The notes beneath the pieces are model-generated. The model had not been told where the DNA came from and ran no database searches. It was given only the letters and a program-made list of their open reading frames with translations. Shown here one piece after another: positions 1-64,000 of a stretch of DNA of 64,000 nt. A program made the translations under genes and the position numbers. This DNA is from Cliona cf. orientalis (Eukaryota > Porifera > Demospongiae > Clionaida > Clionaidae), in NCBI GenBank assembly GCA_963930775.1, contig OZ005694.1, forward strand, positions 5,201,054 through 5,265,053, in the 5' to 3' direction. How positions within the stretch are numbered: position 1 is the stretch's first letter; each line of letters starts with the position of its first letter.

Positions 1-144
1 CTGGTGTTCTCGGTGATAGACTTCCCTTTCTACGTCAATCTGGCCCTTCACGCGAGCACCTTTCTTTTCCAACTCTGCCATTCTGCTGTGGGCCTCAGCT
101 CTGTCTTGCCTTTCTTGGTCAAAATCAGCCTTGTACACAGCAAC
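1..144 (-). CDS. UBAN-motif exon of gene 1 (partial)
   Basis: The exon begins after a pyrimidine-rich AG acceptor at 145-146 and reads VAVYKADFDQERQDRAEAHS followed by basic/acidic heptads. The YxxDFxxERxxR core is the signature of the ubiquitin-binding coiled coil of NEMO, optineurin and ABIN proteins. In gene 2 the equivalent exon is 303 bp, so more than half of this one lies left of the window. Confidence 0.75.
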
Positions 145-3100
145 CTGAAAGCAATTCAAGAAGTTGATTTAGTTTACACATTATCATAAATCACGAATAT
201 TTTGTTGCCAAAAATAATATTTTCGGACAGCCTAGCTTATTATGCAAAACTTAAACATGTGAAAACACATGCACAATATTAATGATAATGCGATCATACA
301 GGGTTGTTTATCTGAAAAATAATTAATTATCACACGAAATATTTTAGACACAAAATGTTTGTGATTTAAGGTATGTGTAATATGTTACGGTAACAAAGTT
401 ACCTGTGCATTTAGAGCAGCTACTTCATCCTGCAGTTGTTCTTTCATCTGTGTTTCCCGTTCTAGATTTTGCTTAGCATCTGTCAGCTCCTTATGCATCT
501 CACCACATTCCTCCTGCAATCAGAGAACCAAGGTCATACCCATACAATTTCCATGTCCTGAGCTAATACACCAATCCAAAATTTAATGTACATGTATGCT
601 ATTGGCATACAAAAAGTGCACTTAATCAGGACAAATGAACATAATCAATTCATAATGTACAGCAAATGCATAACTTCACTATCATTCGAGTTTATGAGCA
701 TGATGATCCTTACCTATGTCATTAAGTTCAAGCAGCACATGGTAAGACTAGGTACGGTTGAAGATCGTGGCCGATAAAACACGTACATAGTTCGTAGTAC
801 TCATGGCCATTATCAAGTTCTCAGCAGGCACTTGTAGCACACTATCTATGGCAATTTTAGAGCTAACTAACAATGCATGACCCTCACAATGAGCTACATG
901 TAACAAACAGTGTCTACTATAATTCTATTATCCAAATCACACATGATTATCTGTTCATGGATCATAACCCATTGTTTAACCACAACAGCCAATGAATATT
1001 GATAGTCATGGCCCACCTGCCACGCCACACTATAGAAACAGAGATTCTGTCTGCAATAATATTCATATCCTACTAGTCACTGCCGACATAATGTCACTGC
1101 TGCTACTATGGCAATATTCTCATGTTCTTCTCACAATAGAGTCACTGAAATCATATGACAGCCTTTTAGCTAATGACCTCAACTCAATGGGAGCATGTGA
1201 TTATAGCGGTCATGTACCGTGCGACCACGCAACACAAAGTGCACGCATGCAGCACAGGTGCAGGTGTATGTTATCAAAAGGACTCGTGCACATGTACTGT
1301 AATGTCCTATTATAGGCGAGTGCCCCCCACTCCCATTATATAATGTCATGTACATGTACATGTAAATACCTGTATACCATGTTCATTGGATGCTTCCATC
1401 CTTATACTAAGATTATAGTTGTCTGTGCATGCGTGCGTACAAGCGGGAGGTGACCGGAAGCGATTCGACCCGAGCTAAAAAATGTTCTTTCTCGCCGTCA
1501 CTGGACTTGGGACGCTACAACAGAGAGCCCACTGACACGGCTGGCTATGGCCCCAGCAGCCACTAAAGTGAGCTGCTTCAGAAAAACAGCGGGGCAGAAT
1601 TAGACTGAATTGTACACTTACATATGACGGCCTGGAAAATGCGAAAGGATGACATTCTGGAGTCGATGTTGCCCATCAATGCTTTCCAGAGAGAGGCGAT
1701 TCTATTCTAAGTGTCTTCTCTTGGGACCCCATGCGAGCGAAGCTACAAGACAAGTAACGAATTCTGATTGACAAAGTCACATGATTAGGCAGGATGTGCA
1801 CGTGCGCTAACTTTGTCTCCGCGCATGCGCATAAACACGTAGGTAAGGTCGTCGACCTCACATGCACAATAATAACACAGGGATAAAGGAGTGAGCGAGC
1901 GAAGCGAGCTCACTCCTTTATAATACATGTATATCATATCAGGCTGGAATAAGCACTAAGATGGGTAAAGTATTCTGGGGACGGTGCTACTCATGTATAC
2001 ATACAAGAAAAATAATCATACCTTCAGATCATGAAACATTCTCTCCATCGACTCAAACTGTCCTTCCATAAACTAGAGTAGCAGAAACAGCAAAGATAAT
2101 CGTATAACTTAGGCTAGAGAGAGAGAGAGAGAGAGAGAGATGCTTACTTCAGTTGCTTCGACCTGTTGTTTGTATTTGAGCACCTGCCGGCTCTGTTCCT
2201 TTGAATGATCATTTAACTTGGTTAAACCTGCCTTTTGGTCTTTAACTCGAGCTCTTAGGCGTGATATTTCTCCCCTCAGGTCATCAATATCACCAGTAAT
2301 AATAATATCATCCTCTTCACCTTCCAAAGATACGACTAGTCCACTGTCCAGCTGATGCTGCAGATTTTCATTTTCAGCTCGAAGTGCCTTATTTTGCTCA
2401 ACTTCAACACAATAGTCAGTTTCTAAAATTTTGGCGTGTTCCTGATGACTCTGTTTTTCGTCTTCAAGCTCCCTTAGTTGTTGCAGTCGTTTGTTATGCT
2501 CCTCTCTCAAGGCACGGATTTCCTCCTCCTTCTCAGACAACTGGATAAGCAGCTTCTCACTTGTGGACAATGTCAGTACAAGTTGTTGTTGATTTTCTCT
2601 GTGTACATTAACCATATCAGAACCTTGATCCATGATGATTTGCAGTTGGACCAAGAACTTCTTGAAATTTTCGACTATCTCTTTCAGCTCTTTTGAAAGT
2701 TGCTTAGCATGCTTCTTATCCTGTGACGGGATAATAATATAATGTAATATTATTAAGAAATAGTTTTAAGTAATTTGTAGTTTGTTACGACATTGTCATC
2801 AATGATAAAATACTGTGTATATTGCAATAATTTGTAATTATTTACATGTACCTGACAAGATTTAATCTTCTCCTCAAGTCTTGCAATACATTCATGGATA
2901 TCAAGTTCAGCTTGATAGCTACTAGAGCTTGGATGCTTCGCTGAATCTTTTGGCTTCCTCCTCCTACGAACACAGCATAGCAGCGGCCCGAAGAAGCGAG
3001 ACGACCTTGAAGTTGCATATACTACTGCAGGGGGCACAGTCGAAACCGCTTGGCTATGTATAATAGAGTATGAGTTCTCCATATGAGTCGAGGAACTGAC

Positions 3101-3199
3101 GTCGCTGTTAATGGAGCAGGTGTCACCTACCCCGACAGACAGGTCTCCATTGGTTGATGGATCCTCCACTTCAATTTGTGTCGGTCCGAAGGTGGACAT
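1..3199 (-). CDS. Gene 1: UBAN coiled-coil protein, NEMO/optineurin-like (3' end outside window)
   Basis: Minus-strand gene running off the left edge. Exons inferred from open frame plus GT/AG sites: 2852-3199 (start ATG at 3199, 116 aa), 2148-2720 (191 aa), 2022-2072 (17 aa), 403-513 (37 aa) and 1-144 (48 aa seen, continues left). All junctions are phase 0. The first exon is Ser/Thr-rich and then carries a hydrophobic-Cys patch followed by RRRRKPK. The second is heptad-rich coiled coil with the family signature DHSKEQSR. The 17-aa exon matches the same-size exon of genes 2 and 4. The last visible exon holds the UBAN-like motif VYKADFDQERQDR, so by family knowledge the protein should bind polyubiquitin; the C-terminal zinc finger expected from the paralogues lies outside. 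More exons may exist in the 1.5 kb intron 514-2021. It is the left-most member of the tandem array. Confidence 0.75.
514..2021. other. Large intron of gene 1 with no recognised exon
   Basis: No convincing exon flanked by splice sites was seen. The stretch holds a short hairpin at 1884-1920 (13-bp arms TAAAGGAGTGAGC and its complement around GAGCGAAGCGA) and several TACATGTA palindromes. The open frames on the plus strand here have no family resemblance. Confidence 0.4.
2116..2140. repeat. (GA)n microsatellite
   Basis: Twelve AG/GA units lie directly inside the intron beside the 5' splice site of the second exon of gene 1. On the coding strand it reads (TC)n immediately after gtaagca. Confidence 0.9.
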
Positions 3200-3615
3200 T
3201 TTCGAGGCTCCCCGGAGACACGATTTAACTCTTTTGTGGATCTTTTAAGGCTTAACGTGATCAGGCTTCAGTTCAAGGCATTGATCGACACTGGACCGTG
3301 GTGGAATCAGCGGCTACATCGTGATGATATCCTAGATCCTACAGCCGTTGACTTGAGTTCACGTGCTGGTGAGCCCCTCCCATGTCACATGTTTGCAAGC
3401 CTCGCCCACACACATGATCATCTTGTGATCTATAGCCACCTTGCTTCCTCTCACCTTGTCAAACTGCCTTGTACATGTAGATCCCTTCTCCAATTTTCCA
3501 GTGGACAGTGTTGGAGGCTCAAAATCAACAGGATTAATCTATAATTCACTTGCGCCATTCAGGAGGTGAATACTGCTAGCCTGAGTATATATAGTACGGT
3601 GCAGCAATCATTTCC

Positions 3616-4081
3616 TATAGACGGGTTGCCTTAATATGATTAGCATGGCAAGGTCATAAATTAGAAAAATCAGTACCCTCAAGACATGTCGTTATGGCAA
3701 TGATTTTTTTTTAGATAATGCTATTGACCCATGTAATCATCACACTGAAGTTTGAGACTTGTCTGATCTATTGCTGATTTTATAAAAATCTTAGAAGTGA
3801 GCAATTTTCCCATATGTTTGTATTGCGGTAGGGCACATTTTGCTCTACTGCCATACAAACATATGGGAAAATTGCTCACTTCTAGGATTTTTATAAAATC
3901 AGCAATAGATCAGACAAGTCTCAAAGTTGGTGTGATGATTACATGGGTCAATAGCATTATCTTAAAAATCATTCATTGCCATAGCAACAAGCCTTGATGG
4001 TATTGATTTCCTAATCATGGCCGCATGTTCATGTGGCTTGAACTTTCATGTCATGAATCACATTAAGGCAACCTGTCTATA
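3616..4081. repeat. Fold-back element, long inverted repeat
   Basis: The outer ends are TAGACGGGTTGCCTTAAT and its near-complement ATTAAGGCAACCTGTCTA. The inner part from about 3690 to 3985 is an almost perfect palindrome of two arms of about 135 bp meeting near 3840. It lies in the gap between genes 1 and 2 and codes for nothing recognisable; it is a MITE or fold-back transposon. Confidence 0.85.
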
Positions 4082-4382
4082 CATGTATATATTAGCTAAT
4101 GAACTTTTAGCTAACTCATGGGAATTGGATTAGAAACCTCATATCATAGATATCAGCCACATCTTTTCTTGTACATGCAGTGTCCGTGAAGGCATGTCCA
4201 TGCTATAGTATAATAATATCAAGAGTACATAATAAGAAGAGAGGGAGCTCGAGAGTATCTTACTCTGTATACTGCTGTGCAAACGCACTGCGGATAATTA
4301 AATTTGAGTAGTTGACTCAAACTGTGAAACCCACCAGTACAGCAGCTGGGCAGTACCCAGGTGGGCTGACCTAGACCAATTA

Positions 4383-4839
4383 TCACTGGCGTAAGAACCA
4401 GGGGGGCTGGGGGGGCAATTGCCCCCCCAGTCATAAGATTGGGGGGGCAGAGCCCCCCTGATATTTAGACTGCTGTACAAGCCAGGGGGTGGGGCTCACC
4501 CTCTGAGGTTTGCACTTTTCTTTTTCATCTGTTGCCACAATCAGGGTTGAGTTATTCATGATTGTGATGTATCTTAGCCCCACGGTGAGTAGATATCAAT
4601 AATTGTCACATGTGAACACAGATCAGTAGTCACTACTGATCTGTGTTCACATGTGACAAGCTAAGAGTTCAGAATGTCCTCGAAAATGCACTAGAAAAGC
4701 TCTCAGAAGGTCTAAAAGTCCAAAATTTTCCTGGGGGAGCATGCCCCCACACACCCCTACCTTTCGCGCGCTACGCGCGCGTAAAGTAAGTCTTTACTTT
4801 CAGCCCCCCTGCTCAAAAACATCTTCCTACGCCACTGAT
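4383..4839. repeat. MITE with TCACTGGCGTA ends
   Basis: The ends TCACTGGCGTAAG and CTACGCCACTGA form imperfect terminal inverted repeats. The interior has G-rich and C-rich blocks near 4400-4460 and an exact hairpin at 4604-4658. It is nested in the larger element 4209-5495. Confidence 0.65.
4604..4658. repeat. Perfect hairpin, 27-bp arms
   Basis: Arms 4604-4630 and 4632-4658 are exact reverse complements around a single C at 4631. It is inside a MITE and away from any gene 3' end, so a transposon substructure is more likely than a terminator. Confidence 0.9.
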
Positions 4840-4844
4840 TATTG

Positions 4845-5262
4845 GCCAACACTCACTTAACTTGAAGGGTGAAATTGAAGCACTCGAGAAAGTGCAGAAA
4901 TTTGCCCTGAGAGTGTGTACCAAGTCATGGGACTCAGACTATGATGCTCTTCTCAGTAGGACATCACTTCCATCCCTTCAGACACGTCACGTCGTGTCCA
5001 AGCATCCCTCTGTCATCTGTATAAGATTATCCACAATCTTACTGACTTTCCAGAGGCTCCTGTAAGCAACAGAGTAATTCCATACCGTAACCGATACGTA
5101 AATGCACAATCTCTCAGTCTACTTCCCTTCAAGACGTCTGCATACCAAAGCTCTTTTTTTCCACCTGCAATCTGTAATTGGAACAAGCTACCAAAGGAGA
5201 TATTGGAATGTGATTCTTTGTGGACTTTTAAAAGGAAATTATTAGCTATTACTACCTAACTA
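4845..5262 (+). mobile_element. 3' fragment of a non-LTR (LINE) reverse transcriptase
   Basis: The plus strand reads EIEALEKVQKFALRVCTKSW and, after a one-base shift near 5000, segments such as LYKIIHNLTDFPEAP, NWNKLPKEILE and LWTFKRKLL. This series (LExVQxxA, WNxLPxEI, SLxxFKRKL) is typical of the C-terminus of L2/CR1/Jockey-type polyproteins. There is no RT core, so it is a dead 5'-truncated copy, as is usual for LINEs. It is nested in the element 4209-5495. Confidence 0.7.
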
Positions 5263-5495
5263 ATAACTATAGTATTATTATAATACCATATGGATGCACT
5301 GTTTAATTTAAGCCATTTTAGTGCTTGTATGTATCCCTGCATTATTGCTAAACAAGGTTTATACAAAAAAAAAAAACAAAAAAAACTGCAAGGTGGTATG
5401 TGTAATATACTACAGTTTACAAGGATATACCGATTTAATTATCCGCAGTGCGTTTGCACAGCAGTATACAGAGTAAGACTCTTGATAATATTATA

Positions 5496-5863
5496 GCCGT
5501 AGTACCAGAATTTATTCCAAGTGTGATATAGAGAATGAGGATTGAGCTAGCTATATAATAATCCTCATTCTCTACATCATATGCATAGTCCTACACTTGT
5601 AGTATAAATAAATTATTAACTAGCTAGTATATGAGTATTGGACTCTGAATTCTCCCTAAGACCATAATTATGATCTGCAGCTAGCTAGCCTGGCATACAT
5701 GTACATTATGATGTAGCCGTTTTGATACAGCAGCTAGCTAAGATAACGTTAACAAGAGAGCAACCACACAACTATCGAGTTTATATAGTATATATACACA
5801 TTTCATTTTCACTCGCTTATTGTCTACTGATAACCGTATAGCTAGTATAGTTATCACTATTAG
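5496..5863. other. Gap downstream of gene 2
   Basis: No coding signal was found. There is a short inverted repeat at about 5528-5573 (AGAGAATGAGGATT and its complement). The 3' UTR and polyadenylation site of gene 2 must lie here, but no exact site can be fixed. Confidence 0.4.
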
Positions 5864-6589
5864 CTAATCATCCGTTCCAGTGCAAGTGCTAACATGCTTC
5901 TTAAATTTCTGGATCTCACCGATTCGAAACTTCTTCCTGCACATTGGGCAGACGAGATTGGGGTCAAAAGGTCGTCTGGGGTCTGTGTTTGCATTCCGTC
6001 TTCCTCCACTGACTTCCTGAATGACTTGAGCAGCTTGTTGGTGAATCTCGTCATCCACCTCCTTTTGCAGGGGATTCTCATATTGAGCCATACTATCTTC
6101 AATATCGCTAGCTTCATAGTGAATATCCTGTTGACAGACATTGGACTGACTCACTGGAACATGATCAGGGAATGGTTGATGTGATGACTCGGATACCACA
6201 TGCTCCAATTCATTTTCATCAGATTCTGTCAATGATTCGGAGTGCAATGGTTTTGGTGCAATTTCTGCTTCTGAAGGTGGGAGGGGTGTAACAGCATCCT
6301 TAGCCTGTTGCAGGGCTGCTGAATAATTATCAACTAGCGTTTCTGGAGTGACTATCTTGCCGCACTGATTCGGAAGGCTTTGTGGTGCTGATGCCGTGCC
6401 ATTAGTGTGAGGGATGACAGGCAATAGAGCACTGATATTGATTTGTTGTGATTCAGCAACACTGCCGGCCTGCTGGGCTGAAGGTAGAGTCACATGATTT
6501 TCTTTTGCACTAGTTGGTGAAGACAGCACTTGAGGGCCTGGGATTCCATTTGATATTCCATTCTGAATCGTTAATCTTTGTTTGCAGTC
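5864..6589 (-). CDS. Last exon of gene 2: linker plus CCHC zinc finger
   Basis: The exon starts after ATAG at 6590-6593 and ends at TAG (5864-5866). It carries a low-complexity Ser/Pro/Gln linker, the family block EVDDEIHQQAAQVIQEVSGG and the terminal finger RPFDPNLVCPMC..FRIGEIQ..H-x3-C. Gene 3 has the same EVDDEIHHEASEV block and finger. In NEMO and optineurin the terminal CCHC finger binds ubiquitin; the same role is inferred here. Confidence 0.85.
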   Translation of the reverse strand, partial: DCKQRLTIQNGISNGIPGPQVLSSPTSAKENHVTLPSAQQAGSVAESQQINISALLPVIPHTNGTASAPQSLPNQCGKIVTPETLVDNYSAALQQAKDAVTPLPPSEAEIAPKPLHSESLTESDENELEHVVSESSHQPFPDHVPVSQSNVCQQDIHYEASDIEDSMAQYENPLQKEVDDEIHQQAAQVIQEVSGGRRNANTDPRRPFDPNLVCPMCRKKFRIGEIQKFKKHVSTCTGTDD

Positions 6590-9500
6590 CTATTATATGA
6601 AACCTAGCTATAATAGCAATTATTATGCATTGTTAGCTACAATTCTTACATTATTACAAAAGCGTTCTTCTCTTAAGCGTGCATTGACTTCCTTCAGTTC
6701 TTCAATTTGATCATAAAGATCTGAATTCTCACTAGATAGTCGCTACAATAATCATAAACACAAGATTATGGCTTATTATACTTGTTCCTCATTCCTCGAA
6801 ATGGTACTTAAAACAATACAGCCACATGTAGGCACTTAGCTACCGTATAGCCGGAAAATTTGGCGGTCTATATTACAACCGCCAAATTAAAATCCGCCAA
6901 AATTTCTTACTCGATCGTATATATTATACGTATGGCAATCCCGTACCGAACCGTCAATTTTAAATCCGCCGATATTCTTGCAATAGCGATTTTGGGCTCA
7001 TCCGCCAAATTTAATGCCCGCCAATATTTCCGGCTATACGGTATAATACCATCTCAACATTTCACGTTAAAACATGCATGGGAAGGTCTGTAGTACAAAC
7101 AAAATTTATTGAGAATAATTAATTGAACCTCAATATCATCTTGAGCATCCTTGTATAAGTGATTCACTTTCGTAAAACCAGTGTTAGTCTGTACAGATGA
7201 ACTGTGACCTTCCCTGGGATTGCTTCCTAAAGTGCTCTGAAGTGTAAGTGTGAATATTTGAATAATAATAACTATTATTACTATTATTGAAAGTGCCCAA
7301 AGTGTACCTGTTGCTTCAATCGTTCTACTTCCTTGGCATACTGCTTGACTTGGCTGGATTTAGCCTGTATATCCTGCTCCAATCCTTGGCATTTTTGCCT
7401 AGCCAGCTGCACTTCCTTAGTAAGCTTTTGATTCACTATTTCTACTGCTGATAACGACAGTTGATGCTCAACTAACTGCTTCTGTAAGCCCTCAAAATCA
7501 CCTTGGTGCGCTTTTAATTGATGAATGGTCTCTTCCAGTTTTGCTATCTTACTGTGAGCTACTTCATGATCCCTTCTCTCCATGTCGAAATCAGATTGGT
7601 AAACCTTCAACTATAACGTTGATGGATAGGAATAAAAGATACAAAATGCAGCTATGAATAATGATTGTGATAGCTTGAGATAATGCATGCTAACAAGAAT
7701 GCTTCTTATTAGTTCATAATATGGGGTATATTTCAATGCTGAGTACCTGAGCATTGGCAGCTTGAACTTGATGTTCCAATTCTCTCACTGTCTTTTTAGA
7801 TTCTGCAAGTTGTGCACTGAGACTACCCATTGACTGCATGGATTTACAAAGCTGCTTGTATTCATCGGCTAGAGTAGCGTGGTGTTTCCTTAAATTATCG
7901 AGTTCATTCTGTTTTTAAAATTATGGACATGAAAGCCTAGATATATTATGCAGTTGTAACATACCTGGTTATTACCCATTTCATCCTTCAGAGCTTTCAG
8001 CTCTGCTTCCAAGTTCTTTTTCGCAGATTGAAGAGTGATCACAGTCACATTTACTTTCTTTAGATCACCTCTTAGCTTATCACTTTCCTCCTATGCATTT
8101 TTTATAATCATAGCACTTGAAATTAATGACATAATTATAATGATTATTTTTAATAACAGTAGCCAATCGACATACAAAATCACAGGCTTATACAAGAGCT
8201 GCAGCCACAAAGGGAGCGTGCAGGAATGCATGCATGGGGAATCAAACCTGGACACTTATTTATATGGCAAGCTATAGAGAATAATTTTCTGGTTCTGATC
8301 CACTAACATAATAATATAAATAAATATTAATCTTTACCTCTACTTCATGTCTCATTCTTTCCTCTGAGTCGAGTTGAATTTCCATCATCTATAGATCGGC
8401 AAGTAAACAGTAAAATTAATGTGAATGTAACGATTGCAATACATATAAATCTGTTTTGGAGGGAAGGAGGTGAATGTGCCCTGGCTAAATTCACCTCTTT
8501 TTAGGGGGCTAATCCAAAGTCCTTGTGGAAAAATTGATGTCATTAGGATGTAAAGGAGGAGGGGGTCTTAGTCCATGACGTTTTACAACTTCATTGTCAG
8601 AACTAGCCGGCTTTAGTTGCAGTATGAATTATATACATTCTTGTGGTTGAATAAGTCCAGACATGCCTCCAGCATTCATTGAATGTGTCAAAACGTCCAT
8701 TTAGTGACAGCTGTGTCAAGCACTACGTACTGGCTAGAAGTGTAGCTATAGTATATAGGCAAGCAAGAAACTATCAAAGAAGCATAGGTATAATATATGC
8801 AATGAATCCATAAAGATAATACTGTAGCTATAGAAGACAAGTGATTAATGTGTAGGCTAAATGGAACAGAATCAGATCGACTTTCAATGTTAAATCTATG
8901 CTGAAATGTTGTGATGTTAAGAGAGTGGGATAAAATGTCATAATGATGTTAATTTTTCCACAAGGACTTTGGACAAGCCCCCTTACCGATACCCAAAATA
9001 ATAATTATTATGCTATAGCTTGTATAGGTCCATGGGGCTATTAATTTTGAGTTTCTGGGGTGTCATTCAAAGCTGGCTTTTCACTTATATGTATGGACTC
9101 TGGAGCCTGCATAAATACTATCAATAAGAATTTTCTATTATGATAATTGTTACGTACCCCTGTCATTTCAGTTTGTTGCCTAAGCTTCAGTATTTGTCGA
9201 CTTTGTTCCTTGGAATGATCCCTTATTTTCTCCAAATCATCATTGAGATCACCTACTTGCTTCCTTAAAAGAGTTAAAACTCTCTTGTAATTGGAGATCG
9301 TTCGTTCATCAGAGCTAGCGTCTTCTATACATTCCTCAGAAGATAGAGATTCCAATTGATGCTTTAGGTTTTCAATTTCAGACTTAAGGACTTGATTTTC
9401 TTCTACTTCGACATAACAGTCAATTTCAAAGTATCTTGCTTTCTCAGTTAGATGAGCATTTTTCGTTTCAAGGGACTTAATCTGCTGATCGCGAGCCTCA

Positions 9501-10153
9501 TATTTCTCCTTCAGACATTTAATCTGTTCCTCCTTCTCAAAAACTAGGTTCTCACTGATCTGCTGTTCAGTCTGCTGATCTTTGGATAGATGACTGTGAG
9601 CACACTGAACACCTCCAAGTTGCTCTATTAGTGACTGATTTTGTTTCCTTGCTTCTTTCAGCTGTCTCTCCAGGAGGGATATCTTCTTCATACAGCTGGT
9701 GTTGCGCTCTTGCAAATCATCAACCTTACTCAGAGCTTGAGCAAGAGTATCAGAGTTAGTATCATCATGATTCTATGTAAGAATAGCTGGTAATTTATTA
9801 ATTTTTTTATTATTAAGCTCTATCGATCTCTAGAATCTGATCTCTCGGACACAAAATCTTTCCGTGTCAGCTCATACCTGAAAGGTGATAACATCCTTTT
9901 CCATGGGCTGATCATCTCTCCCACTAGATTGTTGAGATCTGCCTTCAGGACTCACTAGATTTTCAGTGATTACGTCCTTTGTCTTCATGAGCCAAGTTTT
10001 TAAGCCACCAAGAGAAAAACTAGATTTTGTTTCTGCACTGGGAGTTTGTGAGTCTGTTTCCTGAACCGCGACATGGCTGGAACTCGGCGATGATGGAGGT
10101 CTGCCACGATTGTGCGGACCTTGATCACGAGGGTATGAAGCATAATATGCCAT
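5864..10153 (-). CDS. Gene 2: UBAN coiled-coil and C-terminal zinc-finger protein, NEMO/optineurin-like
   Basis: Complete nine-exon model of about 819 aa: 9878-10153, 9158-9772, 8338-8388, 7965-8090, 7747-7908, 7308-7610, 7129-7236, 6650-6742 and 5864-6589. Every exon is a multiple of three and every junction is phase 0. The N-terminal 92 aa are Ser/Pro-rich. Residues about 93-410 are coiled coil with the signature DHSKEQSR near 285. Residues about 411-511 hold the UBAN motif (VYQSDFDMERRDHE). Residues about 579-783 are Gln/Ser/Pro-rich, and 784-819 form a CCHC finger (C792, C795, H810, C814). Coiled coil, UBAN and terminal CCHC finger is the NEMO/optineurin order, so polyubiquitin binding in the cytoplasm is expected. 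The start is the only ATG in the open first exon. The next paralogue ends 298 bp upstream. I cannot say whether it acts in signalling or autophagy. Confidence 0.85.
6841..7043. repeat. MITE, TACCGTATAGC family, 203 bp
   Basis: It starts TACCGTATAGCCGGAAA and ends with TTTCCGGCTATACGGTA, an inverted repeat of about 17 bp. The interior repeats the theme of CCGCCAAATT blocks in both directions. It sits in an intron of gene 2. Related ends occur at 45938, 49698, 50532 and 62484. Confidence 0.85.
7308..7610 (-). CDS. UBAN-motif exon of gene 2
   Basis: The 101-aa exon opens LKVYQSDFDMERRDHEVAHS, the UBAN core, and continues as coiled coil to SSQVKQYAKEVERLKQQ. The closing block QVxQYxKExxRLKxQ is shared with genes 3 and 4, so the whole exon behaves as one domain. 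By analogy with NEMO and optineurin, a coiled-coil dimer would bind Met1- or Lys63-linked ubiquitin. Confidence 0.85.
8503..8982. repeat. MITE with GGGGGCT...CCAAAGTCCTTGTGG ends
   Basis: The ends AGGGGGCTAATCCAAAGTCC and GGACTTTGGACAAGCCCCCT are terminal inverted repeats of about 30 bp. It is inserted in the intron between exons 2 and 3 of gene 2. A second copy in opposite orientation lies at 20003-20451. Confidence 0.85.
9041..9106 (-). CDS. Possible alternative terminal exon of gene 2
   Basis: After the end of exon 2 (9158) the frame stays open through a 51-nt interval that starts GTACGTA and ends ATGCAG, then codes 21 aa (APESIHISEKPALNDTPETQ plus one residue) and a TAA at 9041-9043. Splicing or retention of the 51-nt interval both keep frame. 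Using it would give a truncated form of about 318 aa (335 aa if the interval is retained) without UBAN and zinc finger. The 17-aa exon conserved in the paralogues lies further on at 8338-8388, so this is at most an alternative end. Confidence 0.35.
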   Translation of the reverse strand, partial: APESIHISEKPALNDTPETQN

Positions 10154-10451
10154 TCTTATGCTAGTTAATTATAAAAAAAAAACTAGAGCCTCCTACAGTC
10201 CTAGCTTTATGCCCAATAGCTAGCCACGGTGATACTGTGACTCTTTCGATATCGATCAGCTCCGTGGCCTACAGTAGAGATCACATGATTTTCATGATTG
10301 ACAGCATGAATACAATTAATAATATTAAGTATATAGCATACACAAAAATTTCCAACTGGGCAACAATGAATATTGTAGTAGCACAACAAACACTCATTAT
10401 GACGAATATTATTGATAATCTATCATTACAATAGTCATTATCACAGTAAGA
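10154..10451. promoter_or_regulatory. Gap between gene 3 stop and gene 2 start
   Basis: These 298 bases must hold the 3' end signals of gene 3 and the promoter of gene 2, both on the minus strand. I see no clear TATA box or fixed motif. The shortness of the gap suggests a compact tandem duplication. Confidence 0.4.
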
Positions 10452-11597
10452 TTAGATTATAGTATCATCTGTCCCATCACACGTACTGACATGGTGCTTA
10501 AACTTTTGAATCTCTCCAATGCGAAACCGTTTCATACACATTGGGCAAACAAGATTGGGGTCAAAAGGTCGTCGACGGTCTGTCATGATGTTTCTTCGAC
10601 CACCACTGACCTGTTGCATCACCTCTGATGCCTCATGGTGAATTTCATCATCCACTTCATTTTGCAAACGGTTTTGAAATCGTAAGTCTTCATCATCTTC
10701 ACCCAAATAATCTTCAGGAGGGAGGGATGGTTGATTGGGACCAGGCTTTTGTTGAGTGTGTTGTTCTGATCTCTTTTTAGATCTTCCACTTACTGTTTCA
10801 GTTTTTACTACTGTTTCGTGGCTTGGTTCAGAATCTGGTGTTGGTTGATACCTTTGTTGCCGGCGTGACTCTTGCCTTTCATTTCCCATAGCTGACTGGT
10901 TTGGCTCACAATCTGGTGGTGGTGGTTTGTGAGATCGAGATTGGCTATGATGCTGTGGCTGACCACCCAATTGTGATTGGGCCTCATACTGGTACTGTGG
11001 TGCACTGTTAGAAGCTGTGTGTTGATAGCCAGCACCAGATTGTAGTTGATAGGTGGCTGATTGGGAACCACCAGTGTACTGATTAGGGTCATAATTAGTA
11101 GCAGAAACTTCCCCTGTAGTGGGTGGCCGATTGATAGGGTTAAGATTACCCGAAACATGTTCTTCTCTAGCATAGTGTTTGGTGTTGTCATAGCCGTAGC
11201 CACCCGCAGTTGCACCACTATACTGGTTTAGCGCTTTGGACTGGTGTGTGCTTTGAGGATTATTATTGTAAGAAGTCTTCAAATTTGACCCAGTAGGAAC
11301 ATGTTGAGGTGATCCTAGCTGATTCTGACCTACAGGTTGTACGGATACACGTACATTAGAGGCTTCTGCGATGTTTTCTCCTTGGGTTATGGGCGAAGGT
11401 GATGTTGGAGCATATAATGGGACAGTCTGATGTGGCTGTTTGTACTTAAATCCAGGATCCGTCGCTCGGAGTGGTGCTGATGTAGGCTTGGCTCTAGGGT
11501 GGTCTTCTGCAGACAATGGTAGCTGCTTTGGAATTGGTCGATGGAGCTCACCAGTTCCAACAGTTTGAGATTCGGTTCCCAATGATTGTGGTTGATC
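10452..11597 (-). CDS. Last exon of gene 3: disordered Q/S/P/Y-rich region plus CCHC finger
   Basis: The exon opens after TCCAG at 11598. About 300 residues of repeated Gln, Ser, Tyr, Asn and Pro (prion-like composition) precede EVDDEIHHEASEVMQQVSGG and the finger RPFDPNLVCPMC..FRIGEIQ..HHVSTC. It is the longest linker in the array. Such a composition can support condensate formation, but that is inference. Confidence 0.85.
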   Translation of the reverse strand, partial: DQPQSLGTESQTVGTGELHRPIPKQLPLSAEDHPRAKPTSAPLRATDPGFKYKQPHQTVPLYAPTSPSPITQGENIAEASNVRVSVQPVGQNQLGSPQHVPTGSNLKTSYNNNPQSTHQSKALNQYSGATAGGYGYDNTKHYAREEHVSGNLNPINRPPTTGEVSATNYDPNQYTGGSQSATYQLQSGAGYQHTASNSAPQYQYEAQSQLGGQPQHHSQSRSHKPPPPDCEPNQSAMGNERQESRRQQRYQPTPDSEPSHETVVKTETVSGRSKKRSEQHTQQKPGPNQPSLPPEDYLGEDDEDLRFQNRLQNEVDDEIHHEASEVMQQVSGGRRNIMTDRRRPFDPNLVCPMCMKRFRIGEIQKFKHHVSTCDGTDDTII

Positions 11598-14500
11598 CTG
11601 GAGATAGAAAACATATGTAAACATGTTGTACACAATATCACCATTGGTGCCAAACCCTCGGCTCAACGAGATTTATTGAAATAGTAATGATATACATGCA
11701 TACTGCGTGTCTAATTGCACAGGTAGCTATAGCTAGCAGTATGTAATCTACTGGTTGCAAATTTGCCATGGAGGCATAGATCTATGATGGAGCAACACTG
11801 TTAGTGTGGAGCGAGTAGGTAAAGGTCGTCGGGCTAAAAAGGCGTCTAGCTTGAAGACTCATGATTCAAGCTTATGATAATCAGTGATGAGTTACATGTA
11901 TAAGAACTATCACACACTCGTCGATATCTTCTTAAAATGAAGCGATTGCATATCCATCTCGATCTTGTCAAGAAGCAGCCCCTGGGGATGAAGCTGTTAT
12001 GAAGCTAGCTGCTATATACCCGGTTTATACATTGAAAGGAAGGTGCTATCAGACTTCTTGTGGCATTTTTAAGGTAAGCAATATGCACGTGTGGATTTCA
12101 CCTGCCTCTGCCTCTGACCATGCGCAATTATTGCACCCAACCCTCGCGCATGCGCCGATGGTCAAAACATATTATATACGGTATATGCACTGCTCGTGTA
12201 TTATTTTGCGTATAAATAGAAGGTAGAGTATTGAAGTCAAGAAACTCAAGTGACACCAAAGCTGGAGAACAAGGCGTTTTCAGCGAAATCCACACAACAT
12301 GATTATGCATTTGGAACGGCGGAAGGAACTGTACAAAACCACATTTTGGACTTGCAAACGAGGTATGTAGCAGTTATATAGCTTGATAACAGACACACAG
12401 ACATATTATTATAAATGACTATACCGTAACCCTCGCACATGCGTCGAGGGTTAATTATATTATGCATATGGTGGTAGGCTTACAGATAACTGGTCTCCAA
12501 GTGAGGAATAGTCATCTTGAGTGGGAGAAACGGCAGAGGAGTCCTGATGAACGATAATTACATGTATATGTATAATAATATATCCGTGGTCATGGATGTC
12601 ATGGGCAAGATTCACACATCCACTGTGGTCAGCACCCACATTGGATTGTCTATTCCCTCTGCCCACACCCGCCCCCCCCCCCCCCCCCCCCCCCCCCAAA
12701 GTTTTGCCTCAAATATCCTATTAAGGTCCAAAACTTGTCTAGTGCAAGTACATTGTACTTAGGACGTGGCGAGAATGGTTTGCACACACTTTAAGGTGCA
12801 AATTACCTAGTACAAGGTGCTTATCCCATAGTGTCATACACCACGAATTTATTTATGATTGCAATTTACAGGAAACAAAATTAATGCACATGTACATGTA
12901 AAGTATACCTTTTCAGGTTGAGTGGCATTTGGATCTTGCTTAAACAGTTTCTTTAGCTCCCTATTAATATTAGTCAAATTTTCCACCTCGTCATTGCGCA
13001 GGCTAAGTTTTGAACGCAATTCCTGAGTATAAATAGTATGTGTATGTATAGTGTGTACAGTGTCATTCATAGTATTCATAACAATACAATCTTCTATAAC
13101 AATTTTGAGGGAAATACCCTCCCTATGCACTTGCTAACCATATCCGTTTAGTTACAGCATCCTAGTCTCATCCTCAGGCCACTCAAGTCCATTAAACATG
13201 CATGCAGAAAAATGAGAGCTTCCCAGTTCTTACATGTACGTGTAAAATGTAGGATTGTCAGTCTGTACATGTACATTATTTACTAACTAATGATTAAATG
13301 CATGTGCAACAAAGGCACTGGAATGCAAAATCCTCAACACTGCATGACTCCAGGTATCATGTAGCATGGCGATGAGCACTAATTAATCAAGGAGTATATA
13401 GTCACTGGTTGAAGGTGTGGCCAAAATGTTTGTTCATGTATTGTGCATGCGTGAGTAATCATAATAGTCTCACGGCATTCTCCATTTGAAAACGATCACA
13501 GATCTTTTCCATTTCTGCTACTTTCTTGTCAGCGGCCATACTAGGATCGGGTAGAGCTGGTGTGGATGGCTTTTTCAGTAGATCTTTACTCCCTTTCTTT
13601 TCGGCTCTTTTCTTCATAGCATCCATCTCCTCTGTGAGTTTAAGCATGCTGGAGAGAGACTGATCAACCTAAATATCAGGGATATTCATGATAATGACTG
13701 CTTGATTATGCACATGCTGTAGAAGTACAACATATGTGTTTGAGTGTGTGCGTTGTATAAATATACTTTACGCACCTGAGCTTTCAAACGATCATTTTCT
13801 TTCTTGTACTGTCGGACCTGGCTCACTTTAGCTTTCACTTCATCACGCAGTTTCTCAACCTCCATCTTCTGTTTTGCTAAATCACTCCGGAGCTTATCCA
13901 CCTTTCTTTCAAGTTCTCCTTTCTCCTTTTCCAATTTCTGGTATTGTTTCTCATAGGTTGCTCTTTCAACATCATTACGGCCTTTCTCTCTTGCCAGCTC
14001 ATTCTCCAGGTCTGCCAGCTTGCCATGTGCTACCTCTCGATCTTTACGTTCATCTTCAAAATCAAATTTATAGCTCTGAATCTACATAAATACATTGACA
14101 TTACATTGTAAAATAGATGCCACTAAACCTGTGGGATTGAGTCTGCTTTTATTGCAAACCTCGAGGCATTGGTGTTATAATATGTAGCTATACCTGCATG
14201 TATGACGTCATAATTTTTCCGCCCATTTAAATTTTGTAGTTCTTATAATACATGATAATGTATTTTCACAGCACCCAGCCCATCTGCAAAAGTACAAAAT
14301 TTTGTACCACACAAAAATTTCCCGCTATACAGTACCTAACGTGCTGTATTATTAGAATACATACAGTATACTACATGTATTATATATAGTATAATATTGT
14401 ACTGTGAGCATAGTACATGTACCTGCATGTTTGCTGCCGCTAGTTTCCCATTTAAATCCTCAATTTTCATTTTTAAACTGCTTATGGTTAGAGCTTCTTC

Positions 14501-17500
14501 TTGATGCTCGTCACTAACATGAGCAATCTTCTGCTGGAGTCGTTCATTCTCAGTAGCAAGAGTGTCATAGTCTTTCTTAATCTTGATACACTTTGCTTTT
14601 GGACATTGTGCAAGATCATCGTCAAGCTGAGCCTACAATATACATGTACACACCATAATACATACATGTACACATACACTTATATTGTATGCATAAAGTA
14701 CCTTAGTGTCACTAAAGTTAACTGCACTTTAAGTTAGCGATTTTCAGGAGAGAGGATTTAGCTACACTTTAATTTAGCGATTTTGCATGAACCACAATAC
14801 AATGTCATGAATAATACATCTCGAAAAATATTTGGCCTCATCTTAATTTAGCGAATTGGGTAAAGATCGCCAAATTAAGGTGTAATTAACTTTAGTGACA
14901 CTAAGGTATACCGTATAGCAGGTACTTTTCGTGGGGGCGGGGGGGGGGGTGCTAATTTTCATGACTGTTCTAACAGTCACAAAATTTAAACCCACGAAAA
15001 TTTGCCACAGTAATCTGGTAAAGTTGCCACGAGTGTGCACGTGATCGTGGTCAAACACATGGCATCTGCTTACAATCTACAATCATTGAAACTGGAAATC
15101 TCTGTTTCTGTCACTTTGATGACAGTCATTGGTTGGTTTGGTGAATGGGCGTGGCAAGTGCAATCATTAAGCGGCACGAAATTTAGGACCATGAAAATTA
15201 TTTTTGGAGGCTAAATCTTGCTTTTCATGAAAATTCATACCCCTGAAAACTAGTAGTCTGGCAGGCCAGCCCTTCATAAAAGGGAAGGAGGTGGTGTCAG
15301 GTACATATACATGTATAATATGCTTACACCAGACCCTCACAAAAGAGACCCCACATTGGGTGCTGACGAATAATTATAATGTATGCCCAATAGGTAGCAG
15401 AATATTATGCATGCACCATACCTCCAACAGCCTGCTTTTTTTAGCTTCAGTCTGGTAAGCTTGGTGTGTTCTCTGAAGTTCAGCGGTCAGTTTGTCATGT
15501 TCCCTCTTGAGGTTGTCCCGTTCATGCCTGACTTGACCCAGTTGTTGTTGAAGCTGGGATACTCTACCCTAATAATGATAGTGAAAGGTATAGTTAATAG
15601 ATATGAGATACCGTACATGTAATTCTTACATGTACCTCAGTTGCATCAAGTAGACCTTGAGATGACTGTAGGTGTTCATTTTTCTCCACCTGAAAATATA
15701 TACATGTATGCACCTCAGTAAACAACACAACTTATTCTCCATTAGAGTACATACATGTACTGTGCCCTCGCGAAAGAGGGCCCACTACGGAATGTCGGCC
15801 CACCCCCCACTTTGGGCTCGATTTCGTGCTAAGGTCTAGTGTTTACTTGAATATGCACCCATGATGTGTAGCTGCCATTGAAAACGCAGCTCAAAATTTA
15901 ATGGCTGGTTTATGAGGACTGAACTTCGAATAGTCTATGTAAGATCGATAAGTAACCTGCTAAACAGCCGTAAAACTAAGCCTAGCTAGCTTTATGCCAC
16001 GTTTCAGCACAAATAAACGATCGTACACGGCTAGCGACTGTAGCCACGCCCACTTAATATGGCTGCACTCAACAACACACAGTGAAGTATCGTGGCCTCC
16101 CTTGCTCTGGATTGGTAACCGTGCTTAAATAAGGCTGAAATCAATAGTAGCCGCTGCTACTATTCAAATTATGAAGCTAGCGTGGGTAACTTACATGTAC
16201 CTGGGTGCTCTTTTGTGTATAAACGCGATACTGATACCTCGAATATCAGCCCATCCATCTTGGTTCAATGTACGGTGCACCGCCCATGGGCCCTCTTTTG
16301 CGAGGGTACGGTATATGTATAGGTTACATCACGAGGTGGAGGTCTCTACGGGATTTACACACCGAGGGCCGAAGGCCCGAGGCTGTGTAAATCGCGTAGA
16401 GACCGAACCGAGTGATGTAACCGACTTGTACCATGGGCTACGTGGTCCTGACAACGTATCTATGGCCTAGCAACTACAGCGCCGGCCATAAAAGGCTCGA
16501 GCGTGTACCTAGCAACAGTTCAAACCGTCGTTGATCGAGTCGACGCTGGACATCGATGCATAGTGAGCTGACGCCGTTTTCTGTCCGACTCGAACTTCTT
16601 CCTTGACATTCAGAACCACAATACTATCGTCGCTGCGTACAAAAGGCCGGCCATGTCATCGCTGTCTTGATTTCAACTCGTGGTAGTCAGAGTGCAGCTT
16701 AGTTTTTACTACTGCTGACTTGGTAATCATTCGCTCCACCCATTCAATTAACGCAGTAAGACCTGCCCACTAATCATCTGCATACAGCATAGCACTAGAG
16801 CTCTATACTTTATCTCTTTCACTAACAAAAGATGCTGTAACTACCCTAGCAGGCATGATCATGTAAAATTTCATAGCCTCAGAGGTACATGTAGGTGTCT
16901 ATCTAGATAGACACCTAGTTGCATTACTAAGTTTACACATGTAGAACAATGGCGCAACACGCATGATGCTAACTGGCCAGACGTAGCCTCGACCCCAGGC
17001 CACTCCCACGTTTTCAATGTTGCACCCAGAAAAGGGGGAGAGCCTGGGAGGCAAAATCACGTGAGCGCGATTGCGCAATGGCTTTGTACACAAAGCATAG
17101 AACCGTACATGAACCGTACTGATAGCACAAATGGCCCTATTTCGCCGTTTATTAGCCTTTGCTACTGTTTCAGACGTTTACAGCTACCAAAACCGTTCAA
17201 CTCGATTGCTGTGTCGATTTGTCTGTTGTGGCCGCTCGGATCGATCATCTAGTCTGAAGTCTCTAGTCGCGATCGACGCCATCTCGAGTGTTGGATGTCA
17301 AATATAGTCGTGCACTGGCCAGGTGATATATAACGCCCGCACATCCTTCAAAACATCGTTTTTCACGGTTCGGGCACGGTTCTATGCTTTGTGTACAAAG
17401 AAATTGCGCAATCGTGCTCACGTGATTTCGCCTCCCAGGCTCTCCCCCTTTTCTGCGTGCAACATTGAAAACGTGGGAGTGGCCTGGGGACGAGGCTAGG

Positions 17501-19150
17501 CCAGACGTAAACCATTGATAGACTGAGTCAGTCATTTTTGCAATGGACACGAGAATCTAGTCACTGTTTTTGACACCTGGGAGACTCTGTGGAGCTCGTC
17601 TGCAAACTGAAAGAGGTAGCAGTATGGTCTAGTTGTTCTGATTTAACACCCCCTCCCCAAACACGCAATCGGACTCGATGAGTACGTACTTTGCTATCTA
17701 TTATTACATGTATACACACTTACTTTCTCTTGGCATGGATCAACTTGTTTGGTACGAGTATAGCACTAATAGCTCGCCATTCCCACAGTGACTTGCTTCT
17801 CGCCCATTATCCATCGCAAAAACTGCTGATTCGTCTAGCATATGGCCAGTTAGCACCATGCACATTGCACTATTGTTCTAAACTTAGTAATGCGACTACA
17901 TGTGTACCATGAGAATCAATTTTAATCAACACTACGGTACATGTACATGCTCTGAAAAAAATTAATGGTATTACTGACCTCTACAGCCTGAATTTCTTGT
18001 TTTAGTTTCGCAATCTCTCGGCTCTGCCCTTTTGAGTGTGTCACAGACTTCTCCAGATCAGCTTCAAGAGCAGCAGTACGGCTTCTTAGGCGAGCAAGCT
18101 CTTCTTTTACTGACGGAACGTTTTGCTCAGCATCACTAATGAAAACAAATTCCACAGCAGCATCAGAATGTGCTTCCTGTTTAAATTTCGCTTTCAGTTT
18201 CTTAATTTCATCTTCGTGCTGGGTTTGATTTTCTAATATTTGCTCCTTCAGTCGTGCATTCTTGGCCATAATGGTTTTCATTTCTTGCTTTAGATCATAC
18301 AGTTGCCTTGACACTTCTTGAAGCTTGTTTTCCTTTTCACTAAGTTCAAGAGCAAGCTTTGCACTTTGTTCATCTAGCGCTTCAGCACGATCAAGCTTTT
18401 TCCGATAATGTTCAATCTGTTCATCTCTCACACGAATTTCCGATTCTTTCTCACGAATTTGCGTTTCCCTTGCTTGGATTGCCTGAGCACATTCATCTCC
18501 TTTGTCTTTGCTTGGTTGTTTTCTAAGTCTTATTGGCCATTTGCTCTTTTGCTGATCCTTGATCTGCTTGCCTTGTGTTTCAACAACACCCTCCAAGTTA
18601 CTAAGCTTTTGCTGCAGGTCTGACAGCTGTTGACCAACTTCACAACAGTCATATTCATTTGATACCTTGATCCTAGGCTGTGATGCTGCCTATATTAAGA
18701 AAAACAACCAATTTGAGATTTGGCGAAAAGGTACATGTTACGTACACGTAGCTATCAAGATTAAAAAAAAATTAATACGCACTGGCTGTTTTGAGTCCCG
18801 TATCAAGTTCAAGTGTATGGAAGCTACAGCTTTTACTAATATCTACTTACTTTTGACTTTAATTCCGCCATATCCACGTCTTCCCAAGATTTGTCAAATG
18901 TATCGTTTGGTTCCTGGAACACACTTCGCTGATATTCTCGCCCACTCTCTTGGTGGAACTCGGCGCCGCGCGAATTCGAGTCCACAGAGGTATCGTCACC
19001 TGACCACAGAAGTCCAGAGATAAATGAAACTATACGACCACCACGTACACCAGTAGAGCTCACAGCTTGATTTTCTAACTCAGTGTCCGGACCAGTGTCC
19101 TTGGGTTGGCTATCATTGGATGGCAAAAACTTGGCTACCCACCCAGCCAT
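10452..19150 (-). CDS. Gene 3: UBAN coiled-coil and C-terminal zinc-finger protein, NEMO/optineurin-like
   Basis: Complete nine-exon model of about 1060 aa: 18851-19150, 17979-18689, 15636-15689, 15422-15568, 14423-14632, 13776-14081, 13474-13668, 12909-13022 and 10452-11597. All junctions are phase 0 and the exon order matches gene 2. Residues 1-100 contain a hydrophobic Trp patch, GDDTSVD and a terminal KSWEDV. Residues 101-474 are coiled coil with THSKGQSR. Residues 475-576 hold UBAN (SYKFDFEDERKDRE). Residues about 680-1020 are Gln/Tyr/Ser/Pro-rich and low in complexity, and 1022-1060 are the CCHC finger (C1030, C1033, H1048, C1052). Likely a cytoplasmic polyubiquitin reader. The 2.3 kb intron 15690-17978 is swollen by mobile elements. 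Confidence 0.85.
12195..12453. repeat. Dispersed repeat, copy 1
   Basis: Similar over about 250 bp to 59246-59492 (shared stretches near AAGTCAAGAA, TTTTCGGCAAAATC-like and the end CGAGGGTTA). It ends in a small hairpin CCCTCGCACATGCGTCGAGGG. It lies in the last intron of gene 3 and codes for nothing recognisable. Confidence 0.6.
12672..12697. repeat. Poly-C tract (26 C)
   Basis: A run of 26 C after one G in the last intron of gene 3. Its length is prone to sequencing error. A similar run of 18 G is at 50462-50479. Confidence 0.95.
13776..14081 (-). CDS. UBAN-motif exon of gene 3
   Basis: The 102-aa exon opens IQSYKFDFEDERKDREVAHG and ends KVSQVRQYKKENDRLKAQ. It has the same YxxDFxxERxDRExxH core as genes 1, 2 and 4. 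The middle is highly charged heptad coiled coil. Confidence 0.85.
14699..14908. repeat. MITE with TACCTTAGTGTCACTAAAG ends, 210 bp
   Basis: The ends TACCTTAGTGTCACTAAAGT and ACTTTAGTGACACTAAGGTA are an exact inverted repeat of about 23 bp. It lies in an intron of gene 3. A partial TACCGTATAGC-type element appears to follow at about 14909-15250. Confidence 0.85.
15763..16308. repeat. MITE with CCCTCGCGAAAGAGGGCCC ends, copy 1
   Basis: The left end CCCTCGCGAAAGAGGGCCCA pairs with the right end TGGGCCCTCTTTTGCGAGGG. It aligns along its whole length with 63407-63940, in the same orientation. Each end is itself a small hairpin (CCCTCGCGAAAGAGGG). Flanking TA suggests a mariner-type target site. 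It is inserted in an intron of gene 3. Confidence 0.9.
16322..16422. repeat. GC-rich fold-back sequence
   Basis: Nested complementary blocks GGTTACATCAC / GTGATGTAACC, GGTCTCTACG / CGTAGAGACC and GATTTACAC / GTGTAAATC surround a core CGAGGGCCGAAGGCCCGAG. It is a near-continuous hairpin with a small bubble at each step, in an intron of gene 3. Confidence 0.8.
16892..16917. repeat. Perfect 26-bp palindrome
   Basis: The 26 bp, centred on CTAG, read the same on both strands. They lie just left of the larger fold-back element 16921-17893. Confidence 0.9.
16921..17893. repeat. Fold-back element with two-step inverted repeats
   Basis: Outer arms 16921-16980 and 17841-17893 (GCATTACTAAGTTT and its complement) and inner arms about 16977-17107 and 17377-17508 (about 130 bp, high identity) are inverted. 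It is a non-coding MITE or fold-back unit of about 1 kb in an intron of gene 3. Confidence 0.8.
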
Positions 19151-19704
19151 TAATTTTATTTACTTAGGTACATACATGTAGCATAAAATGCAAGCGCAGC
19201 ACAAAGCAACGAGGGGAACCCCCAATCGAATCTCCTTCTGCGCATGCGCATGCCATTGCGTGCAAATGAAAATTTAATCTTTTCTAGTTACAAAATTAAT
19301 GTAGCAGAGGCATTGAAGTTTAAGTTTATACATGAAAGATTATTGAAGTTTGCTAAGTGCATATTATTATGCCATGATCAATTCTAAATCATTTACATCA
19401 AAGTTTGCAGTGAGCTTCACAGCACAGACATAGATAATATTATTACCCAAACGCTGCACGTTTGCAGATTACATTCATGTTTGAAATTGGGGGTCACATC
19501 GCTTAATTTGCACAAATTTTCACATTGAAAACTACAGTTAGGAAGTTTCATTGTTGTTTGCAGGTCACATTGAGTATTGTTACTTTGATACAAAAATTAG
19601 CTTAATTCATAATACAATTTTGATACTTTATGGCGGTAAAAACCTTCTTTGGAAAATTTAATTCAATATAATAAAAATAATCTTGCATCATAATCAATAT
19701 CAAA
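19151..19704. promoter_or_regulatory. Gap between the first A20-finger gene and gene 3
   Basis: AT-rich and non-coding. It must carry the 3' end of the A20-finger gene and the promoter of gene 3, both on the minus strand. No element or motif could be fixed. Confidence 0.35.
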
Positions 19705-19836
19705 CTATAGGTCACTACCATCATAAGTGTTCCGGTGACCACTACAGTCAGGACAGAGTCCACCCAGATCTTCATATCCTTGGAAGGAACAGCCAGGTGT
19801 CCGGCAGAGAAGCTTTGGCCTCACAGTCTGAACATC
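19705..19836 (-). CDS. A20 zinc-finger exon, copy 1
   Basis: It reads DVQTVRPKLLCRTPGCSF, then QGYEDLGGLCPDCSG and a short tail ending at TAG. The four cysteines have A20 spacing. It is nearly identical in its first 34 residues to the exon at 48070-48177, evidence of purifying selection or recent duplication. Confidence 0.8.
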   Translation of the reverse strand, partial: DVQTVRPKLLCRTPGCSFQGYEDLGGLCPDCSGHRNTYDGSDL

Positions 19837-22800
19837 CTATCATGAAACAGTGACTTCAGTTATTTATAATATTATGACATTGTATGTACTAGGTTATGCA
19901 CTGATATTAGTCATAAGCTTATCAAATTAATTATTGTATACTGCAAACCCGACTTCTGTTAAAACCAAAAATTAATGGTGATGACTATAATACAACCACC
20001 ATAAGGGGCCTTGCAATTGTCCAAAGTCCTTGTGGAAAATTAACATCATTATGACGTTAACATTTTATCCCCCTCTCCCCCTTATAAAGTCATAGCATAC
20101 ATTCAACACTGAAACTCTGATTCTACTCCATTTAGCCTACACATTCAGTATTTACTTATATTCTACAGTGCTACCTATGTCTTCATTGCATAGTACCTGT
20201 ACCCTGTACTTCTTTGACAGTTTCTTGCTTGCCTGTAGCTACATGCACAGTGCTTACTTGACACAGCTGTCACTAAAATATAAAATCTGACACTTCTGGA
20301 GGCATATATCTAGACTTGTTCAACCACAAGAATGCATAAGCTAAAGTTTGTTGATAATGCAGTTATAAAACGTCATGGACCAAGACCCCCTTCCCCCCTA
20401 ACGTCATAATGATGTTAGTTTTTTCACAGGGGACTTTGGACAAGCCCCCTAAAAATTAACTAGAGCTCTGGAGAGCACATACCCCCCACATGCATTGCAT
20501 ACTGTATGCAGCTAGAGTGCATTTGCAGGATCCATCCATAATTGTAATGTTGACAACCTTTACCAACGTAATATTATTGTGTTAGATGTGCACATGAGCA
20601 GATCGGAAAACATAATATTATGGCCTGCTGTGGAGTAGTGATACGCACGGTCAGCTACACTAATGGGGCTTATCAAATGATTCAAAGCATAATCATTATT
20701 ATTCACTTGCCCTACACTTTCCCCTACATTTTAACTGATTAATCCCTAATTGTACTCAAATTATTGCCTGGGCCGTGGTTCATATTATGGTGCACCGACT
20801 AATTCTCAATGACAGAGTTGTTGGCAAGGTTTTCAGTCATGATAATGTCCATTACTGTCTGTCCTGCCAACTAAAAGGAGGCTTACGCCTTTATCATAGT
20901 GTCCTGGGTAAGCGCCACTAATTATGAGCCTTGTGCATGAACTTGTTACAGTGTGTATCTTTTGTGCCCACTGGTAATGACATGAACTGTACAAGCGCTC
21001 TGGAAAATAATTCATTGAGTCGGTATAGACTCTATATTGGCCTGGATATGCCATAATATTATTATAATGTAATTAATTACAAATAGACTAATTGATATTC
21101 ATTTACCTATCTATCAAGCCCCCACATACACCTTACAAGTCAACAGCTACAGAGAAGGCATTAGGCCATGAAAAACTTCTGTTTAGGAGCGAACCTAGTA
21201 AATATTCGAAATCAGCTGTGAAAGAATGAGTCTCTCATGTCAATATCACCAAAAGATATTGCTCCAAAATTACTACACTGAAATTAATTAGTAATCGCGG
21301 CAAATATTCAAATAAGGCCAGACCAATTAAATTCGCTCGCTCCAATTTTTGGGCAAACAGAATAAAAAAATAAGTTGGGTGGAGCTTATGTACAGCAGAG
21401 TGATTTTTGTATTCTATCTTGATTCCCTGGTCCTAGATAGTCACATTAGTCTGTCTTAACTAGATTGTGGTCTATAACCACACCCCAATTGATTGCTTTT
21501 TTCTTTTTTTTTCGATCGCTCGGTCCAATTTTTATCTCATAATATCCGAGCAACAACAAATTAAATTGGTCTGGCCTAAAATTAAATACGGTGTCTCTCA
21601 CGTGCATACCAGATTCAAGTTAAGGATAGCATTAATTGGTCTCACCGAACATTCTCGTGCTTGCAATACCTATCTCAACAAAACTCACCCCGCACTTACA
21701 CTAAAGAGATGCCCTTGGTGTCGGGGCCCCGCGCCTGCATTTTGCTTACGTCAGCCCCGCCCCGTCTTCTGCACGTATATTGCCTTCACCCAGCTCAATC
21801 CCGGACTTGGTTTTGGGTGAGACAGTTGGGGGAGGAGCACCCCGACTGGGCCCCAATCACTTGTCACAGTAAGAGTACTCTTACTGGAGAGAAATGTTAC
21901 CTACCATGTCATGCATAGAGGGTGGGAACTGGGATGGGTCGGTTTTCCCACAACTCTCCCGACGCCAACGCTGCTTTTACCACTTCTTTTTCGGTCTGAA
22001 CTGAGCCGTGCTATCACCACTTTCGCTCACAATTGCTGGCGTTGCACCATGTGCTCGATGATTCCCGCGCATGCGCTAAACCTGACCCATTAACCAGCGT
22101 TAATTGTCCCAATTAACCCCTTATTTAATTGGTCTCACCGAACATTCTCGTGCTTGCAATACCTATCTCAACAAAACTCACCCCGCACTTACACTAAAGA
22201 GATGCCCTTGGTGTCGGGGCCCCGCGCCTGCATTTTGCTTACGTCAGCCCCGCCCCGTCTTCTGCACGTATATTGCCTTCACCCAGCTCAATCCCGGACT
22301 TGGTTTTGGGTGAGACAGTTGGGGGAGGAGCACCCCGACTGGGCCCAGAGGGTTGACCTGCATGGTGCATGGTGCATGGTCACCCCTCACCCAACACCAA
22401 GAGTTACCGACCCCCTTCTTATGCCCTATCAATATGAATAAACACTCAGAAATTATTTGCAATTGATCTTATGTTAGATACAATATACATATGCTTGTTG
22501 ATAGTCAATCAGGAACCTGTGTCGCTAATGTTTGCGATACCTTGCACAGTGTTTCTCGTGGGGTCTGGATATACAACATATACGCCGCACTCTCCCAACG
22601 GCCGAGTGTCTTTATCAGGGAATCTTGGATGCCACATGCCGCCGCGGTCGTGGCCGCACCGATTCTAAAGCTGTGACCTGAGTAATTTCTCTCGTCCACC
22701 CCCATTGTTGTCAAAGCCTCCTTCAGATGAGTCACAAACCGTGCTCTTGTCAGGAGCCTCCCGTCAGAAAATCGAAAAAATGGACCGGAGCAGGGGCCAC

Positions 22801-25800
22801 GCCTAACACTATAGTCCAAAATGGCTGCAACTGGGCAAAGATTGTTCCCTGATGTCCTGATGTATACCGAGACGCCCTTGCGAAAGGGGTCCGTCTTTGA
22901 GGCCTTGATTCTGATCTCCAGCCATTTAGGAGACATCAGGTTATCTACAAGTACATCCTCCACCGAAAGGTGGACATTCTTGTCGTACTCTGTGTCGGAC
23001 GGAACCACGATTTCCCCGGTGCGCAAAAATCCGAAAAAACACATGCAGGACGCGGCCCAAAGCATAGAAGCATTGAACTGATCTGGTGCCACATACCATA
23101 CTGCCTTCAAGTCGTGAAGGATCTGTACTGTGATCGGAAGTCGAGTCCGAGCGGTCTGGCCAGCCGTCTTTCGATTCAGTCCCTTAACAACATACTCAAG
23201 CTGCGGCATGGCTTCAGCATGGGGGTCCCCCAAACCCAGTGATATCTGCGTGTATCTCACTGACGATAAGTAGGTTTTAATTGTGCCTGCCGTCAGCCCG
23301 TGACGGAAGAACGACGCTGTAAACAATGCAAGAACCGATTCTGTGGCTGGGTAGGGCTGTAGATCATGCTGACAACAAAATTTTTTATACCTCGAGCTGC
23401 CTGACCGGTATACCCGCTGCGTGGAAGTTGCTAAGCCAGCAACAAACAGTTCCTGAACAGTTGGCACCTGTCCACTGATGTCCAGTCCGGTTGATGCTCT
23501 AGTACCCCCGATAGTAGCGTCGGCGGCACTATCACTGTTCCGTTGATTGCTCGAGGGACCTGTGTGAAAAGTACGGAAAGATTGTTACGCGAGATAGCAC
23601 CCGCTAGATCGTTCTCTCTCCCTGGTACGTGTACTGCCCGGAGTGTAATCTGATGATATGCCCGAATAAAAAATAAACACCTAAGCATGTGCATGATTGG
23701 GGGGATCCGGGAGTACCCCGAATTCACTACGGCCACCGCGCCCTCATTGTCACAATGTACGGTTACTGACTTAGTTGCCCATGCTGGCCCCCACACTGCG
23801 CATGCTATGACTATGGGCACTATTTCTTTGAATGTGATACTCTCTTGCTTCAGCTTCAACTCGTGTGTTTCATAGGACTGTGGCCACTGCAATTGAAACC
23901 ACACCTCCCCCCATACTGCTCCACATCCAAAGCCCCCAGATGCATCAGTCGCAAAGTGAATCGATGATCTCTGGCACCCGTGCTGCTCTAGAATGGAAAC
24001 TCCATTCCAGGCACTAAGAAATGTCACCCACCATTGCAAATCCGACCTAAATTGTCCATTTAAACGAACGTGATGGTGAGGCTGCCTAATTCCGGATAGG
24101 AGCTCGAACATCCGTCTGAGAAATGTTTTACCTGGTTTCACTACTCTGCTAGCGAATGCTAGTTTTCCCACCAGAGATTCCAATTCCTTTTTCGTTGATG
24201 ACTTCTTTCCCTGCCACTGCCTGAGCAAGATTTTTAGCTCCTGTAACTTGCAATGTGGTAAACGGACTTCCATCTTTTTTGAATCTAATTCAAACCTAAG
24301 AATTTCAAGCATGTACATGGTCCCTCTAGTTTTTCTTCTGCTACTGGCAGGCCGAGGCGTTGGAAAACCTCCAGAAGGGATGTTAACGCCTTTTGGCACT
24401 CGTCGCAATCGGGTGCCCCAATAATCAAATAATCGTCCAAGTAATGAATAACGAACTGTATGCCCTGCTGCCGTGCAATCCACTCCGCTGCATCCGCGAT
24501 AGCCGTAAATATCTTGGGCGCTGACCGTAACCCAAATGGTAATGCTGTATCGATGTAAAGGGCCCCATCCCATAGCATGCCCAACAGATGTCTATCCTCA
24601 GGATGGATCGGTATGTTTCGATATGCACTCTGGATATCCACTTTCGCCAGCCGTGCACCCTTCCCATATGTTAGAATACCGCTCGTGGCCTCGTCAATTC
24701 CAACACATGATAGCGAGCATATTTCTTCTGCTATTCCGTCGTTGACGCTTTTTCCCCGGGGCGACGACAAATCCACTATGAGCCGCCACTTGCCAGGGGT
24801 ACTCTTAGGAATAATCCCGAACCGACTCGTGTGCGCTTGGGGGTACAATTTTGGGTCTAAGGGTCCTAAGATCCTTCCTAGAGCGCACTCTTGGGCCAAG
24901 TAGTCCTTCACCACTTGTGGTTGCTCTCTGACCGACGGTAGATTTTGTCCTGAGGCATGGCACGATGCTGCTGCATAGTTAAAACCTACTCTAAAACCAC
25001 GGCGAATTCCATCTACGACATACTCCTTAAATCTTCGGTCCGGGTGGTGAGCTAACGCTGACTCCCACTCCTGCCAATCCAGTGGTGTTGCTACGCCATT
25101 CAGTGCTTGTGGTAATCTTACTGGAATCTCAGGACGGCACGCGTCAATTCGTTGGAGATCTTCCGTGTATGCATACGAGCCTGCAAACCAGATTTTCCGT
25201 TTGTAAATACCAACCCCTGGATACATAAGTAATACCGTTATACCCCGTTCATTTGATCCGTATTATCGATCAACTTTACTCCCTCACCCTACTAACCATA
25301 CCCAACATGTCATGCGCCAATCCCTCAATTAATATACATGTAATTATGATCATTCAAAATTTTCTAAGCAATGTCCTGTACATCATACCTAGTAGCTATG
25401 ATGTATGCAGCCAGTCTCAATTCAGTAAGGGTTTCCCCGCTGCGTGGTGGGGTACCTAGCTCCTTGGAAGTTCTGTTGCCCCTGATAGCGGTAATTATTC
25501 GGACAGACTATGGCTTGATGGTTTCCCCGGCATTTGCCACACACATGCTCGTGCTTGCAGCGCGGAAAAGTGCATTTATTGTTGTTCCAGAGGCGACATG
25601 GTTCCCCTGATCCTCGCACTGGTCCCCCACTTTTACCCTGACCAGCCGTAAGGGCCAGGACTGCAGACTCGATTGCTTTTATGCGTGTCGGTAGCTCTGG
25701 GTCCGTATCTCCTTGAAGTCCACACTCCGTCGTTGTGTGTGTCGAGGCAAAGCACAGTTCGCATCTGGTGATGGCGAGAGCCTTCCCGGTGAAACACATC

Positions 25801-27489
25801 GTGTACAGGGTGGCATTAATACGGGACCACTGCCTATTACCTGTAAGAGCAGCCTGCCGGCGGAATCCAGCATCGTAGCGTTGCCAAGCCAGCCCCGAAA
25901 AATCCTGGCTCACTCGGACAATGGTTGCGGCATAGGCCATCAGCTCTGGGATTGCTTCGGGGTACGCTGGTCCCAAGACACTCACGTATGTTGTGAAGCA
26001 TTGCATCCACGAAAAAATATCGGTTACCTGACGCGGTTTTTTTGTCATCCATGGCCGTTTCATCGCCGCCTCGTCATCATGTTGTGAAAACTCTGGCAAT
26101 AGTTCTCCCATATCGACAAATTCCCACCGCCGAATCCTCTGTGCCAGTTTCGGTGCGATTGGTGGCCGACCGTCCCCAACGTACACTCCTTCACCTATCA
26201 TACCCCCCTTCGCAGTGGACGCCGGTAGCAAATTTGTCAGCACTGACGCGGTGGACCCCGACGACGTTAGCCCCGACGGGCCCGGCGTTGCCCCCGATGA
26301 GTGGGTGGGGCCATTATTCGCCCCGTTGGGCGCGGTCGTATCCCCGGTGGGATTGCTTGTGTCCCCGGTGGGACCGTTTGATTCCCCGGTGGGACCCGCA
26401 CGGTTGCCGTTCTCTGCTGCTCCCGATCCCGATAGATGTGTTACACGGCCGCTACGACTAATCGGTAGGCCAACGAGGGCTGACGGTGGTGGCATTAAAC
26501 CGATACCTACAGGAATGTATACCCACCCCATAACTTCCACGGGTAATTACTTTGGCTAGCAGTAATTACGTGAGGTACCTGAGCACCTCGTCATCCCGAG
26601 ATGACAAGTCACCTGGGAGAGAGTTAATCGCTTAATTATTATCAACTTATTACATACCTGCTGGCTCCTTTCGAGCCTGCTGAGCCTTTAAGGCGTTGGC
26701 CACGAGTGCGTCCACAGTGGACTGTAAATCCTCCAGCCGTACTATCGAACCGGAATCTCGGCTCCCCGTTGCTTCCATGACTTTCTAATCTTCTACTAAT
26801 CCGACACGGGTCAACCTTCGGTTTTCCCACAACTCTCCCGACGCCAACGCTGCTTTTACCACTTCTTTTTCGGTCTGAACTGAGCCGTGCTATCACCACT
26901 TTCGCTCACAATTGCTGGCGTTGCACCATGTGCTCGATGATTCCCGCGCATGCGCTAAACCTGACCCATTAACCAGCGTTAATTGTCCCAATTAACCCCT
27001 TATCTAACAAATCATCGTCAACAGGCACATGATAGCTGAGAAAAGCAAGCGTAGAAATGTATAGTGGACATGACTATCCCTACAAATCGTGTTTGTATAC
27101 TTTTTGGCCCTCTGATCCCTACTTAATTCATCCTTCAATTTCATTGTTTTTATACTTGTATAAATACTATATGTTGCACACAGAGATCATGAACCCTTAC
27201 TACTACTACTGTTAAGCGGAAAATGATCTATTTTCATGGAAATTAGACAAGCGTTCAAAGTTCAATTTTCAGATGCATAAGATCATAACCATTGCATGTA
27301 CACTGCAATGGTGTTTATTTCATGAGTTCAATTTTTGCAGTTAGTTGAAATTGGACCCCTTAAAAATATCGAGCTATAATAATAATAGTGTATATATCCT
27401 CATAGCAACTATGCATGTACCTCATTTAATCCAACCTGATGTCCTGCAATTGGAAAGATTGGAGTGAATGGTTGAGTGTCACCAGCCAT
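19705..27489 (-). CDS. Small A20-type zinc-finger protein, copy 1
   Basis: Two exons are visible: 27421-27489 (MAGDTQPFTPIFPIAGHQ plus VGLNE, ATG at 27489, donor GTACATG) and 19705-19836 (43 aa, acceptor ATAG, stop TAG). The second exon holds CRTPGCSF and GGLCPDC, i.e. C-x4-C-x11-C-x2-C, the A20 zinc-finger pattern known to bind ubiquitin. Joined directly they keep frame and give about 66 aa. Copy 2 (48070-50378) has a middle exon of 34 aa; I find no equivalent here, so it is either lost, diverged or split by the 5.4 kb Ngaro element that sits in this intron. A protein this small with one finger could act as a ubiquitin competitor or adaptor; that is inference. Confidence 0.65.
20003..20451. 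repeat. MITE with CCAAAGTCCTTGTGG ends, copy 2
   Basis: The ends are inverted (GTCCAAAGTCCTTGTGG near 20019 and the complement near 20430). It is an inverted copy of 8503-8982, shown by shared interior text such as CCACAAGAATG versus CATTCTTGTGG. Confidence 0.85.
20452..21631. other. Intron stretch between MITE and Ngaro element
   Basis: No exon or complete element was recognised. A piece near 21040-21075 (GGATATGCCATA, TAATTAATTACA) resembles 53187-53225, so at least one unnamed dispersed repeat is present. Confidence 0.35.
21632..21853 (-). repeat. Split direct repeat B2 of the Ngaro element
   Basis: 222 bp, matching 22125-22346 base for base as far as I can follow, in the same orientation. 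High identity indicates recent insertion. Confidence 0.9.
21939..22124 (-). repeat. Split direct repeat A2 of the Ngaro element
   Basis: 186 bp, identical by eye to 26818-27003. It abuts B1 (22125-22346) with no spacer, the hallmark junction of this class. Confidence 0.9.
22125..22346 (-). repeat. Split direct repeat B1 of the Ngaro element
   Basis: 222 bp partner of 21632-21853. It lies just downstream of the recombinase frame. Confidence 0.9.
22505..23467 (-). CDS. Ngaro tyrosine recombinase
   Basis: 320 aa, of usual size for the class. An N-terminal SAM-like part (TQRVYRSGSSRYKKFCCQH) is followed by the catalytic domain. The first catalytic Arg is in GFLRTGEIV; the box HSFRIGAATTAA gives H-x-x-R; GRWESAAYMLYIQTP supplies the GRW block and candidate nucleophile tyrosines. 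It integrates the circular cDNA in place of a DDE integrase. The start at 23467 overlaps the end of the RT-RNase H frame by 37 bases, as in many DIRS-order elements. The frame is intact. Confidence 0.9.
   Translation of the reverse strand: MPTVQELFVAGLATSTQRVYRSGSSRYKKFCCQHDLQPYPATESVLALFTASFFRHGLTAGTIKTYLSSVRYTQISLGLGDPHAEAMPQLEYVVKGLNRKTAGQTARTRLPITVQILHDLKAVWYVAPDQFNASMLWAASCMCFFGFLRTGEIVVPSDTEYDKNVHLSVEDVLVDNLMSPKWLEIRIKASKTDPFRKGVSVYIRTSGNNLCPVAAILDYSVRRGPCSGPFFRFSDGRLLTRARFVTHLKEALTTMGVDERNYSGHSFRIGAATTAAACGIQDSLIKTLGRWESAAYMLYIQTPRETLCKVSQTLATQVPD
23431..25226 (-). pseudogene. Ngaro reverse transcriptase-RNase H, frameshifted
   Basis: The RT part occupies 24285-25226: KWRLIVDLSS, AKVDIQSAYRN, LPFGLRSAPKIF and the active site HYLDDYLIIG. 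It runs into a stop directly after KFLGLN. The continuation, ELDSKKMEVRLP and then the RNase H domain (FATDASGGFGCGAV, HCDNEGAVAVVNSG, VPGRENDLAGAISRN), is in another frame extending to 23431. The break is within a few bases of 24290. A single-base indel, a read error or programmed shifting could explain it; an indel is simplest. The first residues seen are open to about 25226, where an ATG occurs. Confidence 0.85.
25422..26531 (-). CDS. Ngaro Gag-like protein
   Basis: About 369 aa from the ATG at 26531. The N-terminal third is Gly/Pro/Thr-rich with repeated PTGDT/PTGESN units. The middle is a helical capsid-like region. The C-terminal part has two metal-binding clusters: CRLWNNNKCTFPRCKHEH (C-x7-C-x4-C-x3-H) and CGKCRGNHQAIVC (C-x2-C-x3-H-x4-C). 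This pair is typical of Gag in DIRS-order elements. It would package the element RNA. Confidence 0.8.
   Translation of the reverse strand: MGWVYIPVGIGLMPPPSALVGLPISRSGRVTHLSGSGAAENGNRAGPTGESNGPTGDTSNPTGDTTAPNGANNGPTHSSGATPGPSGLTSSGSTASVLTNLLPASTAKGGMIGEGVYVGDGRPPIAPKLAQRIRRWEFVDMGELLPEFSQHDDEAAMKRPWMTKKPRQVTDIFSWMQCFTTYVSVLGPAYPEAIPELMAYAATIVRVSQDFSGLAWQRYDAGFRRQAALTGNRQWSRINATLYTMCFTGKALAITRCELCFASTHTTTECGLQGDTDPELPTRIKAIESAVLALTAGQGKSGGPVRGSGEPCRLWNNNKCTFPRCKHEHVCGKCRGNHQAIVCPNNYRYQGQQNFQGARYPTTQRGNPY
26658..26778 (-). CDS. Candidate upstream leader exon of the Ngaro gag
   Basis: ATG at 26778 opens a short frame (MEATGSRDSGSIVRLEDLQS followed by Val/Ala/Lys/Gln-rich helix) ending at CCAGCAG|GTATGTA, a good donor, before a stop. 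It lies between repeat A1 and gag. It could be spliced to gag or be an independent short leader peptide; no unique acceptor was found. Confidence 0.35.
26818..27003 (-). repeat. Split direct repeat A1, 5' end of the Ngaro element
   Basis: 186 bp identical by eye to 21939-22124. It marks the 5' terminus of the element, and the promoter should lie in or near it. Confidence 0.9.
27025..27165. repeat. Partial copy of the 58494-58885 fold-back repeat
   Basis: Shares GAGAAAAGCAAGCGTAG and the run ending TTGTTTTTATACTTGT with 58750-58877. Only one arm is present. Confidence 0.6.
27421..27489 (-). CDS. First exon of A20-finger gene copy 1
   Basis: 69 bp, phase 0, MAGDTQPFTPIFPIAGHQ plus five residues, then donor GTACATG. 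The exon at 50310-50378 codes for the same peptide with four changes. Both start codons have the context AGATGG. Confidence 0.7.
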
Positions 27490-27973
27490 CTATTAGTGTA
27501 TGCATATTATTATAATGTACATGTCCGTATGATAATTATAATAAGAAGGGGGCTCATGCATTTCACTCGCCCCCTGCTATATGCAGCCAATTTGGCTACC
27601 AACCAGTTTCGCTACCGTAACATATTAAGCATGATGTGATATTATAGTATACATGCAATTATATTATAGCTACCGATAGTGTATAGACTAAGTGGGAAAC
27701 TTCCAGGGAGAAAATTTTAGCAAATCGGTAGGAAGTGAGAATTTCACAGAGAAAATTCACAGAATGTAGTGTAGGTGGATTGGGCATGCCCAAATTTTGT
27801 GAACTCTTTTGTGGATGGCTCTCAACATTTTCTCCCTCAAAAATCCCACTATATGGTACATCTCTAATAATTATAGTTATAGTTACATAAAACCATAGTG
27901 AGATTTATCTAAATTACTAGCATGTAAAACTATGTTCCTAAGACATATTACATCATGTTGCATTTAGAAGTGA
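27490..27973. promoter_or_regulatory. Gap between gene 4 stop and A20-finger gene copy 1
   Basis: AT-rich with no coding signal. It should contain the 3' end of gene 4 and the promoter of the small gene. The stretch 27690-27860 has repeated GGGAAACTTCC/GAAAATTCACAG-like words but no clear arms. Confidence 0.35.
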
Positions 27974-28492
27974 TCATACATTATGTCCGATAGGATCCGA
28001 GTCTTCTTTCTTGTTCCCTGAATGGTAGAGTTTATAATGTTTTTTATACTCTTGAATTTCACCAATTCGAAATTGTTGCTTGCATGTTGGACACACGAGA
28101 TTAGGATCAAAAGGTCTATCATTACATTCCTCATGTTTTAGTGTTTTACAATTATCCATTTCCTGAGGATTATATGTATCTCCAATGTTAATAATGTTCT
28201 GCTTTTGTTGCTGCTGCTGATTATAGTGTACACGCAGCAGAGTAGGTGAAATTGGTTGAGCTAAAGGAAGGACTTCAGCCATAATTGGCCCAACACTAGC
28301 TTGCCGTCTATAGGGAGATTGGGGTTTTGGTTTTTGGAACATTGGCTTAACAACAGCAACCGGTGAAGGACTACGAGATCTGTTCTCGTTTGCAGCAGGT
28401 GACGCCTGATCATGAGACCTGAGATTCAGAGCCGGAGGGAGCTTCTTCTGATGTTTTTGAAAGTCCTCCTTTACTAGCACATCTTCATGTAG
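27974..28492 (-). CDS. Last exon of gene 4: SP-rich linker plus CCHH/CCHC finger
   Basis: 172 aa after acceptor ATCAG. It carries NRSRSPSPVAVV, SPYRRQASVGP, a Gln run and the finger C-x2-C...FRIGEIQEYKKHYKLYH, where the last ligand is His instead of the Cys of genes 2 and 3. The exon at 51440-51940 is its close paralogue and retains a Cys there (HYKLCH). Confidence 0.8.
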   Translation of the reverse strand, partial: LHEDVLVKEDFQKHQKKLPPALNLRSHDQASPAANENRSRSPSPVAVVKPMFQKPKPQSPYRRQASVGPIMAEVLPLAQPISPTLLRVHYNQQQQQKQNIINIGDTYNPQEMDNCKTLKHEECNDRPFDPNLVCPTCKQQFRIGEIQEYKKHYKLYHSGNKKEDSDPIGHNV

Positions 28493-31400
28493 CTGATTAT
28501 GTATGCGATATCATAATAAAAAAGTATTGTAACAATCTATACAGTGACTGTAATTAGTAAAAATTTCATTAAAAATTTTGGTTTTGTGCAAAGTGACAAA
28601 AATGATTTACCCAAATAATAATAATATTGTTATGGCACACACTTGAAGTTGACAAAAATATCATTACACGAATATAAATATTTTGTAAACAAAATTAACG
28701 CAAAGGTCAGTGGAAGTGATTTGACCCCGCGATACAAGAGACTATATCTCTGGCCTTCGAGCATTAGAGGCTACAACAAGGTGATCTCCAAGGGCCTGCC
28801 TTGGCACTAGCTATACAGGCACAAACGGACGGATTATGCAAAACTAGGCAACAAACAGTAGATAATTATAATGGTGTCAGAGTGAATAGTGTACAGTCTA
28901 CATGCTAGCTATATACATGTATGAGCATCATGAGTCCAAGTACCTGTAACAGTATCTGAGCAAGGGGACAATTGCAACTTAAGCTTCCATGCTTCCATGC
29001 AATGAGTCACCTTCATGCTAGGCTTTAGTGAAGTATATCAGTGATATTAATTGTGGACCTGATCCTTGCCAGAGTGGTCCAGCACTCATCTTTGCCTTCA
29101 CGTATACGTATACATGTAGTATGTAGGTCATGCACATGTATGCGTATGATGACCATTTCCGTACGTGTTCAAAAATTAATTAACTCTCTCACTGAAATGA
29201 TCACCCTACAAATATAATAATATAATATAAAACCACTTCCTGCCTCTTGTGTATTCAAGGCTCGCTCAGGCTTGCCCCGAATTATATGTACATGTATAAT
29301 ACTCTTGTGCACGATGTATGTATTATTAACAGCTCACTAACATAATCATAGCTACCCCTTTTACACGCACCACGTAAGGAAACTATAAAGAGGTTTGTAG
29401 TAGTATTATAGAGATGACACATAACATAACAGAATGTACTCCTTGACTTGAAAACAATAATACCTTATACTAACCTCATGTGAGATTCTGAAGGAGACAG
29501 CTGCCGCTGGTTGTTTTTTCATCTGATACATTTCAGCACGCAACTTCTCATTTTCAGCTGCTATAGCCTACAACAAAAACGATAGAAGCAGAATTCGTTC
29601 ACAGAAAACATAATAGAAGCAGATTATATTATAATACACGATTGTAACTCCAAGCCATGCATGCAGTTAAGCTATTATGTATGCACGATCTCAGGCGAGA
29701 TGCTCCTAGTATCCTTGACACCAACCAACTGAACCCAACCAAAAGCCAACCAACAGCATGCATAGATTTAGAATGGTTTCATGGAGCCCCACTTTGGGCT
29801 AGAAAGTGTGATCCATCCATTAATCCAAAATACACGAATATAGCTAGCTAGGTAGAAATAGGTAGGCAACAAAGTTTTTCTCTCAAAATGGGCATGCATA
29901 AAAAAATATTATGGTAGGGTAAGAGGTTTAAATTATTGTTTTCATATAAGATTTGACAATGTATGTATTGAATAGTGCCATGGAACACCTCTTCAAGAAA
30001 TAGTGCATTGATCCTGCATGGCACAACTGGAATGTTTTAGGATACAAGTATTATTATTTTAATAGTGAAATTCATATTGCTATTCACCCTACTGGCATAT
30101 ATACTCGTTACTTAATAATTTGCTCGCCACTTCTCTCTAATTCATTCGAAAGGTATGGTATGATTTCAGAAAATAATTCTTGATTGTTGATACAGTTATT
30201 ATCCCCAGTAGCAATTTACTTTTCTGTGGTTATGAGATAATTATGGTGTAATCATTAGGTTATCTATGAGGTAATTACGAGAAACTTCAGGGCATCTATG
30301 GAGCCATTCCAAGACTTGAAAATTGGTATATTATACATGTATGTATATGTAGAGTGTCTAACGCATGTATATCTTGCGAATACCTTTAATAAGCTGTGTG
30401 CTATTTTCTCTGACAAGTATATATGGCTCGTCAAACTTCTTGGCTTACATAAACCCTATAGCTAGCGTGCACTATATATAGCATGCAGTCCATAACCCGA
30501 CCAATCTCGCTTTGGAAGCTGTCCTGCACTGTCAAGGTCTTTTCTGTGTTTGAAGCATCAACATTTGTCACTTTCGAGGTCAAGAGTTGGTCTTAGACTC
30601 CATCTCCGCGACTGGGGCATTGAATATGCACACTCTATGTTACAAATTAATATGAATCACCAAACAAAAGTATCAATATCTGAAAATCAACCAATTCAAC
30701 TGGCTTGGATTCTAGACTTTTGCTGACTCAACAATGATGCTACATTATAACAGACAATGCACTGAATGTAGCATGGAGTGTAAGGTGCTATACTGACTGT
30801 AATTGCATGTTATACTCCGGCCTGTTCATGTCACACAAGTTTGACATTTGATTTATTCCTAGCTTTTCCCGGCTCCTTTCATGACTGCAGTGTGGATTAC
30901 AACTTTTTATTGATGATCTGACAAATGTCCGGTCATATCCCAGTTTGATCAGACATCACCAACAGTTGGTTGGACATTATAATATACGTCTATAGTAAAG
31001 CCAGATAATTATAAGACTAGTGCATGTATACTTGCAAGGGAAGGCAGCAGCCATGGCTTACTTGCGCACAAGCATAGTATAATACAGCTGCAGAGGTCAC
31101 TGAAAGGTGCAGAAACCACAGCAGAACAGCAGTGACAGTTGTAAGCTAAGTGGGTGCTAAATAAACTACTACTACTACTACTAACATCACTGTCCAGTCA
31201 ACACTAAGATCATGCACTGGAAGTCCATATAATATTATTATTTGTTGGAAGTTACTAAGCAACCAAGTACATTAGAGTAGTGTTCAAGAGCTTTGTAAAA
31301 CTGGTTATTGAGAGCACATGTCATGCAGTCTACCCACCATCCAATTAGGAGTGTAGGCTTGCATAGACTTTGGGTTAACTTCCAACAAAATAGTTATCTG

Positions 31401-34400
31401 TCAGTGAGTGAGCAATATGAGCCCTTGCAGGGCTCATATTGCTCACTCACTGACAGATAACTATTATGTACAATACATTTTAATGTCAACACATGCACGG
31501 TTTGTATGGCGACTATGGGGGTTAATGATATGCATGCCATACATGTGGGGTCAAAAAAAGTGCATATCTACATGTACAATGTCATGTATGTACAACTGTA
31601 TCTTCCAGTGTGAGATAGCTGTCGTTCAGTCTAAAGTACCATAGAAAAGAAGAGCTGAGCTTCATATTGATACCAAGAACAAGACTAAGCGTGCCAAGAT
31701 GACCGATGTAGACATGAATAAGTTTTCAGCCGCGTATGGCTGATGGCATCTTTAAATTCAGGGCAAATCTGTAATACTCATACCAGTGCTAGGGGACTTG
31801 GTTCACAAGTAGGTAAGTACCAGAGCAGTAACTTCGCTGAATACCGAGTCTTCCAGGACCACTCAGTCATCACAACTTCGGCGCTCTTTGAAAATCAAAA
31901 AAATTTAGCTTGTTCTATTTTCTTGGTAGTAGCCAGCTAGACTATCATCTAAAGAAAATACTAAACTTTATAGCTACTAATTTAAAACTAGCTAGGTCTT
32001 AGCTACCAACTCTTCGTCTTGAGTACTTTCTTCATGATAAGTCAACTCACTCGTCCATTTTTCGATCATTTCTGGCTGAATTGAATTTGAATTCGAGGAG
32101 AATCTGTAGCACTCCTTCCAGAACGAAAAATGAGGCATCCTCGATGTCTATACCATAGTAGCAGTGTATAGCAGTATCGTTGAACAGAACTGCTCAAGGT
32201 GCTTCGAAAAACGAGCCTTCAAAAACGAGAAAAATTCATTCTGTCCTGGGTAGGACGCGGTACACGGATAGATATACGGACGTATACGAGATTATTGCGT
32301 GTAATCACGTAATACATACATGCGTGTGCGTAATCATACACAGGAAAATATCATTCCCGTTTACCATTAAATGGTAGGTCTTAGTGTAGACTGTGTGTCT
32401 GCTAGTAGTATTAGAACGCATGCACATTGCATACTATACTGGCAAGCGATGGTAGGGCGGCCATATGACTGACCAGGAGTGGTTCGGGCGGCCATGGAGC
32501 CGTGTTGGTACGATTTTAGCTGATAACTGACTGTTATAATCCACACTGTGACTGTATGCGTGTATGTACTGTAGCTACAGTACATGTACATGTACATGTA
32601 TGCTATCCTAAGCACCTTGGAACTCTAGTGTACTTAACCCATAGTCACTAGATTGTTCAACGCATTGAAGCTTTGCATACATAGCAAAATATCATGTAAT
32701 TGCTGTAATTTAATCAAATCTTTAAAAGATACCTGCATGTCAAGTAGCACCCTGTCCAATCGTTTCTCTAGATGAGTAGTTCTACTTTCATTGTAATCCG
32801 TATCTTTTGGGTGGACAGATGGTGATGTTTCAGATTCACTGTCGCTCTGGCTGTTACTCTTCTTAGTAAACTGCATTATAATATTGCATACTGTATCACA
32901 AAAATATACATGTAACGGTATACCGTAGGTCGGGTTTTAACTGCGAGTATCTATTAAATGCGAATTGCGAGTTTTTCTACGTTTCGCAATTAATAGATTC
33001 GCAAACATAAACGTTCACGTATACTACAGTACGGTACGGGATCGTCCATCGCAATTATTGGATTCGCAATTTGGCCTGACTTGACTAGAACGCATTTACG
33101 CAATTAAAACCCGTCCTACGGTATTGCATTTATTCAAATAGAAGCCGCATCCCGATTAGTAGCCGCCCTCAAATAACAGCCGCTTTTGGAGCTCTGCAAA
33201 AGAAATAGTAGCCACCCTTGAATAGCAGCCGCACGCATGCGTGTACATAATTCAATGGGCATGGCCATGATTGTAAGCTACACGAGCGTCAGTTAATTCG
33301 AGGTAAAAAAATGGTAGAAAATGTCCTTGGTTTGGTTCTGCTGCTTATGTATTAATTATCTACATTATGTATCTCGAACGTTCAAAAATCAGTCCTGAAA
33401 ATCGAGTCTCTTGTTTCAATGTCACCAAGATGTCACTCCAAATAATATTAATAAAAGTTGCCCTCGATTAGTAGCCACACTCCAGCAAGGCTGAAATTAA
33501 TAGTAGCTGCGGCTAGTATTTGAATAAATACGGTACTCAAGGTATCACACTTCAACATAGCAAAATTCTGCTGCCCTCGAATGGTGCCATACATGTGTGT
33601 TTCAGCCAATTCATCCCAAACTCAATGGATTTTTAAGCTTAATATGAGTCACTCAGGTGCCCAGATAATATTATATATCTGATATATTTCAATTTTTTCA
33701 TGACAACGATAATGACAACCGATTAGCTCAGTGTGGATTATAACTTTTTGTTGATGATCTGATAAATGTCAGACCATATATATATACCAGGTTGATCAGA
33801 CATCACCAACTGTTGGTCGGACATTATAATAATATTACACATGTACATGTACATGTCTGTACGTACGTAGTATAACCAGATATAAGACTAATGTACTTGC
33901 AAGGGAAGGCATGCAGCAGCCATAGCTTACTTGCACATACATTGTGATTATGTGTGAGGGTAGGGGTTTAAAGCCCATTACCATCTCCAGGAGTGGGGCA
34001 GGAGAAAGAGAGCACAAAATTACTATGTAAAGAATAATTACACATAACCGAAAATGTTGGAATTACATGTATGCTAGCTGATCCTGAGATTGGATGATTG
34101 CCCACGGAGAAGCCACTAGGTGGAGTCATGGATGATACGGCAGCTATCTTCTGTGACTGTGGACAAGCGGACGTGGTCTGAAGGTGAAATTGGTGTGATG
34201 GGCGTGGGTTTCCAGTTGTCGTGGTTGTCACCTTAGGCTTCAGTTCACCCTGTGGTGCTGGCTCTTCTGGTATGGAAGCACGTGAAGGTTGGGAATGTGC
34301 AAATGAACCACTTCTGGCAGTTTGAGCATCTTCTGGCACTGGCCGTATCTGAAAAAGAAAACATTGTCAAAAAGAGAAGAAAGAAGAAGGAAGGACAAAA

Positions 34401-37400
34401 TAAATCCTAACACAATTTGAGGGGGGGGGTGGTGGTGTGGAACAGAGAGGGAGTACAAAAACACCTACATGTACATGTGTGTAGTACAAAACTACTACCG
34501 GTATGTGAATAATAATCACACACTACCACATATGGTAAGTACTGGATTGAAGGGTACATGTAGCTGCTTACCATATTTGCTGGTTGAGAAGTGGATTTGG
34601 AATTACGTTGACTCTGCTGAAGATGAAGCTGTTGGTTTTCATGTCTCAATCTTTGTATCTCTGAACTCATGTTCTATATATTATTTTTAAAGCACAATAA
34701 TAATTATCATGCATTTCAACATAAAAATTATTAACAATAATATACATGTATTATTGTGTACACAATATCATATAAACCCTATGGTCAGTTATAAAAGAAG
34801 TGTCAGGATACAATGCATATGCAAGTAATGATATAATATATTAATTTGCTACAGGACACACAAATCAGTCATATTAAGAAATCATACACATTTTCTCTGA
34901 GTAGAACTCTGTATTGTAATACAATACTCCATAATGATGCTGTTGTACTATATATCCTATCTAGTATCAATGAGGCAGTCACTACCTTAACACAGCAATG
35001 TGCATGTACATGTATAGCACAGCAAGCACTTTAGGAAGAAATTTTGACAGTATATCCTCCTTCAGGTGATTGTTCCCGTTTTCCATGAGCACTTTAAATT
35101 TAACAAGGTATTATCTGGCGAGGGGGAGGGGAGGGAACAGTAATGGGCCCAGTCTACATTAATACCTCCCGTTTAATGGCAAACTGAAAATAATGTGTTC
35201 CTATGTATGATTACACACGCGCACGTATGTATTACGCAAGTATATGCAATAATCCTGTATGCATCCACATACACTGTAGTAAGTACACCGTGCCCTACAG
35301 GACAGAATGAAATGGACGAATGAGTTGAACTATCACTACTCAAGACGAAGAGTTATAGCCAGAATCTAGCTACATGTAGTTTAGTAGCTGATACCCTGTG
35401 ATAAATTACATGTACATGTACAATGTCATGATATTAGCCTATATTATTAACCCCGCATGCATGTGCAAGGGGTAAAGTAATTGGTTGTGTCGTCATTGTT
35501 ATCATTTTTGTTGTCGTTAGCACAAAAATCACCATATCTTGAGATGTAGGCATCTAAGTGACTCGTAAGCGTAATAAATCAGTCGCATTCAGTGAGAAAA
35601 CTGGCTTCAATGTGCGTCAAATCAAGGAACATGGTCCACGAACGTCACAAATAGTGCCTTTTCGTTGGCCACCGTACCCACGCCTATCAACAGTGCCTAC
35701 TCAATGCACGATGCATGCCCATTGTGCTCATGCGCACAACTATAGTGTATATTGCCAAGTGCCTATCGACAGTGCCAACTCAATGCATTATGCATGCAGG
35801 CTTTGTGCTTTCTGCTCATGTGATATTATAAACTGGTAAAAGTCGTCAATAATGCTAGTGGCATACATGTATGTTTGCTATCCACAGACTGGAATGCAAA
35901 GCCCTATTGAATCAGAACATAACATACCGATATCTGTCTAGATCTGGTGCAGAGAGAGAGTCAGAGGTTTTTGGCAGATATCACCAGGAATCCTATACAC
36001 TTCTACTCAGTGTCTTTCCCCCATACACACCAAAGTAGATCTATACATTGTGCAATGTGCGTGCGGGGTATGTGCTTTACAGAGCTCTAGTTATAAAAGG
36101 AAACAGTTATGTCACAATTAATACATTGCATATACTGTAGAATCTCGCAATTACGCCCACTCCCCCTTGCGCATAAGCCCCCTGCACTTATAGCTCAAGT
36201 TCCTGCATAGGTACATGTAGTTTTGTCTTGCATATAAGCCCCCCTCCCTGACTATAAAATGTAGGTAGATATTAGAGCCCATAAGCCAATAAAAGCCATA
36301 GCTACAGCTAGCAAACTAGCTATTTGTGTCATACATGTATTATGCCTTACTTTGTCGATTTTTGCCCAGAAAAGTACAGACATAGCATGCACATGTAACA
36401 ACCCTAAGCTACATGTACAACGAGGATAGAGTGTAAACACAAACAGACTGACCTACTCGAATCTACTCTTACCTGATGTACATGGAAGTTAGTCAACATA
36501 CATATTACATCCCCAGTAGCAATTTACTTTTCTGTGGTTATGAGGTAATTATGGTGTAACATACGGTTAAATCATGACGAAATTATGATGAAATTATGAT
36601 GCAACCTATGAGGTAACCATGAGAAAATCTAGGGCCTCACTGGAGCCTTTCTGGGACTTGAAAATCGGTAAATATGTAGAGTATCTTACGTGTGTATCCA
36701 GCGAATACATTACAAACCGAGCGCTACTTTCTCTGAGAAGTACTGCTGGTTGAACTTCATAATTATGTTTTCTTGGCTTACGTAATGCCGTGGATAAATA
36801 AAGCTAGCCTTGCACTATATATAACATGCATCATTGTGAAGGGGCTGGCCTGCGTGAGACTGCAACGCGACCAACCTGAAGTACTGCTGGTTGAACTTCA
36901 TAATTATGTTTTCTTGGCTTACGTAATGCCGTGGATAAATAAAGCTAGCCTTGCACTATATATAACATGCATCATTGTGAAGGGGCTGGCCTGCGTGAGA
37001 CTGCAACGCGACCAACCTGAAGTTCGGAAGGTATACTGCACTGTCGAGTTTGTCTCTGTGATTGAAGCGTCGAAACTTCTTGTCGCTATCGAGGTTGAGG
37101 TCAGTCTTAGACTCCATCTCCACGATTTCTGGCACCAGTATCAATGTGTACACATTCTATTGATGACACTATGCAGCTACTGGGGATATGGTCAAGTGTT
37201 CATTACATGTAAACGCTGATTAGGCGATCATTAACTTCACATGTACATCACAACAATAATAATACTAGGGTGATGTAATTCATTGAGGGGGCAAGCCTTC
37301 ACTCATAATAGAGACTTGAATAGTAGAGGGGGAGGATTGGGATGCCCCCTCTACTATCTTCGATCCATAGTACATACAGTACAAGCAGCTATATCTATTC

Positions 37401-40400
37401 AAATAACAGTTGCATACCATGCATGATTCATCCCCAGCAAGTCGGGAGTTTTGCCACTGAGGCTACTCTGACTACTACATGTACATGTATGTGGCTAAAG
37501 AATTATACAGCTAGCTAGCTACTGAAATTAGATTACATGTATAACGTAGTCCTTGCACCCACACTATAGGCCTAGCCTTCAATTTGCTGTAGATACTTGT
37601 ACTGATGTTTCTTGTTTTCTAGCAGTCTACTCGAATGGATGTGAGCAGCATCTTTTGGTGAGCTACATGTATATTTAGAGCTAAAAGCAGCAAATGATGC
37701 GATAATCTTTACATAACTGCGATAATTTGCGCATGCGTTATGAGCTAGCGAGCACGTGTTTGACGTATCACTACATACACGTACATACAAACATGAGTAC
37801 ATTGGTTTTCTCGTAGTATTGATTAGTGTGCCATGGGGCTCGCTCAGGCTCGCCCCAATTATGCTTACACTATGCAAATGACTATGAAAGCTGCTTCCTG
37901 TCTACACTATATACACACACAATACTAACAGTCACTGGAATAAAGGAATACTCATGGCCACTCAGGACATGGTTTACACAACACATAGTGCACATACATG
38001 TACATGCATATGAAGCCCTACCAAAACAGTAGCTTACTTGAACCTGTACATCTCTTCCATCCAATTCCTTCTCCAGCTTTGCGACACGTGATTCAGCCCC
38101 CAAGCGAGCTTCTTTAGCATGTTTCTCAGCCTCTTCTGCTCTCCTTTCAGCTTCAATTACTCTAGCCCTAGCTTCATCTGCTCTCTTATCAGCATCATCA
38201 GCACATTGTTGAGGAAATTCAATTTCAAGTAAGGTAGAGTCTTCCTCAGGAGGTGAATCAGGGGAAGCAAGTAATTCAATATCCGGTTTTCTCTTCTTCC
38301 TCAGTTGTTCATTCTGCTTTAGTAGCTGAGTATTTTGCTTCTTGAGTTCCTTTGTCACTTTGTCATGTTCGTCCATCAGAATCTTCATACTCTCCTTGGA
38401 CCCACTTTTCTGCATAAAAAGTTCATATCGTAAAGATCGGGAATGTTGGATTCCAAGTGGCCAATCTTATCCACAAATTCTCAGCGGTCAATTATACGTA
38501 TGCTCGTCTGACTTACATCAATACATGCGCATTTGCAATGCCATGTTCATATTGGACATATTATTGAAGTGATTAAAATTAAATGTACATATACATATAA
38601 CTACATGTACTCTATCAAAATGAATAATATTGCACACGAAAATTTTTCTGAAGTAAAATTGTCTGTACTAACTGTACTAACTATTTTTTTGGTATAGTTG
38701 ACCTCTGTTCATCATTGGCCTACTTTATGATGACCCAACTCCTTCCCATAGCCGGCAAATTGCCTATAAAAACTTTGGTTGCTAAGCAACTACCAACAAA
38801 TACAAGTTACATCCCCAGTATAAATTAACTTTTTTGCGGTTATTAGGTAATTATGTTGTAATTATGATGTAACCTATGTCGTCATAGCGCTAAAATTCAG
38901 AGCCTTTACAGAACACTTCTGAGACCTGAAAATCCACAGAATCATATATTAACTTACATACATATCCAGCGAATACATTAAAAGCTGAGTGCTACTTTCT
39001 CCGACAAGTAATGCCAGTCGAACTTCTCGCGTTCTCTTGGCTGACGTAATCCTGTGGATAAATAAAGCTAGCCTTGCGCTATTTATAGCACGCGTCATGC
39101 CACGACCGATCTGAAGTTCGGAAGCTGTACTGTGCTGTCAAATTCATCTCCTTTGATTGAAGCATCGAAACTCGAAGTCGAAAGTTGATCTTAGACTCCA
39201 TCTCTGCGATTGAGGCCCCGGCATCGATGTGTGTATTGACGACCTTTACCACATGCACCATTAGAACTATGCAGCCACTGGGGATGTGGTCTAGGGTTCA
39301 TATTATACATAATATACCGTAAAGTCTGGTTAATAAGCGCACATGCTTATCAGTCTACACTAAGACCACCGGAAGTCCATATACGTACAATACATTTTAA
39401 TGTCAACGCGCGGTTTGCATGGCGCCTATGGGGGTTAATGATATGCATGCCATGCATGTGGGGTAAAAAAAAGTGCATGTCTATGTACAACCGTATCTTC
39501 TAGTGTGAGGTAGCTATCGTTCTATCTCAAGTACCATTGGAAAGAGGAAGAGCTGAGCTTCACTTTGATACCAAGAATAAGAGTAAGCGTGCCGAGATGA
39601 CCGATGTAGAGATGACAAAGATTTCGGCTGCGTATGGCTGAGGGCATTTTTGAATTGGGGGCAAATCAGTAACTATCAAACCAGCGCTGGGGGACTTGGT
39701 CCACAAGTAGGTAAGTACCAGAGCAGTTATTCCGCTGAATCCCGAGTCTTCCAGGACCACTCTGCCACCATGAGCGCTCTTTGAAGATCGAAAATAATTT
39801 ATCACTTTAGTCTGTTCTATTTTCTTAGTAGTAGTTAACTAGACTGTCAACCAAAGAAAATACTAAACTTTAGCTACTAACCTAGCTAGGTTATAGCTAC
39901 CAACTCTTCGTCTTGAGTACTTTCTTCGTGATACTTCAACTCGCTCGTCCATTTTTCGATCTTTTCTGGCTGAATGGAACTTTGAATTGGGGGCAAATCA
40001 GTAACTCTCGTTCCAGAACCAAAAACGAGGCATCCTCGATGTCTATACCATAGTGGCAGTGTATAGCAGTAGCGTGGAACAGAACCGCTCGAGGCGCTTC
40101 GAGAAACGAGCCTTCGAAAACGAGAAAAATTCATTCTGTCCTGGGTAGGGCACGGTACACGGATAGATATGCGGACGTATACGATATTATTGCGTGTACC
40201 CGCGTAATACGTACGCGCGCGTGCGTAATCATACGCAGTAAAACATCATTTCCGGTTTGCCATTAAACGGGAGGTCTTAGTGTAGACTGTTATTAAGCGC
40301 ATATTTTTTAATAAGCACATGCTTCCTTCCTGTTGTTAAGTATTGTCAACAAGCGCATGCGCCTAATAAAACGGCAGCGGTATTCGCCGTTCGATCAAGA

Positions 40401-43400
40401 GTGTTCCATGCTCTACATGGCTAGAACTAATTTACCAACCTATTTTCGGATAGCCAGCTACACGAGATTGACTATACTCATACTCAACACTGCGATAATC
40501 CACTGAGACGGGTTTGAACTCTCGACTTTAACCGAAGCGAGTCTCGACTGGCTATTTTTCCACGGTTTTGTTCCAGCGATGGCTTCCGATCATATTCCCA
40601 TGAACTATTACAGAGCTTAGTCCGAGAATTGCTGTGTTCATAACTTGCTAGCTTTGTGATTGAGCGCGCGAACGTGCTGTCAGTGGGCGGGGCCAAAACT
40701 TCACTCTCTATTAAGCGCACATCGTCTAATAGGCGCATATTTCCTTACCACCCAGAGTGATAAGCGCATGCGCTTATTAACCGGAATTTACGGTATTTTA
40801 TATGACATTATATGTAATACACCAGTACATGCATTACCTGTTTTTTGTGTTCGTCAACCTATAAGCAAGGAAAGAGATAGAGAAAAAGGGAGAATAGAAA
40901 GAAGAGAAAAACAATGTACATGTACATGTATACAACTACTGTATGGTGTGGTTCTTAATTTGGCAAAATTTTAATGGTGAATTCAGTCAAGATCACCAAT
41001 AAAACTTGCTAATAATTTAACATAACATGCATGCATGGCCAAATTTACTGTACAAACTGAGTTGTTTCACCAAATTTTAATGTTCACCAGCTATACAGTA
41101 TGAAATGCTGATATCAAAAGTACCACACACTCACCTTTGCTTTTAGTCTTCCAATTTCTTTAGCATACTGCTTCACTTGACTGGCCTTGGCCTGAACATC
41201 TCGTTGATTTTTTTCAGCCTGCTTTCTCCAATAGTTTGCACTCTCTCTGAAACTCTCTGCCTCCTCGAAGTACTTACTAGCCTCATCCCTAGCAGCCTCA
41301 GCCTCATCTTTATATTTGCTAGCTTCCTGTACCCTCATCTGATTAAGTTTCTCAGTGTCAGCTAGGAGAGTTTTGTGCTTGTGTAGATGTTCCTTGGTGT
41401 ACTGTAAATCTTCCTTTACCTCATCTAATTCTTGTTTGTACAGAGCCTTTTCATGTGCTGCACGCCCCTGTATTTGCGCCTCCTTTTTCTTTATGTCGTC
41501 AATCAAGCAATGGATTCGTTCACGATCTCTCCTTTCTTCCTCAAAATCACCTTTGTACACTAACATCTAATATTATAATAACATTATTATGAATAATTAA
41601 GGGTACATGTAAGATACATATACATGCCCAATGGGGAATGGTGGTAGCTGCAGAAAGTACATGTATACAAACAAGAGTACAGTCCAACCTCGATTATCTA
41701 CATGTAAACCTCTAGCCAAGCCAATGTATAATACAAAAGTGGCAGAGTTTTGTGTGCGTATGTGCACTAGATTATGCCTCCCCTTTCTGCATGCTAGCAT
41801 TGAGCAAATCAGGGAAGGGGTTTATGTGACATTTCCGCGTGATAATCATTGCCAATCGATGAATGCATCATGGGTGCACAGTCTCTGCACTTTCTCTGGC
41901 TGTATGATGGGCTAAACTTGAGAAAAATGACAAATAATATTATGGTACAAATTTAATAGTTTAGCATGTTAGCCGTAGCTTACATGTAATTCTGCTTTTC
42001 CTGGCTTATGAATTCTATTACCTCTATTTTGTAATTAGAGGAGGGGCTTATACACAAGACAAGATAGTCACTGTCTACAAGCATGTACATGCAGGAAATT
42101 GAGCTAAAAGTGCAGGGGGGGGCATAATGTGCACTACATGGGGCGTAATTGCAGGATTCTATGGTACATTATGTTCAAGGTGCATCCTACATGAATCATA
42201 ACATCGAAAGATTGCAGCCTTATACATGTATTCAACTATTCTACATTTGTACTGCCATTCCTACTTACAGAGTCTACCGACACTATAATCATATCAATTT
42301 TTATAAATCCCATATCCACCTTTAAATCCTCCTGTAACAAATAAATACGTAACAATGATCTGATCGGTTGATGAGTACACGTACACACAATAATGTACAT
42401 GTACCCACCATTGTAAGCATCACGTAAGCTCTCTCTATAAAAATTAATAAGCCTTGAAATATGTTTATTACTAGGCTATGTAACAGTCAGTTGCTAGAAT
42501 GTACATTCTCTTGGTCCAAATTTTCAGCTTAGTATAAGCATGATTGTCATGAACCATAAGCAACAGAAGTAAGGTTTTTATCAAGGATGGCATATAATGT
42601 ATCAGAGGTACACATGTAATACATGTATACCGGGAAATCTTGGTGAGATTTTTACAGTAACGATCACAGGTAACTTGACAAACGAGTACGAGTAGTGAGG
42701 AGGTGACTCGTGTGGCCTGGACGTTCACACGCAGGTGTAAAAGGCGCCACGTAAGTGCGAGTACTCACATGTTCGCGCATACACATGTATCCGCACGCAC
42801 TCGCGAGTACGTATAGGGTGCGGTCCAACTATTGCACCTACAAGGCAATGGTGGCAAGATTGAGACAACAGGCAGTTCGCTCGCTTATCGTACTTCTTGA
42901 TGAACACTGGTGAGTTTACTGAGCAAAGACAGGTAATAAAAGATTCGCTAGGAATAAAGAAGCATCCTATTCTCTGTATTTTTTCATGACGATCGAGTCT
43001 TGAGTACTCGTGAATGTGATCGCGAGCACTGTCACCCGCCGAGGCACGAGACTGTTAGAAGGCTTTAGCAGCTTGTTGAGAGAAGAGAGGCAGTAAAACT
43101 ATACCTAGCTCAAACTAGCTAGATTTTTTTTGCTGTCGAGTGTCAAATACTTGCGTGTGCCCTCGCAAGTGCGAGCACTCGAAATGCGGGTACCGGGTAC
43201 ACATGGTTACCGAAAATTGACTCGCGAGCAGGTGCTACTCTACACGCCTGTCACTCGTACTTGTTTGTCAAGTTACATGTACCTGTGAGCGATACTATAA
43301 TTCGGCGATTCGGCAAATTCTGTAGCTAGAGATCACCAAATTAAAAACTCGCCAATTGAACTTGATGCATGCACGTCTATGGTGATAAGCATTGAGATTT

Positions 43401-46400
43401 AAACTTTTTCAATACCAATGGAGAGCTATATGTACATGCATGTACATGTCTATGTATTTCACTAAATTTAATGCTTGCCAAACCTACCCCATACGGTACA
43501 TGTATGTATACCTGTGCTTCAGCTTGTTCTGTTTTCTCTTTCCATTTTTGGCATTCATCAGTAAGATTTCGTAATTGGCATTCCTTGTCTGCTAATTTGG
43601 CTTGGAGATCCGCCACAGAGGTCAAACCACCCTGTCCTGTTCCTCTGTGAACTTCAATATGAGTATCTCTCTCTGAGAGTAGCTTAAGACAACGATCCTT
43701 CTCCCTCTATATTAATGTACAGTATACAATATGTGCACATAAAATTTAATACAAAATGCACACAATGCAATATATTATAACAACATGAAACATAGAGTAT
43801 TTATCACAATTGCATATAACCACTCCCAAAATCTAGGAGGAATCATCTTAGCGCCTGCTCAGGTACAATACGTACATGTACATTGTACATGATAATATAC
43901 AAATATCCAAAAACATGTACATGTACTCATACTTCAGCCTCTTCCAGAAGTCCTTCCATTGACCGGACTTGTTCTTCCATGTGCTGCATGTACATGTACA
44001 TACAGAAAAGCATCATTACTAAAATTAAGTGTCACACATGGCATGTGCCATTAATATGTTCATTGTTACACGTTGGCTGTAGTGGAAGAAAATGTGTCTT
44101 TTCATATCACAAGCTTGGCCAGCAGAACAGTATAGTAAATAAGTACATCGAACCTAGTTTCATATAGCCACGTAGGGCAGCGGCTCGCCCAAATAGGAAG
44201 GATCAATATGGAAGAACAACTCCACATACTAACCCTGAAAACTAACTTTGCAGTACTAATCCTGGAAACTAACCACAATTTTACCCGAAACCCACCTGAC
44301 CCCTCTCGCAGATGGTGGAATCGCTCTTCCATATTGGAGTAAACCTATGCATATAGATGTTAGAGAACTTCGTAAGAAATTAATTTCTTACATTGTACAG
44401 TGTACTAATTGCATTGGATCATGCATTCTAAGTATACAGTACATTATGATTGTATATATATGATGATACACATACATACGTACCTGGGACATTTCAGCCT
44501 GCTGCTTTAGATGCAATACAGCACGGCTCTGCTCCACCGAGTGCTTTTGGAGTTTGCTAACATTATCATTTAACATCTTAATCCGACCCTGCAAACGAGC
44601 AATGATCTTTCCACTATTTTCTTCACCGCTGGAAGCCTTGTCATTCTGTTCTGGTAGCGGAATAACTTCAAGCTGTTGCTGCAGTTGTCCTATCTGATCC
44701 CGAAGCCTTTGGCCATGCTCTCTTTCAGTGTGGTATTGAATTTCAAAATGCTTAGCCTGTTTGCTAATGTTCACTACCTCTATTTCAACCGCTGACTTTT
44801 GGCTTCGCAATTGCTCAATGTTCTCTTTCAATTGTCTTATTTCTTCAATGTTGCTGCTAATTTCTAATACACATTGTTCATCTTCCCACTTTAACTTATC
44901 TATTTGTCGCTTTAATGAACGGATTTCTTGATCCTTGCTCGACGCTGAATCTTGGCTCGATATAACTGCTTTCTCATACGATTCCTGTCTTTGAAAACCA
45001 TGATGCTTGCCTCTTTGCTCCTGCTTCTGCAAGTGATGTAACTCTTTCTCACTCTTTGCAGTTTGAGATTTACTTTCCTTTAATTCTCGTTCCATCTCAG
45101 CTAATTTCCTGAGAAGTTGTGAATTCTTCGTCTGTAATTCCGTCTTCTCTCGGAGAATTAGTCTGAAAACATCCTCATCTTTGTCAGGTGCTCTCTTGTG
45201 TTCCTGTATTAGTTATACAGCTAATTAAACATTTATTAGAATAATTTAACACAACTATTACATATTACATGTATGAAGTTTGGAAGAATATCATTCTATG
45301 ACATAACAATGGAATCATTAGCGCAACTTCCAAAAAATCATTTCTAGTGTAAAAATATTAGCCTAGAGCATTATCAGGTTCTACCCAAGTAAAAAAAAGT
45401 GAAGAGGAACAAGTGCATAGGGGAATCTTTTTAATGAGTATGTAATGCATGTTGCCTAGACTTTTGTAATATTATGCTAGCCAGTGTTGAAGTGTACACT
45501 AAGGGCATCTATTCAGCTTCATGTTAGGTATACCTTTGATGTGTTCTGTGTAAATAGGTGTAGATAGGTGTTAACCATGCTGGTGTTTAGTCTTGCACGC
45601 CACACCCACCAATCCGAGGGAAAGAGGGGTCTGGTGACCATGCGCACGAGTTGTTCTGGCGACCAAAACTGGTCGCATCCAATCAGATTCGAGATTTGAA
45701 TTTATTGCTTGGCAACGCTTTACTGGCGGCGCGCGCGCAATACAGTCGGCCCCGCATTGATTGCGGTTACCCGTGACGTGTTTTGTAATTATTGCATTCC
45801 GACGGAACAACTCGCTGTACGCATGGTCACCAGACCCTCTTTCTTTTGAGATTGAAGGGTGTGGCTAGCGAGACTAGCTGGTGTTGTGTGCGTGACTAGG
45901 CCTCACCCATTTGTAACCCCTTGGTGAACTTTGTAATTACCGTATAGCGGGAAATTTTCGTATGGTGCTAATTTTCGTATATTTTGTATGCTCCGTCCCT
46001 TATACGAAAATAAAAACTACGAAAATTTGAACGTACGAAATTTTTTTTCCTTTCGCGAGTGACCTTTGACCTATATGCCTACCACGGCCACATGTGGTCG
46101 TTAGCGGCTGGTGCTAAATGCAAGGCTAGCTCACTGAATAATGTCTATTTATCGGTTCTTTGCCAAGGCGTCGAAACGGAGTGACCTTTCTGGTCCCAGT
46201 GGACCGCTATCGGCATCGATTATGATCAAGGAAGCCAGTGATGCTAGTGCTAGCGTTACCGTATACCGCATGTTAAGTGTGAGCGCTATCAGCTGCGCAT
46301 GCGCGCAATCTCCCGCTGCAAGCATACGAAATTAAAAAGTACGAAAATTTATTCTAAGGGTGTTTTGGTCAATCATACGAAAATTAGCACCAACGAAAAT

Positions 46401-47722
46401 TTCCCGCTGTATTTGCACTCTGTGCACCCTCCTGGGCCGCTAGTAGTTTCTATAGGTTTTTGTAGCTATTTTATATTAGGCCCTACCTTTGTGTGTATCT
46501 TATAAATGAAGGGCTCAGAAGCAAAGTGGGCTAACCCACAAATGTTGACTTAGCCCCCCAAATCTTGAAAACATGTTTAAAATGTGTTTCATGAGCTATA
46601 GAAAATTCAATTTTTTGAAAATTTTGGCAACTTGGTAGAGTACAATGTATGGTTTTTAGTCCATTTTTGAGCTTTTTAGACAATTCCCCACATTTAGTTC
46701 GGGGTTAGCCCACTTTGCTTCTGAGCCCTTCAAATAGAGGTTTGTACATTATGTTGTACATGTAGCCTTTTGACATTCTTATCTGTTATCGGATTAAAGA
46801 GTTGCAGTTGCATGTACGTACCTCGGCAAGGCGTTCCCTGAGAACCTGCTACATGACAGATGGCTGACAGGTTTGAATGATTTTTCATACCAAAACAGTG
46901 AAAATAACTAATGTAAAGGTCTTCACATTCTACATAAAGTCATAAATTTTCTTGTGCTAATTACATGTAGATCTTGCAATTTTATTAGCATAAACACGGT
47001 ATTAGCTAGTAAATTACGTTTTGCCAATGCAGTAAAGGAGGCCATATCCTCTATGCCACAATACACAATAGATAATATATTCCCTGTTTTAGCATGAGGT
47101 CGGCTGGACCACACCCAGCTTAAAATAAAAAGCCGCCTGCCCGCTGAGAAACTAAGAATTCTCTTTCCTGGGCCTAACCAAAGATTCAAAGCTTCTTTAC
47201 GAAGTCACTGGGCCACATATGTGTGTATGTTTGAAGTTTGTACGATTCTGTCGACTGATATTGTGCATGCCACATACATGACATATTATATACCACATGA
47301 CACAATACTAGCGGATTTAAGGCCAGGCTAACCTCTTTTTCATGGCCCAATAACTCCCATTGCTCATCTGCTGGCTCACCAATCCGACTCTTGGAAATGA
47401 TTTTCTTTACTGCTCCACCGGCTTTTTTGATTAACGAGGGTCCTTTCCTAGGATCCTGTGAAGCTGAAGCAGCCATGTCACTGCTAGCGTCAGGCACGTA
47501 ATCAACTGAAGTGTCCTTTCGATCCACAGAAGTATCACCACTGGTAGTAATCCAACTCACAAGACTCCACAAGCCCCAGCTATTGCTATGTCCTCGATCT
47601 TCACCGTTTGCGGCACCTGCAGAAGTCACTTGAGATTTGGCAGTAGCTTGCAAATTAGGATGAGGCTGGTCAGGTAAATTAACCCAGTCGTCGTTGTTAG
47701 AAGATTCACCACTAGAAGCCAT
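27974..47722 (-). CDS. Gene 4: long UBAN coiled-coil and zinc-finger protein, NEMO/optineurin-like
   Basis: Model of about 1100 aa over 19.7 kb. Exons: 47333-47722, 44484-45203, 43933-43983, 43512-43706, 41135-41566, 40838-40858 (microexon, uncertain), 38038-38409, 34572-34673, 34067-34348, 32733-32870, 29475-29567 and 27974-28492; all phase 0. Exon 1 (130 aa) has the acidic-Trp motifs DDWVNL and DEQWELL and the stretch SGDTSVD shared with gene 3. Exon 2 is coiled coil with KHSVEQSR. The UBAN core is VYKGDFEEERRDRE. The C-terminal part is Ser/Arg/Pro-rich (NRSRSPSPVAVV), followed by the finger DRPFDPNLVCPTC. It has more linker exons than genes 2 and 3. The join between 38038 and 34673 rests only on phase and order, so a split into two genes remains possible. 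Role inferred as a polyubiquitin reader. Confidence 0.7.
29475..29567 (-). CDS. 31-aa coiled-coil exon of gene 4
   Basis: AIAAENEKLRAEMYQMKKQP plus eleven residues, between TTGTAG and GTTAGTA. It has the same size (93 bp) as exon 8 of gene 2 (6650-6742) and is paralogous to 60186-60272. Confidence 0.75.
30201..30645. repeat. CATCCCCAGTAGC-family repeat, truncated copy
   Basis: Begins ATCCCCAGTAGCAATTTACT like 36511 and follows that copy down to CTTAGACTCCATCTC, but lacks the closing GCTACTGGGGAT end. Confidence 0.75.
30890..31075. repeat. Dispersed direct repeat, copy 1
   Basis: Shares GTTGATCAGACATCACCAAC-like and TGCAAGGGAAGGC text with 33731-33938, same orientation. It is a non-coding unnamed family. 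Confidence 0.65.
31195..32393. repeat. Non-autonomous element with CAGTCTACACTAAGACC ends, copy 1
   Basis: The ends CAGTCAACACTAAGAT and GGTCTTAGTGTAGACTG are inverted repeats. The interior matches 39351-40289 in the same order, including GGGGTTAATGATATGCATGC. It is longer than that copy because of an inserted stretch that includes the perfect hairpin 31391-31463. Confidence 0.8.
31391..31463. repeat. Perfect hairpin, 34-bp arms, 5-base loop
   Basis: Arms 31391-31424 and 31430-31463 are exact complements around TTGCA. The transcript on either strand would fold tightly. It lies within the element 31195-32393. Confidence 0.95.
32733..32870 (-). CDS. 46-aa exon of gene 4
   Basis: Ser-rich acidic part (SNSQSDSESETSPSVHPKD) then amphipathic THLEKRLDRVLLDMQ. 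Acceptor ATGCAG, donor GTATCTT. The paralogous exon at 63077-63226 keeps SNSQS, SESETSP and TTHLEKRLDKVLLHMQ. Confidence 0.75.
32931..33123. repeat. MITE with TACCGTAGGTCGGGTTTTAA ends
   Basis: The ends TACCGTAGGTCGGGTTTTAA and TTAAAACCCGTCCTACGGTA are inverted. It lies 60 bp upstream of an exon of gene 4 and touches the next element, 33119-33535. Confidence 0.85.
33119..33535. repeat. MITE with CGGTATT(GC)ATTTATTCAAATA ends
   Basis: The left end CGGTATTGCATTTATTCAAATA pairs with the right end TATTTGAATAAATACGG. The interior repeats AGTAGCCGC-type words. It shares AATAGTAGC text with the end of the 15763 family. Confidence 0.75.
33731..33938. repeat. Dispersed direct repeat, copy 2
   Basis: Partner of 30890-31075 with several small indels. 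Confidence 0.65.
34067..34348 (-). CDS. Ser/Pro/Thr-rich linker exon of gene 4
   Basis: 94 aa after TTTTTCAG at 34349: IRPVPEDAQTARSGSFAHSQ and then a proline/threonine-rich stretch. Donor GTAATT is weak, so the 3' boundary is tentative. No domain. Confidence 0.5.
34572..34673 (-). CDS. 34-aa Gln-rich exon of gene 4
   Basis: NMSSEIQRLRHENQQLHLQQ plus Ser/Gln-rich tail; acceptor ATATAG, donor GTAAGC. It is coiled coil of the same type as the small exons after UBAN in gene 2. Confidence 0.6.
34674..38037. other. Repeat-rich intron of gene 4
   Basis: No exon was recognised. It contains an internally deleted inverted copy of the CAGTCTACACTAAGACC element (about 35150-35360), a repeat at 36137-36250 also present inverted at 42043-42168, and a complete CATCCCCAGTAGC-family unit at 36508-37188. 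Confidence 0.5.
36508..37188. repeat. CATCCCCAGTAGC-family MITE with an internal 141-bp duplication
   Basis: The ends CATCCCCAGTAGC and GCTACTGGGGAT are inverted. Bases 36741-36881 and 36882-37022 are the same 141 bp in tandem, by eye without differences. Other family members (38810-39286, 49037-49382, truncated 30201) carry the segment once or in part. Confidence 0.85.
38038..38409 (-). CDS. 124-aa coiled-coil exon of gene 4
   Basis: Acceptor TATGCAG, donor GTAAGC. KSGSKESMKILMDEHDK opens a Lys/Gln heptad stretch, an acidic Pro-Ser linker (SPDSPPEEDS) follows, then an Ala/Glu/Arg heptad array (RAEEAEKHAKEAR). It has no counterpart of this size in genes 2 and 3. Confidence 0.65.
38810..39286. 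repeat. CATCCCCAGTA-family MITE, copy 3
   Basis: Ends ACATCCCCAGTA and CACTGGGGATGT. The interior shares GTGGATAAATAAAGCTAGCC with 36508-37188. Confidence 0.85.
39315..40796. repeat. Element with TACCGTAAAGTCTGGTTAATAA ends carrying a nested insertion
   Basis: The outer ends TACCGTAAAGTCTGGTTAAT and ATTAACCGGAATTTACGGTA are inverted. Bases 39351-40289 inside are a separate element. Without it the outer element is about 540 bp, matching the uninterrupted inverted copy at 52073-52587. Confidence 0.85.
39351..40289. repeat. Non-autonomous element with CAGTCTACACTAAGACC ends, copy 2 (nested)
   Basis: The ends CAGTCTACACTAAGACC and GGTCTTAGTGTAGACTG are exact inverted repeats. Flanking TTAT on both sides may be a 4-bp target duplication. 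It is homologous to 31195-32393. Confidence 0.85.
41135..41566 (-). CDS. UBAN-motif exon of gene 4
   Basis: 144 aa, longer than the 101-102 aa of genes 2 and 3. It opens MLVYKGDFEEERRDRERIHC and closes KASQVKQYAKEIGRLKAK. The extra length is an Ala/Glu/Lys heptad insert (EASKYKDEAEAARDEASKYF). Confidence 0.85.
42043..42168. repeat. Dispersed repeat, inverted partner of 36137-36250
   Basis: Shares, in opposite orientation, GGGGCTTATA, AGGAAATTGAGCTAAAAGTG-like and GGGCGTAATTGC blocks. Confidence 0.6.
42269..42331 (-). CDS. Doubtful 21-aa exon of gene 4
   Basis: A 63-bp open interval with acceptor TTACAG and donor GTAAGTAG, phase 0 (EDLKVDMGFIKIDMIIVSVD plus Ser). Its 3' half including the donor, TAGTGTCGGTAGACTCT, is also found at 53158-53176 in non-coding repeat DNA, so it is either an exonised repeat or not an exon. 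Confidence 0.25.
42665..43287. repeat. MITE with CACAGGTAACTTGACAAACGAG ends
   Basis: The left end CACAGGTAACTTGACAAACG pairs with the right-hand CGTACTTGTTTGTCAAGTTAC..CCTGTG. The interior is dense in GCGAGTACTC/GCGAGCACTC words. It lies in an intron of gene 4. Confidence 0.8.
43512..43706 (-). CDS. 65-aa coiled-coil exon of gene 4
   Basis: Acceptor ATATAG, donor GTATACA. REKDRCLKLLSERDTHIEVH, then a Gly-rich hinge and LADKECQLRNLTDECQKWKE. It occupies the place of the 42-aa exon of gene 2. Confidence 0.7.
43933..43983 (-). CDS. 17-aa exon of gene 4
   Basis: 51 bp, HMEEQVRSMEGLLEEAE, with acceptor ATGCAG and donor GTATGAG. The exact size and the (M)ExQ..S.E pattern match 2022-2072 and 8338-8388, which supports the exon and the homology of the genes. 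Confidence 0.8.
44484..45203 (-). CDS. Main coiled-coil exon of gene 4
   Basis: 240 aa after acceptor ATACAG; donor GTACGTA. Continuous heptads, then a Ser/Glu-rich hinge and the family signature KHSVEQSRAVLHLKQQAEM near the end. Confidence 0.85.
45586..45885. repeat. MITE with GGGTCTGGTGACCATGCG arms
   Basis: Arms about 45618-45656 and 45804-45842 (AAAGAGGGGTCTGGTGACCA and complement) are about 39 bp. Weaker outer complementarity extends to the given limits. It lies in the first intron of gene 4. Confidence 0.75.
45938..46411. repeat. MITE, TACCGTATAGCGGGAAATTT family, copy A
   Basis: The left end TACCGTATAGCGGGAAATTT pairs with AAATTTCCCGCTGTA at the right. It is an inverted copy of 50532-50991. 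The interior includes a recurrent CATGTGGTCGTTAGCGGCTG segment. Confidence 0.9.
46508..46731. repeat. MITE with GAAGGGCTCAGAAGCAAAGT ends
   Basis: The terminal inverted repeat is exact over 30 bp on both sides, 224 bp overall. It lies in the first intron of gene 4. Exact ends suggest recent activity. Confidence 0.9.
47333..47722 (-). CDS. First exon of gene 4
   Basis: 130 aa from ATG at 47722 (MASSGESSNNDDWVNLPDQP...), donor GTTAGCC. It contains WGLWSLVSWITTSGDTSVD, close to the FISGLLWSGDDTSVD of gene 3, a Lys-rich helix (KKAGGAVKKIISKSR) and a closing DEQWELL. The two Trp motifs preceded by acids fit the LIR pattern of autophagy receptors (inference). Confidence 0.75.
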
Positions 47723-48069
47723 CAAATGAACGGCTAGGGCTAGCTAGGGGAATACCCGAACTTATGGTCACATGACGGAAAGCCACACCCACACAACTTC
47801 GAAGCGATGCACATGCGCATAATTTGCTCACCTTTCATGTGCCACCATAATTACTTTTATCATCATCTTCCAATTAAAGCTATCAATTTTCCTAATTAAT
47901 TATTAAATCTTATGACAACTTGATAATTTATTGCAGTAAAAAATGATTTTTTATATATATAGTTCTAACCTGACTTACTACATAGTGCATGTAACACTCT
48001 TATTATTATTCACAACATTATATTATCATCAAATTAGGTCACCGCCGTCCTATATCATGAGTATTCCTA
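47723..48069. promoter_or_regulatory. Gap between A20-finger gene copy 2 and gene 4
   Basis: Short AT-rich interval with no repeat recognised. It must hold the end of the small gene and the promoter of gene 4. It is as compact as the equivalent gap 19151-19704. Confidence 0.35.
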
Positions 48070-50378
48070 TCAACGAGAACCACTACAGTCAGGACAGAGT
48101 CCGCCCAAATCTTCATATGGTTTGAAGGAACAGCCAGGTGTCCGACAGAGAAGCTTTGGCTTTACTGTCTGAACATCCTATAATAATTATTATTATCATA
48201 AAAGCAATAATAACTTCAGTTACTATATTATATGTATGGCATTGATACTAATTACACCCCGAGTCCCAGTCAATAAAAAAAATTCGGCCAATCTATGCAG
48301 GGGCGTACCCAGGATTTAGCTAATACAGGGGGTTTCTAAGTAGTTGCGCGCGAAAAATTTAGCGACCATGCCCTCTAATTAATGATCGCCGTTTAGCATG
48401 TTTTAGTAACAGTTTGTCAGATTCTCGAAGATTTTAGCAAAGAAACACAAGGAAAAACACCAGAGGAGAGTTCTAAGCTAAGTTTTAAGAGATTTCAGTG
48501 CCCGTAGATGGAATCTGGAAACCAAGGGCCTGGGGGGTTCCTAGAGCAGCTAAGTCATACTAAGATAATGCTGAATCTGACTGCCAAGGGGGGTTCCGGG
48601 CAACGAGGAAACAATCAAGGTACGCCCCTGCTATGATGAAATTATGAAATGAAACCTATGATGAAAGGAAATTCCTGTGAACACTGCTTCAAAATGTTGA
48701 ATGGTTGTTGGAACCCAGAATTCGAACCTAGCGTAGAAGAGATCGTGGACTATCAATGATATAATATCATGGTGATTCTCTCAGTTCGCTTTCTTTGGCG
48801 AGTTCACACTCTGGGGGATTTCCCTATTCAGTAGAGAGCACATGGCAGGTTGAGTTTGATCACGTCCGGGTCAACCCGGGCTCAAGCCACGTGCCCCAAT
48901 AATATTATAGCTATGCGTATACCGGAGAATGCGCAGTTTGTCGATGTGTCCGAGGTTGATAAGGCGGCGTACAGCAGGCACAGTGAATACTTTCTTTGAG
49001 TCATCAGGGACGAAGGATGTAGTCCGCTTTTCATTGCATCCCCAGTATAGCAATTTACTTTTCTGTGGTTATGAGGTAATTATGGTGTAATGTATGATGA
49101 AACCTATCTTGGCTGATGCAATCCTGTGATAAATAAAATTATCCTTGTGCTGCATGTATATTATAATAGCACGCATCATGCCATGACCGATCTAAATTTC
49201 GGTAGCTGTACTATAATACACTGTCGAGCTCAACTATCTGTGATTGAAGCATCAAACTTGTCCCTGTCGAAGTCGAGAGTCGGTCTCATGTGATTGAGGC
49301 GCCGGTATCAATGTGGCTCATAGACCGTGTATGCACAATATTTACCATATGCATCACTAGAACTACGCAGCTACTGGGGATGTGGTCAAGTTTTTCATAT
49401 TATTATAATCAACTATTTAATTCATAAACAGTTACCTTTACATCTGGGATGTGGTGAAAATATGGCTTGCAACACCAATCACCTGTATCCACCGCTGGGT
49501 ACAGGCGGTTGGTATCGCCAACAATAAAGAGATGCTCCTGAGCTTTGCCAAACAATTTGGAGCATAATCAAGCTAGTTTATTGATGATTTAACCGATTAT
49601 ATTATTTGTGCTTATGAGTTGCTCAGATGCCAGCTGATTTTCATGCCACCAATGATATCAATTATCAGCGCTTATACTTATTATAATGATCATGAAATAC
49701 CGTATAGCACAAAATTTTCGCTGGATAAAAATTTCGTTCAATGCTCATGCTTTGTATTGGCACAAAAATTTCACCGAATTTAATTTCGCCCACAGCGCGA
49801 GTTGCTCACCAGGAAGTAGTGGGTGGAGCTCTCGAATGAACACGCCACGCCCGAATATCTGGTTCTGTATTCGCACACGCGCGATCCTCAGCACGATCGA
49901 TTTTCGGAGGTGTGGAAAAGCAATGGAGACACAAGAAATCGAGTGTTGCATTCGTGGCTACCACATTTACCAAGATATTTGGGAGGCTGCTGTTGATGAA
50001 GAGCTAGTATGTCGGCCTGAGCGAACCCGAGGAGCAACGTGGAAGTAATAAGCTAGACAGCAGATTGAGAAAGATGAGGTTTGAATACCAGCTAATTGTC
50101 GATCATGAGGCACTACTGCTAGTACAGCTTGGCAGCCACGTGTAAAAACATGTGCATGTAAAAATTTCAGCGTGACAAAAATTTCACTGGGTAAAATAAT
50201 TTGCCGAAAAAATTTTCGCCCACGACGCGCCTGGGCGAAAAAGGCGAAAATTTTCTCCAGGTGAAAATTTCCGGCTATACGGTAATGTAAGTATCTAGCA
50301 GCTACATACCTCATTTAATCCATTCTGACATCCTGCTGTTGGAAAGATCGGAGTGAATGGTTGAGTGTCACCAGCCAT
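48070..50378 (-). CDS. Small A20-type zinc-finger protein, copy 2
   Basis: Three exons, all phase 0: 50310-50378 (23 aa, ATG at 50378), 49436-49537 (34 aa, EHLFIVGDTNRLYPAVDTGD..) and 48070-48177 (35 aa and TGA). The protein is 92 aa. The finger is CRTPGCSF..GGLCPDC, spacing C-x4-C-x11-C-x2-C, the A20 type. The middle exon has WCCKPYFHH, a possible extra metal site. Neighbours are gene 5 upstream and gene 4 downstream, the same setting as copy 1. A20 fingers in animals bind ubiquitin; a free single-finger protein between UBAN genes suggests a related role (inference). Confidence 0.75.
48298..48630. repeat. MITE with CAGGGGCGTACC ends
   Basis: Ends CAGGGGCGTACC and GGTACGCCCCTG are inverted, 333 bp in total. 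It lies in the second intron of A20-finger gene copy 2. Confidence 0.8.
49037..49382. repeat. CATCCCCAGTA-family MITE, copy 4
   Basis: Ends CATCCCCAGTA and CTACTGGGGATG. It lies 53 bp from the middle exon of A20-finger gene copy 2. Confidence 0.85.
49698..50284. repeat. MITE, TACCGTATAGC family, variant
   Basis: Left TACCGTATAGCACAAAATTTT, right AAATTTCCGGCTATACGGTA. It fills most of the first intron of A20-finger gene copy 2. Confidence 0.85.
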
Positions 50379-51439
50379 CTATTAAATTTTTTGTGACAGT
50401 AAAGTGTGTGCATAATGCATAATGATAACTATTAGCTATGTATACAGCTATTACAAGAAATGGGGGGGGGGGGGGGGGGATCACTTCATTCTCGCACCAT
50501 GCTGTGCCCAATTCGGCTATTGACCATCAAATACCGTATAGCGGGAAATTTTCGTTGGTGCTAATTTTCGTATGATTGACCAAACAACCTTAGAATAAAT
50601 TTTCGTACCTTTTAATTTTGTATGTTTGCTGCGGGAGATTGCGCGCATGCGCAGCTGATAGCCCTCACACTTACGTGCCGCCGGGCATCACTAGCTTCCT
50701 TGATCGTAATCAATGCTGATAGTGGTCCACTGGGACCAGAAAGGTCACTCCGTTTCGACGCCTTGACAAAGAACCGATAAAGATACATTGTTCAGTGAGC
50801 TAGCCTTGCATTTAGCACCAGCCGCTAACGATCGCGTGTGGCCGTGGTAGGCATGTAGGTCAAAGGTCACTTGCGAAAGGAAAAAAAATTTCGTACGTTC
50901 AAATTTTCGCAGTTTTTATTTTCGTATAAGGGATGGAGCATACGAAATATACGAAAATTAGCACCATACGAAAATTTCCCGCTATACGGTACAATAATGT
51001 CATGGGTAAGCTTCCATGGGCGCTTAAACATCACTTAAACATTACTACGTAGCAATTTGGCTTGCATTGATGCTTATAATAATTTTATATGGAGGCTGCT
51101 ACACTGACTCCATCAAAGGCAGTGCACACGAGCACTTACCCGGGAGTGGAATGGGCACTTGCCTGGTACATGCTGACCTGAGATACAGCTTACGTGTCTC
51201 GAGATCCTGCTTGCTTCTAGCCATGTAGCAATATTTTGGCAAGATATACCGGCAAATTCGCCAAATTAAAACCTCCCCAAAGTTTCCTGCTATAATATGG
51301 TAATAATTATACGACCCGTAAATTAGTTATATCAGCTTGGGATCCTACCGACAACCACCAGCTGCAGGATATAAAGCTATGTTCCTAATGCCATGGCATG
51401 CATAATAATATATTTGTTACATCTACAAGTATAATATTA
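50379..51439. other. Gap between gene 5 stop and A20-finger gene copy 2
   Basis: Contains a run of 18 G (50462-50479) and the MITE 50532-50991. A partial TACCGGCAAATTCGCC piece is near 51249. No exon. Confidence 0.5.
50532..50991. repeat. MITE, TACCGTATAGCGGGAAATTT family, copy B
   Basis: 460 bp with exact ends TACCGTATAGCGGGAAATTT and complement. It is inverted relative to 45938-46411, with which it aligns throughout. Confidence 0.9.
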
Positions 51440-51940
51440 TCATACGTTTAGTCCAATAGAATTCAAATCCTTTTTCTTGTTCTCTGAATGGCAGAGTTTA
51501 TAATGTTTTTTGTACTCCTGAATTTCACCAATTCGAAATTGTTGCTTGCATTTTGGACATACCAGGTTAGGATCAAAAGGTCGATCATCACTCTCCCCAT
51601 TTCTTGGTGTCCCAAAATTGTCAACTGCCTGAGGATTACCTCCAATCTCTAATCTTTGTTGTTGCTGCTGATTGTAGCGTCCTTGTGGCAAAGGAGGTGT
51701 AATCGGTTGTGCCAAAGGAAGGGCTTCAGCCACAACTGGCCCAACACTAGCTTGCCGTCTATAGGGAGATTGAGGTTTTGGACTTCGGAATACTGGTGTG
51801 ACAACAGCAACTGGTGAAGGACTGCGAGATCTGTTCCCAGTTGCAGCAGGTGACTGAGACCAGAGATTTAGACCTAGAGCTGGAGGGACTTTCTTCTGAT
51901 GCTCTTGAGAGTCCACATTTACTAGCACATCTTCACGTAA
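51440..51940 (-). CDS. Last exon of gene 5: SP-rich linker plus zinc finger
   Basis: 166 aa after acceptor TTTAG, opening LREDVLVNVDSQEHQKK. It aligns throughout with 27974-28492 and keeps all metal ligands. Confidence 0.8.
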   Translation of the reverse strand, partial: LREDVLVNVDSQEHQKKVPPALGLNLWSQSPAATGNRSRSPSPVAVVTPVFRSPKPQSPYRRQASVGPVVAEALPLAQPITPPLPQGRYNQQQQQRLEIGGNPQAVDNFGTPRNGESDDRPFDPNLVCPKCKQQFRIGEIQEYKKHYKLCHSENKKKDLNSIGLNV

Positions 51941-54900
51941 CTAAACAGATTCAAATCATGCATGATAGTAATGATTCATGCAGAAACACTTTCATGCAAA
52001 ACACTTGGCACAGTTTCCTAAGCATACTCACTTAGAGCATGCAAGTAGTCCATAAAGCCAGAGTCAGCATAATACCACAAAGTCTGGTTAATAAGCGCAT
52101 GCGCTTATCACTCTCGGTGGTAAGGAAACATGCACTTGTTAGACGATGTGTGCTTAACAGAGAGTGTAATTTTGGCCCCACCCACTGCCAGCACATTCGA
52201 GCGCTCAATCATAAAGCTTATGAATACAGCGATTCTTGGAATGATTGGAAGCCATAGCTGGAAGAAAACCGTGCAAAAATAGCTGCCTTTTTTGGTGAGA
52301 CTCGCTTCAAAGTCAAGGTCAAGAGTCTGAACCTGTCTCAGGGGAAAATCACAGTGTTGAGTATAGCTGATCTCATGCAGGTGGCTATCCGAAAATAGGT
52401 TGGTAAATTAGTTCTAGCCATGTAGACCATGGAACTCTCTCGATCGAACAGTGACTATTATTGTCGTCTTTATTGGGCGCATATGCTTATTAGACATACT
52501 TAACAATAGGAAGGAAGCATGCGCTTATTAAAAAATATGCGCTTAATAAGCATGACATTGTGTGCTTATTAATTAGACTTTACGGTATTATTATAATAAT
52601 ATTATTTAGAGTATAGTAACAGCAAGACTGTGCACTGAATGAGATTGCCCATATAGGTCCCGTAAACAATATTATGCTGATGTCATAATCATGACTCAGC
52701 AAAAGCCATCAAGTATTGAATCTGCCACTACTAGATAATAGTTCAAATACTGTATCATAAGGTGTATATTGCTCAAGGAAGAAGGGTAAAAAACTGCATG
52801 AGGGCTGGGGGTGACTAGTAATGGGCAATATACCGTCCATACCATGATACCGAGGTATTGACTACTAACCGTTAAACCATACAAATACCGTGATACCGTA
52901 TTTGCCATCATAGTTTTCTTCCATCCGTAATAAATGAAAGTATAATCTACAAATCGCCCTATAAATTTGCATAATCAGATTGAAAAAGTACTGATGTCGT
53001 AGCCATTAATGCTTGATTATCAAATTTTAGCATAGATATTACCATATATATCCCACATACCGTGGATATCGTGATACCGCAATGTTTTCTGCACAACATA
53101 CCGTCAGCTACTATTTCCAATACCGCCCATTACTAGGGGTGACGCTAATGTTATCATAGTGTCGGTAGACTCTATAAGTAGGGATGGCCCGGATATGCCA
53201 TATATGTAATTAATACATTACAAATACTGTAGGATTGGTATGTTATGCGGGGTTAAATTTATGCGATTTTCTAGTTAAAAGTATTATGCAATTTTTATTT
53301 ATGCGATATACCATGAGCCAGACTCCACCCTCGAGGGTGGGGTCTGGGCACGAGACTATCCGCTCTAGTAGAGGAAAGAGCTATCAGCCTTCATTAACGC
53401 TGAAAATATTTACCAGTATTCCGTAAATATCGGAAGCGTACTTCTCTCTGGCTCTTTCCAGACTCAAACTGTTGTACTGTTTGGCCAAACAGACTGAGCG
53501 CTTACTAGCAGCTCGATCGCGCATACAATATGACCACGTGTACGCGGCGCGCACCTCGGCCGGCCGCCCTATTGCACAATGTATGCAATGCGCATGTTTA
53601 TTTTGCGATTTTTAATTGTGCAATTTCGCTAAAATTCGCATAATCGCATAACTAAAAATAGCGCATAACATACCAATCCTATGGTACCCAAATATCTCAA
53701 AATAGGTAACTTTGTGAAATTTCTATAAATGTGAAAATCAGAATCTCCAGCAAATTGTGCATCTAACAAGACCAAGATCATTCATCAAAACAATTGTACA
53801 CGTCAGAACCAGATGTTCAAAAAATAGGCCATTTGTCAATCTTTCTTTCTTCTTTCTTTCTTTTTCATTACCAGGGCTAACTCAAGACTGCCTTAATTGA
53901 CCTCTCATCTTAGTTTGAGTATAAATCCAGTTCCTTTTGTAGCGCGCAGGTCCATGGCACGCTATTTTTGTGTTATCTCGATAGTTACATAATGGTGGGT
54001 GTGTACAGCACGTTATTGAATGGGTGTGTCTGATACACCATTTTATGATATAATGCGCATGCTCGGAATATGTTGCCATGGTGAAGTCATGGGACAGCGC
54101 CTGGCCCTAGGCACCTAGCTCAGATGCACGATCGATGATTACTAGCTCGTACATCGCTAGTGCGTGCAATGGCACGCTGGACCGATCATGGATATGAAGG
54201 TTCAAGGCTCGAGGAGCGGTAAGGCGCTAGGCATAGCCGAGCTACTCACTAGTGCTTGTAGCGCTAGTGCTACGCTAGATCGATCATAGATGACATACCA
54301 TCATACGAAGGCGCAAGGCTCGAGCAGTGGTATTAAACGTATAGATTGATCATAAAAATATGCTGGGTAGCTAGCTGCTGCCAACAGTAAAACTTAGAAC
54401 TTGGTTTTCTCCCTAAGCGAAAAAGTATCATCACTACTTGGGCCGCCTAAAGCGGCCTTCTTTGTTATCCTTTTCATCGACAGAAAGCAAGTTAATGAGG
54501 GACGTGGCAAAGAATTTTGCGCACCTCCCATCTTCCACTTAATCAAAAGTTGTGAGCAAACCATGTAAGATGGCATTGGGGTAACGTACTCGCTCTAATT
54601 ATCCGAACGGCCAAAAATAATTATTAATATCGCCGTTCGGTGCTAAATAGAAAGTAAATAAATTCGGGCAATGGTTTGTTCGAGTGTAAATAGAACATAT
54701 CCGGTGCAAATGGAGAAAGCACTATTATAGCGACGAAGAAACAGCAGTCGATGTCCAATTTTAGGTTTATCGTTGTCAGCTCTAAAGTTCTCAGTATCGC
54801 TGTGCTCTCAGGAGCGATTGCCGTCTGTGTCTGTGTTACCTTTCCGCTCTTATATGCTATCCAAGATGTGGTAGCCACACTCTTCGATGAACGTGGAAGA

Positions 54901-57900
54901 GTTGTCTCGAGCTCCTGCCATGCCGTACCGCGTGGCCGTTCGGTTGATTTAGATCGGGTGAGAAAACCTGAAATTCAAGATGTTCGATAGTCTCGTGCCC
55001 AGACCCCACCCTCTTTTGGGGGGTGGGGTCTGGGCACGAGACTAGATGTTCGACGAATTAGGAAGGAAATAAATTACTTAAACTTGCCGTTCGGGCTATT
55101 AGAATGTTCGAATAATTAGAGCGAGTACGGTAATTCCATATCAGTTTTGCACATGACCCCCTCAGATTTGGACGAAATTCAGTTTGTGGGTAGCCCAAGT
55201 GGACATATGTAACCTGAAGAAATTTTACCTTCATTGCTAGTATGGCTTCCCAGAAATGGCTCATTAAGTTTTCTACTTTTTCGCTGTTTTTGCTGTACCC
55301 GTGACCATTCAAATCCTCATAACCTCGCCATTTTTTGTTGTTTTGAAAAATGAATTGCACCACCTTAAAGCTCGAAGAATGAGCTTTCATATGGTATATT
55401 GAATGGCTTCATTTGATGAAGTTGTTAATAGCCACGCCCTCCTAAACTTTGACCTTTGATCTCTCAAAAAGTGCTGATTGGAATTTTTTATTACTTTTTG
55501 TGGATAATTATTAGACATTCACCTATTAGCTGTAAAAGTTTCAGTTTGGGGTCTGCATGGGATTCCAAGATAGGTGCTCTTATGTAGCAGTGTGTAGGGT
55601 ACTATAATAGAAAGTATTACACACCTTCAAGCCCATTGCATGTACTTATAGATACACAGTTGCATACACTAGTTAACAAGGGTGTTAAATTCTCCATGGA
55701 AATAGGACTTACAAATAGCTGTTATTTTATTACACGTTTAATGCATTAGGTACTAATTCGCAAATAAAATCAGTCGTGTAACTGCTATATACTCTGGGTA
55801 TTGTTGTTTGAAACTAGTTCCCTTAAGTCCCTTAAGGCTGGTCTGCAAGACAATTTCCTTTTTTTCTAGAAAATTAGTAATCTTAAACAAATAATGTCAT
55901 GCTTTCAAAGATTTCCTGTCAGTTGTCTTATGCATGTTTAGTCTGTTTAACAGTTAGGTCCCTCTTTCAGATGTTTCCTGTTGGGGTGTAGGCTCTTTTA
56001 GATGTTACTTTGTGTTGCAGATCAGTTATCTAGAAGAGTAGGGTAAGGTACCTGGCTGTGTCACTATATAAACTGTAAGCCTACAATATGACTTGTACCC
56101 TAACTGAATTAAGCACTTCAAGCACACTACATCCTTTTCCTAGGAATATAGGTGATATCATGTACACTAGCTGACTAGACTACAGAATATTTTTGTTGTT
56201 ATGCATGTCGTTTCTTGTTTTTTGTATTTAAGTATACAATTGCTAGCTAGTTGTATTCATTGAGTTTGGTGAACTATAGTTTGGTGAATTTCTAATCCTT
56301 GACATAGTCTACATGGCTCAGTCCTATTGCAATCCCTTTGATATACCTGGCCATACCTGGAGTAGCCGTAGAAAGAATCTCAGACCTGTCACAGCCTGGA
56401 TGTATGAAAGGGCTCCACATATTTCCATTGGTTCAAAGATCTGTGACACATGCAGGAAGAAGCTAAGTAAGGAATTACAGGATGTTACTGAGCCTATCCT
56501 CTCTGAGTCTGATCCTCCCAGCCCTCCTAGTTCACAAGCCACAGAATCTGATCCTCTCTTCTCCAGTGCTTCAGAAGCAGCATCTTCACTCAACATGTAT
56601 CTAGCAGAAATCGGTGAGACACCATATTCTCAGAGTAAAGCCCATTCAAAGAACTACTCCAGATAGAAGGTGAAGAAGATACTGAAACTTTGCAGCGTAC
56701 AGTTATCACAGGGGCACCTATTGATGATTGAACTGAGATGATCCAGCAGCTCAAAGAGAAATTTCAGGAAATAAAGAAAAGAAATGAGCAAATTCAAGTG
56801 CTTACAGTGTTGCTGAAGAGCTGGTCAGTGAAGAAAATACAACAGGAGTTTGGTGTCTCAGAGTATTTGGTACGGCAGTCAAAGAAGCTGGTAGAGGAGA
56901 GAGGCATTCTCTTCCATTACGTGGACCTTCACTGCTATCAGAAATAGTAGACACTGTTTGTATGTTCTACGAATCTGATGATATCGCCTGGAAAGAAAGA
57001 CTTTGTATCAGTGAAAAAGGATGGTGAACGTCAGCATGTTCAAAAGCGATTGATTCTGAGCAATCTGAGGGAGGTGCACCGCGAGTTCAAGGAGAGATTT
57101 CTAGATTGCAAAGTTGGATTCTCAAAATTTGCTGAACTGAGACCTGAACATTGTGTTTTAGCAGGAGCGAGTGGTACACACTCAGTATGTGTGCATACAA
57201 TACATCAAAATATCAAGTTGATGTCATTCGAAATGCAGATACCTGAGCTACCAACATACCACCACTGTTTAGCAAAGATAATGTGCAACCCTCCACATGC
57301 TAGATGCTATTTGGGTGAATGTGATGTCTACCAGCTGTTTACTTTGGGTATTGTAGCAATGAAGATTATGCAAAGGAACGGAGTAGTTTGGAGCGACGCT
57401 TTCAACTCTCACGCACGATCCCTGGCACAAGAAAACTGCACTCTTTTGTACCAATCTCCGATAGCACAGTGGAAATCAGACACTACTCAGCCTCAGATGC
57501 ATCCAGGAAAGAGAGACTCACTCTAGCAAAGAATGACATTCCACCGGAATCAATTGCTGGGTTTGTCACTTGTCCATATGAATGGAATTGGTGATTAGCT
57601 TATGTGTTTGAAGTCTGCAGTGATACCAAGAAAGGGAAGCTGACATTTCTGCATCCTCAAGGTCCCTCAAACTCAAGTATCCAGAGCCCCGCAATATTCA
57701 CAACATACCAATGGATGACATTCTAACTCTTGTAAATCCATGAATAAGAAGTGTTCGTGTATATTCTTTGACAAAAAAAGAAATGACTTTTGCTACCGAA
57801 AGGCTTCGCTCTGTGTCATCACAGTAAAAACTTGTATTACATCTAATTTTTTCTGTGTCTTTTTCAGTTGATATGATTTATATTGTAGTTGAACAACGAG

Positions 57901-60900
57901 TCTTGTGTGTCAGCAAGCTTAAATCAACAGCAAGGTGTGTACTACTGCATGGGATTCCACTATAGGTACCCTATACACTGCTACATAAGAGCATCTATCT
58001 TGGGATCCCATGCAGACCCCAAACTGAAACTTTTACAGCTAATAGGTGAATGTCTAGTAACTATCCACAAAATGTAATACAAAATTCCAATCAGCATTTT
58101 TTGAGAGATCAAAGGTCAAAGTTTAGGAGGGCGTGGCTATTAACAACTTCATCAAATGAAGCCATTCAATATACCATATGAAAGCTCATTCTTTGAGCTT
58201 TAAGGTGGTGCAATTCGTTTTTCAAAACAACAAAAAATGGCGAAGTTATGAGGGTTTGAATGGTCACGGGTACAGCAAAAACAGCGAAAAAGTAAAAAAC
58301 TTAATGAGCCATTTCTGGGAAGCCATACTAGCAATGAAGGTAAAATCTCTTCGGGTTACATATCTCCACTTGGGCTACCCACAAACCGAATTTCGTCCAA
58401 ATCTGAGCGGGTCATGTGCGAACCTTCGGTGAACTGATATGGAATTACCCATTGATAAATTACACTAAGTGCAATAAAAAAGAACAGAAACAAGTGTAAA
58501 AACAATTGAATAAAATTGAAAAATGAAGTAGGGATGGCAGGATCAAAAAGTACACAAACAAGAGATAATCGCATCTACTATACATCCCTACGCTTGCTTT
58601 TTGAGGGGTGCAAAAATAACCAGTAATAATGCGATTGAATCAAACTGATAAACCCGAACCATCGTGACAACTAGGGAACAACCTGCACGAATGTCTCCCA
58701 CATACCGCACTCAACAAACACGTCAACCATGATTAAGAGGTGCACAATAGTCGAGAAAAGCAAGCGTAGGGATGTATAGTAGATGCGATTATATCTCTTG
58801 TTTGTGTACTTTTTGATCCACCTGCTATCCCCACTTCATTCTTCAATTTTATTCAATTGTTTTTATACTTGTTACAGATTACAACAATCCTGAATTGAAC
58901 TTCATACTCATGGTGGTGCCTGTATACATCAAGTCAGCTTCCCTCACAGTAGCCTCCTTGGCTGTATCAACGGTTATTATGCCGGCCAAGTTAGGACTGC
59001 CACTGTGCTCCGATCAGTAATGAGCCAGTTGTCTTGTTGAATCTACAGCTAATCATACAATGTCATACTCTTCGAGTTGAAAAGCAGCCAGTGTTGTCGA
59101 AAGTAGCTCGCCTTGAGCTAGCAAGGAGACAGTGGTGGCCAGCATCAATAATTATTGTAACCGTGCTTACTGCATATGCACCGAGGATTAATAAATTACG
59201 TACATACAGTGTAATATTAATACATGTAGCACATGACATATAACGTTCTATTTGTACGTAAAGCCATGCTATCGCTAGCCTAGAAAAGTCAAGAATCAGC
59301 AAATGATGCCAAAATTGGCGAACAAAGAATTTTCGGCAAAATCAACACAAATCATGCGTTTGAAACACCATAAGGAGCCATATAACAGAGGAAATTAGAC
59401 TCATAAACAAGGTATATAGCAGCTAGCGTGGTAGCAGAGACAGATACACAGAATGACTACCGAAACAATTGTGCATGCGCCGAGGGTTAGTCATGTATGC
59501 ATGTATGTATATTATAGTAGCAGTCAAAAAAGGCGACATTTCCGTTCTGTTCCGCCCCGTCCAGATACCCTAGTGAACTATCCCAGAACAGATAAGAAGA
59601 CCGTGGCAGTATAAAACTATCGATTCTAGTCAGCAAGTGAATAAGCTAGCCTTTCATTTTTTGCGCGTGGAAAGACCACGCCCAACTACCAATTGTGCAT
59701 GCGTGCATACGGAACGGAGATGGCACAGCTAGCATGAATGGTGCGATGCTGCTCTTCGATTTTGAGTGAATTCTGCAATCGAGGCTCGACTGGGTTTGAA
59801 GTCTGCTATTGATTGATCGACCTCACGTTGCCAGTCGACTCTGATTGCCTCCAAATGCAATTGCTTGGATAGAGCAATGCTTCTTTTGATTATTTAGGCT
59901 CTTAAGGTGTCATTTTTGTGCTAGCTACGATTGGGAATAGTCGATTGCACTTTCTATCGCGTTGGCTTCCGCCCGTCTCATTTCCATTCTTGTGTATGGG
60001 GAATGGCCATTTTACTTCCATCTCGACGGGGCAGAATGGAATGAAAACGGCCCCATTCTTTTTTACTCCTACTAGCTGCAGAATGTATTGCACCCCTTGC
60101 ACATGCACAAAGGGTTAAAGTAAATTATAAAGATTTGTAGGGCTCCTTAATATTAATTTTGATCTAAAAGTAACACCTTGCTTACCTTGTGTGAGGACGT
60201 GACAGCTGCCCCTGGTTGTTTTTTCATCTGATATACTTCATCACGTAATGTTTTATTTTCATCTTCTATAGCCTACAGTATAGAATTAGAATCCATTCAC
60301 AGGAAATACAAACCACTACAGAAGTGGATTCTATTTACAGAAACATAAAAATTAATTATGATTGGAATGGCTATATCATGCAGCTAATGTTTGGTAGTAC
60401 ACCTGATTCCATCATATCAGGTGAGATGGCAGTATTATATCCACTGAGAGGGGAGGGTGGCAGCCTCCCACCCCCTAAAACTTTGACTTTAACATGGTCC
60501 CGGTCAAGCACCCACTTCCCAGTATAAGCCGACACGTACCTATTATCGACACTTACCATACCGATTATCGACATAGTAGTAGTTTACTGCGAATTACAGT
60601 ATTATCCGGAGCAGTGTCCAGATCATGCTGAAGAGTATCACAGACCATAGATTCTATGCACAGACCCGTAGCCTTCTCATGGGCAAAAGGAAATACACAA
60701 GAAGGAATGGGGCAAGAAACCAGCCAGTAGGCGTGGCAAAGAAGGCCCATGCCAAGCGAGATCAGATGTAGTCGGCCTGAACGTTAACAATTAAATCCAT
60801 AGTTCAAACAGTATACGAGCTAATTCAATAAGAAGAGAAATGGAGCAAGAGGACATACAAAGACACCTGTAGAATTTTATCCAGAATTTTTATGACTTTC

Positions 60901-63226
60901 TGGGGAGGAGATATAAGCCCAAGAAGTTCGAAATGGTATAATTTGGCGTATTAGCGACTATGAGGTGGTGATAATACATACAGGGTGACGATAATTAATT
61001 TTTTTTTACCAAATCTCACGGAGCACATAGCTCCTTGATTGTTAGGGGCTACCTCTTTCCAGTCTATATGATTGTACCCTAGCTGAACACCTCTCCTTCA
61101 ATGCAAGAATCAGCTTCATAACAAACTGGGGAAATAAAGGGGTCGACAATTGGCAGCTTATGCTACTGCATTCAAGGGGACCATGTAGTAGCTTCTAGAC
61201 AAACGTATGAAATTTATATCATAGGGAAATGCCCATGTGGGCCGGGCCAAATCACAAGTTATGTCTAAGGCACTTATATTATGGTAATTTAATTACTGTA
61301 TACTTTCTAATGTAGGCGTCGCTAAAAATTATTATAGACAAAAATTAACATAGGCACTTCCAATTATATAGAACCAAATAATTTGCGAACAGGTGAACAG
61401 GTCAAAGGGCGCCTAAGAGCTGCAATTAGAACAGTTCTGGAAGTTTTCCAAAACCCAAGCACTATCACTGACCAATGGTTTTAATTTTAGTGACAATGAA
61501 TGTGTCGGTGGCGAAAACAACAAAAATATGGCTCTAATTACACTTCTTGTTAGAAGTTTCACTCTGATCATTGAATTATACTCGAGTTGCTGGTCTATAT
61601 ACATAGTAACCATTAGCAGAACAGTTGTCTCCTACACCGGTAAAACATCAAAGCAGTAAGTAAATGTAAGTGCCCATATAAGTGTAAGAGATAGCTTATT
61701 TTGACATCTAAACTGCTAGTTTGATAGATTGACTTGATCAATAGTATTGCGATAATATCGCACCTGGAAATATTAATAGGCGCTGCCTAAAAATAATTGA
61801 TATCCAGAAAGGTGTGCGGGGCCTTAAATTAGAACTGAAAAAAATTGTGTAGGCATAAAAGGGCTCCCTATAATATTATAACATAATTACAAGCACATCA
61901 AACCTCTGACTTGCTTTTTCATCCAAATTTACCTGAAGCAATCTGGAGGAAATTCTCCTAAACAATGTCCCAAGGAACTTGGTATGATATAAATTAACGC
62001 TCACTTGCATATTGTGCTTCCACCCCAATTTCTGTTGCTAAATGAAACCCTGGATGGTCATCCATAGCCTTGATGCCTAGCCCAAAAACAAATGCAAACG
62101 TATGCAGCTTTGAATTTAGGGTGGATTCCATGTAAACTTGCTTTGGGATGGGCCTAAATTGTAGGTAGTAAAAAGTGTAGCTAAATGATGAAAGTAACTA
62201 TAGTAAGAAAGCTGCGTCTGTTGCTCATCTTAGCATGCATTAGCAAACTAGAGGTCAATGGACCACATACCTCATGCGCTGCCCTGCATGCTTACCGTGA
62301 TTAAATGGTCACCAATTATATACATTGCTTAACAATTGTGCACATGATTAAAACAAGAATTAGCCCTCGTGACCAGTGTTATTTGATTCCAAGCCACTTT
62401 TAATTGTCATTACAACTCACCCAGGCACGTACCTACATACATATCTCCAGATCAGGCCATTTATGTACCGACAATGATAATGATACCGTATAGCGGGAAA
62501 CTTTCAAGGGAAAAAACTTTCACGAATTTTGCGATTTTTCAGCCATCCGCGAAAGTTTTCTCCACGAAATTCTAGGATGTCATGCCCATTATGTGACCAG
62601 TTTTAACATTCCGCGAAAGTTTTCTCCGCGAAATGCTCCTTTCCTACCGATCCGCGAAAGTTTCTCCCTCGAAAATTTCCTGCTATACGGTATCTGACAG
62701 ATAAATTGATTGCTTTACCCAACTGAAAATAGATCAAATATTATGCAGATAGGGCAAAAAAAATTCGCTCGCAAACTGTCAAAATAGGTGTGGTTTAATT
62801 GTAAGGGGACATCTTCTCAAAAGTGTTCATGTAAAATTTGTGCGTAATGGTGGGTTCATTCCCTGCTATACAGTTGTCTTCCATCATACATTATGATACT
62901 TGTGCATACTTGGTATCTGATCTCATGACTATTCCCAGCCTTTCCCAGATGTCATAATTATATGTACATGTATGAGCACAGGCTTGGTCTGATGTACTCA
63001 GCCCTAGGCAATTAATTGTTCAATGAACCATGGCTTTTGCATAATTACTTTATTTAATCATAAACTTTAACGATACCTGCATATGAAGTAGCACCTTGTC
63101 CAATCGTTTCTCCAGATGAGTAGTTCTACCTTCTTTGTAACCCGAATCACCCGAGTACACAAATGGTGATGTTTCAGATTCACTATTGCTCTGGCTATTA
63201 CTCTTTTCAATTACAGTTTGATTGAC
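51440..63226 (-). CDS. Gene 5: C-terminal part of a gene 4-like zinc-finger protein (5' end outside window)
   Basis: Three exons are visible: 63077-63226 (50 aa), 60186-60272 (29 aa) and 51440-51940 (166 aa and TGA). Each pairs with one of the last three exons of gene 4 (32733-32870, 29475-29567, 27974-28492), in the same order and phase. The last exon has NRSRSPSPVAVV, SPYRRQASVGP, a Gln run and the finger DRPFDPNLVCPKC..FRIGEIQEYKKHYKLCH. The UBAN and N-terminal exons should lie to the right. The 8.2 kb intron 51941-60185 is full of mobile DNA. Confidence 0.75.
52073..52587. repeat. Uninterrupted copy of the AAGTCTGGTTAATAAGCGC element
   Basis: Ends AAAGTCTGGTTAATAAGCGC and CTTATTAATTAGACTTTACGG; inverted relative to 39315-40796, whose nested insertion it lacks. 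Confidence 0.85.
52817..53135. repeat. MITE with TAGTAATGGGC ends
   Basis: Ends TAGTAATGGGCAATATAC and CCAATACCGCCCATTACTA are inverted. The interior is rich in GATACCG words. It lies in an intron of gene 5. Confidence 0.8.
53231..53680. repeat. MITE with AGGATTGGTATGTTATGCG ends
   Basis: The ends AGGATTGGTATGTTATGCG and CGCATAACATACCAATCCT are exact complements. It contains the palindromic CCACCCTCGAGGGTGG and a GGTCTGGGCACGAGAC word also found at 55028. Confidence 0.9.
54586..55128. repeat. Inverted-repeat element with GTACTCGCTCTAATTAT ends
   Basis: The ends GTACTCGCTCTAATTATCCG and the complement TTCGAATAATTAGAGCGAGTAC. It abuts the larger transposon 55129-58449 and contains the hairpin 54988-55044. 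A 79-codon plus-strand frame in it (54751-54990) has a hydrophobic segment but no known domain. Confidence 0.8.
54988..55044. repeat. Perfect hairpin, 24-bp arms
   Basis: TAGTCTCGTGCCCAGACCCC plus CACC and its exact complement around a 9-base loop. Half of the same sequence occurs at 53338-53364. Confidence 0.9.
55129..58449 (+). mobile_element. DNA transposon of 3.3 kb with terminal inverted repeats of about 0.5 kb
   Basis: The left arm (55129 to about 55605) and right arm (about 57935 to 58449) are inverted copies with a few percent difference; the tips are GGTAATTCCATATCAG and CTGATATGGAATTACC. Between them the plus strand has degenerate frames (see 56313-57600). The long arms and the absence of RT indicate a cut-and-paste type element. 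I do not recognise the superfamily with certainty. Confidence 0.75.
56313..57600 (+). pseudogene. Degenerate transposon protein (possible transposase)
   Basis: Broken frames in series: 56313-56666 with a Cys pattern (ICDTCRKKLSKEL), 56738-56947 with a helix-turn-helix-like stretch (KSWSVKKIQQEFGVSEYLVR) and 56978-57526 with KFAELRPEHCVLAGASGTHS followed by VCVHTIHQN. I recall this last block from many uncharacterised, multi-copy proteins of cnidarians and fish, but cannot verify it. Stops and shifts separate the parts, so it is inactive unless introns are involved. It lies inside 55129-58449. Confidence 0.55.
58494..58885. repeat. Fold-back repeat
   Basis: Arms about 58494-58605 and 58750-58885 are inverted (GCAAGCGTAGGGATGTATAG and complement). 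A one-arm relative is at 27025-27165. Confidence 0.75.
59246..59492. repeat. Dispersed repeat, copy 2
   Basis: Partner of 12195-12453, same orientation, ending GCATGCGCCGAGGGTTA. Confidence 0.6.
60186..60272 (-). CDS. 29-aa coiled-coil exon of gene 5
   Basis: AIEDENKTLRDEVYQMKKQP plus nine residues; acceptor CTGTAG, donor GTAAGC. Clear paralogue of 29475-29567 with a two-codon deletion. Confidence 0.75.
60273..63076. other. Intron of gene 5
   Basis: No exon was seen. Apart from the MITE at 62484-62692 I recognise nothing; the stretch 60800-62480 is AT-rich and free of obvious inverted repeats. Confidence 0.45.
62484..62692. repeat. MITE, TACCGTATAGCGGGAAA family, short form
   Basis: 209 bp with ends TACCGTATAGCGGGAAACTT and TTTCCTGCTATACGGTA. 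The interior has three CCGCGAAAGTTT words. Confidence 0.9.
63077..63226 (-). CDS. 50-aa exon of gene 5
   Basis: Acceptor TGTGTAG, donor GTATCG. VNQTVIEKSNSQSNSESETS then RTTHLEKRLDKVLLHMQ. It aligns with 32733-32870 of gene 4. Confidence 0.75.
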
Positions 63227-63406
63227 CTACACAGTATCACAAAAAGTACATGCAACATGCAGTAGTGAAGTGTACAAATGCATCAAGATACAGCCACATA
63301 TTTCCACGAGCTGCTCTTGAATTTCCTGCATGTTTCAGCTAGCTCAATAAATGCCACCGTCAACATTTCATCACATGATACAGGGTCAGCAGTAATAATA
63401 ATACTG

Positions 63407-63940
63407 TACCCTCGCGAAAGAGGGCCCACTACGGAATGTCGGCCCACCCCCCACTTGGGCTAAATTTCCTGCTAAGGTCTAGTGTTTACTCCAATATGCG
63501 CCCATGTGTAGCTGCCCTTGAAATCGTAGCTCAAATGGCCGGTTTATGAGGACTGAACCTCGAATAATCTATGTAAAATCGATAAGTAACCTGCTAAACA
63601 GCCATAATACTAAGCCTAGCTAGCTCTACGCCACGTTTCAGCACAAATGAACGATCGTGCACGGCTAGCGATAGTAACCACGCCCACTTAATACGGCTGC
63701 AGTCAACGACACACGGTGAAGTATCGTGGCCTTCCTTGCTCTGGATTGGTAAGCGTGCTTGAGTAAGGCTGAAATCAATAGTAGCCGCTGCTACTATTCA
63801 AATTATGAAGATAGCATGGGTAACTTACCTGGGCGCTCTTTCACGACTAAATGCAATACTGATACCTTGAATATCGGCCCACCCCTCAATCTTGGCCCAA
63901 TGTAAGGTGCACTGCCCATGGGCCCTCTTTCGCGAGGGTA
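63407..63940. repeat. MITE with CCCTCGCGAAAGAGGGCCC ends, copy 2
   Basis: Ends TACCCTCGCGAAAGAGGGCC and complement are exact. It aligns with 15763-16308 in the same orientation, about 47 kb away. TA flanks both ends. Confidence 0.9.
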
Positions 63941-64000
63941 CGGTATGTATATGGTACATGCACACATACATAATATTATAGGCTAAATTTTAAGTTTTGT

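Follow-up and report, generated by a model that had tools for sequence, protein, structure and literature searches.

Tandem expansion of candidate ABIN/TNIP-type ubiquitin-chain readers in Cliona cf. orientalis, with putative kinase-UBAN fusions at three loci

The window (the whole stretch of DNA analysed, 64,000 nucleotides) carries on its minus strand four genes with a UBAN exon and one 3′ fragment without it. It also holds four coil exons with an HSKxQSR-type motif and four finger exons. Exon borders were taken from a home-made splice model trained on these same exons, and the gene models are rough. Positions for genes 1 and 2 are as follows.

1..144, extending to window position -161 (outside), minus: gene 1 UBAN exon, YKADFDQERQDR
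403..513, minus: gene 1 coiled-coil exon immediately 5′ of the UBAN exon (splice model)
2022..2072, minus: gene 1 short coiled-coil exon, 51 nt, equal in size to gene 2 8338-8388 (splice model)
2148..2720, minus: gene 1 long coil exon, HSKEQSR (motif and splice model)
2852..2963, minus: gene 1 modelled N-terminal exon, start codon uncertain (splice model)
5864..6472, minus: gene 2 last exon, zinc finger, RPFDPNLVCPMC...FRIGEIQKFKKHVSTC (splice model, penalty 4)
6650..6742, minus: gene 2 coil exon (splice model)
7129..7188, minus: gene 2 small exon GFTKVNHLYKDAQDDIE, resembling gene 1 SKLEDLYKTAQHDIQ (splice model)
7308..7610, minus: gene 2 UBAN exon YQSDFDMERRDH, its core ending in His (splice model)
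7747..7833, minus: gene 2 coil exon 5′ of UBAN (splice model)
8338..8388, minus: gene 2 short coil exon, 51 nt (splice model)
9158..9772, minus: gene 2 long coil exon, HSKEQSR (motif and splice model)
9878..9988, minus: gene 2 modelled N-terminal exon (splice model)

Genes 3 and 4 and the fragment (fragment 5) follow on the same strand.

10452..11113, minus: gene 3 last exon, zinc finger (splice model, penalty 2.5; AlphaFold2 beta-beta-alpha)
11204..11597, minus: gene 3 Pro/Gln-rich linker exon (splice model)
12909..13022, minus: gene 3 coil exon (splice model)
13474..13668, minus: gene 3 coil exon 3′ of UBAN (splice model)
13776..14081, minus: gene 3 UBAN exon YKFDFEDERKDR (splice model; in UBAN profile A7)
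14423..14632, minus: gene 3 coil exon 5′ of UBAN (splice model)
15422..15568, minus: gene 3 coil exon (splice model)
17979..18689, minus: gene 3 long coil exon, HSKGQSR (motif and splice model)
18851..19150, minus: gene 3 N-terminal exon, one exon or two depending on the splice run (splice model)
27974..28492, minus: gene 4 last exon, zinc finger, end HYKLYH (motif and splice model)
29475..29567, minus: gene 4 coil exon, copy in fragment 5 (splice model and blastn)
32733..32870, minus: gene 4 exon, copy in fragment 5 (splice model and blastn)
38038..38409, minus: gene 4 coil exon 3′ of UBAN (splice model)
41135..41566, minus: gene 4 UBAN exon YKGDFEEERRDR (splice model; in UBAN profile A7)
43512..43706, minus: gene 4 coil exon 5′ of UBAN (splice model, penalty 1)
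44484..45203, minus: gene 4 long coil exon, HSVEQSR (motif and splice model)
47630..47722, minus: gene 4 N-terminal exon, DDWVNL (splice model)
51440..51940, minus: fragment 5 finger exon, gene 4-like, 79% DNA identity (motif and blastn)
60201..60306, minus: fragment 5 copy of gene 4 stretch 29496-29608 (blastn)
63042..63205, minus: fragment 5 copy of gene 4 stretch 32697-32861 (blastn)

The UBAN exon borders proposed earlier were reproduced only once the splice-site threshold was relaxed: with the initial setting, the model passed over the UBAN exons in genes 3 and 4 and truncated the one in gene 2. The fingers of genes 2 and 3 were removed in some runs (that of gene 3 at penalty 1), and finger-less gene 2 models were rejected because the finger is conserved among copies. 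The sequence-only reading had described five genes, of which the four with a visible 5′ part share an HSKxQSR coil signature and a UBAN core YxxDFxxERxDR and the four with a visible 3′ end carry fingers there. Four UBAN genes were recovered, the fifth being reduced to the finger exon 51440-51940 without a UBAN exon. The coil motif type occurs in four coil exons, one of which reads HSVEQSR, and the core is present in the four genes, with ERRDH in gene 2, where His replaces the final Arg. The 3′ fingers were found, four in number. The window also contains a retroelement and an inverted repeat, and another gene has its 3′ end some 1.6 kb outside it.

A blastn search with the gene 4 region returned the exon-sized pieces 51439-51942, 60201-60306 and 63042-63205, together with six other short or inverted matches. 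No blastn match to the gene 4 UBAN exon was obtained in fragment 5, and a UBAN motif search there was also empty; its candidacy as a full fifth gene was therefore rejected. Gene 4 spans 20 kb and may represent two genes. The DDWVNL of its N-terminal exon resembles an LC3 motif, which we give as a lead only.

The C-terminal finger has the spacing C-x2-C-x14-H-x3-C, by our count, and that of gene 3 was modelled by AlphaFold2 as beta-beta-alpha (block means of pLDDT 84-89, residues 31-60). Its four best fold matches are the UBZ fingers of NDP52/TAX1BP1, at non-significant values (E>=2.1), and the 18 weak fold matches include DNA-binding fingers. TAX1BP1 is also the best PDB sequence match, again non-significant (E 0.18). 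The finger, perhaps UBZ-like, has in common with those of TAX1BP1/NDP52, the nearest in fold and sequence, the predicted beta-beta-alpha arrangement and the CP.C...F......F..H pattern. It differs from them by one residue fewer between Cys and His, and Pfam favours a BCL-11A-type finger (best hit CCHC_BCL-11A, E 4.4e-4, below the cut-off), with no UBZ model among the Pfam hits.

On the same chromosome (C6), at least 12 UBAN exons, 9 on the minus and 3 on the plus strand, lie between 5,116,917 and 5,435,783 (318,866 bp), which bears out the local expansion proposed earlier and makes the array larger than first described. Four further UBAN exons were found elsewhere in the genome, giving at least 16. 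The probability computed for such clustering (P ~5e-26) overstates the case, since reading was complete for the C6 region whereas the remaining genome was only sampled.

Outside the window, kinase exons were found near UBAN exons at three loci on three chromosomes.

C6:5113305, plus: kinase exon near a UBAN exon (Pkinase match)
C5:5863523, plus: kinase exon near a UBAN exon (Pkinase match)
C16:2505941, minus: kinase exon near a UBAN exon, with a finger in an open frame further 3′ (Pkinase match)

At each locus the kinase exon lies 2.4-2.9 kb upstream of the UBAN exon and on the same strand, with Pkinase E-values of 4e-32, 2e-32 and 1e-38. The putative kinase-UBAN junctions are at C6:5114255/5116941, C5:5864479/5867366 and C16:2505983/2503545. 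In the alignment, all three retain the catalytic residues K, E, HRD...N and DxG, with DLG replacing DFG. On C6 the splice models cut 54 bases out of the open kinase frame, on C5 they lost most of the kinase, and on C16 a piece of the kinase as well as the finger; the loci were judged from open frames and their conservation, not from splice models. Two other kinases, at C6:5145399 (minus) and C6:5324336 (plus), were rejected as fusions because their frames end at one same stop, directly after YFNEVLP. The gene predictor still joined the former to downstream coil exons, with its kinase frame cut short. The UBAN part of a putative fusion retrieved nothing from the protein database at E<=0.001 among 281 candidates, which does not imply absence. 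Taken together, the paired exons suggest kinase-coiled-coil-UBAN fusions at the three loci.

We considered whether these are ordinary coiled-coil genes whose likeness to UBAN is convergent and whose ligand is not ubiquitin. Single UBAN exons do match other coiled-coil families at similar E-values in Pfam. The exons 7308-7610, 13776-14081 and 41135-41566, singled out in the sequence-only reading, each match CC2-LZ, but below the cut-off (E 5e-4, 0.017 and 0.0086, respectively), as does the spliced region of gene 1 (E 2.8e-7); the C16 UBAN exon alone gave no Pfam hit at E<=0.01. Single-exon matches were not accepted as proof, given the similar scores of unrelated coiled-coil families. UBAN identity is instead carried by the spliced region of gene 1, which by itself finds TNIP2 in the PDB at E 1.6e-5, and by a profile of 16 UBAN exons of this genome, picked by motif or CC2-LZ match and thus not blind. 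UBANs are the best 20 of the 24 PDB hits of this profile at E<=1 (TNIP2 2.2e-8, NEMO 1.5e-4, TNIP1 1.9e-3, OPTN 2.1e-3), the next hit having E 0.29. Moreover, Y, D, F, E and R of the [YF]xxDFxxER core are invariant in 16/16 exons, and 13 of the 16 family members match CC2-LZ at E<=0.05. The motif Y..DF..ER.[DE][RHK], defined after the exons had been inspected, occurs four times in the window and in none of 100 Markov-1 sequences of equal length. A protein-database search with the gene 1 model gave no match at E<=0.001 among 7,986 scored candidates, again without implying absence. Convergence is thus very improbable. The genes had been called NEMO/optineurin-like, and as paralogues of these they would provide extra IKK/TBK1 adaptor subunits. 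They share with NEMO and optineurin the layout of coiled coil, UBAN and C-terminal finger; NEMO UBANs rank second in the PDB, and a NEMO-like gene is present on C9. Over 36-38 columns (ungapped BLOSUM62), however, the nearest UBAN is that of TNIP2 for 10/16 copies, TNIP1 for 5/16 and NEMO for the C9 gene only, an assignment based on about 36 residues. When the 13-residue core alone is scored, TNIP is nearest for 12/16 and NEMO for 4/16 (gene 1, C1, C16 and C9). The ERxD core of TNIPs is found in 14/16, versus ERxA in human NEMO and OPTN; the NEMO-type ERxAR core occurs in none of the four window genes and once overall (C9). The finger is also different, no NEMO finger being among its PDB hits. 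The NEMO N-terminal domain PF11577 had no match in the genome at E<=0.1, a weak test as introns may split the domain. A tree on 38 columns was mostly unresolved (1/17 inner branches well supported), with a 17-row TNIP side at support 81/80. Descent from NEMO or optineurin is therefore distinctly unlikely, and, in this comparison with NEMO, optineurin and TNIP, the window genes appear to belong to the ABIN/TNIP type and not to the NEMO/optineurin type. TNIP2/ABIN-2 (PDB 5h07), the best PDB match, shares the core YK.DF..ER.DRE..QS...LE, while the genes here differ from it by their multi-copy cluster, long coils, a putative kinase domain in one branch and perhaps the x14 spacing of their C-terminal finger. 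TNIP1/ABIN-1 likewise has a UBAN with ERxDR; to our knowledge it has no C-terminal finger, unlike the genes here. As a lead only, the H[S/G]KxQS-like motif sits 5′ of UBAN, as the A20-binding AHD1 of TNIP/ABIN does.

Another reading is that repeats drove the duplication and that the array is now mostly in decay, with one or two genes still working. Part of it is decaying, since the fingers at C6:5266686 and C6:5359183 are damaged and fragment 5 lacks UBAN; the retroelement and inverted repeat of the window would also fit. Against general decay, UBAN cores lie in open frames in 16/16 cases, 16 finger columns are invariant across 8 intact aligned copies (the two broken ones left out), and dN/dS is 0.33-0.54 in 15/15 pairs of six long-coil copies. 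These six copies are under purifying selection, and one pair is recent (dS 0.10, the youngest among them). General decay is accordingly unlikely. Somewhat more weight, although it too is rather unlikely, goes to the kinase and UBAN exons being adjacent yet separate genes, as the home-made splice models mishandle the kinase exon at 3/3 loci and the two other cluster kinases look stand-alone. Yet, of the 149 non-self kinases that were scored, the best two each precede a same-strand UBAN exon by 2.4-2.9 kb on the other two chromosomes, a placement with P ~1e-8 if random. In addition, kinase homology stops at a GT in all three loci, where the frame runs on for 9-36 dissimilar residues, whereas the other cluster kinases end at their shared stop. 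We thus consider it probable, on sequence grounds, that the genome encodes kinase-coiled-coil-UBAN fusions, which would be ubiquitin-chain-activated kinases beside an array of kinase-free UBAN paralogues that could compete with them for chains.

The window is very probably the core of an array in which ABIN/TNIP-type readers of ubiquitin chains have expanded locally in tandem, and for these we propose the following chain-clamping and finger roles. Each full gene would encode a long coiled-coil protein with a partly disordered N-terminus followed by a coil with the H[S/G]KxQS-like motif, UBAN, a Pro/Gln-rich linker and the C-terminal zinc finger. The proteins would dimerise via the coil, UBAN clamping Met1- or Lys63-linked ubiquitin chains, the finger supplying a second contact and the N-terminal half recruiting partners. 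Such readers may tune A20/LUBAC-type immune, cell-death or autophagy signalling. In one branch (the three kinase loci) the partner would be built in, as a kinase of the same polypeptide clustered and activated by chain binding. The copies are not alike in their core residues, such as the His of gene 2 or ERKDK in others, nor in coil length or finger, suggesting different chain or partner preferences; division of labour between paralogues is a reasonable inference, most strongly hinted at by the kinase loci. Linear-ubiquitin signalling, as a premise, finds some support in a HOIP-type UBA exon (E 4.3e-6) and A20-type fingers in the genome. The UBAN readers listed in a 2025 review are NEMO, optineurin, ABIN1-3 and CEP55 (PMC11854354), and the main text of a 2026 review on holozoan NF-kB is without the words NEMO, ABIN, TNIP and A20 (PMC13042239). 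Among the literature matches listed, there was no report of a UBAN cluster or kinase-UBAN fusion of this sort.

UBAN readers help decide the outcome after ubiquitin chains form at immune receptors, mitochondria or bacteria. With at least 16 UBAN exons, 12 of them clustered, and recent duplicates, this genome would show that layer elaborated as other animals elaborate receptors. In the IKK-NEMO and TBK1-optineurin pairs, a kinase is likewise coupled to a UBAN reader, but kinase and reader are separate proteins, whereas they appear to form one gene at the three loci here. If true, the fusion would be a one-protein counterpart of these pairs. Should each kinase locus yield a single protein, one could ask directly whether the binding of chains is enough to activate a kinase when no adaptor complex is involved.

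The minus strand of the window carries four cores of UBAN, the ubiquitin-binding coiled-coil segment of NEMO, optineurin and TNIP/ABIN, together with four motif-bearing coil exons and four exons for the C-terminal zinc finger of the family. UBAN exon borders proposed in the sequence-only reading (7308-7610, 13776-14081 and 41135-41566) were reproduced by a splice model at a relaxed splice-site threshold; the model was trained on these same exons, and a first, stricter threshold skipped or shortened the three. In the splice models, exons are ordered from 5′ to 3′ as N-terminal, long motif-bearing coil, short coil exons, UBAN, coil, linker and finger. The coil motif, announced as HSKxQSR in four genes, is indeed found in four coil exons, three with HSKxQSR and one with HSVEQSR. 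The pattern Y..DF..ER.[DE][RHK], composed post hoc once the exons were known, gave 4 matches in the window against 0 in 100 length-matched Markov-1 sequences.

At least five genes had been counted in the window. Four UBAN genes stand, but the supposed fifth is a 3′ fragment (fragment 5). Its finger exon (51440-51940) shows 79% DNA identity to that of gene 4, the gene with the 41135-41566 UBAN exon, and upstream of it lie two further exon-sized gene 4 pieces; six short or inverted matches were obtained in addition. A full fifth gene was rejected, as neither a gene 4 match at the UBAN exon nor a UBAN motif was found in the interval. Since this fragment lacks UBAN and the next gene lies outside, the window holds four UBAN genes, gene 1 being cut by its edge, and one 3′ fragment.

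Repeat-like sequences were also observed in the window. Overlapping retroelement ORFs at 22505-26546 (minus strand), between genes 3 and 4, include a reverse transcriptase (RVT_1 in Pfam, E 4.8e-17), a stretch resembling RNase H (E 0.09) and one ORF that by eye resembles a tyrosine recombinase, without Pfam match, as in DIRS-type elements. A near-identical peptide (SHSIYHMKAHS...) is encoded in opposite orientation at 55058-55408 (minus) and 58160-58432 (plus), flanking plus-strand ORFs at 56280-57526; the pair looks like the inverted repeat of a mobile element within the fragment 5 interval. Some 500 bases recur in inverted orientation (40290-40797 versus 52071-52549, 77.5% identity), probably as a repeat, and the ORF at 36737-37219 (plus) encodes one run of about 46 residues twice, as a direct DNA repeat.

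The named exons did match the Pfam model CC2-LZ, only weakly when taken singly. Across the family, CC2-LZ was found at E<=0.05 in 13 of 16 members, and the spliced region of gene 1 reached E 2.8e-7, which falls short of the curated cut-off, and matched TNIP2 in the PDB (E 1.6e-5). The strongest test of UBAN identity is a PDB search with the profile of all 16 exons, which is not blind because members were chosen by motif or CC2-LZ match. Among 24 sequences at E<=1, the top 20 were all UBANs (TNIP2, NEMO, TNIP1, optineurin), the 20th at E 0.0053 and the next sequence not before E 0.29, in support of the proposed identity. The proposed NEMO/optineurin-like class was not upheld. By ungapped BLOSUM62 comparison over 36-38 columns, the nearest relative was TNIP2 for 10 copies, TNIP1 for 5 and NEMO for 1 (on contig C9); over a 13-residue core, it was a TNIP for 12 of 16 and NEMO for 4 (gene 1 and the C1, C16 and C9 copies). 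In a small tree, the 15 non-C9 copies grouped with two TNIPs (support 81/80), the rest being mostly unresolved. Overall, the observation is real, reaches well beyond the window and appears to be of ABIN type, not NEMO/optineurin type. The C9 copy (C9:9699381-9702665) stands apart as a NEMO-type UBAN gene with an ERKARE core, the sole such among the 16 found.

The genome searched comprises 216.8 Mb in 149 contigs, the window being C6:5,201,054-5,265,053; C6:5.10-5.35 Mb, on the same contig, was read completely and the remainder sampled by loose searches. At least 16 UBAN exons were counted, a lower bound outside the fully read part: 12 on C6 and one each on C1, C5, C9 and C16. The 12 lie within 318,866 bp, 9 on the minus and 3 on the plus strand, which bears out the proposed local expansion; the clustering P (about 5e-26) is inflated because C6 and the rest of the genome were read unequally. 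Among six long-coil copies, dN/dS was 0.33-0.54 in 15 of 15 pairs, with dS 0.10 for the youngest pair. H[S/G]KxQS-like motifs recur in long-coil models, as HGKEQSK at C6:5.13 and 5.31 Mb and as HSKDQSG near C6:5.405 Mb.

Most of 8 aligned intact fingers, two broken copies being excluded, follow C-x2-C-x14-H-x3-C. AlphaFold2 with a six-sequence input predicted a beta-beta-alpha fold (pLDDT block means 84-89 over residues 31-60, overall 69). The top four of 18 Foldseek rows were NDP52 ZF2 and TAX1BP1 UBZ and three more were FAAP20 UBZ; DNA-binding fingers were also present, and none of the 18 reached significance (best E 2.1). TAX1BP1 likewise ranked first against the finger sequence profile in the PDB (E 0.18), so that the NDP52/TAX1BP1 UBZ is nearest both in fold and in PDB sequence, without significance in either. 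The best Pfam match, CCHC_BCL-11A (E 4.4e-4, below the family cut-off), counts against a UBZ. The finger may provide a second contact with ubiquitin. Two further family finger exons, at C6:5266686 and C6:5359183, are truncated or frame-broken; the former belongs to the 3′ end of another gene ~1.6 kb beyond the window, and its finger stops after APYDPN.

Outside the window, three loci appear to combine a kinase with UBAN:

C6:5113305-5119000, plus strand, putative kinase-coiled-coil-UBAN locus, kinase and UBAN exons on one strand
C5:5863523-5868300, plus strand, putative kinase-coiled-coil-UBAN locus, kinase and UBAN exons on one strand
C16:2501573-2506972, minus strand, putative kinase-coiled-coil-UBAN locus, kinase and UBAN exons on one strand, finger also in open frame

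The gene model at C6:5.107-5.119 Mb (plus) links exons for kinase, coil and UBAN, with PK_Tyr_Ser-Thr at E 5.8e-34 and CC2-LZ at E 2.5e-6, under cut-off, in one model. The two best non-self genomic matches of this kinase exon (1,048 candidates, 150 scored) were C5:5863724 (plus, 65% identity) and C16:2506013 (minus, 49%). Both adjoin UBAN exons found earlier, on the same strand and with the kinase 5′, an adjacency expected with P about 1e-8 for two kinases placed at random. Kinase and UBAN are separated by 2.7 kb on C6, about 2.9 kb on C5 and about 2.4 kb on C16. At all three loci, no stop interrupts the kinase frame within the domain, an ATG precedes it, its catalytic residues are intact, and the homology ends at a GT (GTATGT, GTAATA, GTGAGT), past which the frame continues for 36 (C6), 9 (C5) and 14 (C16) dissimilar residues to a stop. 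Amino-acid identities are 65, 47 and 47%; the saturated pS (about 0.8) against a pN of 0.21-0.37 indicates old and constrained kinases. Splice models removed parts of the kinase frames and omitted the C16 finger (open frame 2501573-2502373). Two closely similar kinases within the UBAN cluster, C6:5145399-5146355 (minus) and C6:5324336-5325283 (plus), end in YFNEVLP* and are apparently stand-alone, without UBAN fusion; the gene predictor nonetheless linked one to coil exons. The putative kinase-UBAN branch is the potentially more novel part.

PMC11854354 counts NEMO, optineurin, ABIN1-3 and CEP55 as the NEMO family, PMC10694592 treats NEMO and optineurin, PMC11940065 describes the AHD1-UBAN of TNIP1 and PMC13042239 reviews NF-kB in holozoans. 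Among the matches listed, from a collection with few subscription journals, none described a cluster of UBAN genes or a kinase-UBAN protein.

The genome contains a HOIP-type UBA exon above the family cut-off and zf-A20 fingers at 7 places, so that the ABIN pathway plausibly has both a writer and an editor here. Among the 7 places, two long open frames (C14:116642-117583 and C17:4508548-4509096; 745 and 956 aa), with two scored zf-A20 fingers each, are candidate A20 genes.

With UBAN homology, exon order, clustering and selection in the compared copies established, a mechanism may be proposed. The dimeric coil would clamp Met1/Lys63 ubiquitin chains, as known for the TNIP2 and NEMO UBANs, the finger would possibly raise avidity and the N-terminal half would recruit partners; in three genes, ubiquitin chains would cluster a built-in kinase domain. 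W-x-x-[LIV] motifs occur in the N-terminal exons of gene 4 (47333-47722: DDWVNL, DEQWELL, also LWSLV) and gene 3 (18851-19150: SWEDV) and were absent from the gene 2 N-terminal exon tested. Some of them resemble LC3-interacting motifs, which would fit a role in autophagy.
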